64,000 bases of DNA from Candidatus Methanomethylophilaceae archaeon (GTDB lineage: Archaea; Thermoplasmatota; Thermoplasmata; Methanomassiliicoccales; Methanomethylophilaceae), in the NCBI GenBank assembly GCA_944320495.1, contig CALUHR010000006.1:31275-95274 (forward strand). The letters run 5' to 3'. Positions 1 through 64,000 of the stretch are shown in pieces. The notes beneath the pieces are model-generated. The model was given only the letters and a program-made list of their open reading frames with translations. It had not been told where the DNA came from and ran no database searches. The position numbers and the translations under genes are program-made. Numbering within the stretch: position 1 is the first letter of the stretch; every line of letters starts with the position of its first letter.

Positions 1-40
1 TCGACCCACCTTTTCTCTCATCGTTGTCAAAGGCATTCCA

Positions 41-487
41 TCGGACCAGGTCGTGCAGGCGTGCGTGGTCCCTTTTCATGGCATCGAACTCAGCATTCGG
101 ACAATTCCTTTCCAGGACCTGCAGGGCTCTCGCAACATCCCTCGGAGAGATGGCGATCATGTCCCCGCGGCCGTGGCCGTACCAGACCTGGACGCATCTC
201 GTATGCGGACTGCTCACTTCAACGACTCTCCGGATGTCGACATAGAGGACGCGACTCCTTCCCTACTGGATCGGATCACGCACAGTGATGCCGGTCCCAT
301 CGAACGCATAGCATGTCAAGGAAGGAATCATGACGAGGTAGAGCTCGATGAAGAACAGGATCCCGATCATCAGCCGACACCTCTCCGGCATTGCCAGTAT
401 CATCAGGAGCACGATGACGAGCGAGAGCACCATGCACAGATGGATTGCGGGACCTGCCCTACCTCTCAATCTGATGATGTCGGACAT
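41..487 (-). CDS. Small membrane protein with PH-like C-terminal domain, contains in-frame TAG
   Basis: Two hydrophobic segments (about residues 14-33 and 38-57) are followed by a beta-rich region resembling bacterial-PH/YcxB-type domains; the product would be 148 aa. Codon 75 (263-265) is TAG, and the same frame continues with good coding character on the far side (for example VLYVDIRRVVEV then MIAISPRDVARAL), so TAG is read here as sense, presumably pyrrolysine. The frame then meets CGA at 41-43, which I take as the stop by analogy with other genes in the window; under the standard code the ORF would run off the edge. The ATG at 487 lies just after the end of hel308 on the same strand. Function is unknown. 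It could instead be a nonsense-mutated pseudogene. A similar two-TM plus PH-like protein is encoded at 52311-52808. Confidence 0.55.
263..265 (-). other. In-frame amber codon, putative pyrrolysine
   Basis: TAG interrupts the membrane/PH-like gene at codon 75. The frame stays open and protein-like for about 70 further codons on the other side, up to the CGA at 41-43. Confidence 0.55.
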
Positions 488-530
488 GGATAACCCATCT
501 TCTGTATGAGATTCGTCAGAGTCGATGTTC

Positions 531-2822
531 TCGGAAATCGAAGAGGCTGGCCTGTCTCGGGCCCGCCTCGCCCTTGCCTTCTTCCTTCTTCTCTTCGACG
601 ACGGTCTCGGAGGGTGCGTCTGCATCGCCGGGCTCCCCGTATGCGGCGGCCATCTCGTCGATCAGCGCCTCCTCCTCGGATGGGGACGTGTATCCGACCG
701 GCTCCGCCGACTTTCCCGCCTGCCTGAGCATGGCCTCCGCCATCCCTCTGCCGATCCCGGGGACCGTCGACAGCACCGACACGTCGGAGGCGGCGACCTC
801 CGCCTTGGTCCTGATCCCCCTGTCGAAGAGGGCCCTGGCCCTGGCCCTGCCGATGCCACGGAGGGACACGAGGTCCATCAGCTCCTCCTTTACGCCGTAG
901 CGTATCCTGGTGGAGAGCGGTCTGATCCTTCTGATCGCGGGCGGGTTGAAGATGTAGGCGATCTCGCCCATGGCGTAGATCATCCAGTCCATCATGTCGA
1001 TGCGGCTGCGGATGTCGCCGGGTCCGATGCCGAACCCCGAGGTCATGGTGCCCTCCGGCACCTCCGAGATCCAGTCCTCGGTGACCAAGGCGACCTTCAG
1101 GTCGCTGCCGAAGAGCTCGTACATGTAGTCGTCGCGCTCCGCCGGGTCCACCAGCAGATCATCCTCGTGCTCCGCCTCGAACGCGGACACGCGCTCCTCG
1201 TCGCACTTCTTGGGGTACATGCCGAGCACGTCGGGAGTCATGGCGGCCGCCACGAGTATCAGCAGCTCGTCCGTGTCCTCATCCATCTTCATCACGGCGT
1301 CCCTGAGGATGGAGGCGGACTCGGGGTCGATGCACAGGTCGGAGACCCTCCTCCCGAACGGGAGGACCTCAATCGTCCCTCCCTGGCGGCGGACCATCTG
1401 CTCCCTCTCCAGGAAGTCGACGACGCTCTCCACCGCGCTCTCCACTCCGAACATCTGGGACGTGGCCCCGTAGAACGTGCGGCGCAGGAACTCCACGATG
1501 GATTCCTCGGAGTCGGCGTCGCCGGTCGCGAGAACCCCAAGGATGTGCGTCCTGATGACGTTCCCGTTGAACAGCTGGGACTGCACCCTCTCCGTGTCGT
1601 GCTCGATGTAGTCCTCCCTCAGATGGCCGGCGTCGCGGACGTTCTTCGCCATGAGGACGGCCTCGCCGTAGGGGTCGTATCCCGGCCTCCCGGCGCGTCC
1701 GCACATCTGCTTGACCTCCATCACCGGGATGGGCACGCTGCCTCCGTTCTCGAAGCGGGTGGTGTCCCTCACGATGACCCTGCGGGCCGGGAGGTTGATC
1801 CCGGCGGCGAGCGTCGGCGTCGCGACGATGCACTTGATCAGCCCCGACTTGAAACCGTCCTCCACGGTGCGGCGCTGCCTGTAGGTAAGCCCCGCGTTGT
1901 GGAACGCAGCCCCTCCTGCAACGCACTGAGCCAGCTTCCTGCCGACATCGGTGGCCTCCGCATCCCCCTCGAGGGCGGACCTCTCCGCCGCCGACAGGGC
2001 CCTGCCGTGGCCATGTGCCAGCTTCTCGGCGAGACGTGATGCTGCGGCCTCTGTGGACCTGCGGGAGCTGACGAAGACCAGGCACTGCCCGCCCGAGTCC
2101 AGGGTCTGCATGACGAGAGCCTCCAGATCGTCCTTCGGATTGGGGACGTCCAGGGATGACCCGTCGTCGAAAGTGATCCTCCCGTCCAGGTAGACGCCCT
2201 CCCTAAGGGGGACCGGCCTCCATGAGCTCCTGACCAGGTCCGCGTCCAGCCAGTTGGCCAGGTCGATGGCGTTGGAGATGGTCGCCGACAGGGCGATGAT
2301 CTGGAGATCCGGGTTCCTGCCCATCATCTTGGTCAGCGTGACCTCGAGCGTGGGCCCCCTCCCCGGGTCGTGGATCATGTGGACCTCATCCGCGATGACG
2401 AGTCTCACGTCCCTCATCCAGGGGCTCCCGTGCCTGATCATGGAGTCGGCCTTCTCGGAGGTGGCGACCACCACATCGGCATCGGACAGCCCGCGGTCGT
2501 CACTGTCCAGATCCCCGGTGCTCATGTGAATCCTGAATCCCAGCCTCTCGGAGAAGACGTCGAAGTCGTCCCTCTTCTCGGCGGCGAGAGCCTTCAGCGG
2601 AACGATGTAGAGGACCTTCCCGCCGCGCTGTGCCAGCAGCTTGAGGGCGGGGACCATGCCGATGAGCGACTTCCCGCTCGCCGTCGGTATGGCGGCGACT
2701 AGGTTCCTCCCCTCAAGGGCTTTGGGTATAGCCTCGGCCTGCGGGGGATGGAGCTCCCTGAACCCTGCGGACATGAGCGCGTCCGCGACCGAGTCCGGGA
2801 TGTCCAGCTCATCGACCCTCAT
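531..2822 (-). CDS. hel308: Ski2-like DNA helicase Hel308
   Basis: ATP-dependent 3'-5' DNA helicase acting on stalled or branched replication forks. Motif I is AIPTASGKSLI (about residues 44-54), motif II IADEVHMI, motif III LSATI, motif VI QMCGRAGRPGYD; a winged-helix and ratchet region follows, and a helix-hairpin-helix module (LRGIGRARARALF, TVPGIGRGMAEA) sits near the C-terminus. Read to CGA at 531-533 the protein is 763 aa and ends QASLFDF, a QxxLxxF PCNA-interaction (PIP) motif at the extreme C-terminus, where such motifs normally lie. Under the standard code five more residues follow before TGA at 516. Start chosen at the first Met, before MRVDELDIPD. Transcribed divergently from the gene at 2929. 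Confidence 0.93.
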
Positions 2823-2928
2823 ATCGACTGGAACCGTGGGGCATCATTTCTAGCTAACGGGTAGAGTCGGCGTTTCCGGAGCAAACCTACGCGCATCTAT
2901 AAGAAGGGGGGCATTATGGGGTGTCAGA
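2823..2928. promoter_or_regulatory. Divergent promoter region
   Basis: Spacer between hel308 and the exported protein. A TATA-like CTATAAG lies at about 2897-2903, roughly 26 bases before the ATG at 2929, so the rightward transcript should be nearly leaderless. Confidence 0.5.
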
Positions 2929-4008
2929 ATGAGCCCCAAGAGCGTTTCTTTTCTGGCAATTGCACTCGTGGCGATACTCGCCGCGCCGGTCATGTCCGCC
3001 GTGGCGGATGCGGACGCCGGACAGAGCTCCGGATTCTACCGCGACCAGCTGGACGCCAACGGTCAGGGGCTCTACGATGAGGTCGCTGCGACCCTCGCCG
3101 CACTCGAGGAGGCCCCAGTCAACGAGGCCAAGATCTCGTACATCATGTCCTCCGTCCCATCGACAGAGGCGGACGCCGTCTCCTACGCGCAGTCCGTCGT
3201 GTCCGACGCGCTGGCCGCCCTGTACCTTTGCGACCCCTCGTACGTCTGGCTGTGGGACTACCCCATCTCGAATGTGGCGATCGGCACGTCGTCCTTCGAT
3301 CCCGTTTCCGGGACCATCGCGGTCACGTTCTCGCTGGCCGTCCCGGACAGGTACGCCGACGACCCCGAGACCGAGGCCAACGAGCTCGCGGAGACGATCG
3401 CCGACTTCAGGGGGAAGATCGAGGTCTTCGAGGGCGATGCGCTCTCGATCGTGCAGTCGGTCAACGACGTCCTCAGGGACACCAGGGTCTCGGACGACCA
3501 GGAGGCCACCGAGGATCAGGAGGCGACCGTCAGCAGTCCCCTGGACGCACTGAACGGGGAGTCCTCGTCCGCGGGCATCGCCGCGGCCTTCACCGTGCTC
3601 TGCAACGCCAGCGGTCTGGAGTGCGTAACCGTGAGGGGATACGCCCCCTCGGACGATGCCGAGGACGGGAGGGAGACCGTCTACTGGAACCTCGTCATGT
3701 ACGAGGGCGGATGGTACGGCGTGGACTGCACCCTCAACTCGGAGGAGGCCAAGAACTGCCTCCTCGCCGGGTCCTCCACCAGGATGGTCGTCGGTGGCAC
3801 CTACGAGAGGTTCGGCGGCATACGTGCGGCCGACCTCGACATGGCGGACCCGAACTCGCTCGAGGCCCCGTCCATGACCGTGGTCGGATACGAGTGGCCG
3901 GACGACAGCACCTTCCTCGAGAAGTACGGACTCTACATCATACTGGTCCTGATGTGCGCCATCATCTTCGGCGTGCTCATACACGCGATGCGCAACGGCG
4001 CACTATGA
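2929..4008 (+). CDS. Exported, membrane-anchored transglutaminase-like protein (catalytic residues altered)
   Basis: 359 aa. An N-terminal signal peptide (hydrophobic stretch about residues 6-24) and a C-terminal transmembrane helix (about 330-350) bracket an extracytoplasmic domain. Residues around 190-285 have the layout of a transglutaminase-like fold: a helix with AFTVLCNASGLECVTVRGY followed by a YWNLV...WYGVDCT strand. In active members the helix begins with a catalytic Cys and the strand reads HAWN; here those positions appear to be Ser/Ala and Tyr, and only the Asp of VDCT remains. It is therefore probably a non-catalytic binding or adaptor version. Monocistronic, with its own TATA box. 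Family assignment is by eye. Confidence 0.6.
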   Translation: MSPKSVSFLAIALVAILAAPVMSAVADADAGQSSGFYRDQLDANGQGLYDEVAATLAALEEAPVNEAKISYIMSSVPSTEADAVSYAQSVVSDALAALYLCDPSYVWLWDYPISNVAIGTSSFDPVSGTIAVTFSLAVPDRYADDPETEANELAETIADFRGKIEVFEGDALSIVQSVNDVLRDTRVSDDQEATEDQEATVSSPLDALNGESSSAGIAAAFTVLCNASGLECVTVRGYAPSDDAEDGRETVYWNLVMYEGGWYGVDCTLNSEEAKNCLLAGSSTRMVVGGTYERFGGIRAADLDMADPNSLEAPSMTVVGYEWPDDSTFLEKYGLYIILVLMCAIIFGVLIHAMRNGAL

Positions 4009-4071
4009 ATCCGCGGGAGTTATGAATGACTATTAATACAAGAACAAACACAGTGATTTCAGGAGGATATC

Positions 4072-6177
4072 ATGGCTGAGAAGAAGGCTGAACCGAAGCT
4101 CTCGACCAGGTCCGTGGAGGAATGGGCCGAGGACCAGACGTTCACCACCACCGAGGAGATCGAGATACCCAAGCTGATGGCTGACCGTGTCATCGGCCAG
4201 GAGGATGCGGTGGAGGTCATGAGGAAGGCGGCCGGTCAGAAGAGGCATGTCATGCTCATCGGCGAGCCCGGTACCGGGAAGTCCATGCTGGCGAACTCCA
4301 TGGTCGAGTACCTTCCCAAGGAGGAGCTCCAGGACATCGTCGCCTACCACAACCCCGAGGACTTCAACGAGCCGAGGATAAGGGTTTTCCCCGCCGGCAA
4401 GGGCAAGGCAGTGGTCGCCGAGCAGAAGGCAGCCGCTGCGGCGCAGAAGAACCAGCGCAACACCGTGTACATCTACGCGTGCCTCGGGCTGGTCCTGCTC
4501 GGAGTCCTGGGCGCAATCCTGTTCAGCAACCTGACCATCGCGCTCATCGCCATGATGGCCGCATTCCTGATCCTGATCCTCTTCAGGGGGAACGGTCCGG
4601 CGCCCAGAGAGACTGCCATCGTCCCCAAGCTCCTGGTCGGCCACGATCCGGGCGACCTCCCGCCGTTCATAGACGCCACCGGCACCCATGCCGGAGCGCT
4701 GCTCGGCGACGTCAGGCACGACCCGTTCCAGTCCGGAGGACTCGAGACCCCGTCCCACGACAGGATCGAGCCAGGGGACATCCACAAGGCCAACAAGGGA
4801 GTCCTCTACATCGACGAGATCAACATGCTGAGGATGGAGTCCCAGCAGGCTCTGCTCACCGCCATGCAGGAGAAGAAGATGGCCATCACTGGCCAGTCCG
4901 AGCGCTCCTCCGGTGCGCTGGTCAAGTCCGAGCCCGTCCCCTGCGACTTCGTGCTCGTGTGCGCTGGTAATCTGGACGCGCTCCAGGGAATGCATCCCGC
5001 TCTCAGGTCGAGGATACGCGGATACGGATACGAGGTGTACATGCGCAGCACCATGCCGGACACCGAGGAGAACCGTGACAACATCACCCGTTTCGTCGCC
5101 CAGGAGGTCCGCAAGGACGGGAAGATCCCCCACTTCGACAAGTATGCCGTCGGGGAGATCCTCAGGGAGGCCCAGCGCCGCTCCGGCAGGAAGGGGGAGC
5201 TCACCCTCAGGATGAGGGAGCTCGGAGGACTCATCCGCGTCAGCGGGGACGTCGCCATCAGGCGCGGGGGCAAGTTCGTCACCGCCGCCGACGTCAATGC
5301 CGCAAGGGTCACCGCCCGCAGCCTCGAGCAGCAGATCGCGGACAGGTCCGTGGAGGCAATGAAGTCCTACTCCCTGTTCCAGACCTCCGGCACTGCGGTC
5401 GGCATGATCAACGGTCTCGCTGCGCTCAATGCCAGCTCCAACATGGCGGAGTACTCCGGAATCGTGCTCCCCCTCGTGGCCGAGGTCACCCCGTCCCAGG
5501 TCAAGCGCTCCGGGCACGTTATCGCGACCGGTCAGCTGGGGACCATCGCCAAGGAGGCGGTGGACAACATCCTGTCCGTCATCAAGAAGTACACCATGAC
5601 GAACCTGTCCGACTGCGACATCCACCTGCAGTACGTCGGCACCTACGACGGTGTCGAGGGCGACTCCGCGTCCATCACCATGGCGACCGTCATCATCTCC
5701 GCGCTGGAGAACATCCCCATCCGCCAGGACCTGGCCATGACCGGGTCCCTGAACGTCAGGGGCAAGGTCCTGCCCGTCGGGGGCGTCACCGCCAAGCTGG
5801 AGGCCGCCGCCGAGTCCGGGATCAGGATGGCGATCATCCCCAAGGACAACGCCAAGGACGTCATGATCCAGAACAGGTACTACGAGACGATGGAGATCTA
5901 CACGGTGCAGACCATCCGCGACGTGTTCGAGCTCGCCTTCGCCGACTGCCCCATGAAGCAGCAGTACCTGGACAAGCTCCAGCCGCTCATGGTCGACGGC
6001 AGGTCGACCTACGAGAGGCTAGAGCCCCCGAAGAAGATGCCCACCCTCGAGGAGCTCGAGGCGGAGCACCCGCCCGTGGAGCCCGCCGCTCCCGCCGAGG
6101 CGCCCGCGCAGGAGCCCCAGATCGAGGTCCCGGCCCCTGTCGAGACCCCGGTGCCCGGCAACCCGGCGCCCCAGTGA
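4072..6177 (+). CDS. lonB: Archaeal Lon protease LonB
   Basis: Membrane-bound ATP-dependent protease, 701 aa, the usual length for archaeal LonB. The AAA+ domain has Walker A GEPGTGKSMLAN (about residue 64), an inserted two-helix membrane hairpin (about 137-181), and Walker B VLYIDEINML. The C-terminal protease domain carries the Ser-Lys dyad: S532 in EGDSASI and K575 in GGVTAKLEA. The extreme C-terminus is a Pro/Ala/Glu-rich tail. A strong ribosome-binding site (AGGAGG) precedes the ATG and a TATTAATA element lies just upstream. I found no in-frame CGA in its 701 codons. Confidence 0.96.
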   Translation: MAEKKAEPKLSTRSVEEWAEDQTFTTTEEIEIPKLMADRVIGQEDAVEVMRKAAGQKRHVMLIGEPGTGKSMLANSMVEYLPKEELQDIVAYHNPEDFNEPRIRVFPAGKGKAVVAEQKAAAAAQKNQRNTVYIYACLGLVLLGVLGAILFSNLTIALIAMMAAFLILILFRGNGPAPRETAIVPKLLVGHDPGDLPPFIDATGTHAGALLGDVRHDPFQSGGLETPSHDRIEPGDIHKANKGVLYIDEINMLRMESQQALLTAMQEKKMAITGQSERSSGALVKSEPVPCDFVLVCAGNLDALQGMHPALRSRIRGYGYEVYMRSTMPDTEENRDNITRFVAQEVRKDGKIPHFDKYAVGEILREAQRRSGRKGELTLRMRELGGLIRVSGDVAIRRGGKFVTAADVNAARVTARSLEQQIADRSVEAMKSYSLFQTSGTAVGMINGLAALNASSNMAEYSGIVLPLVAEVTPSQVKRSGHVIATGQLGTIAKEAVDNILSVIKKYTMTNLSDCDIHLQYVGTYDGVEGDSASITMATVIISALENIPIRQDLAMTGSLNVRGKVLPVGGVTAKLEAAAESGIRMAIIPKDNAKDVMIQNRYYETMEIYTVQTIRDVFELAFADCPMKQQYLDKLQPLMVDGRSTYERLEPPKKMPTLEELEAEHPPVEPAAPAEAPAQEPQIEVPAPVETPVPGNPAPQ

Positions 6178-6184
6178 AACCATC

Positions 6185-6198
6185 GGCCCGAAAGGGCC
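6185..6198 (+). terminator. lonB terminator
   Basis: GGCCC-GAAA-GGGCC hairpin followed by a TTTCTTTT tract, 8 bases after the lonB stop. Confidence 0.6.
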
Positions 6199-6290
6199 AT
6201 CTCCCTTTCTTTTAGAGCTACATCAAACGTTGGGACTACCCATCCACCAGACATCTGCTTAAGTACCAATGAGCCGATGTCATGTAGGGT

Positions 6291-8531
6291 ATGGAGATGG
6301 GGGCCAATCATTCGATTCACTTGGTTATAGGAATGGTCGCGATCCTGGCGGTGGCGACGTCGTTCATCGCCATGGACTGCTCAGCGGAGGATCCGTCCGA
6401 TGCTGTCACCATCGAACAAGATGGGATTTTATACGATCTCGAAAGCAGCAATCCTTATGATCCGACGGCCTCCGTGATCGGCTTGGCCGACGGATTCGAT
6501 GGAGACAGCGTCTCGATACCGTCCGAGGTCACATACGGAGGGGATGATTACAGGGTGTGGAACGTATCCTCCGGTGCTTTCGAGGGTCAGACGGGCATCG
6601 TCTCGGTGAAGCTGCCTCAAACAATCTCATATCTGGGACCCCGCGCCTTCGCGGGATGCACCTCCCTGGTGGATATCAACATTCCTAGCAGGGTGACAGT
6701 GCTCCGCGAGACCTTTGTGGGATGCACGTCTCTCGAATCCATCATCCTCACCGGCAACTATTACACCACCTATCTCCAGGGGACCTTTGCGGGATGTGTC
6801 AACCTGAGGGACGTGGCCATATTCTGGACGGTCGAGGTCGGGGACGACACCTTTGCCGGATGCGAATCGCTGACCAACATCTCAACGAATCGCATAGCGA
6901 GCCTCGGGGACCGTTCCTTCATGGGCTGCACCTCGCTCGAAAGTCTGGACCTCGGGAGTCTGAATCTTCACGGCGGGATATCCGAGATAGGCGACAGCGC
7001 GTTCGCTGGATGTAGTTCGCTGACATCTGTCGACATACGCGATCCGAGCCATCTGAGGGTTGGGGACAGGGCCTTCGCGGACTGCATCTCGCTCTCATCC
7101 GTCAGCATAGACGAAGGAGTGGAATCTCTCGGGGACGGTGTGTTCTCTGGATGCGCCTCCCTGTCATCCATCTCGTTCCTGGACGATTCGTGTGAGGTGG
7201 GAAAGGACGTCTTCCTCGGCTACGGGTCCATCTCCCATGTTCGGATACACAGTCCGGAGGTCCTCGGTCAACTGGCTCTCGGTGACGGTCTTGTGACCCT
7301 GGCCGTCGGAGGGGGCATCACTGACATCTCCGGAACGTTGTTCCCAGCCCTCGCTAACCTCAGGACGCTCGTGATCGAGGATGGCGTCGAGTCAGTGGAC
7401 GACGGCGCATTCACAGGCTCCCACGGTCTGGAGCTCATCGCGGTCCCCGGATCCCTTGCGACTATAGGGGAATCTGCCTTCGATGTGGAGGGGCAGTGCA
7501 TGGTGGCCGGTCCGGACGGCTGCCTCGATTCGGCAGGTGTGGCCGATCCGCACTACGGGAACCTGATAGTCTACGACGTCTCCGGAAGGCCGGACATGGT
7601 GAGCCATCGTTTGTACGGCTGGGCCGAACCAGGGGACGCGGTGGTCCCCGGGATCGAGGACCTGGACGGATGCACGGTCGCTGTCACCATCGGCGAAGAG
7701 GAAGTCCGTGACGGATTCACCATGCCCGACAGCGATGTGAGCGTGAACGTCAGATACGATGATGGTCAGCGTTTTGTGGCGTACTTCGATCGCAACGTCC
7801 TCGTTTCCTATTACTGGGTGCACATCGGGGACCAGATTCCGATCCCGGAGGATCCCCACATCGCCAGTTCGGATGATTACACATACGAGTTCACCGGATG
7901 GCGCGATCTCGTTCCCGGTGACGTCGTCACGGGCAGCGTGTGGCTCAATTCCGAATACAGAGCAATCCTCACTGATGATTCTGGAGCCGAGACAATCGAC
8001 GGCATCATAGAGTTCGATGATGCGATCGACTTTCCGCTCCACATACCCGGGGATGTAGCTCACGATTTGCTCGCCAGGACGATCGTGGAGGGGGCGGACG
8101 GGGTCTCCTTCTCACTGAGCTCCGGATATAATATTGTGTGGATCACATTGGATGCCGGGGATCTGGCCAATATCGATGAAGACGGTCTGACCATCAGCAT
8201 ATCCCAGCCCGATCTCTTCCTCTATCATGTGGACCTGGATGCATCCGAAGGTGTGACTGTCGACGTAGACCTTCCATGGAGGTCGTCCGATATGACGACG
8301 ACTGTGGATCTCGTCGGAGAGGATGGTTCGCTGCAGAGGCAGGAGAGCAGCAGTGTCTGGCACGGCTGGCGCTTTGTAAGGTTCACCGTGAGCGAATCTG
8401 GAACATATCAGACGGACAACAGTGGGATAGATTCGGATCGCGGGTTCATGATCGTATTGGGGGTGTTCGTCCTCCTGGTGGCTGTTGCCACGGTTGTCTC
8501 CATCTACGTCAGGAACAGGGAGCATTCCTGA
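6291..8531 (+). CDS. BspA-type leucine-rich-repeat surface protein
   Basis: 746 aa. An N-terminal signal segment (GMVAILAVATSFIAM) precedes about nine BspA/TpLRR-type repeats (residues about 75-400) with the recurring signature AFxGCTSLxxIxIP (for example GPRAFAGCTSLVDINIPS, SAFAGCSSLTSVDIRD). A beta-rich stalk with a MucBP/InlB-like segment (about 425-560) follows, then a terminal transmembrane helix with a short basic tail (VRNREHS). These proteins are displayed on the cell surface and are common in gut and rumen Methanomassiliicoccales, where they are proposed to mediate adhesion. A second ATG three codons in (6297) is an equally good start. Ends with a normal TGA. Confidence 0.88.
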   Translation: MEMGANHSIHLVIGMVAILAVATSFIAMDCSAEDPSDAVTIEQDGILYDLESSNPYDPTASVIGLADGFDGDSVSIPSEVTYGGDDYRVWNVSSGAFEGQTGIVSVKLPQTISYLGPRAFAGCTSLVDINIPSRVTVLRETFVGCTSLESIILTGNYYTTYLQGTFAGCVNLRDVAIFWTVEVGDDTFAGCESLTNISTNRIASLGDRSFMGCTSLESLDLGSLNLHGGISEIGDSAFAGCSSLTSVDIRDPSHLRVGDRAFADCISLSSVSIDEGVESLGDGVFSGCASLSSISFLDDSCEVGKDVFLGYGSISHVRIHSPEVLGQLALGDGLVTLAVGGGITDISGTLFPALANLRTLVIEDGVESVDDGAFTGSHGLELIAVPGSLATIGESAFDVEGQCMVAGPDGCLDSAGVADPHYGNLIVYDVSGRPDMVSHRLYGWAEPGDAVVPGIEDLDGCTVAVTIGEEEVRDGFTMPDSDVSVNVRYDDGQRFVAYFDRNVLVSYYWVHIGDQIPIPEDPHIASSDDYTYEFTGWRDLVPGDVVTGSVWLNSEYRAILTDDSGAETIDGIIEFDDAIDFPLHIPGDVAHDLLARTIVEGADGVSFSLSSGYNIVWITLDAGDLANIDEDGLTISISQPDLFLYHVDLDASEGVTVDVDLPWRSSDMTTTVDLVGEDGSLQRQESSSVWHGWRFVRFTVSESGTYQTDNSGIDSDRGFMIVLGVFVLLVAVATVVSIYVRNREHS

Positions 8532-8567
8532 TGGCAAACAAATCTGTACGACATTGGCGTACGATCG

Positions 8568-8600
8568 CCTCCGTCCGTGATCGCATGGTCCGGACGGAGG
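8568..8600 (+). terminator. Terminator hairpin after the LRR gene
   Basis: CCTCCGTCCG and CGGACGGAGG form a 10-bp perfect stem with a 13-base loop, about 37 bases after the stop. Confidence 0.5.
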
Positions 8601-8659
8601 GTCTTCACTCCGATTTCCATCCATCAACCGTAAATAGGACGCACCCGCCTCTCTGATAC

Positions 8660-9261
8660 ATGGACCTCGAGATCGCTGCCTCCGCGCTGGAGAGCAGGGG
8701 TTACTCAGTGTCGATCCATTCGGACAGGCTTCCGCAAGGGACCACATAGTCTCTGGATGCCGGGGATGCGTGATCGGGTTCGGCGACTCCCGCACTCTGG
8801 AGGCAATGGCCCTCGGCGATGCGCTCTCAGGCTCCTGCACCGTCATCGACCCGGCCCGGACCACGGACAACGACTCATTCCTAGAGGTGGCCCGCTGGGC
8901 GATGTCCGCGGACGTGTTCGTGACATCTGTCAACGCCATGTCCGAGGACGGCGTCATCGTGAACATCGACGGCACCGGCAACAGGGTCGCCGGCTCGCTA
9001 TTCGGTCATCGCAGGATGATCTACGTCATCTCCCGCAACAAGATCGTCCCGGACTTGGATTCCGCCATCGAACGCGCCCGGAACGTCGCCGCACCCATGA
9101 ACGCCAGGAGATACGGTCTCAGGACGCCATGCGTGAGGGACGGCAGGTGTCATGACTGCCGTTCTCCTGACCGTATATGCAACGCGCTCCTCGTCCAGCT
9201 CCGTAGCATGAACGACATGGATGAGGAGGTCGTGCTGATCGACGAGGACCTGGGTTTCCGA
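8660..9261 (+). pseudogene. LUD-domain (DUF162) protein, apparently frameshifted
   Basis: The bulk (8770-9258) encodes a LUD-family domain as found in lactate-utilisation LutB/LutC-like proteins: GFGDSRTLEA, GSLFGHRRMIYVIS, the Cys-rich TPCVRDGRCHDCRSPDRIC, and the terminal strand VVLIDEDLGF. The N-terminal helix typical of the family (MDLEIAASALESRGYSVSI) is encoded from ATG 8660 in another frame, so a frameshift near 8725-8750 is needed; it may be a real mutation or a sequence error. The domain should end after DEDLGF, and there the frame reads CGA (9259-9261), seven bases from the equivalent end of the convergent gene. With standard decoding the ORF would continue to 9354 inside that neighbour. 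Confidence 0.6.
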
Positions 9262-9268
9262 GGTCCTC

Positions 9269-9742
9269 TCGCATCGATCCTATGCGGGAGTGCAGACCCT
9301 CCTCACCCCAGACGATCCTGTCCAGATCCCCGTCGTTCCTGTCAACGGTTGTGATGATGAAGGACAGCAGGGCGCGGAGGAAGTCTTCGGACGGCACGTT
9401 CCCCTGGTAGGGGCAGACGTACTCGAATGTTACCATCCCCTTGTCAGGATGGAGGACGAAGCATCCCAGTTCGACCTCGCCGTTCAGTGCATTGATCGCC
9501 CGCAGGACCTCTGTCTGCCTCTCCTCCGGGACGGTGATGCCCAGCACCGAGGAGATCGTGAGCCATCCGTTCTCCGCCGTGGCCAGCAGACCAATCTCCA
9601 TGTCATCTCCCGGGATGATGCAGTCGAGGCTCAGCCCGCTCTCATCCCTGTTGCGCTCGTCGGAGACATCCCCGATGATCCTCCAGATGGTCTCGAGCAC
9701 CATCTTGTCAATCTTTCCCTGAAAGTCGAACAGCCCTGCCAT
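9269..9742 (-). CDS. YbjN-type (type III secretion chaperone-like fold) protein
   Basis: 157 aa when read to the CGA at 9269-9271. The fold layout matches YbjN-domain proteins: N-terminal helix, CIIPGDDMEIGLLATAENGWLTISSVL strands, a helix with VLRAINALNGEVELGCF, and a terminal helix FLRALLSFIITTVDR. Function in archaea is unknown. With the standard code it would extend another 150 bases to 9119, deep into the convergent LUD gene, with a low-complexity Arg/Pro/Cys tail that looks like antisense read-through. No CGA occurs earlier in the frame. Confidence 0.65.
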
Positions 9743-9803
9743 CGGAATCGCCTACATGTGTCGTATGCATCGTCCCTTTATAGATGGGAGCCAATCGGCA
9801 ATC

Positions 9804-10346
9804 ATGACCCGGAACAGCTACTCCGGGAACTCCCTCGTCATCGGGAGGTTCCAACCGCTCCACAACGGACATATGGAGGTCCTCATGAAGTGCGCGTCCG
9901 AGTCCGAGAGGCTCATCGTGGGCATCGGCAGCGCGCAGTACTCCCACCACCCGTCCAATCCATTCACGGCCGGGGAGCGCTACCTCATGATCGACGAGTC
10001 CCTCAGGGAGGCTGGGATAGACAACTACAGCATCGTCCCCATCGAGGACCTGAACAGATACTCGGTGTGGGTCGCCCACGTGGAGTCGATGTGCCCTCCG
10101 TTCGGCAGGGTCTACACCAACAACCCGATGACCCGCAGGCTATTCGAGGAGGCGGGGTACGAGGTCAGCAATTCCCCCATGTACGACAGGTGTCGCTATT
10201 CGGGCACCGAGATCCGGAGGAGGATCCTCGAGGGCGAGGAGTGGAGGCATCTCGTGCCAGAGGCCACGGCACGCGTCATAGACCAGATAGACGGCGTGGG
10301 GCGCATCGCGGCCATCTTCAAGGGTGATTCCGGTGCTCCCCTCCGA
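9804..10346 (+). CDS. nadM: Nicotinamide-nucleotide adenylyltransferase
   Basis: Makes NAD+ from NMN and ATP. The archaeal NadM signatures are present: GRFQPLHNGHMEVL (nucleotidyltransferase HxGH motif), GSAQYSHHPSNPFTAGER, and the C-terminal YSGTEIRRRIL (ISxTxIR-type motif). Archaeal NadM is about 170-180 aa; here the frame meets its first CGA at 10344-10346, giving 180 aa. Under the standard code the ORF continues to 10853 through all of the next gene, which is clearly spurious. It overlaps the start of the CinA-type gene (10324), a second enzyme of pyridine-nucleotide metabolism, which supports the pairing. Start at ATG 9804 removes a nonconserved 16-residue extension. Confidence 0.93.
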
Positions 10347-10815
10347 GGTCACCGAGCTTCTGGACATCCTGGGTTCCCGGGGGCTGACCCTCGCATGCGC
10401 CGAATCCTGCACCGGCGGGATGATCGGAGCCGCGATAACCGAGATGCCGGGCGTGTCATCGATTTTCATGGGCAGCGCCGTCACCTACAGCAACGACGCC
10501 AAGGAGTCCATTCTAGGGGTGTCCCACCGGACGCTGCTGGATCACGGCGCGGTGAGCGCCGAGACCGCCGGGGAGATGGTCCGCGGTGCGATGCGCGCCT
10601 ACGGATCGGACACCGCGATCGCGGTCACCGGCATAGCCGGCCCAGGAGGGGCCACGGCGGAGAAGCCGGTCGGGCTTGTGTACATCGCCGTCGCAGACGG
10701 GCCGAGGGTTGTCGTCTCCAGGAACGTCTTCGACGGGGACCGCGCCCATGTCCGCGCATCCACCGTGAGGGAGGCGTGCAGGCTCCTCCGCGAGCTGATC
10801 GAGGGCAGGCTGCGA
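10324..10815 (+). CDS. pncC: CinA C-terminal family, nicotinamide-nucleotide amidohydrolase PncC
   Basis: Deamidates NMN in pyridine-nucleotide salvage. Family motifs: LACAESCTGGMIGAAIT, GSAVTYSNDAKESILGV, GAVSAETAGEM, and AVTGIAGPGGATAEKPVG. GTG start at 10324, overlapping nadM. Bacterial PncC ends shortly after the last helix (about 165 aa); here the helix ACRLLRELIEGRL is followed directly by CGA (10813-10815), giving 163 aa, and a 34-base spacer with a TTCTTATC element then leads to the next start. No other CGA occurs in the frame. Standard decoding would extend it to 11553 across the ThiF gene. Confidence 0.9.
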
Positions 10816-10849
10816 CGGATTCTTATCGGCGTCCGGCATCCCGCCGGAT

Positions 10850-11518
10850 ATGAGGTACGAGAGGCAGATCCCAGTCGTAACGGAGGACGGCCAGCGCAGG
10901 ATACAGTCCGCCCGCGTGGGCATCGCCGGATGCGGCGGTCTCGGCGTGAACGTCATAACCAATCTGGTCACCGCGGGGGTCACCCAGTTCGTACTCTGCG
11001 ACCACGATGTGCCGGACATCACGAACCTGAACCGCCAGTACATCTACTATCCGGGCGACATGAGGCCGAAGGCGGAGGTCGCCGCCCAGTGGGTCCTCGC
11101 CCTCAACCCCATAGCGGAGGTGGAGGCGCACGCGCAGCCGTTCTCCAAGGACACAGCATCGATGTTCCTGGGCTGCGACATCATCGTGGACTGCCTCGAC
11201 TCCTTCTCGGCGAGGATGGAGCTCAGCGACTTCGCAGCCGAGAACGACATCCCCTTGGTGCACGGGGGGATCGAGGGTCTGAACGGACAGATGTTCGTCA
11301 TGGTCCCGGGGGAGACGGCCACGCTCCGCGACGTCTACGGCGACAGGAGGGACCCGGAGGGTCCGCTTCCAGCCCTCGGGGCCGCAGTCGCCTGCATCGC
11401 CGCCATGCAGTCCGTCGAGGCCGTCAAGCTGCTCGCCGGGATGCCGTCGGAGGCCCGCGGGAAGCTGATAACCGTGGACATGGGCGGATGGTCCGTAGAG
11501 TCCGCGAGGATATCCTGA
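10850..11518 (+). CDS. ThiF/MoeB/HesA-family E1-like adenylyltransferase
   Basis: 222 aa. Rossmann nucleotide-binding motif VGIAGCGGLGVNVITNL, then DHDVPDITNLNRQ containing the conserved Asp and the N-R pair used for adenylation, and VDCLDSFSARMELSDFAAENDIPLVHGG. These enzymes adenylate the C-terminus of ubiquitin-like sulfur carriers (ThiS, MoaD, SAMP). The zinc-binding CxxC pairs of MoeB are absent and I see no obvious catalytic Cys, so it is closer to the short HesA/MoeB-like archaeal forms. The substrate cannot be named. Ends with TGA. Confidence 0.85.
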   Translation: MRYERQIPVVTEDGQRRIQSARVGIAGCGGLGVNVITNLVTAGVTQFVLCDHDVPDITNLNRQYIYYPGDMRPKAEVAAQWVLALNPIAEVEAHAQPFSKDTASMFLGCDIIVDCLDSFSARMELSDFAAENDIPLVHGGIEGLNGQMFVMVPGETATLRDVYGDRRDPEGPLPALGAAVACIAAMQSVEAVKLLAGMPSEARGKLITVDMGGWSVESARIS

Positions 11519-11567
11519 AGGCCAGCCCCTCGAATCATGTTTATAGGCGCTAAGGTTAGCACCGCTC

Positions 11568-12470
11568 ATGAAGCTCCTGATGACCGGGAAGGTCAAAGAG
11601 GTCTACGAGGTCGACGAGGACACCCTCGAGTTCGCATACACCGACAACATCTCCGTCTTCGACAAGATCATACCCTCCAAGGTCCCCCACAAGGGCGAGA
11701 CCCTCTGCAGGACCGCCAAGTACTGGTTCAACCTGATGAACCAGGAGGGCATCCACAACGACTTCCTGAGCGAGCCCTCCAAGGACAGGATGCGCGTCAG
11801 GAGGGTCAGGGTCATCCGCGACTACTCCAAGATCGACGGTACCACCACCAATTATCTGATCCCGCTGGAGGTCATCTGCAGGTACTACGCCGCCGGATCA
11901 CTCCTGGACAGGATCAAGTCCGGCAAGGTCACCCCCGAGCAGCTCGGCTTCCCCGCCGGTTACCAGGTCAAGAAGGGCGACAAGCTCCCGACCCCGTTCA
12001 TCGAGTGCACCACCAAGCTGGAGGCCCACGACGAGAACCTCACCGATGAGCAGGCCAAGGAGATGGCCGGGCTCTCCGACGCCGAGTTCCAGGAGATCAA
12101 GGACACCGTCCTCAGGATCGACGCCCTCATCGAGAGGGAGGCAGGCAAGCGCGGTCTCATCCACGTCGATGGCAAGAAGGAGTTCGGATACGACAAGGAC
12201 AGGAAGCTGATGGTCGTGGACACCTTCGGCACCCTGGACGAGGACCGCTGGTGGGACGCCGACGAGTACGCCAAGGGCAACATCGTCGAGCTCTCCAAGG
12301 AGTTCGTCCGCCAGTACTACCGCGAGACCGGCTATCACGACGCCCTCTACGACGCCCGCGAGAAGGGACTCCCCGAGCCGGACATACCCGCGCTCCCCCA
12401 GGAGATTATCGACCGCGTGAGCAAGCTCTACGTCGACATGTACGAGCGCATCACCGGCGAGAAGTTCTGA
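11568..12470 (+). CDS. purC: SAICAR synthetase
   Basis: Phosphoribosylaminoimidazole-succinocarboxamide synthase, step 7 of purine synthesis. Motifs: GKVKEVYEVD, TDNISVFDKIIPSKVPHKG, EVICRYYAAGS, and the C-terminal LMVVDTFGTLDEDRWW. 300 aa, within the archaeal/long-type range. Own promoter (TTTATAGGC just upstream of 11550). The frame contains no CGA in 300 codons and ends with TGA, followed at once by a strong hairpin. Confidence 0.96.
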   Translation: MKLLMTGKVKEVYEVDEDTLEFAYTDNISVFDKIIPSKVPHKGETLCRTAKYWFNLMNQEGIHNDFLSEPSKDRMRVRRVRVIRDYSKIDGTTTNYLIPLEVICRYYAAGSLLDRIKSGKVTPEQLGFPAGYQVKKGDKLPTPFIECTTKLEAHDENLTDEQAKEMAGLSDAEFQEIKDTVLRIDALIEREAGKRGLIHVDGKKEFGYDKDRKLMVVDTFGTLDEDRWWDADEYAKGNIVELSKEFVRQYYRETGYHDALYDAREKGLPEPDIPALPQEIIDRVSKLYVDMYERITGEKF

Positions 12471-12480
12471 TCAAACCCTG

Positions 12481-12500
12481 CCCCGTCCTCGTGGACGGGG
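12481..12500 (+). terminator. purC terminator
   Basis: CCCCGTCC-TCGT-GGACGGGG, a perfect 8-bp stem 10 bases after the purC stop. Confidence 0.65.
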
Positions 12501-12761
12501 CCTCTACCATCCATCGTTGTTGTGCACCGGGGATGGTATTAGTCACATATGGGAAGTCTCGAAAACCGATTGAAGGCAACATTCGCAAAACTAATTTTGA
12601 AACGTAATTTGTAAAAAATCAATTTTTTTTTTGGAAATATGGATATCGGCAAGGGTCCGAAGTATCACTGGACCATTGCATTTCGATAGGCGGATCAGCA
12701 GGGGCCCATGGTCCCATTATAAAGCGTCGGTCGACGATCCCCGTCGCAGGAGAGTACCCGA
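12501..12761. promoter_or_regulatory. AT-rich intergenic region with promoter
   Basis: Contains an A/T-rich stretch with a run of ten Ts near 12625, and no convincing gene. A CATTATAAAG element at about 12714-12723 is the likely TATA box for the next gene, whose Shine-Dalgarno is GGAGAG. Confidence 0.45.
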
Positions 12762-13325
12762 ATGAAGGATCTCGGAGTGAAGCCCTACGTGTTCCCGATG
12801 CCGGTGGCCCTCATAGCCACCTACAACGACGATGGTACGGTCGATGTCATGAACATGGCCTGGGGAGGCATATGCGAGGCCGACAAGGTCGCGCTCAACC
12901 TCGACGGCGGTCACAGGACCACGGAGAACATCCGCAGGAGGAGGGCGTTCACGCTGAGTCTCCCGGATGTGGCGCACATCGCCGAGGCGGACTACTTCGG
13001 CATAGCGTCGGCCAACGACGTCTCTGACAAGTTCGAGAGGACCGGCCTGACCGCCGAGAGGAGTGCCAGGGTGGACGCGCCCGTCGTCAGGGAGTTCCCC
13101 CTGACGCTGGAATGCACCCTGCACGAGGAGCAGAAGGTCGGGAACGACGTCCGCTTCGTCGGCCGGATCGTGAACGTGCTCGCCGACGAGAGGGTCCTCG
13201 ACGACAAGGGGAACGTCGACCCGGTGAAGCTGGACCCGGTGATGTACGACACCTTCCAGAGCGGCTACTACGCCCTCGGGAGGAAGGTCGGCCAGGCCTG
13301 GGACACGGGCGGGAAGTACAATTGA
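12762..13325 (+). CDS. Flavin reductase-like (flavoredoxin, FMN split-barrel) protein
   Basis: 187 aa. Matches the flavin-reductase/flavoredoxin family of FMN-binding split-barrel proteins: VALIATYNDDGTVDVMNMAWGG (substrate and FMN site), LNLDGGHRTTENIRRRRAFTLSLP, DYFGIASANDVSDKF. Homologues in anaerobic archaea are often annotated flavoredoxin and move electrons between flavin and iron-sulfur partners; the specific partner is not evident here. Monocistronic. Confidence 0.85.
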   Translation: MKDLGVKPYVFPMPVALIATYNDDGTVDVMNMAWGGICEADKVALNLDGGHRTTENIRRRRAFTLSLPDVAHIAEADYFGIASANDVSDKFERTGLTAERSARVDAPVVREFPLTLECTLHEEQKVGNDVRFVGRIVNVLADERVLDDKGNVDPVKLDPVMYDTFQSGYYALGRKVGQAWDTGGKYN

Positions 13326-13333
13326 GAGAACAA

Positions 13334-13357
13334 GGAGGCCGGTCCCGCCGGACCTCC
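13334..13357. terminator. Convergent terminator
   Basis: GGAGG..GGTCC-CGCC-GGACC.CTCC imperfect hairpin between the convergent flavoredoxin-like gene and the UPF0179 gene; it could serve both. Confidence 0.4.
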
Positions 13358-13373
13358 GGTTAAAACCCCCGCC

Positions 13374-13799
13374 TCAGAGGAGGTCCACGGCGACGAGCCT
13401 GTCCCCTCTGGGACACTCGACGTCTTTTCCCATCTTCGCGACCGTGTACTTCGACCCCTCGGTTTTGCCGACGGGATGGCACAGACCGTAGTTCGGGCAG
13501 CCGATCTCGTCGCACTTCGAGACTGAGTAAGTGATCGTGATGCCCTCGAGCAGACCCTTCTTCGGGAGTATCGCGGGTGTCACGGTCTTCTCGACCTCGA
13601 CCGCAACGACGGGCTCGTCCTCCAGGAGGACGCAGGCATGCTCCTGTCCCCTGACGGACGTCACCCTGAAGCGCGTGCCCGCCTCAAGGTTGTGGCAGAC
13701 GTTCCTGAGCTTGCATCCGTCGCACTCCTCGGCGGGGCCGATGTAGTAGAACTCGGACCCCTCCTTCGCTATCGCCTTCCCCACGAGAGTTATGGCCAT
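13374..13799 (-). CDS. UPF0179 family protein
   Basis: 141 aa, archaea-specific family of unknown function. Conserved Cys motifs CDGCKLRNVCHNL (residues about 26-38) and CDEIGCPNYGLCHP (about 97-110) plus a late Cys-Pro (DVECPRGD) suggest a bound metal or Fe-S cluster. The ATG (13799) shares a TGATG overlap with the stop of egsA, so the two are cotranscribed. Confidence 0.88.
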   Translation of the reverse strand: MAITLVGKAIAKEGSEFYYIGPAEECDGCKLRNVCHNLEAGTRFRVTSVRGQEHACVLLEDEPVVAVEVEKTVTPAILPKKGLLEGITITYSVSKCDEIGCPNYGLCHPVGKTEGSKYTVAKMGKDVECPRGDRLVAVDLL

Positions 13800-14863
13800 C
13801 AGATCACCCCTGTGACGGTGGCCACCCTCTCGGCGACCTCCTCGGTTATGCCGTTGTCTCCCAGGATGGTGAACCTGTCCTTCCTTATTTCGGTGGCATG
13901 GGCGAGGGAGTAGACGATCTCCTCCGCGGGAATCCCCAGTTCTTTGGCGGTGGTCGGTGCCCCGATCTCGGCCAGCGCGTCCCTTATGTGTTCCCAGTCC
14001 CCTCCGTGGAGGTACATAGTCATGATGGATCCGACACCGCACTGCTCGCCGTGGAGGGCCCTGCCGGGGCATCTGAGGTCCAGCATGTGGGAGAACATGT
14101 GCTCCGCCCCGCTGGTGGGCCTGGAGCTCCCGGCGAAGCTCATGGAGACTCCCGACATGATGATCGGCTTGATGGCGATCCAGACGCTGTCCTCCACGCC
14201 TGGCTTGATGAGGCTGGACGCGTCGAGGATCTCCTCGGCCGCGTGCTTGGAGAGCGAGTAGGCGGTGCGGCTGAAGGATTCGCCCTTCAGCCTCCTGGCG
14301 AAGTCCCAGTCCATGATCGCCGTGAGATTGGAGATGACGTCCGCGCACCCGGAGGCGAGGAGCCTGTACGGTGCCTGGCTGATGATCTCGGTATCCGCCA
14401 GGACGCCCATGGGGGACGCGGATTCGATGGATCTGGACCCTTCGGCGGATTTGAGCGAGGCCCTGTTGGAGGCTATGCCGTCGTGGGATGCGGACGTGGG
14501 GATGGCGACGAACGGGAGATGGAGCTCGTTGGAGACGACCTTGGCGAGGTCGATCTTGCTCCCCCCGCCGACGGCGAGTATGAACGATGACCCGGACTCC
14601 CTGGCCCTCCTGCAGATGAGGTCGACGTTCTCCTGGGTGGCGTCCCCGACCCTGCACATGTCCAGGTCGTAGCCGTCCATGATGTCCATCACGCGCTTCC
14701 CGGCCACCTCGGCGGTCCTGCCGCCGGTGATGATCGTGCCCGCCCCTCTGAAGTGCAGCCTCTCGCACATGCCGCGGACGTCCTCGATGACGCCATGGCC
14801 GGCCACGACGTCCCTGGGCATCTCGACGGCCTTGACCTTGCTGAAGTATCCCATCTCGCTCAC
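13799..14863 (-). CDS. egsA: sn-glycerol-1-phosphate dehydrogenase
   Basis: Makes the G1P backbone of archaeal membrane lipids from dihydroxyacetone phosphate. 354 aa. Motifs: FILAVGGGSKIDLAKVVS (NAD binding), VAIPTSASHDGIASNRAS, metal ligands in the SGAEHMFSHMLDL and LHGEQCGVGSIM regions. Upstream member of an operon with UPF0179, with which it shares the TGATG junction. The complete frame was checked and contains no CGA. Confidence 0.96.
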   Translation of the reverse strand: MSEMGYFSKVKAVEMPRDVVAGHGVIEDVRGMCERLHFRGAGTIITGGRTAEVAGKRVMDIMDGYDLDMCRVGDATQENVDLICRRARESGSSFILAVGGGSKIDLAKVVSNELHLPFVAIPTSASHDGIASNRASLKSAEGSRSIESASPMGVLADTEIISQAPYRLLASGCADVISNLTAIMDWDFARRLKGESFSRTAYSLSKHAAEEILDASSLIKPGVEDSVWIAIKPIIMSGVSMSFAGSSRPTSGAEHMFSHMLDLRCPGRALHGEQCGVGSIMTMYLHGGDWEHIRDALAEIGAPTTAKELGIPAEEIVYSLAHATEIRKDRFTILGDNGITEEVAERVATVTGVI

Positions 14864-14911
14864 GCATCCTGATGGGTGCAGATTATTAATTCAATTTCCC
14901 ATGGACGGGAT

Positions 14912-15454
14912 ATGCCAGCAGCCCTGATACTGTGCGGAAGCGCGCGCGAGGACGGAGTCACCGAGAGGATGTGCCGCACCGCATCGGAGACCCTGGAGTC
15001 GATGGGATACGACACCGTCTCCATCCGCATCACCGACGATGTCTCCCATTGCAGGGACTGCGGACTCTGCAGGGGCGGCCGTTGCGTCCTGGACGACGCG
15101 ATGTCGGGGATATACGAGGAGTTCGCGAAGGCGGACCTCCTGGTGCTGGCGACACCGGTGCACTTCAGCGGCCCGTCGTCGCTGATCAAGTCCGCCGTGG
15201 ACAGGTTCCAGCCGTACTGGTACAACAGGGGCCTGTCCCATCCGTCCGTCGCCCTGGGACTCGTCTGTGCGGGAAGCGACTCCCCCAGGTTCGGACCCAC
15301 CGAGAGCATCTTCAGGGCGTTCTGCGCAACCGTCGGGATGAGATGGCTGGGTCAGTTGGAGTTCCCCGATACCGACAGGAACGGAGGGGAGGGCGCGGCG
15401 GAGGCCGTGGAGGGATTCATCAGAAGCGCGGTCGGAGCCTCAGCGGAGCAATGA
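14912..15454 (+). CDS. NADPH-dependent FMN reductase / iron-sulfur flavoprotein family
   Basis: 180 aa from ATG 14912 (a longer start at 14876 lacks family support). Flavodoxin-like: LILCGSAREDGVTERM (phosphate loop), CRDCGLCRGGRCVLDD with the compact four-Cys cluster motif, and LVLATPVHFSGPSSLIKSAVDRF. This is the layout of archaeal iron-sulfur flavoproteins, which carry one 4Fe-4S and FMN and act in electron transfer or O2/H2O2 detoxification. Converges on the next gene with a 23-base overlap at the 3' ends. Confidence 0.85.
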   Translation: MPAALILCGSAREDGVTERMCRTASETLESMGYDTVSIRITDDVSHCRDCGLCRGGRCVLDDAMSGIYEEFAKADLLVLATPVHFSGPSSLIKSAVDRFQPYWYNRGLSHPSVALGLVCAGSDSPRFGPTESIFRAFCATVGMRWLGQLEFPDTDRNGGEGAAEAVEGFIRSAVGASAEQ

Positions 15455-16112
15455 GGAGGCCGGTGCAGCATCCCTCCATGGCGGACCCGTCGGTGACGAA
15501 CGGGACGCTAAGGGGATGCAGGTCGAGGACCCTCTCCCACTTGTATGCGGTCACCGAGCCGTCGGTGTCCAGGATGCACGTCCTATGGAATCCCAGATCA
15601 TCCAGGCGCCCGATCGTCTCCCTCAGGTCCGCCGGAGCGATGGAGCGGTTCACGACCTTGCCGTTCCTGACGAACACCGTCGGGATGGCGCTGTCCGACA
15701 TGGACAGGATATCCTGGAGATCATCGTCCGACGCCACCGCGTGATAGGGGAACAGAACCGACTCCGCGGTCGTGTTGAACGCGTCCATGAGGTCGTCCGC
15801 GTCCTGCACCCATGCCAGGAACCATATGTCCCGTCCGCGGAGCCTCATGCCCTTGAGGACGGCCTCGCGGAACCCGCGGGCACGTATGCTGTCCCAGTCG
15901 ACGACCACGGCGGGTTCGCGGGTCTCTCCGCGCGGGATCGATGCCGCCGCGTCGGCGAACGGGATGACGCGGTCCCCCGTCTCGGGGAGGCATCTCCCCT
16001 CGGGTACGGAGACGGCGCCGATGGCGTCCTCTCCCATCTCGACTGCGAACACGGCCGGGATCTGCATGTCATCCCCCAAGGCCAGCATCGCGTATAGCGG
16101 TTGCGGGGACAT
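15432..16112 (-). CDS. Conserved hypothetical protein
   Basis: I do not recognise this 226-aa protein. It is soluble, with alternating beta/alpha elements: AVVVDWDSIRARGFREAVLKG, IWFLAWVQDADDLMDAF, and AIPTVFVRNGKVV. The layout suggests a TIM-barrel or phosphatase-like fold but no catalytic motif is clear. Start at ATG 16112. The frame meets CGA at 15432-15434, three codons before TGA (15420); the CGA end reduces the overlap with the convergent flavoprotein gene from 35 to 23 bases. Confidence 0.6.
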
Positions 16113-16192
16113 GTAAACGGCCCTTACCAAAACGGCCTGAGAGGGAACCTTATTAACAACGTTGACAGGGATGCCGACACAGAGGTTTCCAA

Positions 16193-16567
16193 ATGAGCGC
16201 GAAATTCATCTGCGAGAAATGCGGCACCGCCGTCGAGGTTCTGTACAAGGGAGGATGCAACCCGTCCTGCTGCGGCCAGCCCATGAAGGAGGCCGAGTAC
16301 AGGACCGAGGACGCCGCCAAGGAGAAGCACGTCCCCTACATCACCCGCGAGGGCGACATGGTGCGCGTCGTCGTCGGAAAGGAGACCCTCCACCCGATGA
16401 CCGAGGAGCACTACATCGTCTACATCGAGATCGACGCCGACGGCATCCTGATGAGGAAGTACCTCAAGCCCGGAGACGCCCCCGAGGCGTGCTTCAAGAC
16501 CGATGCCGAGAACATCGTCGCCTACGAGATGTGCAACAAGCACGGGTTCTGGCAGTCCAACCAGTGA
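16193..16567 (+). CDS. dfx: Desulfoferrodoxin / superoxide reductase
   Basis: Reduces superoxide without making O2, protecting a strict anaerobe. 124 aa, two-domain form: N-terminal desulforedoxin-type site CEKCG...CCGQP (FeCys4), C-terminal neelaredoxin site with EKHVPYI, HPMTEEHYI and CNKHG, giving the four-His one-Cys iron. Own promoter with TTATTAAC upstream. Confidence 0.96.
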   Translation: MSAKFICEKCGTAVEVLYKGGCNPSCCGQPMKEAEYRTEDAAKEKHVPYITREGDMVRVVVGKETLHPMTEEHYIVYIEIDADGILMRKYLKPGDAPEACFKTDAENIVAYEMCNKHGFWQSNQ

Positions 16568-16571
16568 TCCC

Positions 16572-16590
16572 GGGGGCCCTCCGGGCCCCC
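16572..16590 (+). terminator. dfx terminator
   Basis: GGGGGCCC-TCC-GGGCCCCC, 8-bp stem 4 bases after the stop. Confidence 0.65.
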
Positions 16591-16684
16591 CGACAAAACA
16601 GCGGGATTCCCACGTCCCGTGACCTTCCCCTGTTCTTGTATTTATATGGCCAAGGGTTCACCCGCCTCAGTAAAGGTGACTGCG

Positions 16685-17158
16685 ATGGCCAAGAAGATCA
16701 TCGAGACCACTGGTGACGACGCGAAAGCGAAAGCCAGGCACGCGAAGCTCGCCAGGGAGCGCGAGGAGGCCGAGGAGAAGGAGAAGAACCGCGCCTCGGA
16801 CGAGTACTGGAGGAACCGCCGCGCCAACGAGAAGCGCAAGGAGGAGATCAAGAAGCTCCCGAAGGAGGAGCGCGCCGAGGCCAAGAGGAAGCTCCGCGAG
16901 GACATCCGCGCCAACAAGGAGAACTACAAGCGCGAGAAGCGCGAGCTCCGCGAGAAGGAAAGGGCCGAGAGGGAGGCCGCGAAGAACGTCCACGCCGCCC
17001 CCGCCGAGAAGCCTGCGGAGAAGGAGGCCCCGAAGGAGGAGCCGAAGGCCGCGGAGCCCGCTCCCGAGACCCCTGAGGCGCCCGCTGCCGAGGCTCCCGC
17101 CGAGGCGCCGGCCGAGACCCCTTCGAAGGCTCCGGAAGAGCCCGACAAGAAGGATTGA
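16685..17158 (+). CDS. Charged coiled-coil protein with Ala/Pro-rich tail
   Basis: 157 aa, not recognised as a named family. Residues about 10-100 are an extremely Lys/Glu/Arg-rich continuous helix (REREEAEEKEKNRASDEYW, then heptad-like KRKLREDIRANKENYKREK). Residues about 105-157 are a low-complexity Ala-Pro-Glu tail that should be disordered. ATG 16685 is preceded by AAGGTGAC and followed by the basic MAKKIIE. Could be a nucleic-acid- or ribosome-associated factor; that is inference from composition only. Confidence 0.7.
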   Translation: MAKKIIETTGDDAKAKARHAKLAREREEAEEKEKNRASDEYWRNRRANEKRKEEIKKLPKEERAEAKRKLREDIRANKENYKREKRELREKERAEREAAKNVHAAPAEKPAEKEAPKEEPKAAEPAPETPEAPAAEAPAEAPAETPSKAPEEPDKKD

Positions 17159-17180
17159 AACCAGTTTCACGTTGTTAACC

Positions 17181-17202
17181 GCCCGGGGGTATCCCCTCGG
17201 GC
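17181..17202 (+). terminator. Terminator hairpin
   Basis: GCCCGGGGG and CCCCTCGGGC pair around a TAT loop, 22 bases after the coiled-coil gene. Confidence 0.55.
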
Positions 17203-17245
17203 CCATCCAGACTTCCGTTCCCAAGGTCCTGGTTTTAAGTACCTA

Positions 17246-20038
17246 TTGCAATCCCCTCACGTGGTCAAAGGTTCGATCGACACCCCAGAAGAAAGGCTCT
17301 ACCGCGCGGCGTCCACGGACGTCGACGATGTGCTGAAGGAATACGACAGCAGACCGGAAGGTCACTTCAACGAAGAGATTACAACTTCCCGTATCCAGTA
17401 TGGGAAAAACGAGGTGACGAACCACAACAGGCACGTCGTCCTGAAGAGGCTCGCCAAATCATTCGGTAACATTTTCATAATCACTCTTGCGGTCATCGAC
17501 ATCCTTTGGATGGTCCTTGAACCGGACATCATCTACTTCATCATCCTCACGACGCTCATCCTCGTCAGCGGAACCGTCACTTTCATCCAGGAGACCCGCA
17601 GCTCGAAGGCGGCGGCCCAATTGGTCAGCATGGTGACGACCATAATCACCGTCCGCCGCGAGGACATGGAGATCGAGATCGACTCCAAGGAACTCGTCGT
17701 GGGAGACATCATCATCCTGGACACCGGGGACATGGTCCCAGCCGATGTCAGGATCATCAGTTCCAATCACCTCAAGGTCGACCAGTCCGCCCTGACGGGG
17801 GAGTCGGGCGGGGTCACCAAATACTCCGAGACCTCCGATGCGGAGGACCTCCTCGAATGCAACAACATGGCCTTCATGGGCACCAACGTCGTCGGCGGTT
17901 CCGCCGAGGCCATCGTCGTCGCGGTCGGCGACGACACGGTGTTCGGCTCCATGGCCGAGAAGCTCACCGCCAAGAAGCCCTCCACCACCTACGACAAGGG
18001 CACCAAGTCCATCGTCAACGTCCTGCTGAGGATCATGTACTGCATGGTCCCGCCCGTGTTCCTGATCATGATAGTCAAGGACTATCTGAACAACGGCAGC
18101 TTCAGCGTGGACGGGGTCCTCACCGCGGTCACCTTCGCGCTCACCCTCGCCATCGGTCTGATGCCCGAGATGCTGGCCACCATAGTGTCGGCCAACCTCG
18201 CCAAGGGTTCCATCGACATGTCGAAGAAGAAGGTCATCGTCAAGGACGTGACCGCCATCCAGAACTTCGGCGCGATGGATGTCCTGTGCTCGGACAAGAC
18301 CGGCACTCTCACGCAGAACCGCATCTCCGTCGAGTCCTGCAACGATATCTACGGCAATCCCAGCCACTCCGTCGAGCTGATGTCCTGCCTCAACGCCCAC
18401 AACCTCAGGTCTGCCACCAACCAGATCGACTGGGCTCTCGACGAGTACGCCGAGGAGGAGGACGGGCTGCTGGACGAGGTCGAGCAGTACGAGTACATAG
18501 GGGACGTCCCCTTCGACTTCATCAGGAGGAGGGCGACGGTCATCGTGAAGAAGGACGAGGAGGTCAACCTCATGATCTCCAAGGGCGCCATGCCCGAGAT
18601 CCTCTCCATCTCCACAGGATACCTCGACGAGAACAGGGACATCCAGCCCCTGGACGAGAAGACGGTCAACGACATGATGGGCCTCGTGGAGTGGTACAGC
18701 TCCAAGGGGATGCGCGTCCTGGGCATCACCCACAAGTACCTCCCTGCCGGGAAGACCGAGTTCTCCGAGGCGGACGAGTGCGACCTCATCATCGCGGGAT
18801 TCCTGGTGTTCACCGACCCGGTCAAGCCCTCCGCGAAGGCCGCCATCGAGGACATGAAGGACTACGGCATCGCCGTCAAGGTCCTCACCGGCGACAACGA
18901 GTACGTCTCCCGCCACGTCTGCGACCAGATCGGCATATCCACCGAGAACATCCTCGTGGGCCCCCAGATAGACGACATGTCCGATGAGGAGCTCAAGGAT
19001 GCCGTCGAGCAGACCAGCATCTTCGCCCGCCTGAGCCCGGACGACAAGTCCAGGGTGGTCACCGCCCTGAGGGCCAACGGGCACACCGTCGGTGTCATGG
19101 GAGACGGCATCAACGACGTCGTCGCCATGAAGAACGCCGATGTCTCCATCTCGGTCGACACCGGAACGGACATCGCGAAGGAGACCGCCAGCATGATCCT
19201 CCTGGAGAAGGACCTCGGAGTCCTGAAGACCGGGGCGATCGAGGGCAGGAAGGTCTACGTCAACTCCATCAAGTACGTGAAGATGATCGGTTCGATCAAC
19301 TTCGGATACATGTTCTCTCTGATTCTCGGTTCCCTGTTCTTCAACTTCGAGCCGATGGGCGGAATAATGATCCTGATCTTCAACCTGATCAACGACTTCG
19401 CCTGCATCTTCATCATCTGGGACAAGGTGGATGATGAGTTCGTGCGCGAACCGCGGAAATGGGATGCGAAGAATCTGACGACGGTCATGTATCGGTACGG
19501 GCCGATGTGCGTCGTCACGGATCTGATCTCATGGGCGTTCTTCATATTCGTCGTGTTCGCGGCGATAGACGTCACCCTGCCGGCCGATCTCGTCGCGGCC
19601 CACCCGGAGCTCGCCGGCGTGTCCAACGCGTCCGACCTGGTCCTGGGCATGTTCGACCTCGGCAGCACGGAACCCCTCTCGGAAGGAGGTTATGCGGGAT
19701 ACCTGGTGCCCTACATGGTGCTGTTCCAGTCCCTCTGGTGCATCGAGCAGTACTGGATGCAGGTCTGGGCGATCCACATCGTCAGGACCAACAAGCTGCC
19801 GTTCTTCCAGGCCTGGTCCGCCAAGCCCCTGGTCGCGACCACGATCATCGCTCTGATCGTCGGAACCACCCTGCCGTTCACGGGACCCCTCTGGGAGGCC
19901 ATCTCCGGATGCACCGACCTCCTGCCGATCCCGCTATGGGCGCTGATCTTCATGCCCATCATCGGAGCGGTCTACTTCTTCGGCGCCCACGCCATCAAGA
20001 GGCGCGTCCTGAAGAAGTACGGGTTCTTCGCCTGCTGA
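17246..20038 (+). CDS. mgtA: P-type cation-transporting ATPase, MgtA-like (type IIIB)
   Basis: 930 aa integral membrane pump. Actuator-domain loop DQSALTGESGGVTK, phosphorylation site DKTGTLT with D350, nucleotide-binding domain, and hinge MGDGINDVVAMKNADVSISV. Membrane helix 4 reads IGLMPEMLATIVSANLAKG, very close to the Mg2+ importer MgtA/MgtB pattern (GLTPEMLP) rather than the Ca2+-pump PEGLP motif. Mg2+ is therefore the best-supported substrate. Ten transmembrane helices are expected (four after the P domain pair with the C-terminal set). Ends with TGA and a hairpin. Confidence 0.9.
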   Translation: MQSPHVVKGSIDTPEERLYRAASTDVDDVLKEYDSRPEGHFNEEITTSRIQYGKNEVTNHNRHVVLKRLAKSFGNIFIITLAVIDILWMVLEPDIIYFIILTTLILVSGTVTFIQETRSSKAAAQLVSMVTTIITVRREDMEIEIDSKELVVGDIIILDTGDMVPADVRIISSNHLKVDQSALTGESGGVTKYSETSDAEDLLECNNMAFMGTNVVGGSAEAIVVAVGDDTVFGSMAEKLTAKKPSTTYDKGTKSIVNVLLRIMYCMVPPVFLIMIVKDYLNNGSFSVDGVLTAVTFALTLAIGLMPEMLATIVSANLAKGSIDMSKKKVIVKDVTAIQNFGAMDVLCSDKTGTLTQNRISVESCNDIYGNPSHSVELMSCLNAHNLRSATNQIDWALDEYAEEEDGLLDEVEQYEYIGDVPFDFIRRRATVIVKKDEEVNLMISKGAMPEILSISTGYLDENRDIQPLDEKTVNDMMGLVEWYSSKGMRVLGITHKYLPAGKTEFSEADECDLIIAGFLVFTDPVKPSAKAAIEDMKDYGIAVKVLTGDNEYVSRHVCDQIGISTENILVGPQIDDMSDEELKDAVEQTSIFARLSPDDKSRVVTALRANGHTVGVMGDGINDVVAMKNADVSISVDTGTDIAKETASMILLEKDLGVLKTGAIEGRKVYVNSIKYVKMIGSINFGYMFSLILGSLFFNFEPMGGIMILIFNLINDFACIFIIWDKVDDEFVREPRKWDAKNLTTVMYRYGPMCVVTDLISWAFFIFVVFAAIDVTLPADLVAAHPELAGVSNASDLVLGMFDLGSTEPLSEGGYAGYLVPYMVLFQSLWCIEQYWMQVWAIHIVRTNKLPFFQAWSAKPLVATTIIALIVGTTLPFTGPLWEAISGCTDLLPIPLWALIFMPIIGAVYFFGAHAIKRRVLKKYGFFAC

Positions 20039-20046
20039 TCAAACGT

Positions 20047-20064
20047 GGAGGGGTCCGCCCCTCC
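20047..20064 (+). terminator. mgtA terminator
   Basis: GGAGGGG-TCCG-CCCCTCC, 7-bp stem followed by a T-rich stretch. Confidence 0.6.
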
Positions 20065-20098
20065 CTTCCTTTATATCCCCAATCCGCATCGTCGGCAC
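20065..20098 (+). promoter_or_regulatory. Promoter of the TerB-ATPase-helicase cassette
   Basis: TTTATATCC at about 20070-20078, roughly 25 bases before the ATG at 20099, implying a nearly leaderless transcript. Confidence 0.55.
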
Positions 20099-22357
20099 AT
20101 GGTCAGATTCTCCTGGGACAGTGTGGGCTTCGTATCCCAGGGCTCACGTGTGGACAGGACATACTTCCCGGCGGACTTCTCGGAGGACATCGAGCTCCAC
20201 CGCGGGGAGGAGGGCCGCGAGTGCCCGTACGTGCCGTCCGGATACGCGAGCCCGGACTACTCCGTCCTGGGGGACGACCAGGTCAGATACTACCTGTGGT
20301 GGAGGTCCTGTGCCGAGGCCGGGGTCATAGACAGTTCCGACGAGGGGTACGCCTGGCTCTACTGCAGGGAGCTCATAGAGTCCCCCGGGGACCCGAGGGA
20401 TACGCTGTCGAGGATAGTGGCATTCACCCGCACCTGCGGCACCAGCCTGAGGCTGTCCCCCATGGTCGCCTCCCTCGCAGCCGACTACGCCATATCGAAG
20501 GGGCTGCCGCTGGACCTGGTCCCGAGGGACCGCAGCTTCGCGGCCTCCGACGCACTCATCACATGGGACCTCACCCGGTACCCTATCGGGGGGACCTTCC
20601 CCGGTGCGCTGATCCCGGCGGACGTCTACAACTGGAGGAGGCTGTTTCCGAAGCTGGGGGACGAGACAATGGAGGAGATCGTCCTTCTCAGTCTGAGGGG
20701 TATCGACGAGATCGTCCGCTCCACCGAGGGGATGGGGCTCATCAGGGCGATCGGCTGCGTCCCCGAACCGTCGGACATCGTGCCCCTGGCCAGGTTCATC
20801 CGTCCTGAGGACTACCGGACGGTGACGATGCCGGTGGTCCCGAGGGAGAGGGGCCCGTACGCGCATCTGGTGGACGCCGTGATCAGGCAGGCCGTCCGCT
20901 TCATGGTGCCTCGGGGAGGACCCTCCGTGCCGAGGACGTTCCCGAAGGGGTGGCGCCGCGCCGTGGCGGCCGCCGTGGACGCCGCGGTCAACGACTGCGG
21001 ATGGATGGCATCCATGTTCAGGGACGGCGACGAGGGGTACTGGGAGGACGACGACCTCATAGTTCGCAGGGGCGACGACCGCCCCCGCATCATCCCGCAG
21101 CAGATCGGGGTGATGGAGCCGGGACGTCCCAGGATGTCCATGCGCGAGTTCATGTCCCACTGGTCCGACGAATCCGATGTCAGGGTGGACTACGTTCCGT
21201 CCGGGAGGACGGAGACGACGTACTCGGCCATGGACGACGGACAGTTGGCGTTCTACAGGTACTGGCGCACCCAGGCCCGGAAGGGGAGGTTCCTGGACAC
21301 CGACCAGGGGTACCTCTGGCTCTTCTGTACCGAGGCCGTCAACATAGACGATGAGCCCGAGGCCATCCAGGGGATGTTCGAATCCGCCCTGGAGGCATAT
21401 GCCGGTAGCAACGGCCTCGCCCCGTTGAGGATCGCGGCCAACGACCACGCCGTGCTGCACCACATGGACACGCCCTCGGACACCGACCACAGGATGTCTC
21501 GCTACGTGGCGTACGCCAAGCTGGCGTCCGACCCCATCGGCAGGATGGACGTGGACATGGCGGACCAGCTGGCACACTATGACTCGTCGAAGTACACCTC
21601 CGCCGAGCCCGACCTCCACGGCATCGCCTTCACCGAGGCGGTCAGGGCGGTGGACTCGTACATGCTCGAGAACAATGGCAAGAGGCTCGTCGACCGCTGC
21701 ACCATGAGGGAGATGGAGGGCACCATGAGGCTCTACAAGGGCCTGTGGACCTCGGAGTCCGTGGTCCTGGGCGTGGAGTTCAAGGACGTCCTGTCGTCGA
21801 GGAGGATCGAGTCGCTGATCGACGGCATCTACCGTGTGTCCATCCGCACGGTCAACAGGAGCCTCGGCGACCCGGCACCGCGCTATCCGAAGGACCTGCC
21901 GGATGCCATGATCAAGGTGGCCGAGGATGCGGTGGCTGCCCTGATGGACCGCCGCGACATGGAGAGGGAGGACGACCTGGCCAGGATGGAGGCGTCCAGG
22001 ATGGTGCTGGACCGCGACGCCGTCGAATCAGCCGCCAGGGACCTGGAGGCCGTCACGGGCATGATGGCAGTGGACGACGATGACGACGAGATCGAGGAGG
22101 TCCCGATCGTCGCGTCCCCGGACGGGGGGTGGGACGGGCTCGTCGCCTCCCTCGACGATGCCGAGACCGCCTATCTTCACGATTCACTGACCCCCCGCGG
22201 GGCGGGCCCGTGGTCACTCGAGGGCACCGGGAGGCGCCCTTCGGAGGTGGAGGACGCGGTAAACTCAAAGGCGATGGACGCCATCGGGGACGCCATCGTG
22301 GAGGGCGGAAGGGCCGTCGAGGACTACGCCCCCGACATCGAGGGTGCTCTCAGATGA
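20099..22357 (+). CDS. TerB-N/TerB-C-like protein with duplicated N-terminal domain
   Basis: 752 aa. Two copies of a TerB_N-like module are visible: about residues 40-95 (YVPSGYASPDYSVLGDDQVR then YYLWWRSCAEAG, EGYAWLYCRELIES) and about 360-415 (YVPSGRTETTYSAMDDGQLA then FYRYWRTQARKG, QGYLWLFCTEAVNI). The pattern of Tyr-Trp-Arg followed by a helix with YxWLxxxE matches TerB_N domains. The C-terminal third is helical and acidic (VDDDDDEIEEVP). Such proteins are found beside DUF2791/BrxC-D ATPases and SF2 helicases in predicted DNA-processing or defence operons. Ends in ATGA overlap with the next gene. Confidence 0.65.
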   Translation: MVRFSWDSVGFVSQGSRVDRTYFPADFSEDIELHRGEEGRECPYVPSGYASPDYSVLGDDQVRYYLWWRSCAEAGVIDSSDEGYAWLYCRELIESPGDPRDTLSRIVAFTRTCGTSLRLSPMVASLAADYAISKGLPLDLVPRDRSFAASDALITWDLTRYPIGGTFPGALIPADVYNWRRLFPKLGDETMEEIVLLSLRGIDEIVRSTEGMGLIRAIGCVPEPSDIVPLARFIRPEDYRTVTMPVVPRERGPYAHLVDAVIRQAVRFMVPRGGPSVPRTFPKGWRRAVAAAVDAAVNDCGWMASMFRDGDEGYWEDDDLIVRRGDDRPRIIPQQIGVMEPGRPRMSMREFMSHWSDESDVRVDYVPSGRTETTYSAMDDGQLAFYRYWRTQARKGRFLDTDQGYLWLFCTEAVNIDDEPEAIQGMFESALEAYAGSNGLAPLRIAANDHAVLHHMDTPSDTDHRMSRYVAYAKLASDPIGRMDVDMADQLAHYDSSKYTSAEPDLHGIAFTEAVRAVDSYMLENNGKRLVDRCTMREMEGTMRLYKGLWTSESVVLGVEFKDVLSSRRIESLIDGIYRVSIRTVNRSLGDPAPRYPKDLPDAMIKVAEDAVAALMDRRDMEREDDLARMEASRMVLDRDAVESAARDLEAVTGMMAVDDDDDEIEEVPIVASPDGGWDGLVASLDDAETAYLHDSLTPRGAGPWSLEGTGRRPSEVEDAVNSKAMDAIGDAIVEGGRAVEDYAPDIEGALR

Positions 22358-23616
22358 CCGCAATTCCGAAGAGGACGCTGACAACGATGATGAACGCCCT
22401 GGCGTCCGGCGTGGTCCCCCGCAGGGGGCTGGAGTACATAGCCGTCGGCAGGCGCAGGGAGACCGAGACGTTCGTCTCCGACCTGGAGGACACCGCCGAG
22501 GGCGGAGGGGCGTTCAGGTTCATCTCCGGCCGCTACGGCAACGGCAAGAGCTTCATGATCCAGATGGTCAGGAACTACGCGATGGACCGCGGGTTCATGG
22601 TCATGGACGCCGACCTCGCGATCAACAGGAGGCTGACCGGGAGCAGGGGCGAGGGCCTCAACACCTACCGCGAGCTGGTCCGCAACATGGCGGTCAAGGC
22701 CCGTCCGGACGGAGGGGCGATGGAGTCCCTCCTGCAGAACTGGCTCTATCCGATCATCGACTCGGAGGGGGATCCGGAGAGGGTGGCCTCAGCGATACGC
22801 TCCGCGACCTCGGGCATGTCGGGCATGACGTTCTACCGCGACTTCGTCACGATAGTCATCTCCTACTCCAAGGACCTGATGGACCAGCGCGACGACAGCC
22901 CCGCGCTCCGCTGGCTCAAGGGCGAGTACGACCTCAAGTCCGAGGCCAGGAGGGACCTCGATGTTTCCACCCTGATCAGCGACTCCAACTGGTACGACTA
23001 CGTCAAGCTCTGGGCGGAGCTCTCGGTCCGCGCCGGATACAGGGGGGCGGTGGTCTTCCTGGACGAGGCGGTGGTCCTGTACAAGCTGCAGAACCGCGCA
23101 TCCAGGAGCAACAACTACGAGCGCCTCCTCACAATATTCAACGACATAATGCAGGGCAAGTCCTCGCATCTCTCCATGTACGTGTGCGGGACCCCGGAGT
23201 TCATAACGGATCCCGACAGGGGCCTGTACAGCTACGAGGCGCTGAGGTCCAGGCTCGTGTCCGGGAGGTTCGAGAACGGCTACGACAACTACCTCGGTCC
23301 GGTGATCAACCTCCGTCCCCTGACCAACGAGGAGGTGTTCGTGCTCCTTCGCACGCCCCGCGGGTTGCACGAGCAGCGCTACGGCTACGAGTCCGGCATA
23401 ACGGACGACATGCTCGAGTCGTACCTCAGGACCGTGACGGCGACCATCGGAGGAAGGGACATGGTCACCCCCAGGGAGATCACCAGGGACTTCATCAGCC
23501 TCCTGGACACCCTCCACCAGAACCCCCAGACCCGCTTCTCGGACATGATCGAGGGCCATTCCGTGAAGGCCGACCGCAACCCGGACGACGACCTCATCGA
23601 CGACCTCGAGCTATGA
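22354..23616 (+). CDS. brxD: BREX-type ATP-binding protein (BrxC/BrxD family, DUF2791)
   Basis: 420 aa P-loop ATPase. N-terminal RRGLEYIAVGRRRETETFV then FISGRYGNGKSFMIQMVRN (Walker A, about residue 63); Walker B-like GAVVFLDEAVVLYKL (about 232-246); sensor-like SMYVCGTPEFI; C-terminal VTPREITRDFISLLD helix. This is the arrangement of BrxD, the DUF2791 ATPase of BREX type 2 and of related TerB cassettes. It overlaps both neighbours by ATGA (22354-22357 and 23613-23616), so the three proteins are translationally coupled. Confidence 0.8.
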   Translation: MTAIPKRTLTTMMNALASGVVPRRGLEYIAVGRRRETETFVSDLEDTAEGGGAFRFISGRYGNGKSFMIQMVRNYAMDRGFMVMDADLAINRRLTGSRGEGLNTYRELVRNMAVKARPDGGAMESLLQNWLYPIIDSEGDPERVASAIRSATSGMSGMTFYRDFVTIVISYSKDLMDQRDDSPALRWLKGEYDLKSEARRDLDVSTLISDSNWYDYVKLWAELSVRAGYRGAVVFLDEAVVLYKLQNRASRSNNYERLLTIFNDIMQGKSSHLSMYVCGTPEFITDPDRGLYSYEALRSRLVSGRFENGYDNYLGPVINLRPLTNEEVFVLLRTPRGLHEQRYGYESGITDDMLESYLRTVTATIGGRDMVTPREITRDFISLLDTLHQNPQTRFSDMIEGHSVKADRNPDDDLIDDLEL

Positions 23617-25730
23617 CCGACTTCCTGGAGAGGATGCCGCCGTTCCTCAGGGAGCGGATACACGCCGAGGGCTGGAGGTCCTGGCGCGGTGTCCAGGAGG
23701 ACTCCTTCCGGGTGCTCTTCGATTCGGGGGACCATCTTCTGATCTCGGCCGGCACGTCTTCCGGCAAGACGGAGGCTGCCATGATCCCGGTGATATCATC
23801 GCTGGCACTGGATCCGCCGGAGGGCGTCGGCGCGATCTACGTGGGGCCGACCAAGGCGCTCATCGACGACCAGTTCGCCCGCCTGGACAGGATGCTGAGG
23901 GACTCCCCCGTGGAGGTCACCGGTTGGCACGGCGACATATCCCAGGCGTCCAAGGAGAGGCTGAGGAGGGATCCCAGGGGGATCCTTCAGATCACACCGG
24001 AGTCCCTCCAGGGCGTGGTCTGCGACCGCGACCTCGTCGGGAGGATGTTCCCGGACCTCCGCTTCGTCGTCATAGACGAGGTCCACGCATTCATGGCGTC
24101 GGACCGCGGGCTCCAGCTCCTGTGCGAGCTGGACGCCATCGAGCGCATCGCCGGGTGCTCGCCCAGGAGGATAGGGCTGTCCGCCACCCTCTCGGACACG
24201 GAGGGGGCCGAGGCGTGGCTCCGCGCCGGCACTGACCGCGGCATAAGGACGGTGTCCTCGAATGACGGCGTGCCGTGCAGGGTCGGTGTCAAGTACATGC
24301 GCATCCCCGCGGAGGGAGACGCCCGCAAGCTCGCGGTGCTCTCGTACTACAGGGAGCTGAACCGTCTCACCGACCCGTACTCGTGCATCGTGTTCACCAA
24401 CAGCCGCGCCTCCGCCGAGAGGACCGCCCGGTCCCTGGACAGGGTGGCGCGCTCCGAGGGGTCCGGGAACCCGGTGAGGATCCACCACGGTTCCCTCGCC
24501 GCCTCCGTCCGCAGGGACGCGGAGGCGGATCTGAAGGAGGGCAGGCATCCCACCGTGGTGGCCACCTCCACCCTGGAGCTGGGCATGGACATCGGGGGCC
24601 TGGACCGCGTGGTCCAGATCGGCGCCCCCTACACCTGCTCGTCCATGCTCCAGCGCATGGGCCGCACCGGGCGCCGCGGGGGCAGGAGGGAGATGATCGT
24701 CTTCTGCACCGACGACGAGTCGAAGTGGTCCCCCTCCCCGCCGGGGACCTCCATGGACCTGGTCCGCGCCATCGCGGTCAAGGAGCTGGCCGTCGGAGAG
24801 GGATGGACGGAGCCGATCGAGCCGAACCCTCTGCCGTTCGGTCTGCTGTACCATCAGACGCTGGCATACCTGAAGGGCGCCGACCACGACGTCAGGTGGC
24901 CGGAGCTGAGGGACACGTTGCTCGCGATGTGGCCGTTCAGGAACATCTCCGGCGAGGAGTACAGGGAGCTGGCCATGCACATGCTGTCCCTGGGGCACCT
25001 GCAGAGGATGGAGGACGGCACCCTGCTCATAGGGCTGAAGGGCGAGCCCATCGCCAACGGCAGGGACTTCGCCTCCACCTTCGAGGTCCAGGAGTCCGTG
25101 GAGATACGCTCCGGCGGGGAGGTCCTGGGGACGGTGCAGGGCAGGCCGAGCGAGGGGAAGCTGGTCTCGCTGGCGGGCAAGGTGTGGCAGGTGATACGCG
25201 TCGGGGACGGATGGGCGGATGTCAGGGAGGTTCCCGAGGGCTCCGCCGAGTCTAAGTGGGAGTCGATGCCGCCGGATGTCAGCGACGAGGTCGCCGCCCG
25301 GATGAGGGAGGTGCTGGGCGGGGACTCCGCGTACCCGTACCTGGACTCGTCGGCGAGGGCGGAGCTGGAGGAGACATGCGCCGTGTTCCGCGAGAAGGGG
25401 TACAGCGGCGCGGTGGAGACGTCCGACGGGTTCATCCTGTTCCCCTGGGTGGGGACCCGCATGTTCGAGACGATCCGGAGGGCGCTGATGTGCATCGGAG
25501 CGCAGGTGCCCATGCACGCGTCGCCACTGTGGATGCGCGTGGTGACCGACCTCACCTGGGAGGAGGCCAGCGTGATGATCGCAGAGTACATCCGGTCGGT
25601 GGAGCCTGAGGATCTGGTTCTTCTGGAGGATGTGGAGGACATGGGGAAGTACGAGAGGTTCGTCCCCGAGGGGCTGAGGGCGAGGGAGTTCGCGGCGCAC
25701 AGGCTGGATGTTAAGAAGCTAGTCCAGTGA
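23613..25730 (+). CDS. Lhr-like superfamily 2 helicase (BrxHI-type)
   Basis: 705 aa. Helicase motifs: I ISAGTSSGKTEAAM, Ia VGPTKALIDDQF, Ib TPESLQG, II VIDEVHAF, III GLSATL, IV CIVFTNSRASAERTA, V VATSTLELGMDIG, VI QRMGRTGRRGGRREM. An extended C-terminal region (about 390-705) resembles Lhr-type accessory domains and distinguishes it from DNA-repair Hel308 in the same window. In BREX type 2-like systems BrxD is followed by just such a helicase. Third gene of the cassette; followed by an AT-rich gap and then cas3. Confidence 0.82.
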   Translation: MTDFLERMPPFLRERIHAEGWRSWRGVQEDSFRVLFDSGDHLLISAGTSSGKTEAAMIPVISSLALDPPEGVGAIYVGPTKALIDDQFARLDRMLRDSPVEVTGWHGDISQASKERLRRDPRGILQITPESLQGVVCDRDLVGRMFPDLRFVVIDEVHAFMASDRGLQLLCELDAIERIAGCSPRRIGLSATLSDTEGAEAWLRAGTDRGIRTVSSNDGVPCRVGVKYMRIPAEGDARKLAVLSYYRELNRLTDPYSCIVFTNSRASAERTARSLDRVARSEGSGNPVRIHHGSLAASVRRDAEADLKEGRHPTVVATSTLELGMDIGGLDRVVQIGAPYTCSSMLQRMGRTGRRGGRREMIVFCTDDESKWSPSPPGTSMDLVRAIAVKELAVGEGWTEPIEPNPLPFGLLYHQTLAYLKGADHDVRWPELRDTLLAMWPFRNISGEEYRELAMHMLSLGHLQRMEDGTLLIGLKGEPIANGRDFASTFEVQESVEIRSGGEVLGTVQGRPSEGKLVSLAGKVWQVIRVGDGWADVREVPEGSAESKWESMPPDVSDEVAARMREVLGGDSAYPYLDSSARAELEETCAVFREKGYSGAVETSDGFILFPWVGTRMFETIRRALMCIGAQVPMHASPLWMRVVTDLTWEEASVMIAEYIRSVEPEDLVLLEDVEDMGKYERFVPEGLRAREFAAHRLDVKKLVQ

Positions 25731-25846
25731 ACGAGTGGATCTATTGATTGTCAAAATACAAAGATAACAAACATTACAAGTAATACAATTATTACAAGAA
25801 TAACAGCGAGCATCATATATTTGGATATCCGCTGCGATTCCCTATC
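25731..25846 (+). promoter_or_regulatory. cas operon promoter region
   Basis: Sharply AT-rich spacer with repeated ATTACAAG/AATACAA words (25770-25805) and a TATA-like CATATATTTGG at about 25813-25823, some 25 bases before the cas3 ATG. Confidence 0.5.
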
Positions 25847-28609
25847 ATGGAATCCTCTGGAGAACGGGCCTCCAATCTGTCGGTGAGGGCGAGATCCCTT
25901 TGGGCGAAGGTCTCGAATCAGAGAGGTAGCTCCGATTGGCTATCGCTTCCAACCCACATGAGCGACTCATGTATGGTATGCAGGGAGATCTGGAATGATT
26001 GGGTCAGTCCGGCTGTGAAAAGCATCATTGTTCGTGGGATTAGCATGTCCGACGGTTCCGATGCTTCTTTGGAAACGGCAGAGGGATTGGCATTGTTTCT
26101 TGCCGCCGCTCACGATCTTGGCAAAGCGTCCCCCGCGTTCCAATGTAGGATCATACCATCCAATCTTGATATTCAGGAGGAATGTCGTCAGAGGCTGGCA
26201 GGTTCAGGTCTTGAATTGAATCTAAATCTAAGCCAGTCTCATTCCCCGAAGCACGCTATCATCTCGGAGATGATCCTTGAGAGGAATGGAATCGACCGTA
26301 CCATTGGTGTGGTTCTAGGAGGGCATCATGGTAAGCCGCCGGGTTTTGCGGATCTCGAGAATCTCAGCGCTTACAGCGGACACACGGGATCGAAATCGAA
26401 GTCATGGGTAGAGGTGCAGGACGAGCTCCTGGTTTTCGCATGCCAGCTGTCATCATTCGATCTCGGGATGGTGCGCCAAATAAGACTGGATCTCCAATCG
26501 CAGGCTGTACTGACAGGTCTCGTGATAATGTCCGATTGGATGGCCAGCGATGAGACTCTCTTCCCCTATTCGGAGGATGGGATCGGACAGTCGACATCCG
26601 AGCGCATCGGGGAGGCATGGGCCAGCATAGGTATCAGGAGATGGGATGCGGAAGACGAATGGTCGTCATATGACCTCTACGAGGGAAGGTTCGGATTCAC
26701 GGCCAGGCCATTCCAGAGAGCAGTGGCGGATGTCGCAGCCAATGTCTTCGGACCATGTATGATTGTGATCGAGGCACCGATGGGTGAAGGTAAGACAGAA
26801 GCTGCCCTGGTGGCCGCAGAGACGCTGGCGAGCAGATTCGGGGATGGGGGAGTGGTATTTGCGCTGCCTACACAAGCCACCGCTGACGGGATATTCAAGA
26901 GATTCCTGGATTGGGCAGAGAAGGCGTCCCCTGGTTTCGATCGTCATTCGATATTCCTCGCTCATGGGAAATCCAGATTCAACAATCAGTTCAACAGGCT
27001 CAGATCTTCAAATATGAGGGTCGGGGGCGAAGATGGCAACTTGGTGTCAGGCAACATCGTAGCCATGGATTGGTTCAGCGGTCGCAAGAAGGGGCTGTTG
27101 TCCGATTTCGTCGTAGGGACTGTTGATCAGGTTCTAATGGCTGGTCTTAAGCAGAGGCATCTGGCCTTGAGGCATCTGGCCTTGTCAGGCAAGGTCGTGG
27201 TGATTGACGAATGTCATGCTTATGATGCTTACATGGGCAGTTATCTCTCACTCGTGCTGCGTTGGCTGGGGTCTTACAGAGTGCCCGTCATACTGATGTC
27301 TGCCACTCTTCCCTCGGGGACCCGTAGGATGCTCATGGAGTCCTACTCCAACAGTAGCGTCGATCAAACCGAAGAGGATTCCATGGCGTATCCGAGGATT
27401 TCCGTAGTGGATGGAAACGAGACATCCTATGTATTTCCCGGTTCTTCATCAAGAAGGTATGATGTCAGAATCGAGCGCGTCACGGATTCGGAGATGATGG
27501 ACAAGCTGCATGCATTTCTGCAGAACGGGGGATGTGCCGGTGTTATAGTCAATACCGTTGCCCGTGCACAGGGATTCTACGAGAAACTGAAGTCAGAATA
27601 CCCAGATGATCGTGTAATTCTCATCCATTCTGCGTTCACCGGAACCGATCGTTCGGTCATAGAGTCGGATGTCATGGATGCTCTGCATGAGGCCCACAAC
27701 ACTCAGCAGACGAGGACGATCGTTGTCGGGACACAAGTGTTGGAGCAATCCCTGGACATTGACTTCGATTTGCTGGTCAGCGACATTTGTCCCATGGATC
27801 TGCTGATCCAGCGTATCGGACGTCTGCACAGGCATGACAACCCGCGTTCCTCCAAGATGGCCGAAGCGACATGTCTGGTCCTCGACACAGATAGTGAGGA
27901 ATTCGAGAAGGGTTCGGAGGCCGTCTACGGCAGATTCCATCTGATGAATGCCCGTCTGCTCCTTCCGGAATCCCTGAACATACCGGACGATATCCCGAGG
28001 TTGGTCGAATCCGCTTACGATCCATCCGGGATCCCATGGGGGACGGAAGTCTTCGAGGATTATCTCGATGCCAAAAGGGATGATAGTGACCTGATATCAA
28101 TCGAGAGGAGGAAGGCAAGGGCTTTCCAGATCTGTCGTCCGGACAGGTCTCCGGAAGGCGATGGCAGTCTGGTGGGATGGCTAGAGATGGCCCTGTCGGA
28201 CAAAACCGAAAGAATGGCGGAATGCACAGTCAGGGATGCAGATCCGTCGGTGGAGGTCATCCTGGTATGTCGCGATCATGCGGGGAATTTCAGAACTTTG
28301 CCCTGGGTGGGGGAGACCGGAGGTTCGATCATACCTCCGGATTCCTGTCCGGATGTCGGATTGGCATACGAGATGGCAGGGTGCAAGATACGCCTGCCGG
28401 GCAGATTGACCCGCAGGTACAACATAGATGAGACTGTGAATAAACTAGAGTACATTATATAGCAAAACATCATACCTCAGGTGTGGCAGGAGTCCCATTG
28501 GCTCGCAGGGGAACTCTTCCTCCTGTTGGATGAGGACCTGACGGTGACGTTCGAGGGGCTCAGGATGAGGTACGACAGGGAGTATGGAATGAGGGTTTGC
28601 GATGATCGA
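25847..28609 (+). CDS. cas3: Type I-E Cas3 helicase-nuclease with in-frame TAG
   Basis: CRISPR interference nuclease-helicase recruited by Cascade. HD nuclease: H in PTHMSDSC, HDLGKASPAF (about 88-97), HAIISEM, GGHHGKPP. Helicase: EAPMGEGKTEAAL (about 307), VIDECHAYDAYM, LMSATLPS, and QRIGRLHRHDN. At 28460-28462 the frame has TAG (codon 872) yet continues, in frame, with the typical Cas3 C-terminal domain: WQESHWLAGELFLLLDE and the hallmark RMRYDREYGMRV end. TAG is thus sense, presumably pyrrolysine. The frame then meets its only CGA at 28607-28609, overlapping the cas8e start (ATGATCGA), giving 920 aa. If TAG were a stop the protein would lack its C-terminal 48 residues. Lower GC and more varied codons than the housekeeping genes. 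Confidence 0.9.
28460..28462 (+). other. In-frame amber codon in cas3, putative pyrrolysine
   Basis: TAG at codon 872, between EYII and QNIIPQV; the downstream in-frame sequence is the conserved C-terminal domain of Cas3. Confidence 0.75.
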
Positions 28610-30152
28610 GAAAGAATTCAACCTGATCCGCGAGAAGTGGATACCGGTGATGAAAGAGGATGGGACGATCGAGGAGGTGGGTCTGGAGGATGTGCTGGTC
28701 CATGCCCACGAGTATCTCCGCATATCGAGTGAACTTCCTACCTTGGACTATGCTCTGATGAGGCTTCTGATGGCAACGGCCTATGCCGCCAACCGCGGAT
28801 GGCTGGATGGGATCGATGATGTGGGGTCCGCCACATCATCATGGAAGCAGGTCATGGATGCCGGCAGATTCGACGAGTCCGCCATCAGAGGATATCTGGA
28901 TAGGTACGAGGACAGGTTCTACCTGTTCCATCCGACGCGTCCATTCTACCAGGCCCCGATCGACAAAGGGACGGAGTACTCCGCAGCCAAGCTGATAGGG
29001 ACGCTTTCCGAGAGTTCCAACAAACCGAGGTTCTTCCAGATGGTGAGCGGTGTTGCCAAGGAGAGCATAAGCTATCCGGAGGCGGCCAGATGGCTACTCC
29101 ATGTAATCGCCTATGATGATACCTCGGCCAAGCCGACCGTTCCAAAATCCGGGCTCCCATCGCCAGGTGCGGGATGGGTTGGCAAGATCGGGCCAGTGTA
29201 TTTCGCAGGGGACAACCTCTTCCAGACGCTGCTCCTGAACATGCCGTTCTACAATATGATCCTGAACGAGCCGTTCACTGATGGCGTGGCAACGTGGGAA
29301 CCAGAGGTCGCGAACGTCACAGAACGCAGGGAGATCCCCCTGCCGGGAAGCCCCATCGAACTTCTGACCATCCAGTCCAGAAGGATACTCCTGAAGAGGA
29401 ACGGGGAGAGAGTCACAGGATTCCTTCTGCTCGGCGGGGACTTCTTCCAGAAGGAGAACGCGTTCATCGAACAGATGACGGCTTGGCATCGCACCAAGGA
29501 GGGAGGATGGGTGCCGTCGAGGCACGATCCTGCCCGGTTCATCTGGCGTGATTTCAATCCGCTCCTCTTGGAGCGTGATGAGGACAACAACCCTGGCGTG
29601 GTGAAGTGGGTGTCCCGTCTGGCGAGCCGTGGAATCATAGCGAAGGGCAATGTCAGGCTGACCACCACTGCCGTGACCTATGGCGACAAGGATTTCGTAG
29701 CAACGGGTGTGGTAAACGATGCCCTGTCGCTGAATTCCCAGATTCTCTCCGATCTCGGCAGGAACTGGAGGGTCCGCATCTCGGATTCCCTCGACTCCAC
29801 TGATCAATGTGTCATGGCATTCGGGAGATTCGTACAGAACCTGGCCGTGGCCGAAGGGGAGGATGAGAAGTCATTGGACCTGCCGAAGTTGCGTTCCGTG
29901 GCCATGGAGCAGGCTTACTTCAGACTCGACAAACCGTTCAGGGTCTGGCTCTCAGCCATCGATCCCGATTCGGATTCAGAAGACGACAGGATCGCCGAGT
30001 GGGAGCGTCAGATGCGCTCCCTGCTCTTCTCCATGGCCGATGACATGGTGAACGGATGCAGTATCAAGGCGATCACTGGTCGCGATATGGAGAGGAACGC
30101 ATTCAGCAGACTTCAGTTCTTCAAAAACACGGTCAACAAGATCCTGAGGTGA
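28602..30152 (+). CDS. cas8e: Type I-E Cascade large subunit Cas8e (Cse1/CasA)
   Basis: 516 aa. N-terminal FNLIREKWIPVMKEDG matches the Cse1 signature (FNLI..PWIPV); FHPTRPFYQAP, and a C-terminal four-helix bundle. Cse1 recognises the PAM and recruits Cas3. Start ATG 28602 overlaps the end of cas3. The complete frame was checked and contains no CGA among its Arg codons; ends with TGA six bases before cas11. Confidence 0.94.
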   Translation: MIEKEFNLIREKWIPVMKEDGTIEEVGLEDVLVHAHEYLRISSELPTLDYALMRLLMATAYAANRGWLDGIDDVGSATSSWKQVMDAGRFDESAIRGYLDRYEDRFYLFHPTRPFYQAPIDKGTEYSAAKLIGTLSESSNKPRFFQMVSGVAKESISYPEAARWLLHVIAYDDTSAKPTVPKSGLPSPGAGWVGKIGPVYFAGDNLFQTLLLNMPFYNMILNEPFTDGVATWEPEVANVTERREIPLPGSPIELLTIQSRRILLKRNGERVTGFLLLGGDFFQKENAFIEQMTAWHRTKEGGWVPSRHDPARFIWRDFNPLLLERDEDNNPGVVKWVSRLASRGIIAKGNVRLTTTAVTYGDKDFVATGVVNDALSLNSQILSDLGRNWRVRISDSLDSTDQCVMAFGRFVQNLAVAEGEDEKSLDLPKLRSVAMEQAYFRLDKPFRVWLSAIDPDSDSEDDRIAEWERQMRSLLFSMADDMVNGCSIKAITGRDMERNAFSRLQFFKNTVNKILR

Positions 30153-30157
30153 ATGAT

Positions 30158-30757
30158 ATGTATGATACTGCAGACGCAGTCCACAGATTCGTGAAGGGGA
30201 GGATAGCCGTCCTGCAGACGGACGATCCTCAGAACAAGGCGAGGCTCGCCGTCCTCAGGCGCGGTCTCGGAAAGGACCCTGCGGATTCCGCGGAGGTCTG
30301 GTCGATAACCATGGAAGGCATCCCAGATGAGCTTACCGCTAAGGGCAGCGGCATCATCCAGGCCACCGATGCGGAATGGGCCATCCATACTGCCCTCACA
30401 CTCTACGCGCTGCACAGGCAGGGCTCGAATGCCCAGATGAGTACATCCGAACGCTCTTTCGCATCGGCCATCCGTCTTCTCACGGACCCGTCCGATGAGT
30501 CAGGCGGACCCGTGAAGAAGCGCTTCGATGCGCTGGTGACCTCGGAGAGCATCACGGAGGTCGCCAATCATGCGCGCAGGATCGTGCAGCTTCTCAAGGC
30601 GTCGGACAGGCCCATAGCATTCGACTATCCAGCCCTTGCACGCGATATCTATCTCTATGGGATGCCGGGCGGCAGGCGCGCCGTACGTCTCAGATGGGGC
30701 CAGGACTATTTCAGGGCAGAGAAAGCAGACAGGAATGAGGAGAACAAGGAGGAATGA
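30158..30757 (+). CDS. cas11: Type I-E Cascade small subunit Cas11 (Cse2/CasB)
   Basis: 199 aa, mainly helical. RLAVLRRGLGKDPADSAEVW is the conserved Cse2 N-terminal motif, AIHTALTLYALHRQG the central helix, and FDYPALARDIYLY the C-terminal helix. Two copies hold the crRNA-target duplex in Cascade. Ends in an ATGA overlap with cas7. Confidence 0.92.
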   Translation: MYDTADAVHRFVKGRIAVLQTDDPQNKARLAVLRRGLGKDPADSAEVWSITMEGIPDELTAKGSGIIQATDAEWAIHTALTLYALHRQGSNAQMSTSERSFASAIRLLTDPSDESGGPVKKRFDALVTSESITEVANHARRIVQLLKASDRPIAFDYPALARDIYLYGMPGGRRAVRLRWGQDYFRAEKADRNEENKEE

Positions 30758-31860
30758 AAATGGGAAACAACAAGAGAATGTACATAGACATACATGTGAT
30801 TCAGACGATTCCGCCCAGCTGCGTGAACCGCGATGACACAGGCAGCCCGAAGACGTGCACATATGGGGGCACCAACCGTTCGAGGGTGTCGTCCCAGAGC
30901 TGGAAGAGGGCTGTCAGGGAGTATTTCAAAGGAACAGTTGATGAAGGGGAGCTCGGAACCAGGACGAAGAAGATTGTCGAGCTCGTGTACGAGGAGATAG
31001 TCAGGCAGGACCCTTCTATCCCCGAGGCAAATGCACAGAAGATGGCCGTGGACGTCCTGACTGCAGCCGGCATCCAGATTGCGAAGAAGAAGGGCAAGGA
31101 TGACGATGGGGATGATGTCCCGGAGGCCAAGGCTCTGTTCTTCATGAGCAGGAAGCAGGCGGAGAACGTAGCCGCTCTCGCGATTGCAGGGGGTTACGAC
31201 AAGAAGAAGGCCCAGGCCGCCCTAAACGCCGGTACCGGCATCGACATAGCCCTCTTCGGTCGCATGGTGGCCGATGATCCTAGCATGAACGCTGATGCCT
31301 CGGCGCAGGTGGCACACGCCATCTCCACCCATCGTGTCACGAACGAGTTCGACTACTACACGGCGGTGGACGAGAGATCCCCTGCCGACAATCCCGGTGC
31401 AGGGATGATCGGTACCATCGAGTTCAATTCGTCGACGATGTACCGCTATGCCACGGTGGCCGTCCATGATCTCGAGAGGCAGCTGTCAGATGACCCATCG
31501 GTAACTGCCATCGCCGTGAGGGAGTTCGTCAGGGCGTTCATACTGTCCATGCCCACCGGAAAGATGAACACGTTCGCCAACAGGACGATCCCCGAGTACG
31601 TGCTAATCGAGCTCCGCGATGATCAGCCGGTCAACTGCGCCGCGGCCTTCGAGACCCCGGTTCAGCCTGGAAGGGACAAGGGCGGATACTCGGAGAACTC
31701 CGTCAAGGCTCTAGAATCATATGTCTATTCGATACGTAGCTTCGTTCCGCCGGCAATCAGGGAATGGCGTATCAGCGGAGGCGTGGACACGGATGCAGAG
31801 ACCGTCAGTCTCCAGGCGGCCCTTGATCAGATCGTGTCAGCGATCTCCGAGGAGCAGTGA
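30754..31860 (+). CDS. cas7: Type I-E Cascade backbone Cas7e (Cse4/CasC)
   Basis: 368 aa. N-terminal YIDIHVIQTIPPSCVNRDD and GGTNRSRVSSQSWKRAVRE match Cas7e (the crRNA-binding backbone present in six copies); FDYYTAVDE, GMIGTIEFNSSTMYRYATV, and AFILSMPTGKMNTFANRT are also conserved. Starts within the end of cas11 and ends with TGA one base before the cas5 ATG. Confidence 0.95.
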   Translation: MKMGNNKRMYIDIHVIQTIPPSCVNRDDTGSPKTCTYGGTNRSRVSSQSWKRAVREYFKGTVDEGELGTRTKKIVELVYEEIVRQDPSIPEANAQKMAVDVLTAAGIQIAKKKGKDDDGDDVPEAKALFFMSRKQAENVAALAIAGGYDKKKAQAALNAGTGIDIALFGRMVADDPSMNADASAQVAHAISTHRVTNEFDYYTAVDERSPADNPGAGMIGTIEFNSSTMYRYATVAVHDLERQLSDDPSVTAIAVREFVRAFILSMPTGKMNTFANRTIPEYVLIELRDDQPVNCAAAFETPVQPGRDKGGYSENSVKALESYVYSIRSFVPPAIREWRISGGVDTDAETVSLQAALDQIVSAISEEQ

Positions 31861-31861
31861 G

Positions 31862-32575
31862 ATGCCTACCGTGCTGCTGAGGCTGGCCGCGCCCATGCAG
31901 TCATGGGGTGTGGACAGTGTATACAACACGAGATCCTCGGGCGTGATGCCATCTAAGAGTGCCGTGATAGGGCTTGTGGCCTCCGCCATGGGGCGCTCGA
32001 GGCGTGATGTGCTGGACGATCTCAGCGACCTCAGGTTCGGTGTCAGGGCGGATCAGCCCGGAAGGATGATGAGGGATTACCAAACGGTCGGGAATCCGAA
32101 GAAGGACGAGGTCATGTTCACCATCGACCGTTACTATCTGTCGGACGCCATATTCCTGGCAGGTCTGGAAGGGGATGCGGGCATCGTAGGGGACATAGAC
32201 GCAGCTCTAAAGAGCCCCATGTTCCCGCCGTTCCTCGGCAGGCGCTCATGTCCTCCCACCCAGCCTCTGTCGTTGGGCGTCCGTGATTTCGGATTGACAG
32301 AGGCGCTGTCACAGGAGGGGTGGCAGGCATCCGCATGGTACAGACGCAAGTCCCTGCCGAAGGTCAGCCTGGAGGCGGTCATGGATTCCGATGCCGAAGG
32401 GGCGGATTCCATGGTGCGCGATGTGCCGGAATCGTTCGATCCCAGGCGTCGCGAGTACGGATACCGCCAGGTGCGTCATGTTCTCGATTTCGTATCGTTC
32501 GATAATCCGGACAGTCGCAGAAAACCGATCGTCACGGATCACGACCCCATTTCAGTGATCAGGGGGTCCAGCCGA
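31862..32575 (+). CDS. cas5: Type I-E Cas5e (CasD)
   Basis: 237 aa. LLRLAAPMQSWGVDSVYNTR, SKSAVIGLVASAMGR and FGVRADQPG are standard Cas5e motifs; the subunit caps the 5' handle of crRNA. The frame meets CGA at 32573-32575, where CGATG overlaps the ATG of cas6 exactly as TGATG does in ordinary operons. Read with the standard code it would run 18 codons into cas6 (to 32629) with unrelated sequence. This is one of the cleanest CGA-as-stop junctions. Confidence 0.94.
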
Positions 32576-33225
32576 TGTATCTCTCTCGTGTGGAGGTCAA
32601 TCCGCGCAGACGCAGCACCCTGTCGATGATGGAGTCCCAGCAGCGCATGCACGCCGCGGTCATGGCCAGCTTCCCATCCTTCGGTCCGGGGGAGACTGAC
32701 AGGGTGTTGTGGAGGGTGGACCATCTCGGTCCATCGACCTACTTCCTCGTCCAGAGCTCCAGGAAACCGGACTTCAGCCATATGGTGGACCAGTACGGAT
32801 GGCCCGAGTCGGAACAGGGGTGGGACGTCCTGGAGTATGACGGATTCCTGTCACGCATCGAGAGCGGACAGGAATGGAGGTTCCGCCTAACGGCCAATCC
32901 CGTCCACAGCGTCCACACAGGCGGCAGCCGCGGGAAGGTGATGCCACATGTCACGGTATCGCAGCAGAAGGGTTGGTTGCAGGGCCGTGCAGCTTCATGC
33001 GGTTTCGAGATCGCCGGCTCGCCTCAGGGCGAACCGGCATTCGATATCGTGGAGAGGCATATCCGCAAGTTCGACAGGAACGGTTCCCTCGTAACGATAA
33101 GCATGGTGACGTTCGAGGGAACACTGAGGGTCACGGATGCGGATCTGCTGAGGAATGCGATGACATCCGGAATCGGCAGGGCGAAGGCCTACGGTTGCGG
33201 CTTGCTTACGCTGGCAGGACTATGA
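32575..33225 (+). CDS. cas6: Type I-E crRNA endonuclease Cas6e (CasE)
   Basis: 216 aa. N-terminal MYLSRVEVNPRRRSTLSMM; the His in QQRMHAAVMASFP is the candidate catalytic residue; C-terminal Gly-rich RNA-binding motif GIGRAKAYGCGLLTLAGL. Cleaves the pre-crRNA at the hairpin of each repeat. Ends by ATGA overlap with cas1. Confidence 0.94.
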   Translation: MYLSRVEVNPRRRSTLSMMESQQRMHAAVMASFPSFGPGETDRVLWRVDHLGPSTYFLVQSSRKPDFSHMVDQYGWPESEQGWDVLEYDGFLSRIESGQEWRFRLTANPVHSVHTGGSRGKVMPHVTVSQQKGWLQGRAASCGFEIAGSPQGEPAFDIVERHIRKFDRNGSLVTISMVTFEGTLRVTDADLLRNAMTSGIGRAKAYGCGLLTLAGL

Positions 33226-34166
33226 CCAAGGTCCCGGGTGCGGATAGGCCGGACATCCAGGAGCTGCCGAGGATTCGTGACCGCATATCGTTCCTGTATC
33301 TGAGCCATTGCAAGGTCAACCGCTCGGACAGCGCGATATCGGTCACGGATTCGAGAGGGGTCGCCTGCATCCCGGTCGCCACCATCGGGGCGATCCTTCT
33401 CGGACCCGGAACAACCATTACCCATCGCGCGATGGAGCTGCTCGGGGATGCCGGGGCCTCGGTGCTGTGGGTCGGGGATGACGGTGTCAGGTACTACGCA
33501 CACGGTAGGCCCCTGACCCATTCCTCGTCCCTGTTGATGAAGCAGGCAGCGGCTGCGACCAACACAAGGTCGCGCATAGACGTGGCCCGCAGGATGTATG
33601 GGATGCGCTTCCCGGGGGAGGACGTGTCTCGTCTGACCATGCAGCAACTCCGCGGCAGGGAGGGTTCCAGGATCAGGTCCGCGTATGCCAGAGCATCGAG
33701 GGAGACCGGAGTGGAATGGTCTGGGAGGGATTACGACCCATCCGACTTCACAGCCAGCGATCCCGTGAACCAGTCGTTGACCGTGGCGAACTCATGTCTG
33801 TACGGGGCCGCACACAGCGTCATAGTGGCTATGGGGTGTTCGCCTGGTCTCGGATTCATTCACTGCGGTCACGAGCGTTCTTTCGTCTATGATGTCGCCG
33901 ATCTCTACAAGGCGGAAATCTGCATACCTCTCGCATTCCGTTTAGCATCCGAGGGTTGTGCCGACATTTCGTCAGCGACCAGACATGCTATGAGGGACGC
34001 CATCCGCAGGAACCACGTAATGGAGAGGATGGTGCGGGATATACGTTATCTTCTCGATGCCGACGATCCAGACCAGGAGGTGAACGTGCTCTATCTGTGG
34101 GACGATGACGGAGGAACCGTGACCAGCGGCGTCTCGTACACGGAGTTCGGGGAGGACGACGGATGA
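33222..34166 (+). CDS. cas1: CRISPR integrase Cas1 (type I-E)
   Basis: 314 aa. Catalytic triad visible as E in LRGREGSRIR, H in GFIHCGHER, and D in YDVADLYKAE. With Cas2 it inserts new spacers at the leader end. Ends by ATGA overlap with cas2. Confidence 0.95.
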   Translation: MTKVPGADRPDIQELPRIRDRISFLYLSHCKVNRSDSAISVTDSRGVACIPVATIGAILLGPGTTITHRAMELLGDAGASVLWVGDDGVRYYAHGRPLTHSSSLLMKQAAAATNTRSRIDVARRMYGMRFPGEDVSRLTMQQLRGREGSRIRSAYARASRETGVEWSGRDYDPSDFTASDPVNQSLTVANSCLYGAAHSVIVAMGCSPGLGFIHCGHERSFVYDVADLYKAEICIPLAFRLASEGCADISSATRHAMRDAIRRNHVMERMVRDIRYLLDADDPDQEVNVLYLWDDDGGTVTSGVSYTEFGEDDG

Positions 34167-34786
34167 TAGTGGTGGTCCTCTCCTGCTGTCCTCCTTCGCT
34201 ACGCGGGGATCTCACGAAATGGCTCTTCGAGATCAGCACCGGGGTGTATGTCGGCCATATCGCCGCCCGTGTCCGCGATTCGCTCTGGGAGCGCATAGTT
34301 TCCAGCGTTGGTTCCGGAAGGGCGATCATGGCGTTCTCGGCAGATAACGATCAGAAGTTCGATATCCGCGTCCACAACACGGAATGGGGTCTCGAGGAGA
34401 TTGATGGGATCAAGGTGATGATGCGCCAGGGGGTCGGAGACACGATGAGAGGCGGGTTCAGCAACGCCAGCCGCATGCGCAGAGCGATGAATCCCAAAAC
34501 GGACAGGCAGGACTCCTGTTACACCGCAGTTCATGTAGGCTACAGCTCCCCCTCCCTCGAGATCGGACGCATCACAGAGGTGGATTTTACGACCGTCCGC
34601 AACGGACGCATCGTGGAAAGGGGACAATGGAGGGAGGGACAGTCCGATGTTCTGCTCAAGGAATCGCTGGATGCGATCTCGCGGTCGGAGAGGGTGGTCA
34701 TGTATCGTGCGGGGAGGCAGGTGCAGTTCCTTGCAGGATCAGTCAACACACGTCCTGGATCGGGAACGTGTAACGGATGTGTCCGA
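34163..34786 (+). CDS. cas2: Cas2 (type I-E) fused to a degenerate DnaQ-like exonuclease domain
   Basis: Residues 1-90 are a canonical Cas2e (MIVVVLSCCPPSLRGDLTKW, TGVYVGHIAARVRDSLW, QKFDIRVHNTEW). The following ~115 residues resemble the N-terminal part of a DEDDh exonuclease (SSPSLEIGRITEVDFTTVRN then GRIVERGQ), as in known I-E Cas2-DnaQ fusions, but the first catalytic Asp/Glu positions appear to be His and Tyr. The exonuclease C-terminal helices continue in another frame, so the domain is decayed. The frame meets CGA at 34784-34786, 8 codons before a TAA. Confidence 0.85.
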
Positions 34787-34955
34787 GTTGGTGAAGGGGA
34801 GACTACATAATCTCGGGGATACAGGTCTGGAATCCGTGTGCAGGAATCTTGGTATAGATCCAGATGAGAGGTCCTGTAGCGGTTCGATAGTCCGGATTTA
34901 TGAATCATTGCATAAACGATATTATTTTGGCATCAGAATGTTGATAGACAACTAA
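34735..34955 (+). pseudogene. Out-of-frame remnant of DnaQ-like exonuclease
   Basis: A different frame downstream of the cas2 fusion encodes VLDRERVTDVSELVKGRLHN then LESVCRNLGI, which looks like the C-terminal helices of DnaQ/DEDDh exonucleases (lDtlelar... l..Lc..lGI). The conserved H/D of the last motif is missing. Best read as a frameshifted relic of the cas2 fusion. Confidence 0.45.
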
Positions 34956-35025
34956 ATTTTTATCGTCCTTTTGGTGATAATCCCGTGAGAGGTTCCGCGC
35001 GTCTGGCTCATCCATTTATTTTGGT
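34787..35025 (+). promoter_or_regulatory. CRISPR leader
   Basis: AT-rich 239-base stretch between cas2 and the first repeat, with TTTTTATCG and TTTATTTTGG close to the array. Intact repeats lie on this side and decayed ones at the far side, so this is the leader end. Confidence 0.65.
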
Positions 35026-35662
<637 letters not shown>

Positions 35663-35746
35663 ATGAGCATTCTCCATGAATAATGCTCAGGTCTTTGTGA
35701 AGTCAGAGGCAATGCCAACCCAAAAGTACTGGTTCATGCTCCGGAT

Positions 35747-35836
35747 ATTCATTCCACGCCTTGCGTGGGTGTTCCTTAGAGCACATTGTATCAAGGGTGT
35801 GTCAAAGAGTGCTCCCCGCATTCGCGGGGTCTTCAT
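35747..35836 (+). repeat. Decayed CRISPR repeat relics
   Basis: A hairpin CCACGC-CTT-GCGTGG followed by GGTGTTCC (about 35747-35775) and, 61 bases later, GTGCTCCCCGCATTCGCGGGG (from 35809), which has the repeat's first bases but the palindrome in opposite orientation. Both look like old repeats beyond the live array. The remaining sequence up to leuA (35837-35972) holds no gene. Confidence 0.45.
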
Positions 35837-35972
35837 AGAAGAGCCTAAATAGTGTCCATTCATCCACGTTTCACCGTCAGAGGTCATCAAGATGATCTGC
35901 AACGTTCACACCCCGCTTCTGCTCCTTCTGCAGTGAATAGTGTGAGCTAAAGACGGGTTTGAGGTGTTGAAA

Positions 35973-37562
35973 ATGGAATCTCAGACCAGTGATAACGCTA
36001 GCAAGCGTGCGATGTTGGCAGTCAGCCCCTACAACCAGGTCGCCCTGCCGAAGCTGCCTGAGGGTCGCGGACCGATCCAGATATTCGACACCACGCTCCG
36101 CGACGGCGAGCAGGCTCCGGGCATCGCACTCAGCGCCGAGGAGAAGGTACGCATAGCCGCGGCCCTCAACGACCTCGGCGTGGACTACATCGAGGCGGGA
36201 TTCGCAGTCTCGTCCGACATCGAACGCAAGACCATCAGGGAGATCGTTGACGCTGGTCCGCATGCGACGGTCGTCAGCCTCGCCAGGTCCGTGCGCAAGG
36301 ACATCGACGCCGCCGTGGAGACAGGGGTCCCGTGCATCCACACGTTCATCGGCACGAGCCCCCTCCATAGGGAATACAAGCTCAAGATGACCAAGGAGGA
36401 GATTGTCGAGAGGGCCGTCGACACCGTCGAGTATGCCCGTTCAAGAGGGGTGGATGTGCAGTTCTCCTGCGAGGACGCGACCCGCACCGAGCTCGACTAC
36501 CTCCTCGAGGTCTACAAGGCGGTCGTTGATGCCGGTGCTTGCGCCATCAACGTCCCCGATACCGTAGGCGTCATCGTGCCCCAGGGCATGAGCTATCTCA
36601 TCGGCGAGATCGCCAAGGTCATCAAGGTCCCGATCTCCGTCCACTGCCACAACGACATGGGTCTCGCGGTCGCCAACAGCATCGCCGCCGTGGAGGCGGG
36701 AGCGACAATCTGTCAGGCCACCATCAATGGCATCGGCGAGAGGACCGGCAACGCGTCCCTCGAGGAGATCGCGGTCAACCTCTTCGCCAACTACAACGTT
36801 GAGACCATTGACCTCTCCAAGATCGGACCCGTCTGCAGGACCGTGGAGCGCATCACAGGGTTCCCTGTCGCGTACAACAAGCCGATCAGCGGCCGCAACG
36901 CCTTCGCCCACGAGTCCGGTATCCACGTCCACGGGGTGATGGCCAACTCGGCCACCTACGAGCCGTTCCTTCCGGAGCTCGTCGGCGTGGACAGGCACAT
37001 CGTCATCGGCAAGCACTCCGGAGAGCACTCCGTCCGCGGAAGGCTCGATGCGCTCGGCATCAAGATGCCTGAGGAGCGCATGCCCGAGCTCATGGCCGCC
37101 ATCAAGGAGGCCGCCATCGGCGACAAGGAGATCGACGACGCGGAGCTCAGGGCCATCGTCGACCATATCCTCTACAGCTCCGTCATAGGTGACCCCGCCG
37201 TCATCCTGGATGGCGTCGCCGTCATGACCGGAAAGGGGATCACCAGCACGGCGACCGTCAACCTCAGGGTCAAGGGAGAGTCCCGCAGCGTCGCGGAGGT
37301 CGGCGTCGGACCCGTGGATGCGGCCATGAGGGCGATCGCCGAGGCCGTCGGCGGTGGGTACACCCTCGGGGAGTACAAGCTCGCCGCGATCAACGGGCTC
37401 TCGGACTCGCTCTGCGAGGCCACGGTCATGGTCCGCAACGCGGAGCGTGAAGGCACCGGACTCGTGGTCGGGAAGGCCGTCGGTACCGATGTGGTCCAGA
37501 CTTCCATCGATGCGATGATCTCGGCCATAAACCGCGACTTCGCCAGATATGACAATCAGTGA
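35973..37562 (+). CDS. leuA: 2-isopropylmalate synthase (or citramalate synthase)
   Basis: First enzyme of leucine synthesis. 529 aa. PIQIFDTTLRDGEQAPGIAL (substrate/metal site), VHCHNDMGLAVANS, NGIGERTGNASLEE, and HESGIHVHG; a C-terminal regulatory LeuA dimer domain (about 390-525) provides feedback control. Archaeal leuA, cimA and aksA are close relatives; linkage to leuCDB supports leuA, but a citramalate synthase role cannot be excluded. ATG 35973 has GAGGTG at good spacing. I checked the frame and found no CGA. Confidence 0.9.
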   Translation: MESQTSDNASKRAMLAVSPYNQVALPKLPEGRGPIQIFDTTLRDGEQAPGIALSAEEKVRIAAALNDLGVDYIEAGFAVSSDIERKTIREIVDAGPHATVVSLARSVRKDIDAAVETGVPCIHTFIGTSPLHREYKLKMTKEEIVERAVDTVEYARSRGVDVQFSCEDATRTELDYLLEVYKAVVDAGACAINVPDTVGVIVPQGMSYLIGEIAKVIKVPISVHCHNDMGLAVANSIAAVEAGATICQATINGIGERTGNASLEEIAVNLFANYNVETIDLSKIGPVCRTVERITGFPVAYNKPISGRNAFAHESGIHVHGVMANSATYEPFLPELVGVDRHIVIGKHSGEHSVRGRLDALGIKMPEERMPELMAAIKEAAIGDKEIDDAELRAIVDHILYSSVIGDPAVILDGVAVMTGKGITSTATVNLRVKGESRSVAEVGVGPVDAAMRAIAEAVGGGYTLGEYKLAAINGLSDSLCEATVMVRNAEREGTGLVVGKAVGTDVVQTSIDAMISAINRDFARYDNQ

Positions 37563-37578
37563 CATTCCAAGTGATACA

Positions 37579-38841
37579 ATGGCAGGCAAAACGATAGCAG
37601 AGAAGATCCTCTCCGCCCATTCGGGGAAGGACGCCCGCGCGGGGCAGATCGTCGTCGCGGACATAGACTACGTGATGGTCAACGACGTCACCGGACCGAT
37701 CGCGTTCCGCGAGTACGACAAGCTCGGCAGGGACACCATGTTCAAGGACCGCATGGTCCTCATCCCCGACCACTACGTCCCCGCGAAGGACGTGGACTCC
37801 GCCGCCCAGGCGAAGGAGATGCGCGAGTTCGCCCAGAAGCACCAGCTCCCCAACTACTTCGAGATCGGGAAGAGCGGCGTGTGCCACCAGCTGATGGTCG
37901 AGGAGGGCTTCGCCGCCCCCGGAAGGCTCATCGTCGGAGCGGACTCCCACACCTGCACCTACGGTGCGGTCAACGCACTGTCCACCGGCATCGGGTCCAC
38001 CGAGGCCGCCGCGGCGTTCGCCACCGGCAAGCTCTGGTTCAAGGTCCCCGAGACCATCCGTGTCAATCTGAAGGGGAAATTCGGCAAGTACGTCGGCGGC
38101 AAGGATCTCATCCTGAGGATCATCACCGACATCGGCGTCGACGGGGCCAACTACAAGGCCCTCGAGTTCCACGGGGATATCCAGAACGTCTCCGTCCCGG
38201 ACAGGCTCGCCGTGTCCAACATGGCCATCGAGTGCGGCGGAAAGGCCGGCATCTGGCCCTGCGACGACCTCACCTGCGAGTACATCAAGGACACCGTCCG
38301 CGGGGAGTACACCCCTGTCGACGCCGACGAGGACGCGGTCTACTGCCAGACCCTGGAGTACGACCTCTCCGAGATCGAGCCCTTCGTCTCCTACCCCCAC
38401 CTCCCGAGCAACGGACGCCCCGTCAAGGATGCGGACGTGACGATCGAGCAGGCGTATCTCGGATCGTGCACCAACGGCAGGATCGAGGACATGCGCATCG
38501 GCGCCGAGATCCTCAAGGGACGCCACGTGGCCCCCGGCGTGAGGATGATCGTCGTCCCCGCATCGCAGCGCGTCATGCGCCAGATGGCGGACGAGGGGCT
38601 CATCGACATCTTCCTCGACGCCGGCGCCTTCGTCTCCGGGCCCACCTGCGGCGCCTGCCTCGGCGGATACATGGGCATCCTCGCCCCCGGCGAGAGGGCA
38701 GTGGCATCCACTAACCGTAACTTCATCGGCAGGATGGGCGCGAAGGACTCGTACGTGTACCTGGCCGGACCGGCCGTCGTGGCCGCTTCCGCCGTGGCGG
38801 GGAGGATCGTCACCCCCGACCAGCTTCCGGAGGTGCAGTGA
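37579..38841 (+). CDS. leuC: 3-isopropylmalate dehydratase large subunit
   Basis: 420 aa aconitase-family [4Fe-4S] enzyme. Motifs: VGADSHTCTYGAVNALSTG, the cluster ligands in YLGSCTNGRIEDM and SGPTCGACLGGYMG, and RNFIGRMG. Start at ATG 37579 fits the family (MAGKTIAEKIL); an upstream ATG at 37549 overlaps leuA. The stop TGA abuts the leuD ATG. Confidence 0.94.
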   Translation: MAGKTIAEKILSAHSGKDARAGQIVVADIDYVMVNDVTGPIAFREYDKLGRDTMFKDRMVLIPDHYVPAKDVDSAAQAKEMREFAQKHQLPNYFEIGKSGVCHQLMVEEGFAAPGRLIVGADSHTCTYGAVNALSTGIGSTEAAAAFATGKLWFKVPETIRVNLKGKFGKYVGGKDLILRIITDIGVDGANYKALEFHGDIQNVSVPDRLAVSNMAIECGGKAGIWPCDDLTCEYIKDTVRGEYTPVDADEDAVYCQTLEYDLSEIEPFVSYPHLPSNGRPVKDADVTIEQAYLGSCTNGRIEDMRIGAEILKGRHVAPGVRMIVVPASQRVMRQMADEGLIDIFLDAGAFVSGPTCGACLGGYMGILAPGERAVASTNRNFIGRMGAKDSYVYLAGPAVVAASAVAGRIVTPDQLPEVQ

Positions 38842-39321
38842 ATGGAGCAGATCAAGGGAAGGGTCTGGGTCTTCGGCGACAACGTGGACACGGACCAGAT
38901 CATACCGGCGGAGAGGCTCGTCGCGGCGAACCTCGACCACCTCAACGACTACATATTCGAGAAGGTCAGGCCCGGATTCGGGCAGCAGGTGCAGAAGGGC
39001 GACATCCTCATCGCCGGACGCAACTTCGGATGCGGTTCCAGCAGGGAGCACGCGCCCCTCTCGCTCCGCGAGGCCGGCTTCTCGTGCATCATCGCCGAGA
39101 GCTTCGCCAGGATCTTCTACCGCAACTCGTTCAACACCGGGCTCCTCCTGGTGGAGTGCAAGGTGGACGCGAAGGAGGGCGACACCGCCACCGTCGACGT
39201 CGACAAGGGGACGGTGGAGTGCGGGGGCAGGGAGTACACCTTCCCCGAGTACCCGCCGTTCATCACCGAGCTCATCCGCTCCGGCGGGCTCATGAACCTC
39301 ATCAAGGAGGGGAAGTTCCGA
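38842..39321 (+). CDS. leuD: 3-isopropylmalate dehydratase small subunit
   Basis: 159 aa. DNVDTDQIIPAERL, GRNFGCGSSREHAP (substrate-binding swivel domain), and IIAESFARIFYRNSFNTGL. Pairs with LeuC. Its frame ends AAG-TTC-CGA-TGA: CGA at 39319-39321 overlaps the leuB ATG as CGATG, followed at once by an in-frame TGA, so the end is the same to within one residue under either code. Confidence 0.94.
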
Positions 39322-40445
39322 TGAAGCATCTCGCGATCATCCCCGGCGACGGCATCGGCAAGGAGGTCATCGCGGCCGGTATGGATGTGCTGAACGCGGT
39401 CTCCGAGATCTCCTCGTTCCAGTTCGACCCCGAGTACGTGGACATCGGTTCCGAGAGGTACCTCCGCACCGGCGAGCTCCTCACCGACGACGACGTGAAG
39501 CTCCTGAAGTCCAAGGACGCCATCTACTTCGGAGCGATCGGGGACCCCCGGGTCAAGCCCGGCGTGCTGGAGCAGGGCATCCTGCTGAAGATGCGCGCGG
39601 TCTTCGACCAGTACATCAACCTCAGGCCCGTCACGTCCTGGTTCCCGCTGGTCCCCCTGAAGAGGGAGGTCCCCTTCGACATCCACTTCCTCAGGGAGAA
39701 CACCGAGGACTTCTACATGGGCGCCAACGGAACCTTCGGACCGAGCTCCGGTGGCGACAGGGCGCACGTCCACGTCAAGAGGGAGCTCTACGACCTGGAC
39801 ATCGACCTGGAGGCCCACTCCTCGAACGGCGACGACTTCGCCTTCGAGATCGGTCTGCTGTCGAAGACGGCGGTCACCAGGTTCGCCGACTACGCCTGCA
39901 GGTACGCCCTCTCCCGCGGGGACGGGAAGGTCACCCTGGTGGACAAGGCCAACGTCATCACCCGCAACTACGGCATGCAGCGCGAGATCTTCCAGGAGAA
40001 GACCAGGGAGTACGGCCTGGACCTGGAGTTCATGTTCGTCGACGCCATGGCCATGGCCATGATCGTCCGCCCGGAGACATTCGGCACCGTCGCCGTGCCC
40101 AACCTGTTCGGCGACATCCTCACCGACCTGGGCGCCCAGCTCCAGGGAGGTCTCGGCATGGGCGGAAGCGGTAACATCAACCCCGAGGGCGTCAGCATGT
40201 TCGAGCCCATCCACGGGTCCGCTCCGGACATCGCCGGTCGCGGCATCGCCAACCCCATCGCCGCCGTCCTGGCGGCGCAGATGCTCCTGGAGAACCAGGG
40301 CTTCCCCGAGGAGGGCAGGATGCTGCACGACGCGGTCAGGCGCTCCCTGGACGAGGGTCTCACCACCCCCGACTTGGGCGGCAAGCTGTCCACGGCCGAG
40401 GTCGGGCGCGAGATCGCCGACTTCGTCCGCTCCCAGAGGAAGTGA
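39321..40445 (+). CDS. leuB: 3-isopropylmalate dehydrogenase
   Basis: 374 aa, NAD-dependent beta-decarboxylating dehydrogenase. IPGDGIGKEV, FDQYINLRPV, LRENTEDFYMG, and the metal/NAD motif NLFGDILTDLGAQLQGGLGM with HGSAPDIAGRGIANP. Completes the leuACDB operon; TGA stop 7 bases before pcc1. Confidence 0.94.
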   Translation: MKHLAIIPGDGIGKEVIAAGMDVLNAVSEISSFQFDPEYVDIGSERYLRTGELLTDDDVKLLKSKDAIYFGAIGDPRVKPGVLEQGILLKMRAVFDQYINLRPVTSWFPLVPLKREVPFDIHFLRENTEDFYMGANGTFGPSSGGDRAHVHVKRELYDLDIDLEAHSSNGDDFAFEIGLLSKTAVTRFADYACRYALSRGDGKVTLVDKANVITRNYGMQREIFQEKTREYGLDLEFMFVDAMAMAMIVRPETFGTVAVPNLFGDILTDLGAQLQGGLGMGGSGNINPEGVSMFEPIHGSAPDIAGRGIANPIAAVLAAQMLLENQGFPEEGRMLHDAVRRSLDEGLTTPDLGGKLSTAEVGREIADFVRSQRK

Positions 40446-40452
40446 TCCCCTC

Positions 40453-40686
40453 ATGCTGACCCTGGAGCTCGAGGTCGACTATCCGGACGAGGCCACCGCC
40501 CGGGCGGTGATATCCTCTCTGGATCCCGACAACACGGGGTACGTCGAGTCCGAGCTCCGGGGCTCAAAACTCCTTTTCCACATGTCCTCGGAGTCGGCCG
40601 GCACCCTCCGGAGCACGGCGGACGACCTCATGGCCTGTCTCAAGACGGCGGAGGAGGCCTGCGGCGTGGCCGGGTCCCGCCAATGA
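40453..40686 (+). CDS. pcc1: KEOPS complex subunit Pcc1
   Basis: 77 aa. LELEVDYPDEATARAVISSL, DNTGYVESELRGSKLLFHM, and GTLRSTADDLMACLKTAEE match the archaeal Pcc1 dimerisation subunit of KEOPS, which makes t6A in tRNA. Follows leuB by seven bases, so probably cotranscribed. Confidence 0.88.
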   Translation: MLTLELEVDYPDEATARAVISSLDPDNTGYVESELRGSKLLFHMSSESAGTLRSTADDLMACLKTAEEACGVAGSRQ

Positions 40687-40715
40687 GTTTGTTAACGGCG
40701 TTACTCATGCTCGTG

Positions 40716-40769
40716 CTTGTGCTCGAGCACAAGTAGAGCACAAGTAGAGCACAAGTAGAGCACAAGTAG
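40716..40769. repeat. Palindrome plus four 11-bp direct repeats
   Basis: CTTGTGCTCGAGCACAAG (40716-40733) is a perfect 18-bp palindrome; it runs into four head-to-tail copies of AGCACAAGTAG (40726-40769). The GCACAAG core is shared with the hexanucleotide array 100 bases downstream. Operator-like. Confidence 0.8.
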
Positions 40770-40876
40770 ATTGTAGGAAATTGTTCCTGGAATGCTTCCG
40801 GATTCGTCCGATTGCTGAATCTTCTTTATAAATGGTTTATAAATGCGGCTGATTCTGTCCTATAATTCCGGGGTCG

Positions 40877-40948
40877 GCACAAGCACAAGCACAAGCACAA
40901 GCACAAGCACAAGCACAAGCACAAGCACAAGCACAAGCACAAGCACAA
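40877..40948. repeat. (GCACAA)12 microsatellite in the leader of the AlbA-type gene
   Basis: Twelve perfect GCACAA units between a doubled TATA-like element (TTTATAAATGG-TTTATAAATG, about 40825-40846) and the ATG at 40973. The array is open in several frames and generates spurious Cys/Leu or Thr/Ser ORFs. An in-frame TGA separates it from the coding start, so copy number would change leader length rather than the protein. Confidence 0.9.
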
Positions 40949-40972
40949 GTACTTCTGAACATATGACGAGTC

Positions 40973-42508
40973 ATGGAGCTCGGGATACTCCCAATAAACA
41001 TCGGCAAGATACTGGACGGAAGGACTGTAGAGAATAGCCGTCTTGAATACAAGGAGGGTTGGAATCCTGAACGTATCCTCCACACGATATGTGCGTTTGC
41101 CAACGATTATGACAACATGGGAGGTGGATACATAATCATAGGGATAAGGGAGGATGGCGGTCTCCCTGCCGAGTTTCCAGGCGTGACCCCCGAGGAGATT
41201 TCCAAGATAGACAGAGAGTTGACGAGATTATGCAATCTTCTTGAGCCGAGGTATATGCCAAGGATGTCCCAGGAAACCTATAGGGGTACCACCCTCTGTG
41301 TGATATGGGCACCTCCGGGCGAAAGCCGTCCGTACACCTGTCCAGTATCGGTAGGAGATGGAAAATCCAAGGAAAGGGCGTACTACATCAGAAGGCTGTC
41401 CAACACGGTCCGTGCGGATCACGATGAGGAGGTCGCGCTGATCAGGGGGTCATCGAGCAAAACCACCTTCGATAACAGTGTGAATGGCACGGCTACGATA
41501 ACCGATATCTCGTGGCCGTATGTGAGTGAGTATCTGACGTCTGTGGGAAGCAACATCGACGTTGAGACGGCATCCGCCATCTCCGTGTACAGGGCCATGG
41601 GGATAGTCCGTGGTCCCAGCGACCTCCCGCGTCCGGTGAACGTCGGTCTGATGATGTTCTCGATGCATCCTGAGGAGTTCTTTCCGAAGACATATGCCGA
41701 GGTGTCCGTGATTGATCAGGCTTCAGGCGAGGTGATGCGTGATGTGAGGTTCACGGGGCCGGTCGCCTACCAGATCCAGCAGATGATGATGTTCCTCAAT
41801 AACGGCATCATAGGTACGATCACGAGGAAGAGATTCGACAGAATCGAGGCCGAGACCGTGGTCAACTATCCGGTGGCGGCATTGAGGGAGGTCGTGGTGA
41901 ATGCCTACTTCCACAGGGACTACGAGATCCAGGAGCCGGTGAAGGTGAGGATCTACAGCGACATGATCGCCGTGATAAACTATCCCGGTCTTGACAGGAG
42001 CATCACCCGGGAGAACATGGACCGTGGTGATTTCCGTTGTGACTATTGTCGTAACAGCCGTCTCGGGGACTATCTGAAGGAAATGGATCTTGCGGAGATG
42101 CGCAACAGCGGGATACCGATGATATTCAAAGCGATGAGGGATAACGGATCCCCTCCGCCGAGATTCATAACGGATGATGACCGTAGATCGATACGTGTGG
42201 AGCTTCCCATACATCCGTATTTCTTGGAAGAGGAGTCGCCCTCGGACGATTCAATAACGACCGTCGATGGGGCTGCCGGTAGAACCCGGACACCCGATGA
42301 GATAAAGGACGGCATCCTGGAGGTTCTGAGGGAGAGGGGGTGCACGTCGTCATCGGAGATCTCGAAGGCACTCGGCTATTCCAGAATCACAGGGGCCTTC
42401 CGTCGTTGTCTGAATGAGTTGATGGATCAGGGATTGGTAGAGTACAAGTATCCGGATAAGCCGAACGACAAGAGACAGAAGATCTGTCTCGTCAGCAGAC
42501 ATTCATGA
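40973..42508 (+). CDS. AlbA_2/Schlafen-type ATP-binding regulator with C-terminal winged helix
   Basis: 511 aa. N-terminal AlbA_2 (Schlafen/divergent AAA_4) domain: RLEYKEGWNPERILHTICAFAN then GGGYIIIGIREDGG, and YYIRRLSNTVRADHDEE. Central ATP-hydrolase-like HATPase_c_4 region: NYPVAALREVVVNAYFHRDY then EPVKVRIYSD. C-terminal wHTH: GCTSSSEISKALGYSRITGAF. The combination is the RecG-like/AlbA_2 family found in many mobile or stress-related loci, with DNA or RNA binding presumed. Ends in ATGA with a possible longer start of the next gene. Confidence 0.82.
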   Translation: MELGILPINIGKILDGRTVENSRLEYKEGWNPERILHTICAFANDYDNMGGGYIIIGIREDGGLPAEFPGVTPEEISKIDRELTRLCNLLEPRYMPRMSQETYRGTTLCVIWAPPGESRPYTCPVSVGDGKSKERAYYIRRLSNTVRADHDEEVALIRGSSSKTTFDNSVNGTATITDISWPYVSEYLTSVGSNIDVETASAISVYRAMGIVRGPSDLPRPVNVGLMMFSMHPEEFFPKTYAEVSVIDQASGEVMRDVRFTGPVAYQIQQMMMFLNNGIIGTITRKRFDRIEAETVVNYPVAALREVVVNAYFHRDYEIQEPVKVRIYSDMIAVINYPGLDRSITRENMDRGDFRCDYCRNSRLGDYLKEMDLAEMRNSGIPMIFKAMRDNGSPPPRFITDDDRRSIRVELPIHPYFLEEESPSDDSITTVDGAAGRTRTPDEIKDGILEVLRERGCTSSSEISKALGYSRITGAFRRCLNELMDQGLVEYKYPDKPNDKRQKICLVSRHS

Positions 42509-42543
42509 GAGGTCTTATCGATGTCCGGGGACATCCGGTTCGC

Positions 42544-43014
42544 ATGCAGCAGAGGATGATCGACCACCGGATGGGGGAGGACGATGTGTGGGGGCTTCTC
42601 GAGAGGGCCAAGGTGGCGGCCATCGCCACCGTCAACGATGACGGTACCCCGTACGTCACGCCCGTCCATTTCGCATGCCTCGATGGGAGGATCTACTTCC
42701 ACGGCCTCGGCAAGGGGCAGAAGATCGGGAACATGATCGCGAGGCCCAGTGTGTCGATGACCGTCTGGGAGATGGGTTCCCTGATCATCGAGGGGGAGAC
42801 CCCATGCAACGTGAACACAGGCTACGGGAGCGTCGTCGTCTCCGGCAAGGCGACCATCGTCGGGGACATGGTCGAGAAGGATGCCGCGCTCAGGGCGCTC
42901 ATAAGGAAGTACGTCCCCCATATGTGCGATCGGCGGATGCCGGAGGCATCCGTCAGGAACACGGCAGTGGTGCGGGTGGATCCGGAGAGCGTCACGGGCA
43001 AGACCCACCCGTGA
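42544..43014 (+). CDS. Pyridoxamine 5'-phosphate oxidase-like FMN-binding protein
   Basis: 156 aa from ATG 42544. Split-barrel family: AKVAAIATVNDDGTPYVTPVHF, GRIYFHGLGKGQKIGNMIARP, SVVVSGKATIVGD. Members bind FMN or F420 and carry out diverse redox or antibiotic-resistance (NimA-like) functions; the role here is not specified. A TTATCG box lies about 25 bases upstream. The ORF could start at 42505 overlapping the previous gene, but family similarity begins near 42560. Confidence 0.8.
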   Translation: MQQRMIDHRMGEDDVWGLLERAKVAAIATVNDDGTPYVTPVHFACLDGRIYFHGLGKGQKIGNMIARPSVSMTVWEMGSLIIEGETPCNVNTGYGSVVVSGKATIVGDMVEKDAALRALIRKYVPHMCDRRMPEASVRNTAVVRVDPESVTGKTHP

Positions 43015-43017
43015 CGC
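42989..43017 (+). terminator. Terminator overlapping the gene end
   Basis: GCGTCACGGG and CCCGTGACGC form a 10-bp perfect stem with a 9-base loop across the stop codon. Confidence 0.6.
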
Positions 43018-43039
43018 TGTGGAAGCGGTGATGGTGTTA

Positions 43040-43483
43040 TCGGGCCAGGTACTCGTCCAGGACGTTCAGGGCATCCTTGACCATGTCGACCTTCATCTTG
43101 ATGTTGTGGTACATGAACCCCATGCCGCTTGCGGTGCTGTCCACGACGCCTCCGGTCTCGGCGAGGTGCTCGTTGCCGATGTTCCTGACGCCGTTCATCC
43201 TACCTGTGGTGGATTCGATGTACTCCTCCAGGTCGTCCCTGCAGGTCCTCGGGTCCTCCCTCGGGCCGTCCGCATCGTAGAGGAGGACGTTCCTGGATCC
43301 GCAGTACGGGCAGGTGTCGAGTCTCATGTCCATTTCCGGGAGGGAGAGGCGGCTGTCCTTGCACACGAACACCTCCGCGTTGTACTGTGTCAGGAGGCGC
43401 TGGCAGCAGCACAGGACCATCCTGTCGTCGATCATCAGCAGTTTGCCGATGGGGGCTCTGAGCATGGGTCGGGCGAGATGCAT
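43040..43483 (-). CDS. Hypothetical protein with CPYC zinc-type motif
   Basis: 147 aa, family not recognised. The N-terminal part contains MVLCCCQRLLTQYNAEVFVC and then DTCPYCGSRNVLLYD, a pattern consistent with a small zinc or redox site; the C-terminal part is helical. ATG 43483 is close to an AT-rich promoter (TTCTATTATC). The frame ends GCC-CGA-TAA, that is CGA at 43040-43042 followed immediately by TAA. Confidence 0.6.
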
Positions 43484-44083
43484 GGATGATAATAGAATTA
43501 ACGACGGAGTTGCGGTCAGCTCCATCCGTCTGACGAGGGGCGCGATCCGATTTTGTTCCTGTTATCAATGTATCGGACCGTCCTCCGATCGGTTTTCTGG
43601 ATGGATTAGATTCATGGGAGCAGATGTTGGGTCAACCAATCAGATATCTCCAGACTATCAAACACGACACGACTGGTCTTCGAAATCCAACGATGGTCTG
43701 TAACATTCAAGCACAGGATCAGATACATTCACATCGGTATGGTTATACATTCGAATGAGAACCTGATATTGAGCTACATCTGTACTGTAATCCGTATGTA
43801 TCGATTTGAATCATTCCGGGAATGGTAGCCGTGAAGATCCTATTCCAACTCACAGAAATCGACTATATCAACATGAATGGGTATGTCTGTAACCATGGGA
43901 AGAAGGATCGACTTATAATCATGATAATATCATATTATATTATTGAGATACTTTAGTTAATATTTAACTATTATCTTAATCAAATAAATTAAATAATTGA
44001 TATTATTATTTTAATATACTGCCGAATGGCAGGAATTCGAGATAGGGAATGGTGATTCGAAAATCGGATCTTAGGAGGTAGGT
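43484..44083. promoter_or_regulatory. 600-base AT-rich intergenic region
   Basis: No convincing gene. From about 43920 the sequence is almost pure A/T (TATAATC, ATATTATATTATTG, TATTATTATTTTAATATAC). It ends with a strong Shine-Dalgarno AGGAGG before the ATG at 44084. It probably holds the promoter of the exported-protein pair. Confidence 0.4.
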
Positions 44084-44620
44084 ATGGAGAAGAAGGAAGT
44101 GGCGATAATTCTCGGAGTTCTCGCCATCGTGATCGTTGCGATCGTGTTGCTTTCGACATCGAGCGATAACAACAGGATCCTATACATAAACGATGGCTTG
44201 ATTGAGACCGATCACTTCGATCTCACGACGGAGGAGGGTTCCATCGCGAATGGAACCATATTCTACATCGATGAAGGCGAGGATCTGCGGGCCTTGATTG
44301 TTGCAGATTTGCATATCGTTCCAGATACATACTACATGGGCCTATACATGTATCTGGAAGGGGGCATAATCCCCGAGACATTCTACAGCGAGTACAATCT
44401 GGGAACTCCTGGGGTTTCACATGTATATAGAGCCTCGGAAAAGGATGAAGATGGATATCCAGTAAGCTATACTCTGTGGGTCGATCGTCATGCTATTGGC
44501 GGATCTGGTGCGATAGTCATTGATTGTGCTATCAAACCTACATTCGAAAGAGGCGTAGACACGATAAAGATTGTCATTCAACTTGGTAGTGTCAGTGAAC
44601 ATTTTACACAAACACTGTGA
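44084..44620 (+). CDS. Membrane-anchored exported hypothetical protein
   Basis: 178 aa. A single N-terminal transmembrane anchor (VAIILGVLAIVIVAIVLLST) leads to an extracytoplasmic beta-rich domain with FDLTTEEGSIANGTIFYIDE and ALIVADLHIVPDTYYMG. No family recognised. Shares an AT-richer codon use with the next gene and is separated from it by 14 bases, so they form an operon. Confidence 0.75.
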   Translation: MEKKEVAIILGVLAIVIVAIVLLSTSSDNNRILYINDGLIETDHFDLTTEEGSIANGTIFYIDEGEDLRALIVADLHIVPDTYYMGLYMYLEGGIIPETFYSEYNLGTPGVSHVYRASEKDEDGYPVSYTLWVDRHAIGGSGAIVIDCAIKPTFERGVDTIKIVIQLGSVSEHFTQTL

Positions 44621-44634
44621 AAGGAGAATTTCAA

Positions 44635-46641
44635 ATGTCAACGAATGCTATCACCAGATTTGGTTGCATTATTGTTGCCATTCTACTTCTGGCTACAGTT
44701 GCAACCGGTGTGGCTGAATCCGCACCATCTGACAACTCATCATCGAACAGTGATGAGGTAAAGCCCAATCCACTAAATTTGCCTGCTATGTGCTATTCCA
44801 ATGAAGCTCATGCACAGACAAAGTTTGGCTATGCATATGCAACAACGGCTATTGGCACATGGAGAGGAACATGGACCGATAGCGGACATTGGATGTATGA
44901 ATACGGATTGACTGGAATTGGTTCGTATGATGCAAGCCGTATTTTTGGAGCCAAGTTTGAAGTCAAGGAGATTGAAAATCCTTCTGCAATGACACTGTAT
45001 CTGGGTGTCGATGAGGGGGGTGTCTGGAGCACTAATGGTTCAGATGGCTCACAAATGGCTATCAGTAATGCAGCTGAGGCGATAATTGGTGTGGCTATTT
45101 CAGCAATAGGTGGGCATATCGATTCTGCTTGGACTGCTGTAACGACAATAATTGATCTAATGAAGTCAGGGGCTTCTCATACTGAAGCCCAATATTCAGA
45201 TTTGTTGAGTTGGAATTGGTTGGTAGGGGTTGAAGAGACTGGTCAGTATTCCTCTTTCGTTGTCCAAGTGGATGCCGATAATACAGCCTCAATATCGACA
45301 GAGTACTCCATCTACTATGGAAGCACAGAAGCCGATATAAAGTGGCTGTCAACAGGAGTGTTCGAATTCCAAATGCCTGCCACTGGCAATCCCAACACCA
45401 TGACCGAAGAGGAAAGGATCGAGAACAATATCATAACCGTACCAAGAGACCAGATTGCGTATAAGGCGGCCGAACTGGACATATCCCCGTCTCAGGTGAA
45501 GTCTCTCATAGAGTCTGACCAGGATGAGTTCTACTTCATAGGAACGTCTCCGATCTGTCTTTCACATGATGTACAGGAGATGCAGTCAGTTCCGGTTTCT
45601 AACGAATCATATATGACATCTCAGGTTCCGGAAACCACCGAACTCGTCGTTCTTTCCGACTCGGATGCAACCATCTCATCTATAGAGATGCCATGCAACG
45701 TATCCATCCAAACGACATTCGATTCGATCGGCAGGGACGACATCGTTCTCATCGACGGAGATTGGGCAACCACGGTGGAGCGTCATCAGTTGAACTCCAA
45801 GGTTCGTGATCTCGTAGACAGTGGTAATGCCGTTCTGTTGATGTCCGAGTCTTCGGAACTCATCTCTTCAGAGAACACAGGGTATTCGACGGCTTTTGCT
45901 ACCGATGCAGATGTGTATGGGATACGTCACGATCCTCTATCAGGTGCCACGTACTGCTATAGCTATGTTGGAATGGATGCAGAAGACTCCATGCTGACCG
46001 CATACGAGTGGGCCGAATCATACAAGACGGCCAATATCACGAGAAATGCTACCACTGACCCTCCGATTCTATACGCCTTCACCAAGGTCAATCAAGGAGG
46101 GCTCGGAGAGATGGTCATCGAGACCAAGTACACCAAGAGTAGCACCGACGACTGGGAAGTGAATCTGATATTGACCGAGTACAGTCTCACCGGAACCCCA
46201 TATCCGGATTCCTCCCTCTTCGAGAACAATAAGGCCATTGCCGACATGACGATATCATGCGAACATGTGAACTCGGAGCTTCTGGACTATGGTCCTTCAT
46301 TCTCATCCAGTACACTTGAAAACCACACTGTCGATTTGGAAGCGTTACAGTCCACTGTGCACGTCGAAAAGAACTGGGACTATACGATTCTGGAATGCGA
46401 GACCACCGTCAACGTACAGGGTGATTCCTTCGAGATACACTACGACACTGACGAATATGGTAGCCACAAGACAGAATCAAAGACTGCGAGACCAGGAACT
46501 ATATGTTTGGCAACGAATGAAGGACCATACTGCTATCAGGAAACTGAGTACTACTCGGTGAACTATCTGTTGGACAAGGCATGGTCATTGGAGGACACAT
46601 ACACACTCGATGAATGCTCGATGGTCGTGTCCATATTCCGA
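44635..46641 (+). CDS. Large secreted hypothetical protein
   Basis: 668 aa from ATG 44635 (RBS AAAGGAGA). A signal peptide (CIIVAILLLATVATGVAES) is followed by a Ser/Asn-rich linker and a long beta-rich ectodomain rich in Tyr, Ser and Thr; no C-terminal anchor is visible. The repeated SIEMPCNVSIQT / ECETTVNVQG type strands suggest immunoglobulin-like folds. Function unknown. AT-richer than the flanking genes, suggesting transfer. The frame ends ATA-TTC-CGA-TGG-TGA: CGA at 46639-46641 with a TGA two codons later. Confidence 0.7.
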
Positions 46642-46743
46642 TGGTGACAGAAGGATCGATGAAAGCAATCCAGTCAATCCGTCGACATGATCGGGGAAAC
46701 TTCCTCGCGAGACGGGTGTGAAACAAAGCCCTGTGAACAAACA

Positions 46744-46768
46744 GCCCCTTCCAGACAATGGAAGGGGC
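46744..46768 (+). terminator. Terminator hairpin
   Basis: GCCCCTTCCA-GACAA-TGGAAGGGGC, 10-bp perfect stem, 100 bases after the secreted-protein gene. Confidence 0.6.
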
Positions 46769-46939
46769 ACATCCTCATCAGTATGTTGGGATCTTAGAAA
46801 CAATCTTCATTCGAGTTGGTAGGGTCCCCACCCCACAAAACTATCACGATTGGGCTGAATCTTACATCCAACCATCCATCTCGAACGCATCCTTGAATGG
46901 GCCGACAGAGAACTTCCTGTCAGTCGAACCATGCCTCGC

Positions 46940-48490
46940 TCGATGCCTCAGGGTCATCATCGGCGATTTCGGCAGCTGCGCATCCAATGCGGAGAGGATC
47001 CTGCGCGTCCTGGGCGTGGCGCCCACGGTCTGCCAGACTATGCCGTCCCCGCGGGCCAGTATGGTGTCCAGCCACCGTATAACATCGACCAGGGGATCCG
47101 AGTAACCGGCATCGGAGAGACGGTTCGACATCTCGCACCATAGGATCAGTGCGATGAAGCGGATCATGGACATCCCGTGCTCCTTCTCCTCCAGCAGGTT
47201 GATCCTGTCGATCATCAGGTCCTCCCTGAGCATCGATATCGCCTCATCGAACGCACGTCCGTTCTCGAGGCAGTCCATGACATCCTCCCATGTCTCGAAC
47301 CCGCGGGTGTAGAGGACCTTCACACCGTTGAGGGCCACATCCAGCTCGTCCTGTTTCACCGAGATCCGAAGGCGCCCGTCCCTGATGCCGATGTCGAAGA
47401 ACCGTGCGTAGCGTCCTGCGACGTCCCTGAACTGCTTGATGGCCTCCGCCGGATCGAGCTTCCTGAGATGTCTCTCGATGACGGTTATGCGGGCCATCAG
47501 GCGTTCGGGTTCCTCGACGTCGTCGTCCTCGCGTCTGAATGCCCAGACGGTTATGCGGTCCTGTGGGCGGGAGGTGTGGATCTTCGGATCCCCCTCGGAG
47601 ACGATCTCCATGGTTTCCGTGTCATCGGTCCTCTCGGGTGCCTCACGGAGTCCGCGGATGTGTTTCGATACGATGCCCGCCTCGACCGAGCATACTCTGT
47701 ACCTCTTGCCGTGACGCTCGTGCAGCTCGCCATCGTCGACCATCCCCGCGACCTTCACGGCACACGGCGTGTCCGGCAGCGCGGTGGTGATGAACTCCGC
47801 CCCGCGCTCCACCATCCTCTCGATCCATGCGGCGCTTCCGGGGTAGGTGCGTTCGTAGATGTAGGTGCATCTGTCGGCTCCGAGCTCACGCATGATCTTC
47901 ATGTAGTTGATCATCTCCATCTCCCTCAGGGACTTGTAGATGTCAATGGTGAAATGGACGGGGATGCCATTCCTGTCGTTCTCGAACATTATCACAAGGT
48001 CCGCATCGCCGAACACGGTGCTGCCGTCCTCGCCCACGATGCTGCTGTCATACGAGTATACCTGGGGGGCCCTCGCGACGCGGAGGCAGAAAAGCTCCCC
48101 GCGCCCATCGGCATCCGATCCCAGGTGCTCCAGCAGCTCGTCTATCATCGACGGATGGAAGACGTCCTCGATCCCGAGGAGCTCCCGGGACATGTTGCCC
48201 TCCATCTCCTCCTTGAATGATGTGGGATACGCACAGGATTGGAGCAGCGATACGGCACTGGCCAGTGCCCAGTCGCCGTATTGGCCGTAGGCCTTGCGCA
48301 GATCCTCCCTGAGGCCGCAAGATTCCGATATGCGGATCAGGGCGTGGCAGGAACCGAACTTCTTCGCCGTGAGTATGCCGGCGCCAACCGTGTACGGTCT
48401 CATCCTGAGCCTGGTCTCCTCGAGGGACCTGTCGATGTCCCTCGTCATCCTGTTGATGCGGTCGTAATCGTCGATCGGTCCTTCGCTCAT
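46940..48490 (-). CDS. IS1634/IS4-type transposase-like protein, second of a tandem pair
   Basis: 516 aa to the CGA at 46940-46942 (a TAA follows 25 codons later at 46862). Transposase-like layout: helical N-terminus with CHALIRISESCGLREDLRKA and YGDWALASAVSLL, then VYSYDSSIVGEDGSTVFGDA (first acidic residue region), CTYIYERTYPGSAAWIERM, and the C-terminal SMIRFIALILWCEMSNRL helix. The first aspartate is plausible (YDSS), while the second DRG-type position looks altered (YERTYPG). The gene starts one base after the TGA of the transposase-like gene upstream, so both are cotranscribed. Confidence 0.65.
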
Positions 48491-48491
48491 C

Positions 48492-50225
48492 TCACATCCT
48501 CCACTTATCCGGGTCCTGCGATCCGGTCTGTCTGGTCATCATGTCGGTGGTGCGCATCCCGGGGGCGTACTCATACGGGGCTGACGGGATGCTCGGTCCG
48601 GGCAATGGCACATGGAGGGCCTCGTAGATCCTACGATGTGCAGGGGATATGTCGCTGATCCTCCAGGTCGATTCGTCTCCGATCGCCATCACCGTGTCCA
48701 GTATCTGCATGGCTGTGGATACGGGCATCTCTATGCCAGATTCGGAGAGGCGCTTCGTGCACAGGCTCCACAGCGTCAGTGCGCAGAATTTCACCGCCAT
48801 GCTCTCCATTATGGAGGGCGTCCTCCCGTTGACCGTCCCGGTGGTCAGGTTGGTCTGCATGACGTTCAGCTCCTTCTGGAAGATGCCGCGGCATCTCGCG
48901 CATCTCATCATGTCGCTCCAGCTCCTCACGCCGTGGGACATGACCACGAATATGCCTTCGCGGTTGAGTGCGGCGGACACGCCCTTCTGTCTAACCTTGA
49001 TCTCGAGCTCCCCTTCGACGACCCTCATATCCAGATATCTGCTGAACTCCCCTGCGATGTCCCTGACCCTGTCGACCGCGTCGTACGGGTCCATGGATCT
49101 GAGCTGATCCTCTATGTCGGCGAGCCGGCGGGACATCCTCTCGCGCCCATCGTCTGAGCCCGAACCGTATTCCAGGCAAGCCCATGCCGATATGCGCAGA
49201 TCCAGGGGGACCGAGAAGAAGCGCTGGTCGGTCGGGAGTATGATCTCGAACTCCGGAGTCTCGTTGTCCTCCTCACGACAATCGATCCTGCGTTGGATCT
49301 TGCGGGGTACGATGGCAACCTCCGAATCGTAGCCCACGTACGTCTTCCCGTCGAAGTGCCTGATCGAGCTCTGGTCGGTCCTGTTCTTGACCACCTGGCT
49401 CATCATGTTCTTGACGAAGGGGGTCCTCCTCAGGGCAGGGATGGCGTAGTCCATATCGACGCATCTGGACAGGTTGTCCGCATGTCCGGAGTCGGATTCC
49501 AGGATGACTACGCATCTGGGGCACCCGTTGTCGATCATCCACCTGTGGATCTCCATCATCCTGGATCTCGGAAGGCGGATGTCGTACGTGGGTTCCATGA
49601 ACAGGGGCGCACCATCCCCGTCGGTCACGATGCAGAAGCGATGCTCCGGGGATGTGCCAGATCCCTGATTTATCCAGTCGTTGGATATGTCCGGGTCCGG
49701 GTCGTAGGTCTTTTCGAAAACATATGCCTCGGATGTGCGGGCGATGCGGTTCCTGTAGAGCGCCTGTATTGAGTCGGCATCCTCGCAGGCCCTTTCGGTG
49801 GTGTTCAGGACGTCATCGGTCGTCTATGTGCCGCCCATGCCGAGAAGCTCCCTGACCATGTTGGTGTCTATCTCCGGTTCGAGGAAGTACATGGGTCCGC
49901 CTGTCAGTATGACCGATATGGCGGTCGCGAGTATGCAGTCCCCGTCGCGGCCGAATGCCGAATGGAGGTCCTCGCGCAGCCTGCAGGATTCGGACAGGGA
50001 GACCAGCGCATGGCTGGCACCGTAGCTTCTGACGACTCCGTTGTTGGGGATGATCTGGACGGGCTTGGCCCTGGACTTCTTCTTTATGATGTCCCCTGTG
50101 TCCGGGTCTATCTTGCCGATGTATTCCGTGACGGTGCGCTTACGGTGGGTCTTGGCGTCGTAGACGGAGGTGCTCCTGTACACATACTGCCTCCCGTCCT
50201 TCTCGACTATGAAATTCTCCGCCAA
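48492..50225 (-). CDS. IS1634/IS4-type transposase-like protein, first of a tandem pair, with in-frame TAG
   Basis: 577 aa. N-terminal GRQYVYRSTSVYDAKTHRKR and VTEYIGKIDPDTG are typical of IS1634-family transposases, followed by GASHALVSLSESCRLREDLH. At 49824-49826 the frame has TAG (codon 134), then continues without any stop into TTDDVLNTTERACEDADSIQ and through to the TGA at 48492. Treating TAG as sense (pyrrolysine) restores one full-length transposase; otherwise there would be two fragments. Catalytic candidates include the VVILESDSGHADNL region. The full frame was scanned and has no CGA. Paralogous to the next gene downstream. Confidence 0.7.
49824..49826 (-). other. In-frame amber codon in transposase, putative pyrrolysine
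   Basis: TAG at codon 134; the same frame is open for 443 further codons with transposase similarity. Confidence 0.7.
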
Positions 50226-50379
50226 GACAGAGCACCCCTGCCCGCAGATGGGCTGTACATATTTAAGGGTGAATAATCAGAATCCAAAGTGCCAGACAGT
50301 AGGATTTGCATCTAAGGTTTATATGTACACGGCATTGACGGGTCGAAGTCCGCCGGACCGGCGGCCGGGTGGAACACGC
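50226..50379 (+). promoter_or_regulatory. mtbB promoter and leader
   Basis: GTTTATATGTAC near 50315-50326 is a good TATA box; the leader then contains CCGCCGG-A-CCGGCGG (50350-50364), a hairpin that may regulate or insulate the gene. Confidence 0.45.
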
Positions 50380-51783
50380 ATGGCAGAGGAGTACTTCACA
50401 AGGATGGGCGACGGTCGCCGCATATTCATGACACGCCAGTGCATCATGGACGACATCCACGATGGCGTATACGATGCAGTGGACGCCGCGGGCGTCCCGG
50501 CCCTCTCCGAGGACGACATGGAGTACATCTGCGACGTCATCTGCATGAAGAGCAGGATCGTCGGCGTGGAGCCCGGCGATGAGGCCGTCCTCTCGAACGA
50601 CGGAGGGCAGCTCAAGATAACCCAGGACAGCGGCGGATCGGGCGTCGGGATCGACATGAGCCGTCTCGAGGCCATCCTCATGCACGAGCGCGGTTTCGCC
50701 CATGACTCATTCGAACTTGGATGGACCGACTACTCGATCAAGGCGATCAAACCGATCATCGCCAACGAGATGCAGGCCATAGAGCAGTTCAACCTGACGA
50801 CGACAATCCCGCTCCTCTATGGTGCGATGCCCAACATGGGTGCATATTACGCTCCGGACGGTCCATACGGGAACCCCACGGACCTGATGAGGAACTTCAA
50901 GATAGAGGAGGCGAAGGAGCAGGCTGAGAGGGCGACCGAACATGTCGCTCGCGACATAACCTACGTGACGACCCTCCTGGATTCCGCTGGATGCGAGGGG
51001 TTCAACCTCGATACGGTGGGATCCGCCGGGGACGGGGACTTCGTCGCGGCCCTCCGCGGATGCGAGGCGTACCGCAAGGCCTGCCCCAACGCCTACATCA
51101 ACATCGGGATGTCGTCAGAGACGGTCCTCGGGATCCACGGATCCCTGGAGTACGACGGGAAGGTTGTCGCAGGGATGTATCCCCACGACCAGGTGAAGAT
51201 GGCCGCCAAGGCCGGAGCGAACGTCTTCGGGGTGTCGGTTAACACCAACACCTCCATGAGCTACGCATGGAACGTCGCCCGCGCCGCATGCATGATCAAG
51301 GAGTGCGTCAGGCAGTCCCCGATACCGGTGCATGCCGATCTGGGTATGGGCGTCGGCGGGGTTCCGATGCACGAGACCCCTCCTGTGGACGCGACATCCC
51401 GCAGCACCAAGATAATGTCGGAGCTGGCGCACGTCGACGGCATATAGGTCGGGGTCGGGGACCCCATCGGCATGGCCGCCACCCACTCCCTCGCTGGAGG
51501 GATGGGCGGGATGAGGGCCGCCGGGGACCTCGTCGCCAGGATGATGTTCGGCAGGAGCATGAAGCTGAGGGATGCCAAGGAGTACGTGGCGAAGAAGCTG
51601 GGCGTGACCACTCTGGACCTCGTGGATGTGAATGTCATGAGGGAGCTCCGCGAGGAGCTGGGCCTCGGGACCATAACCGCCCTGCCCGGCACCCCCAAGG
51701 GGATGCCGGCCAAGCTCAACATCGAGAAGCTCCTGGATGTGACCATCAACAGCTGCGAGCACTACAGGTCTCTCCTGAACTGA
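50380..51783 (+). CDS. mtbB: Dimethylamine methyltransferase MtbB (pyrrolysine protein)
   Basis: 467 aa with TAG at codon 356 (51445-51447), the known pyrrolysine position of MtbB, in DGI-Pyl-VGVGDP. Transfers a methyl from dimethylamine to the corrinoid protein MtbC. Motifs: FTRMGDGRR at the start, [37 protein letters not shown], and [12 protein letters not shown] after the Pyl. TIM-barrel fold. Stands alone on the + strand, with a second copy on the - strand at 54032. Ends with TGA. Confidence 0.96.
51445..51447 (+). other. Pyrrolysine codon of mtbB
   Basis: In-frame TAG at codon 356, the canonical catalytic pyrrolysine position. Confidence 0.95.
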
Positions 51784-51795
51784 GGATGTGCCAGC

Positions 51796-52296
51796 ATGGA
51801 TGACCGCCGCAACATGAGGCTCGAACTGCTGGTCGGGATCTATTCGAAGATCGGCACCGCCGAGCGCATCGATGACGGCGAGCTGATCGCCCGTGCGGAG
51901 TACCATCACGAGGACGAGAAGCAGTACGGGATCCAGAGCATGAACCTCTGGGGTCTGCAGGACCATGAGATAACGTTCATCTACTCCGGTGGAAGGCTGG
52001 ACCTCGAGACCTACGGGTCCAACATGAGGCGTTCGGTCGAGGAGGCCGGGGATTCCGTCAAACCCGGCAGGAAGCTGAGGAGCGCCACCGTGACCTCGAT
52101 CATGGTCTACGACTCCGCCGATGACGATGTTGTCGCCGCGGTCGAGGTGCACAATGACAAGACGGTCCATAAGATGTCCCTGAACGGTTGGACGATCAAC
52201 CGCGTGGCCCTCGTCCTCACGGATGATCGCAGGGTGGTCGTCGACAGGAGGGGATCATCCCTCTCGCGCAGACTCACCCGCATCGCGGAGATCTGA
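51796..52296 (+). CDS. Hypothetical protein downstream of mtbB
   Basis: 166 aa, family not recognised. Soluble, acidic and rich in Arg/Asp; beta strands HEITFIYSGGRLDLETYG, TVTSIMVYDSADDDVVAAVEV and a basic C-terminus RRGSSLSRRLTRIAEI. It starts 12 bases after mtbB and so is cotranscribed, yet it does not resemble any methylamine-pathway protein I know. Confidence 0.65.
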   Translation: MDDRRNMRLELLVGIYSKIGTAERIDDGELIARAEYHHEDEKQYGIQSMNLWGLQDHEITFIYSGGRLDLETYGSNMRRSVEEAGDSVKPGRKLRSATVTSIMVYDSADDDVVAAVEVHNDKTVHKMSLNGWTINRVALVLTDDRRVVVDRRGSSLSRRLTRIAEI

Positions 52297-52310
52297 GACG
52301 GACTCAGATC

Positions 52311-52808
52311 TCAATCCCGGCTGGATCCCAGGTTCCGGATGAAGTCTTCCATCCCCTCGGGGCATTCGTCCTTCGGTATCAGGGCGACGGTGTTCTTGTC
52401 GATCATTATGTAGAACGCCGTCTCGACCTCGTAGACGTTGTAGAGGTCGGCGTACCTCACCGAGTAGCGGGTGCCTGTCGGGGTGTCCACATCGAAGCGG
52501 TCGGCATAGAAGCGGTAGGTGACGGGCATGGACCTCGTCTCCTGCCTGTAGACCCTGTCGTCGATGCGCTTCTGGGACCAGAGCATGTATGCATCCATCA
52601 GGACGCCGAGGAGTGCGAATGGGGCCACATAGATCCAGTCGTCCAGGACGTATGAGATCGATGCGCCGATTATCAGCGATATGACGATGTAGAAGACGAG
52701 CTTCGCGGGTGTCTTCTTCAGGGCGATCTTGTAGAAGTCGAAGAACTTCTGATACTCGTCCCTGGTGTATGTCAGTTCCAGTCTGTACAGGGGTTGTTCC
52801 GGAGACAT
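52311..52808 (-). CDS. YcxB/PH-like two-transmembrane protein
   Basis: 165 aa from ATG 52808. YTRDEYQKFFDFYKIALKKT then two TM segments (LVFYIVISLIIGASISYV and APFALLGVLMDAYML) and a PH-like tail (TRSMPVTYRFYADRFDVDTP, VRYADLYNVYEVETAFYIMI, NTVALIPKDECPEG). Matches the YcxB-like family. Same architecture as the gene at 41-487. Convergent with the gene at 51796. Confidence 0.75.
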   Translation of the reverse strand: MSPEQPLYRLELTYTRDEYQKFFDFYKIALKKTPAKLVFYIVISLIIGASISYVLDDWIYVAPFALLGVLMDAYMLWSQKRIDDRVYRQETRSMPVTYRFYADRFDVDTPTGTRYSVRYADLYNVYEVETAFYIMIDKNTVALIPKDECPEGMEDFIRNLGSSRD

Positions 52809-52925
52809 GGTATCACTATTGGCCGCTCGGACCGGACGCTCCGGGGAGCGCCGTGCGGTCCCGAGGAGATGTGGGTCAGCCCCCATTCCGATAGGAGGAG
52901 AGATGCCGAGTTGCGGGGGCTGATC

Positions 52926-52947
52926 CCCTGCGGCCTTGGCCGCAGGG
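52926..52947 (-). terminator. Terminator of the permease gene
   Basis: CCCTGCGGCC-TT-GGCCGCAGGG, 10-bp stem just beyond the permease stop. Confidence 0.6.
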
Positions 52948-52962
52948 TGGGGTTTGTGAGGA

Positions 52963-53976
52963 TCAGGATGCAGCCTTCTCCTCGGGGTGGGCGGCGAGAT
53001 ACTCGGCCTTGAGCCTGTCGAACTCAGCGTCCTCCTCGTCAGCCAGGGAGTCCTGCTTCTTCTTGATGCCCTGGTAGAGCATCTGGATGGCGATGATGAC
53101 GATCACCGCGGAGACGAGCCACTTGATGTAGTCCATGGGGAAGTTGTCGGTGACGTACAGGATGACGAAGCATCCGAGGGCTCCACCGATGGTTCCGGCG
53201 AAGGTCGAGATGACTGCGGTCTTCCTGTCGTACTGGGGCTTCTCCGCGTGGACGGACTGCCTGATGAACGAGATGGCTGCGGTCGGGATGAGGAAGGCGC
53301 AGCTTCCCATCATGATGGGGTATGCGACGTCGATGTTCATTCCCATGATGGCGACGGTGGCCATCAGCGGCGCGTAGATTCCGATTCCGATGGTCATCAG
53401 GGCTCCGAAGATGAAGCTGATCAGGGTGATCACGATGAGCTTCCATCCGCTGAGTCCTGTGGCGTTGCCGACCTGGTTTCCGATGACCCCGGTCAGCTGC
53501 AGGATCATGACGGCCGCGACGACGATGAGCGCGGCACCGACGACGATACGGGTCATGTTCAGGTTGAGCCTGGAGACGAGACCTCCGCCGATGTACGCTC
53601 CGATGGTCGATGCCACGATGCAGCACACGAGGGTGAGGGTGTCCACCTCGACGTTCGTGATGAAGATGATCGACGCGACCATCTGGTAGGCGACGGTGCA
53701 GACCTGGAGGGTTCCGGGGATGTACTTGTCGCGGAGGATCTTGAACGTCTTGAATCCGGCGGTCAGGGGGCCGTAGGATCCGATTCCGATACCATCCCAG
53801 AACAGGCAGAACGCGGTCCATGCCGCGGCCTTGATCGTCTTCGCGTTGCCTCCGACCTTCATCTGGACCTTGAAATCCACCCTGTTCTGGCGGATGTCGT
53901 AGACCATGTATCCGAGGGCGGCGACGCTGATGACGACGACCAGGATGTCGATGATCAGCACTTCCATAGATACCAT
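52963..53976 (-). CDS. TauE/SafE-family permease, probable methylamine transporter
   Basis: 337 aa, about eight transmembrane helices. Motifs: FWDGIGIGSYGPLTAGFK and STIGAYIGGGLVSRL, ISFIFGALMTIGIGIYAPL. Its position as third gene after mtbC and mtbB, and a paralogue beside the MttB-like gene (62800), suggest it carries methylamine or methylated-amine substrates; the direction and substrate are inferred only. Ends in a hairpin. Confidence 0.8.
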   Translation of the reverse strand: MVSMEVLIIDILVVVISVAALGYMVYDIRQNRVDFKVQMKVGGNAKTIKAAAWTAFCLFWDGIGIGSYGPLTAGFKTFKILRDKYIPGTLQVCTVAYQMVASIIFITNVEVDTLTLVCCIVASTIGAYIGGGLVSRLNLNMTRIVVGAALIVVAAVMILQLTGVIGNQVGNATGLSGWKLIVITLISFIFGALMTIGIGIYAPLMATVAIMGMNIDVAYPIMMGSCAFLIPTAAISFIRQSVHAEKPQYDRKTAVISTFAGTIGGALGCFVILYVTDNFPMDYIKWLVSAVIVIIAIQMLYQGIKKKQDSLADEEDAEFDRLKAEYLAAHPEEKAAS

Positions 53977-54009
53977 ATTTTCACCTTATTCCTTCTACAG
54001 AGGAAAGGT

Positions 54010-54023
54010 GGGGGCGTGCCCCC
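54010..54023 (-). terminator. Hairpin between mtbB and permease
   Basis: GGGGGC-GT-GCCCCC in the 55-base gap; could attenuate transcription into the permease gene or stabilise the mtbB mRNA end. Confidence 0.4.
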
Positions 54024-54031
54024 GTTTTCAA

Positions 54032-55438
54032 TCACTTCTTGAGCTGGTTCCTGTAGTGCTCGCAGTTGCTGATCGTGATTCCGAGGACCTTCTCGATGTT
54101 CATCTTGGCGGGGAGTCCCTTGGGGCTGTTGGGCTGGCCGGTGACGACTCCGAGGCCCTCCTTGTCCCTGATGTCCCTGATGAAGTTCTCCTCGGTGAGC
54201 TGGAACGGGTCGATCTCGAGCTTGTCGGCGACGTACTTCTTGGCGGCGTCGATCTTCATGTTCTTGGCGAACTGCATCCTGCAGACCAGATCGCCGGTGG
54301 TCCTCATTCCGCCCATTCCGGAGCAGAGGCCGTGGGCAACCGCCATGGAGGCGATGTCCCCGGATCCGACCTATATTCCGTCGATGTTGGCGATCTCGAT
54401 GAGGATCTTCGCGGCCCTCCCGGTGATGTCGGTGGGAGGAAGCTCGCACATCGGGATTCCGCCGACACCCATTCCCATGTTGGCGTGGACGGGGATGTTG
54501 GCGACCTTGACGCATTCCTTGGTGATGACGGCGGAGCGGGCGGCGTTCCAGGCGAAGCTCTTGGAGGTGTTGGTGTTGACGACGGATCCGAAGATGTTGA
54601 CTCCGGCCTTCTCGCACAGCTTGACCTGCTCGTGGGGGTACATTCCGGCGACGACCTTGCCGTCGTACTCCATCCCGCCGTGGATTCCCAGGACGGTCTC
54701 CGCGGACATTCCGCACTCGATGTAGGCGTTGGGGTTGGACTTCCTGTAGTTCTCCATTCCCTTCAGGGTGGCGACGAACTCGGCGTCTCCGGCGGAGGCG
54801 ACGGTGTCGAAGTTGAATCCCTCGCAGCCGACCTTGTCGATCTCCTGGCAGACGTATCCGATGTCCCTGGTGAGGTGCTCGGCGGCAGCCTCGGAGGCGG
54901 CCATGGACTCCTCGATCTTGAACTCCCTCATGAGGTCGGTGGGGTTCGCGTAGGGTCCGTCGGGGGCGTAGTAGAGACCCATGTTGGGCATGGCTCCCAT
55001 GACGAGAGGCAGGGTGGTCAGCATGGCCATCTGCTCGTAGTTGGAGGTCTCGCAGTTGATGACGGCCTTCACGGGCTTGATGGAGTAGTCCATCCAGGCG
55101 AGCTCCATGGAGTCGAAGGTGAGGGACCTCTCGTAGACGAGGAGACCCTCGAGCCTGCCCATGCAGGGGATGGCGTTCCCGCTTCCGCCGTTGTCCTGGT
55201 TGAATTTGATGGCACCGGCGTCCTTGGAGAGGCAGACCTCCCTTCCGGGCTCGATGCTGGTGATCTTGCTCTTGTCGCAGACGATCTCGTAGATGCGCTC
55301 CATCTCGTCCTGGGAGAGCTCAGGGACCTGGGCGGCGTCGGCACCGTCAGCCATACCAGCGACGATGTCGGACATGATCTGCTCCTTGGTCATCCTGACC
55401 CTTCTGCCGTCTCCCATCCTCGTTATGTAGTCTTCCAT
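54032..55438 (-). CDS. mtbB: Dimethylamine methyltransferase MtbB, second copy (pyrrolysine protein)
   Basis: 468 aa with TAG at codon 356 (54371-54373) in IDGI-Pyl-[60 protein letters not shown], and MRTTGDLVCRMQFAKNM. Cotranscribed with mtbC upstream and the permease downstream; strong GGAGG before the ATG. Clearly diverged from the + strand copy (50380), so not a recent duplication. Confidence 0.96.
54371..54373 (-). other. Pyrrolysine codon of second mtbB
   Basis: In-frame TAG at codon 356 of the minus-strand copy. Confidence 0.95.
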
Positions 55439-55473
55439 TTCAGATACCTCCTCTCAAATGAATCCTAAGAAAA

Positions 55474-56118
55474 TCATCCCCTGATGGCCTTGGCCTTCTC
55501 GGTGGTCTCGGAGGCGGACTCCCCGTAGAGGTCGGCACCGATCTTGTCGCAGTAGGCCTGGGTGACGGGAGCGCCGCCGACCATGACGGTGACGCTGTCC
55601 CTGAGGTTGTCGTTCTTGAGCATCTCGATGACGTCCTTCATGACGGCCATGGTGGTGGTCATGAGGGCGGACATCCCGAGGTAGGTGCATCCGCCCTTGA
55701 CCTCGTCGATGAAGTTCTGGGAGGGTACGTCCCTTCCCAGGTCGTGGACCTCGAATCCGGCGCACTGGAGCATGGTGGAGCAGATGGACTTGCCGATGTC
55801 GTGGACGTCTCCCTCGACGGTTCCCATGACGACGGAGGCCTGCTTCGCGTCCTGCACCTTGTTCTTCTCGAGCTCGGGTCCGAGGATGTCCATGGCGCTC
55901 TTCATTCCAGCGGCCGCGGAGAGGACGTGGGGGAGGAACAGCTTGCCCCTCTCGAACATGACTCCGACGTCGGACATGGCGGCACCCATGGTGTTGATGA
56001 TGTCGGTCGCAGGCATTCCCGCGGCGTGGGCCTCATCGACGGCCTTCTTGATCTCGGGCACCTTGCACCCGACGATGGCTTTCTTCAGCGCTTCCTCATG
56101 AGCTTCGAATCCAGTCAT
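55474..56118 (-). CDS. mtbC: Dimethylamine corrinoid protein MtbC
   Basis: 214 aa. N-terminal helical cap (residues 1-85), then the B12-binding Rossmann domain with GTVEGDVHDIGKS, which contains the DxHxxG cobalt-ligating His, and VTVMVGGAPVTQAYC. Receives the methyl group from MtbB and passes it to the MtbA/coenzyme M side. First gene of the mtbC-mtbB-permease operon. Confidence 0.93.
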   Translation of the reverse strand: MTGFEAHEEALKKAIVGCKVPEIKKAVDEAHAAGMPATDIINTMGAAMSDVGVMFERGKLFLPHVLSAAAGMKSAMDILGPELEKNKVQDAKQASVVMGTVEGDVHDIGKSICSTMLQCAGFEVHDLGRDVPSQNFIDEVKGGCTYLGMSALMTTTMAVMKDVIEMLKNDNLRDSVTVMVGGAPVTQAYCDKIGADLYGESASETTEKAKAIRG

Positions 56119-56693
56119 TTTCTCTGATTCCTGGTCCCTAAGGACTGGAAAAACGATTTTTTTACTGATGATATAAGAAGTAATGCTATTGAGGCGATTT
56201 TCGGGCTATTTTTGATGAAATGTGGCGAAATACCCAAAAAACAGGGCAATATATTGAATATACCAACAAATACAGTTAAATACAAGAATTTGAGGGATTG
56301 GTTTTGCCCGATAATTCGTACTCAGAAATGTCACTTTTTTCCAGGGTATTTTGGGGTCGTTTCAAGGGTTCACGGCGTTAATGATGTCAAATGGCAATCG
56401 TTTTCACCGACGGGCCGGAATCCCGCATCGGCGGGTCTCAAAAAGTGTCCGAAACATGCCATATAGACATTTGATCCGAGGGTGGTGTTTCCCGATTCTA
56501 GCGTCTATCTTTCGGGGGACGGTCCCTGTCTATGCAATATACCAATATCGGGATTTGGACGTCCGACTGGGCATGGAAGACGTCGGAAAGCGATGCCAAT
56601 CCCGACGGATGTATGCCTCGTCACCTGGAGAAAACGGCATATACGGAAGTGGTGAGAAGGTCGGGAAGTTCCATGCTTCGGTTGGTGTTTGGG
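56119..56693. promoter_or_regulatory. Intergenic region upstream of mtbC
   Basis: 575 bases with no convincing gene. On the - strand CTTATATCATC (about 56168-56180) is a plausible TATA box for mtbC, preceded on the mRNA side by a run of A/T near 56150-56165. The rest (56200-56690) shows no repeat or RNA signature that I can name. Confidence 0.4.
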
Positions 56694-56722
56694 TCCGGAC
56701 GGGAACTCCGATCCCGTCCGGA
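56694..56722 (-). terminator. Terminator of the APC permease
   Basis: TCCGGACGGGA-ACTCCGA-TCCCGTCCGGA, 11-bp perfect stem just past the permease stop. Confidence 0.7.
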
Positions 56723-56730
56723 TAGTTCCG

Positions 56731-58188
56731 TCACTCGGACGCGTTGTTGGCCTTGGCGGCCTCGATCTCCTCGGGGTCCGCCTCCTTTCCGAAGTATTCG
56801 CCGTACTTCCTCTTGCAGTGGATCGCGAAGTAGATACCGACGATGCTCCAGGCGAGGACCAGGAGCCACTCCTCCCATCCGAGGGTGGAGCCGGATCCGG
56901 GCAGCAGGTACATGAAGACCATGAATCCGGACATGATCGCGGCCAGGACTCCGATGAGCTTCCCATGGCTGACCTTGTAGGGTCTGGGCATGTCGGGCTC
57001 CGTCTTCCTGAGCTTCAGGAACGTGATTGACACGATGAAGTATGCGACGCAGCAACCCAGGTTGGCGGCGTTGACGACCCATGTGAGCATCTCCCTTCCG
57101 AAGAAGGGCGCCAGCAGGGCCAGCAGTCCGAAGAGCAGCAGGGCGTTGACAGGGGTCTTGTACTTCTCGTGGATCTTGGCGAACCTGTGGGGGATCATGT
57201 TGGAGGCTGCCAGGGAATAGAGCGATCTGCTCCCACCCATGAGGAAGGAGTTCCAGGTGGTGATGACTCCGCACAGTCCACCCAGTAACACGACGCTCGC
57301 CAACGCCTCGCTGTTGAATGCGAACTTGATCGCATCCGCCGTCACCAGGCCACTGTGCCCCATCGAGTATATGATGTCCTCTGGGGTCATCAGAAGTCCG
57401 ATCGCGAGGATGATCAAAACGTAGAATATGACCGCCACCATGATCGAGATGACCATGATCATACCGATCTTCTTGAACGGCACCTTGATCTCCTCGGCCG
57501 TCTGAGGGATGACATCGAATCCTATGAAGAAGAACGGCGTCAGCATCATGACTGTGAGGGTTCCCTTGATCGCCAGGTCGCCTTCTCCGGCGAACAGCTG
57601 GTTCTCTATGTTCGCGGTGTCACCGGCGTAAAGTCCGGAGGCGATCATGAACACGCCGACGCCGACGATGATCAGCGTCATGACGGTTTGGAAGATTGCT
57701 GCGGTCTTGATCCCGCGGATATTGATGTAAGTAATGGCGAGTCCGATGAGGACCGCGGACACGATCCATGTCACATAGACATCGAATCCGGCAATAGTGT
57801 AAAGGTATCCCTGAAGGAAGTTGGGCCAGATGTAGCTGATGCACAGAGGGATGGTACATGCCTCGAAGCATGTGACTCCCAGATATCCGAGCACGATGGC
57901 CCATGTGCATATGAACGACCCCGTTGGCCCGAAGGCACGCATGGCGAAGACATGTTCTCCGCCGCACTTCGGCATCGCCGACGTGAGCTCGGCGTAGGTG
58001 AGTCCGACGAAGAACACCATCAATCCACCGCAGGCGAATCCGATCGCCGCTCCGGCGACACCGCCCGATTCAATCCAGCTCCCAGAGGACACGACCCAGC
58101 CCCAGCCGATCATGGCTCCCAGGGCCAGAACGATAATGTCCCAACGATTCAATACACGCTCGAACTTGGAATCATCACCTTCATTCAT
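56731..58188 (-). CDS. APC-superfamily amino acid/amine permease
   Basis: 485 aa, 12 predicted transmembrane helices. The N-terminal LALGAMIGWGWVVSSGSWIE corresponds to the APC substrate-binding GxG region in helix 1, and VMMLTPFFFIGFDVIPQTAEEIK to helix 6. Related proteins transport amino acids, polyamines or ethanolamine. Position between the two methyltransferase clusters suggests uptake of a methylated amine or a betaine, but the substrate is not determined. Confidence 0.85.
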   Translation of the reverse strand: MNEGDDSKFERVLNRWDIIVLALGAMIGWGWVVSSGSWIESGGVAGAAIGFACGGLMVFFVGLTYAELTSAMPKCGGEHVFAMRAFGPTGSFICTWAIVLGYLGVTCFEACTIPLCISYIWPNFLQGYLYTIAGFDVYVTWIVSAVLIGLAITYINIRGIKTAAIFQTVMTLIIVGVGVFMIASGLYAGDTANIENQLFAGEGDLAIKGTLTVMMLTPFFFIGFDVIPQTAEEIKVPFKKIGMIMVISIMVAVIFYVLIILAIGLLMTPEDIIYSMGHSGLVTADAIKFAFNSEALASVVLLGGLCGVITTWNSFLMGGSRSLYSLAASNMIPHRFAKIHEKYKTPVNALLLFGLLALLAPFFGREMLTWVVNAANLGCCVAYFIVSITFLKLRKTEPDMPRPYKVSHGKLIGVLAAIMSGFMVFMYLLPGSGSTLGWEEWLLVLAWSIVGIYFAIHCKRKYGEYFGKEADPEEIEAAKANNASE

Positions 58189-58938
58189 AACGAATCACCA
58201 GTCGAATTCCATTTCACCGGATGCTGCATGGACGAACGGGTCGAAACCTCCGGTAGAGGCTTATGGCATACTGAACGGGATACCCCCGTTGATAACTAAC
58301 CATCGCATTCGTTTTGCATTTCACACCCTCCCGGCTCACCCTCTACGGGCACTAGCCGGAAATCTCGGGAGGCTCAGGATCTCTGCGCCCATCCAGTGAT
58401 TTGCTGATTGAAACGACAAGACATGGGTTTTTAAAACAATGTATTAACGGCGTTGATTTAGAGAGTTAAACTGTAATCGTTTGGATTAAATTGTTAAATA
58501 AATTAGTATGAACTCGGGATTGGATGGAATCTAAGAAAAAATTAAATATAAGTGTATGAACGTGAAAAATATTGAATTAATTTTCATCAGTAGTGTTTAC
58601 AGTATGACATAATTTCGGCAGTTGTGTGGATAAAAAGACATTTAATGTAGATTCATACGCAGGTTAACTAATTCCTCGATTCGAACAATGTTCATTTTCG
58701 GATATTGGAGATAGCGGATAACATCAGTCATCATCCCATTGGAAGCAGGTCCGTATTTCAGACCCGAGGGGAACGATCATTGATGGAGGTCGAGGGAATC
58801 GTACGTACTGTCGATCGATATGAGGTGAGGAATTAGGTCTCTATTTTTCTTGTTATAATATATGGGGCGAGTAGGATTGTTAAATTATTTTATATAATCC
58901 GTACGGGATGGAAAGATGCCCTTGACGGAGATGCCGAC
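58189..58938. promoter_or_regulatory. 750-base AT-rich intergenic region
   Basis: Separates two divergent transcription units. No gene. TTTATATAATCC (about 58889-58900) is the likely TATA box of the HyuA-like gene, about 40 bases before its ATG. I saw no tRNA or riboswitch signature. Confidence 0.4.
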
Positions 58939-60927
58939 ATGAGGATTGGACTTGGTCTCGATACCGGAGGTACGTACACAGATGCTGTCATAATGGATCT
59001 TGAGAGGGGGGAGGTCCTCTCCAAGGCTAAGTCCATGACGACGTACGAGGATCTGACGATCGGCATTGAGGGGGCCATCGATAGGCTGGACCAGTCCCTT
59101 CTGGGGTCCCTGGGGGTCGTCGCGCTCTCATCCACGTTGGCCACCAACTCGGTCGTCGAGGGAAAGGGTTGTCGTGTCGGCCTGATATGCATCGGAGGCG
59201 AGTACGATCGCACCCTCGGTGCGGACTACATGATCTCCGTCAGAGGCGGGAACGACATACACGGGGATGAACTGGAGCCGTTGGGCGTCAAGGAGGCCGA
59301 GGAGTTCATGCGCTCCATAGTCGGCAAGGTGGAGGGTCTGGCGATATCCGGGTACCTGTCGGTCAGGAACCCGGCCCAGGAGAAGAGGCTCAAGGAGATG
59401 GCCAAGGCGATCCTAGATGTCCCCGTCGTGTGCGGGTACGAGCTGACCTCCGAGCTGGGGTTCAACGAGCGCACCACCACCTGTATCATGAACAGCAGGC
59501 TCATTCCGATAATGGACGAGCTCATACGCTCCGTCCGCAAGGCTCTCGATGAGAGAGGTATCAGGGCACCGCTGATGATATCCCGCGGAGACGGGAGCAT
59601 GATGACCGATGCGGTAGCACGTGAGCGTCCGGTGGAGACGATCCTCTCGGGTCCTGCGGCTAGTCTCATGGGTGCCATGCACATGACGGGCATTAGGGAC
59701 GCTGTTGTCATGGACATGGGCGGGACGACCACCGATATCGGGATCCTCAGGGATGGTCGCCCCAGCCTGGACCGTGAGGGCGCCATCATAGACGGGAAGA
59801 GGACCAGGGTGATGGCTGCGAGGGTGTATACATCGGGCATCGGAGGCGACAGTCGCATAGTGGTGAATCCCGGGAGCGTCATTCTCACGCCACAGAGGGT
59901 GATCCCGCTGTGCGTGGCCGCCCACAGGTGGTCGGAAGTGGCGGAGGGTGTCAGGACCCTCACACAGAAGCTTCCGCATCATCTCACGCGCCCTCTGAGC
60001 AGGCCGGAGCTCCAGAACTTCGATTACGAGTACTTCCATACGGTCAAGGACCCGTCCGAATCATTCGTCATGGGTGAGTACGACAGGAGGTTCCTGAGGC
60101 TCGCGAAGGAGCGTCCGGTCACCCTGAGGATCGCCACCATGGAGCTTGGATGCAACACGTACGACATCCAGATTCAGAGGATGGAGGAACTCGGACTCAT
60201 ACAGAGGGTTGGCATAACACCGACCGACATCCTCCATGTGGAGGGAAGCTACAGGGAGTTCGATTCGACGGCATCCGAAATCGGAGTGAGGTATCTCGCA
60301 TCACTCGTCGATGTAAACGTCGACCAGTTCGTCACCATCGCCAAGCGTGCCATACGCAACAAGTTGTGCGTGGAGCTTATGAAGGCCCTGATCACCGAGG
60401 ACTCCGGCGAACCCAACCTTGGGACCACGGGAATGGACCTGCTCATGAAGGGGATAACCTCCCGTCTAGGCAAGGACTTCGGGTGCTCCATCATCCTGTC
60501 GAAGCCTATCATCGGCATCGGTGCCCCTTCGGGGGTCTACATGAGATGGGTGGGGGAGGCCCTGCACACCGATGTGATGATCTCGGTCGATTCCGATGTC
60601 GGTAATGCCGTCGGGGCCGTGTGCGCATCCATATCGGAGTCGGTGAAGTACGTCATCAGGCCGATGGTCCCACGCCGGGAGGGTGCGGTCTACGAGGTGT
60701 TCTCCAAGATGGGTCGCAAGTGGTTCGCCACCCTGGAGGAGGCCATGGAGTCTTGCGAATCAGAGGCCAGGGAATACGTCACGGAGGCGGCGCTCGAGAA
60801 CAACGCGGACGTCGTCGAGATATCCGTGGACCTGGACAGGAAGCCGTACATATATATCCCGGGCGAGGGACGTCTGGACGAGGTCACGATGGTCGTGACC
60901 GCGGCGGGGAAGCCAAGGATGTTCCGA
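58939..60927 (+). CDS. Hydantoinase/oxoprolinase HyuA-family protein
   Basis: 662 aa to CGA at 60925-60927 (standard reading would add 8 residues to TAA). ASKHA ATPase-fold motifs: GLGLDTGGTYTDAVIMDLER, SSTLATNSVVEGKG, ISRGDGSMMTDAV, VETILSGPAASLMGA, and VVMDMGGTTTDIGIL. HyuA-family proteins open lactam rings in an ATP-dependent way or activate partner enzymes. It precedes a non-pyrrolysine MttB homologue, so it may act on or supply that pathway. A complete scan of the frame found one CGA only, at codon 663. Confidence 0.8.
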
Positions 60928-61242
60928 TGTCCGAGTGACACATGGTTCTAAAAAATTAAACATAATTAACTCTCTATATTATTCTGGGGTGTTTCACGAG
61001 AAGAATGGGAGGTGTTGGATGTAACCCCATCCAACCCCCATTCGATTCTTTGGCGATTCTCAGAGCTTCCGAATGCACAGAATCATCCGAAATCCAAGGA
61101 AAATATCCTCTATTTTTTGAATGAAACGTGGAAAAATAGGATTTTCTGTCGCGAGAAAAACAATTAAAATTTCTTAACTAATGAAAACTTTAATATATTT
61201 AATAAAATAATTTTAACCATACCCCAATGGAGGGGAGTGAAT
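60928..61242. promoter_or_regulatory. Promoter region of the mttB-like operon
   Basis: 315 bases without a gene; ends in TTTAATATATTTAATAAAAT (about 61188-61208), a strong TATA region, and GGAGGGG 8 bases before the ATG. Confidence 0.5.
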
Positions 61243-62700
61243 ATGAGGAGACCAAAGCTAGAGATTCTTTCTAAATCCGAGATTCTCGACATCGATGCTG
61301 CAAGTAAAAAGGTGCTCGAGGAAGTCGGACTCATGGTCAACCACGAGAAAGCTAGGCAGATGTTCAAGGCTGCCGGCTGCGAGGTTGACGAGAAGACCAA
61401 GGTTGTCAAGATCCCCGAGTCTCTCGTCGTCGAGGCTATGTCTAGCACCCCGACTAACTACAAGTACTACAGCCGTGACGGAAAGCACGACTGCACTCTG
61501 GTCGGAGACGGATCCAAGACCCTCTTCGCGCCTCTTGGAATCGCAACCAACGTTACCGACTACGTCTCTCCTGGTGTCTTCAAGAAGAGGCCCTCCACCC
61601 TCAAAGACATCCAGAACATGTCCACCATCGTTGATGCGTGCCCGAACATCGACCACATGATTCAGGGAGTCTCCGCCATGGATCTCATGACGGTCACTGA
61701 CCAGAACCGCCGTGTCCGTGAGTTCGATGCTCTGCTCACCGGTACCTCGAAGCCCTTCATGTGGGACTCAGACTACAGGTACAACGAGGACTGCTTCAAG
61801 ATCGAGGCCGCATGCTACAGCGGTGACGAGGAGGAGGCCAGGAAGAAGCCCTTCTACATGAACGTCAGCTGTACCACCAGCCCTCTCCAGCTGGACTACG
61901 CCCTGTGCGACCTGTGCCTGACCTCTGCTGAGTTCAACGTCCCCATGATGGTCATGACCATGGGAATGTGTGGAACCTCCGCTCCGATCCACATCGCCGG
62001 AACCCTCGTCGAGAACAATGCCGAGGTTCTGGGAGGACTTATCCTGTCCCAGCTGGCCAACAAGGGTGCACCCAACCTCTACGGAAGCTGCACCACCTCC
62101 TTCGACTTCCACTGCAACAGCGCTCCCTGGGGAACCCCCGAGGGAAGCCTGATCAGCGCTTGTGTTGGTCAGCTCGCCAACTACTACGGCGTTCCCTCCA
62201 TCGTCATGGGAACCGCCTCCGACTCCAAGATGCCCGACATCCAGTGCGGACACGAGGAGACCATGAACATGATGATGCCCACCCTCGCCGGTGCCACCAA
62301 CCTCACCGGTGCCGGAATGATGGAGCTGGGAATGTCCCACTCCTTCGAGAAGATGGTCATCGACAACGACCTGTTCGGCGTCATGAACAGGATCATGGAG
62401 GGAGTCGAGGTCACCAAGGAGACCATGATGGTCGATGACATCATCGCCGTCGGTCCCTTCGGAGACTACGTCGCCCACCCCTCCACCCTCGAGAACTTCG
62501 GAATGATCAACCACTCCGACTGCCTCGACCACAACATGTACGACGAGTGGGTCGCCGGTGGCAGCAAGGCCGCCCTCGACCTCGCCCACGAGCGCGTCCT
62601 CGACATCCTGGCCAACCACCAGGTCACCCCGATCGAGAACGACGTCCGCAAGTCCATCGATGCTATCATCAAGGAGGCCGACGCTAAGTACAAGGCATGA
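61243..62700 (+). CDS. MttB-family (COG5598) methyltransferase lacking pyrrolysine
   Basis: 485 aa. IDAASKKVLEEVGLMVNHEK, TDYVSPGVFKKRPSTLKDI, CGTSAPIHIAGTLVENNAEV, GTPEGSLISACVGQLANYYG, and NLTGAGMMELGMSHSFEKM identify the trimethylamine methyltransferase superfamily. There is no TAG in the frame, so it belongs with non-Pyl members such as MtgB/MtpB/MtcB, which demethylate quaternary amines (glycine betaine, proline betaine, carnitine). Substrate not predictable. A strong RBS and very biased codon use suggest high expression. ATG 61243 preferred over a GTG at 61237. Confidence 0.9.
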   Translation: MRRPKLEILSKSEILDIDAASKKVLEEVGLMVNHEKARQMFKAAGCEVDEKTKVVKIPESLVVEAMSSTPTNYKYYSRDGKHDCTLVGDGSKTLFAPLGIATNVTDYVSPGVFKKRPSTLKDIQNMSTIVDACPNIDHMIQGVSAMDLMTVTDQNRRVREFDALLTGTSKPFMWDSDYRYNEDCFKIEAACYSGDEEEARKKPFYMNVSCTTSPLQLDYALCDLCLTSAEFNVPMMVMTMGMCGTSAPIHIAGTLVENNAEVLGGLILSQLANKGAPNLYGSCTTSFDFHCNSAPWGTPEGSLISACVGQLANYYGVPSIVMGTASDSKMPDIQCGHEETMNMMMPTLAGATNLTGAGMMELGMSHSFEKMVIDNDLFGVMNRIMEGVEVTKETMMVDDIIAVGPFGDYVAHPSTLENFGMINHSDCLDHNMYDEWVAGGSKAALDLAHERVLDILANHQVTPIENDVRKSIDAIIKEADAKYKA

Positions 62701-62754
62701 GTGATCCCCCTCCATTGCGACAAGCAATGAGCTGATTGCTTCAACCACATTTCC

Positions 62755-62774
62755 GCCGCCCCGCGAGGGGCGGC
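62755..62774 (+). terminator. Hairpin between mttB-like gene and permease
   Basis: GCCGCCCC-GCGA-GGGGCGGC, 8-bp stem followed by ATTCTC; probably a partial terminator or mRNA stabiliser. Confidence 0.55.
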
Positions 62775-62799
62775 ATTCTCAAATCGTGAGTTGATACAA

Positions 62800-63780
62800 A
62801 TGGACACAGTCGTATTGGTTCTGGATATCCTGGTCTGCATCGCCATCGCCCTGGGTATCTACTACATGGTCAGGGACATGGCCAAGCACAAGGAACAGAC
62901 CCTGGCCGAGCTCAAGGTCGGCGGATGGTCCAAGACCATCAAGACCATCATCATCTCCACCGTGTTCCTCTTCCTGGACATGTTCGGAATCGGTTCCTAC
63001 GGACCCCACATGGCCTGCTGGAAGATCTTCAAGGTCACCCGTGACGAGTGGATCCCCGGAACCCTCAACGTGTGCATGCTGACCGCTACCCTGGTCGAGA
63101 CCCTCTACCTGGTCAACACCGTCAATGTCGAGATGACCACCCTCATCCCGTGCATCATCGCTGCCACCCTCGGATCCTGGCTCGGAGGCGGAATCGTCGT
63201 CAAGCTGAACGTCAACAAGATCCGTCTCGCCGTCGGAATCGCTCTGGCCGTCGTCGGTATCGTCCTCATCCTCCAGCTCACTGGCATCATGCCCACTGGA
63301 ACCAACGGAGAGGGAACCCACGGACTCAGTGGAATCAGTCTCGTCATCATCGTTCTGATCAGCCTGCTGTTCGGTGCCCTGATGACCATCGGTATCGGAA
63401 TCTACGCCCCTCTCCTGGCCTGCGCCAGCCTGCTGGGAATGGATCCCCTGTACGCTACCCCCATCATGCTCGGAACCTGCGCTTTCATCTGCCCCGCCGC
63501 AGCCATCCGCTTCGCCAAGGCTAGCTACGACTCTGACAAGCCCAGGTATGACAGGAAGATTGCCGTCGTCGTCACCCTCACCGGATGGATCGGACCCGTC
63601 ATTGCTTCCAACGTCATCCTGAGTCTCCCGACCACCGCCATGAAGTGGATCGTCGTGTGCGTCATGTTCATCGTGTCCGCCATGATGCTCTACCAGTGGT
63701 ACCACAAGTCCGGTGACGCTGTCGCGGAGAAGGAGGATGCCGAGCTCGCTTCCATAGAAGCGGAATCGTCGTCCGAATGA
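62800..63780 (+). CDS. TauE/SafE-family permease
   Basis: 326 aa, paralogue of the permease at 52963. FGIGSYGPHMACWKIFKVTR, AATLGSWLGGGIVVKLNVNK, SLLFGALMTIGIGIYAPLL. Sits between the MttB-like methyltransferase and its corrinoid protein, as the other copy sits after mtbB, which strengthens a substrate-uptake role. ATG 62800 preferred; TTG at 62791 is possible. Confidence 0.82.
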   Translation: MDTVVLVLDILVCIAIALGIYYMVRDMAKHKEQTLAELKVGGWSKTIKTIIISTVFLFLDMFGIGSYGPHMACWKIFKVTRDEWIPGTLNVCMLTATLVETLYLVNTVNVEMTTLIPCIIAATLGSWLGGGIVVKLNVNKIRLAVGIALAVVGIVLILQLTGIMPTGTNGEGTHGLSGISLVIIVLISLLFGALMTIGIGIYAPLLACASLLGMDPLYATPIMLGTCAFICPAAAIRFAKASYDSDKPRYDRKIAVVVTLTGWIGPVIASNVILSLPTTAMKWIVVCVMFIVSAMMLYQWYHKSGDAVAEKEDAELASIEAESSSE

Positions 63781-63852
63781 CGAAGCGATCGCCAAATCAA
63801 GATCAACAAACCTCTTCCAAACCTCTTATCTAAAAAGAAGGGAGAAGACCAA

Positions 63853-64000
63853 ATGAGTCAGGAAGAAGTCAACCAGAAAGCGAAACAGGCAGTCCTCAAA
63901 TACGATGTCAACGGCGCCAAGGCCGCCGCCCAGCAGGCCATCGCCGAGGGTCTGGACCCCGTCCAGGTCATCAACGAGGGATTCACCGCCGGTATCCAGG
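63853..64000 (+). CDS. Corrinoid protein (MttC-like), cut by the window edge
   Basis: The first 49 codons are seen: QKAKQAVLKYDVNGAKAAAQ then AIAEGLDPVQVINEGFTAGI, the helical cap that precedes the B12-binding domain in methyltransferase corrinoid proteins. Probably the methyl acceptor of the MttB-like enzyme two genes upstream. AAGAAGGGAGAAG provides the RBS. Confidence 0.85.
   Translation, partial: MSQEEVNQKAKQAVLKYDVNGAKAAAQQAIAEGLDPVQVINEGFTAGIQ

What the first reader, a model, noticed from the sequence alone, without database searches (positions are those of the whole stretch)
41..60927. CGA appears to function as a stop codon
Fifteen genes in this window meet an in-frame CGA at or within a few residues of where they should end: PH-like protein (41), hel308 (531), LUD (9259), YbjN (9269), nadM (10344), pncC (10813), hypothetical (15432), cas3 (28607), cas5 (32573), cas2 (34784), leuD (39319), zinc-motif protein (43040), secreted protein (46639), transposase (46940) and hyuA-like (60925). 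In the genes I walked in full (lonB, purC, egsA, leuA, cas3, cas8e, transposase 1, hyuA-like, nadM, pncC, YbjN, LUD) there is no internal CGA, although CGC, CGG, CGT, AGG and AGA are all used. Several genes lack any other stop for hundreds of bases. TGA and TAA are still used normally elsewhere. I know of no described archaeal or bacterial code with CGA as stop; vertebrate mitochondrial AGA/AGG is the closest precedent.
Basis: partly seen in the sequence, partly recalled or inferred. Interest (0 to 1): 0.95.

Follow-up and report, generated by a model that had tools for sequence, protein, structure and literature searches.

The report
Arginine codon CGA used as stop
In this gut methane-producing archaeon the arginine codon CGA stands at the end of about a quarter of the sampled genes and is all but missing from gene interiors, while the gene for the protein that likely reads it as a stop keeps one conserved CGA inside itself, which would be the first change of a sense codon into a stop signal known outside mitochondria and plastids.

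Summary
The window is from a Methanomethylophilaceae archaeon. In 464 kb of its genome, with frames chosen without using CGA or any stop, CGA is absent from confident interiors (0 of 77,083 codons) and is 88 of 368 gene ends (TGA 265, TAA 12, TAG 3). Coding signal falls at CGA as it does at TGA; no other sense codon behaves so. At the same ends relatives carry TGA or CGA. A congener (G007) has CGA at 42 of 87 ends, and no tRNA-Arg(UCG) was found in it; strain COG_1, of another genus, has 36 of 115.
(2) The release-factor gene aRF1 holds exactly one internal CGA, at one arginine in 23 of 24 typed congeners and at another arginine in 12 of 12 of a second genus. The exception is G007. (3) Ribosomal protein L18e keeps a conserved CGA too.
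I infer that aRF1 terminates at CGA in competition with a weak tRNA-Arg, and that the CGA in its own gene is feedback control. Both are untested.

The parts
41..43 (-). CGA in frame of PH-like protein; end of frame outside window, not testable here
531..533 (-). CGA stop of hel308 (TGA 5 codons on)
   Evidence: TGA at this codon in 17 and CGA in 3 of 22 relatives whose alignment reaches it
9259..9261 (+). CGA stop of LUD-domain gene
   Evidence: LUD domain ends before it; convergent with YbjN, otherwise overlap
9269..9271 (-). CGA stop of YbjN-like gene
   Evidence: TGA at this codon in the 98% identical L071, the one relative found
10344..10346 (+). CGA stop of nadM
   Evidence: 7 CGA and 3 TGA of 12 relatives reaching it; frame otherwise open 169 codons into pncC
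10813..10815 (+). CGA stop of pncC (CinA family)
   Evidence: CinA domain ends at residue 158, CGA is codon 164; 10 TGA, 1 CGA of 12 relatives
15432..15434 (-). CGA stop of hypothetical gene (TGA 4 codons on)
28607..28609 (+). CGA stop of cas3, after an in-frame TAG at 28460-28462 that is probably read as pyrrolysine
32573..32575 (+). CGA stop of cas5, overlapping the ATG of the next gene by one base
   Evidence: Cas5 domain ends at residue 252, CGA is codon 285
34784..34786 (+). CGA in cas2 frame, 8 codons before TAA
   Evidence: weak alone
39319..39321 (+). CGA directly before the TGA of leuD
   Evidence: uninformative alone
43040..43042 (-). CGA directly before the TAA of the zinc-motif gene
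   Evidence: weak alone
46639..46641 (+). CGA two codons before the TGA of the secreted protein gene
   Evidence: weak alone
46940..46942 (-). CGA stop of transposase-like gene (TAA 26 codons on)
60925..60927 (+). CGA stop of hyuA-like gene (TAA 8 codons on)

Best explanation
CGA ends about a quarter of the sampled genes and is all but missing inside genes, and it is most likely read as a stop codon by the archaeal release factor aRF1 in competition with an odd tRNA-Arg(UCG) that would be weak. Shown by sequence: CGA is excluded from gene interiors, stands at 88 of 368 sampled gene ends of this genome, swaps with TGA at the same ends in relatives, and is kept at one fixed arginine of aRF1 itself. 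Inferred: aRF1 recognises CGA directly (as a relaxed first base of UGA); the CGA in aRF1 is a feedback control, where plentiful aRF1 would end its own translation early and scarce aRF1 would let tRNA-Arg read on; TGA to CGA changes at gene ends are then free to accumulate. In G007, where no tRNA-Arg(UCG) was found, the change from arginine to stop looks complete.
For: Frames chosen with TAA, TAG, TGA and CGA all neutral: CGA 6 of 106,994 codons (margin 6) and 0 of 77,083 (margin 15); TGA 35 and 11; CGG 140 and 49. The CGA codons in won frames at margin 3 or more looked, by inspection, to lie at gene starts or ends. 368 gene ends: TGA 265, CGA 88, TAA 12, TAG 3; coding score 1-10 codons after CGA -0.60, after TGA -0.63; next standard stop at median 27 codons against 30. 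Each of 61 sense codons tried as a pseudo-stop: only CGA has clear coding before (0.20) and clear loss after (-0.65). Homology alone, codon at the exact place of a relative's TGA/TAA: this genome CGA 15 of 166 (next sense codon 4), G007 11 of 38, G138 8 of 54. 31 of 88 CGA frames would run at least 60 bases into another gene's frame. G007: 42 CGA, 41 TGA, 4 TAA of 87 ends, 0 CGA of 21,567 interior codons, 42 of 43 tRNA hits typed and no TCG. aRF1: exactly one CGA at GGQ-102 in 23 of 24 of this genus, at GGQ-155 in 12 of 12 of genus g6; the preceding codon is GCT or TCT in 23 of 23, though GCT is 37 of 588 Ala and TCT 25 of 494 TCN Ser codons elsewhere in these genes. In bacteria, loss of the RF2 control codon goes with high use of RF2's own stop codon (PMC12421855, abstract); G007, with the highest CGA use, is the one that lacks the aRF1 site.
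Against: tRNA-Arg(UCG) is present in this genome, so CGA can probably still be read as Arg here. CGA is also absent or nearly so inside genes of relatives that hardly use it as an end (G001 1 of 57,848; G035 0 of 7,020, G041 0 of 8,573), so emptiness alone does not prove a stop. G001, G002, G004 and others have the CGA in aRF1 but rarely CGA ends (1 of 114, 2 of 47, 1 of 142). No aRF1 substitution separates CGA users from non-users: Gln56/Ala59 next to NIKS is shared with g5, g8 and g12, and g12 aRF1 genes hold several CGA. L18e keeps a CGA, which a simple release-factor feedback does not explain. G138, a heavy user, has a TCG tRNA without the faults seen in this genus. A homology-only frame choice left 49 CGA of 47,729 aligned codons; many sit in short or antisense frames, not checked one by one. 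No protein or RNA data.
Confidence: 0.8

Rival explanations
1. CGA is an unassigned codon: too little tRNA-Arg(UCG) reads it, ribosomes stall there, and rescue factors free the protein; aRF1 does not recognise CGA.
For: In G007 no tRNA for CGA was found; CGA is avoided even in congeners that hardly use it as an end.
Against: CGA is about half of the sampled ends in G007, hard to square with stalling at every second gene. A CGA fixed inside aRF1, at different arginines in two genera, makes sense if aRF1 itself reads CGA.
Confidence: 0.1
2. C-to-U RNA editing turns CGA into UGA, as in plant organelles; the genetic code is standard.
For: CGA and TGA swap at homologous ends; two plant mitochondrial genome papers hold the phrase 'CGA stop codon' (seen only as a search listing; that this is by editing is recalled).
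Against: CGA is barred from gene interiors, so CGA would have to be edited wherever it stood, while those in aRF1 and L18e would not be. CAA as pseudo-stop has no coding before it, and CAG is not among the 14 lowest rows printed, so no sign of edited CAA or CAG ends.
Confidence: 0.06
3. CGA is an ordinary rare Arg codon that happens to lie near gene ends; the true stops are the next TGA/TAA.
For: Seven of the 15 listed genes have a standard stop within 8 codons; tRNA-Arg(UCG) exists; CGA is rare across the family.
Against: Coding signal stops at CGA, 52 of 88 frames run over 20 codons further, and relatives have TGA at the CGA.
Confidence: 0.02
4. Assembly or sequencing error turned TGA into CGA.
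For: The window is from a draft genome of 14 contigs.
Against: The same CGA recurs at nadM in 7 of 12 relatives and the pattern is strong in other genomes and in another genus.
Confidence: 0.01

Closest known systems
Sense-to-stop reassignments in mitochondria (UCA and UCG in Sphaeropleales, PMC6821328, abstract and passages read; AGA/AGG in vertebrates, recalled)
   Same: A sense codon is emptied from genes and then stands at gene ends; in the algae changes in the release factor go with it.
   Different: Here in cellular archaeal genomes of about 1.3-2.4 Mb, with the old tRNA still present in this species and several congeners and the codon kept inside the release-factor gene.
CGA/CGG reassignments in bacteria found by Codetta (PMC8629427, abstract and passages read)
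   Same: The same Arg codons become rare and take a new meaning.
   Different: There to Trp or Gln, in low-G+C genomes. [quoted passage not shown]
Autoregulation of bacterial RF2 (prfB) by a premature in-frame stop (PMC12421855, abstract and outline)
   Same: A release-factor gene carries early in frame a codon that its product would read as stop; heavy users of that codon lose the site.
   Different: Here the codon is CGA and the frame goes straight on, so reading on would need a tRNA, not a frameshift.
Pyrrolysine at UAG in the same archaea (PMC4824259, whole text; PMC9499178, passage)
   Same: One codon with two outcomes, set by competition between a tRNA and the release factor.
   Different: UAG goes from stop to sense; CGA goes the other way.

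Membership tests
Sense-to-stop codon reassignment | Codon emptied from sense positions | tested here: met
   0 of 77,083 codons in the 464 kb sample; known exceptions outside the sample, aRF1 and L18e
Sense-to-stop codon reassignment | Codon stands at conserved gene ends, swapping with standard stops | tested here: met
Sense-to-stop codon reassignment | No other sense codon behaves so | tested here: met
   61-codon control, 18 rows printed with the 14 lowest
Sense-to-stop codon reassignment | Cognate tRNA lost, window's genome | tested here: not met
   tRNA-Arg(UCG) at C13:413317; hence 'dual meaning', not complete reassignment, in this species
Sense-to-stop codon reassignment | Cognate tRNA lost, G007 | tested here: met
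   42 of 43 tRNA hits typed, no TCG; genome 87% complete, so loss is likely, not proven
Sense-to-stop codon reassignment | Release factor changed to read the codon | tested here: inconclusive
   No aRF1 substitution separates users from non-users
Sense-to-stop codon reassignment | Peptide release at the codon | not testable with these tools
   needs biochemistry
Release-factor autoregulation (RF2 type) | In-frame codon read by the factor inside its own gene, conserved | tested here: inconclusive
   Conserved CGA in 23 of 24 (g1) and 12 of 12 (g6) aRF1 genes; that aRF1 reads it is inferred
Release-factor autoregulation (RF2 type) | Programmed +1 frameshift | tested here: not met
   aRF1 continues in the same frame; so it may work like RF2 control but is not of that family
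C-to-U edited stop | U at the site in RNA | not testable with these tools
   no RNA reads

The most novel reading that the evidence does not exclude
A group of gut archaea is caught in the act of turning a sense codon into a stop codon: aRF1 has learned to read CGA, the codon was emptied from genes but kept inside the aRF1 gene as the sensor of a feedback loop, then spread to gene ends in several lineages, and in one species the last tRNA for it is gone, so that CGA is now a plain stop codon as common as TGA, while TAG in the same family goes the other way and codes for pyrrolysine.
Probability: 0.65. Interest if true: 0.97.

Novelty: new variant of a known kind. Interest (0 to 1): 0.94.

Why it matters
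Sense-to-stop changes are described as rare even in mitochondria, and changes of nuclear codes as virtually all stop-to-sense (PMC6821328, passage). I found no report of one in a cellular genome (searches; open PubMed Central only, no preprints). Living relatives here show what look like the stages side by side: codon rare, codon emptied, codon dual, tRNA not found. That would make the order of events in code change directly testable, and the aRF1 gene offers a candidate control loop. In practice, standard gene calls for these gut methanogens may misplace many gene ends, up to about half in a species such as G007.

Tried and rejected
Stop-to-stop ORFs aligned with relatives: the interior counts were spoilt by antisense and overlapping frames (1498 CGA of 89,571, 49 of 47,729 after filtering); I replaced them by a codon model that leaves CGA and stops neutral and by a stricter homology test of ends only (1,506 of 5,238 ORFs kept after removing overlaps). 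First run of the model failed on a bad margin. A model trained on 53 kb of G030 alone fell into antisense frames (211 CGA); I dropped that row and use 5 CGA of 40 ends. The first aRF1 alignment took wrong frames for some rows; one search replaced it. A tRNA pattern search gave mostly non-tRNA hits and its list was cut after G011; I used only strings that read as tRNA. I looked for aRF1 substitutions that mark CGA readers: Gln56/Ala59 mark a wider group, Ala79 is in all 24 of g1 but only some of g6 and g12; no clean marker. Considered and rejected: chance near gene ends, sequencing error (see rivals). Not pursued: structure prediction.
Full report
WHAT IS IN THE WINDOW. About half of them alone prove little, because a standard stop follows within eight codons; the others matter. 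pncC: the CinA domain ends at residue 158, CGA is codon 164, and the frame then stays open for 246 codons across the next gene. nadM runs 169 codons further, over pncC. LUD and YbjN, which face each other, end seven bases apart if CGA is a stop and overlap otherwise. cas3 reaches its CGA only through an in-frame TAG; the Cas3_C profile is then matched whole (E 4.8e-26 against 5.6e-12 without), and pyrrolysyl-tRNA synthetase is in the genome.

WHOSE GENOME. The window is G000:C6:31275-95274 of a 1.77 Mb draft, 90.6% complete. The Lon gene places it among Methanomethylophilaceae; L071 (CASFYI010000049.1, an uncultured Methanomassiliicoccales archaeon) is 98% identical.

TEST 1, INTERIORS. I took the window and 20 other stretches (464 kb, 26% of the genome). 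Frames were chosen by a codon model in which TAA, TAG, TGA and CGA count for nothing. In won frames CGA is 6 of 106,994 codons, and 0 of 77,083 at a stricter margin; TGA is 35 and 11, CGG 140 and 49; CGA is 277 per 10,000 in the sequence at large. The CGA codons left in won frames (margin 3 or more) looked, by inspection of the list, to lie at gene ends or before the likely start. Emptiness is not special to CGA users: G001 1 of 57,848, G039 0 of 15,345, G041 0 of 8,573, G035 0 of 7,020, G031 0 of 3,308. In the order's outgroup G136 CGA is an ordinary codon (11 of 3,408).

TEST 2, ENDS. From 396 won segments, 368 distinct gene ends: TGA 265, CGA 88, TAA 12, TAG 3. Mean coding score per codon falls from 0.21 (30 to 10 codons before) to -0.60 (1 to 10 after) at CGA; from 0.34 to -0.63 at TGA. 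The next standard stop comes after a median of 27 codons (TGA: 30). Two of the three TAG 'ends' stay open for over 100 codons, as expected of pyrrolysine. Each of the 61 sense codons was tried as a pseudo-stop (the 14 lowest and 4 highest were printed): CGA alone is clearly coding before and non-coding after; TTA (18 ends) and CAA (52) come next but have no coding before them. For 31 of 88 CGA ends reading on would cover at least 60 bases of another gene's frame. CGA ends overlap an ATG by one base in 20 of 88, TGA ends in 21 of 265.

TEST 3, HOMOLOGY ONLY. At the exact place of a relative's TGA or TAA, this genome has TGA 92, TAA 5, CGA 15 of 166 pairs; no other sense codon exceeds 4. CGA in the other sets: G007 11 of 38 (TGA 13), G138 8 of 54 (TGA 22), G021 6 of 37, G019 3 of 33, G002 2 of 47, G030 1 of 45, G026 1 of 21, G001 1 of 114, G004 1 of 142, G035 0 of 21, G039 0 of 33, G041 0 of 17, G008 0 of 10, G020 0 of 29, and 3 of 278 in 29 mixed loci. 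An earlier, looser version gave CGA 13 of 181. Of named relatives whose alignment reaches the end: hel308 17 TGA, 3 CGA of 22; pncC 10 TGA, 1 CGA of 12; nadM 7 CGA, 3 TGA of 12. The same-species L071 has TGA where the window has CGA in hel308 and YbjN, and CGA in nadM and pncC.

SPREAD. By codon model, CGA ends: G007 42 of 87 (100 kb); G138 36 of 115, G019 16 of 47, G021 16 of 57, G024 6 of 16, G020 6 of 39, G026 4 of 33, G008 2 of 30, G039 3 of 53, G041 1 of 40, G035 0 of 38; G030 5 of 40; G004 13 of 305, G001 11 of 309 with weak coding before CGA. G138 is the genome of L099, 'Methanomassiliicoccaceae archaeon COG_1'; its aRF1 coordinates equal those of G047 in genus g6, so heavy CGA use occurs in two genera.

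THE tRNA. This genome has five tRNA-Arg types: GCG, TCG, CCG, TCT, CCT. So CGA's own tRNA is there. It is odd: pair 31-39 is A.A, in a set where only 2 of 43 distinct tRNAs have any mismatch in the anticodon stem, both tRNA-Arg. A BLAST search with it matched 17 of 31 genomes of the genus, this one included; 16 matches are whole tRNAs, 15 of them have A.A or C.A at 31-39, and the 16th (G003) has C instead of U at position 33. The pattern search adds G008 (A.A type) and G001, G005, G006, G010 and G011, whose strings show C33; the list was cut after G011. I read this as a weakened tRNA; that is inference, and short anticodon stems can also widen decoding (PMC13092985, start of abstract in the listing). 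G138 has a TCG tRNA without these faults. G007: 43 tRNA hits, 42 typed, Arg only TCT, CCT, GCG, CCG; it is 87% complete, so loss is likely, not proven.

THE RELEASE FACTOR GENE. aRF1 lies outside the window (C2:85942-87135). In 72 aRF1 genes, 23 of 24 of this genus have exactly one CGA and always at the Arg 102 codons before GGQ; G019 makes another. In genus g6, 12 of 12 have exactly one, always 155 before GGQ. In g5, 3 of 3 have one at -169 (one has a second). Elsewhere the count runs from none to four. The exception in this genus is G007, which has CGC there and whose aRF1 frame meets CGA where the others end. In this genus the codon before is GCT or TCT in 23 of 23, rare codons otherwise (37 of 588 Ala, 25 of 494 TCN Ser), and the Lys two codons on is AAA in 17 of 23. 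So the site is held at the level of bases, not only of the protein. This is what a leaky stop in a release-factor gene would look like. Bacterial RF2 genes carry a premature stop passed by a frameshift, and lineages with high use of RF2's stop codon lose it (PMC12421855, abstract); G007 fits that second rule. Here the frame does not shift.

A SECOND SITE. Ribosomal protein L18e keeps a CGA in 'AAIW-R-DIA'. A pattern open to any Arg codon there matched 45 of 79 family genomes (in g1, g5, g6, g8, g12): 41 have CGA, 4 have CGT (G007, G012, G019, G020, all g1). The 34 others did not match and were not examined. The bases around it are conserved too. Those genera also share Gln, Glu or Ser at 56 and Ala at 59 of aRF1, beside the codon-reading NIKS motif, where the others typed have Tyr or Phe and Ser. 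Suggestive, but g12 aRF1 genes hold several CGA, so the change alone does not bar the codon.

HOW IT MOST LIKELY WORKS. Shown: emptied from interiors, standing at ends, swapping with TGA, held in aRF1 and L18e, no tRNA-Arg(UCG) found in G007. Inferred: aRF1 reads CGA, tRNA-Arg(UCG) competes weakly, the aRF1 site is feedback, and end use follows by drift from TGA. Why L18e keeps a CGA is open. Interior CGA at further sites in the 74% of this genome not sampled cannot be excluded.

NOVELTY. PMC8629427 (abstract, passages) reports CGA to Trp; PMC9825746 (passages) says Codetta cannot detect sense-to-stop changes; PMC6821328 (abstract, passages) calls sense-to-stop changes rare and describes them in mitochondria; PMC9499178 (term search) reviews archaeal codes and does not contain 'CGA'. 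No report of CGA as stop in a prokaryote was found; the library holds no preprints and few subscription papers.

Noticed in passing
window 28460-28462, 51445-51447 (+), 54371-54373 (-): Three in-frame TAG codons whose frames stay open: cas3 and two genes with the look of pyrrolysine methylamine methyltransferases (name recalled, not searched); PylS is in the genome. TAG and CGA thus seem to change meaning in opposite directions in one cell.
   Followed up: partly
G000:C13:191557-191913 and L18e genes of 44 other family genomes: Ribosomal protein L18e keeps CGA in the conserved stretch ATCTGGCGAGAY in 41 of 45 matched genomes: a second programmed-looking CGA of unknown purpose.
   Followed up: partly
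G000, 464 kb sample: CGA gene ends overlap the next ATG by one base (CGATG) in 20 of 88, TGA ends in 21 of 265.
   Followed up: no
L032:18318-18391 and relatives: tRNA-Arg(UCG) of this genus has a 31-39 mismatch or C33 in every case examined; two closest genomes (G000, G030) also changed positions 32 and 38.
   Followed up: partly
window 25847-34810: Type I-E CRISPR operon (cas3, cse1, cse2, cas5, cas1, cas2 by Pfam; type name recalled), at least two of whose genes end at CGA.
   Followed up: no
L161:11424 (-): A possible further internal CGA in a large regulator-like gene of G001; CGA also in the relative in L203, other codons in nine other relatives.
   Followed up: no
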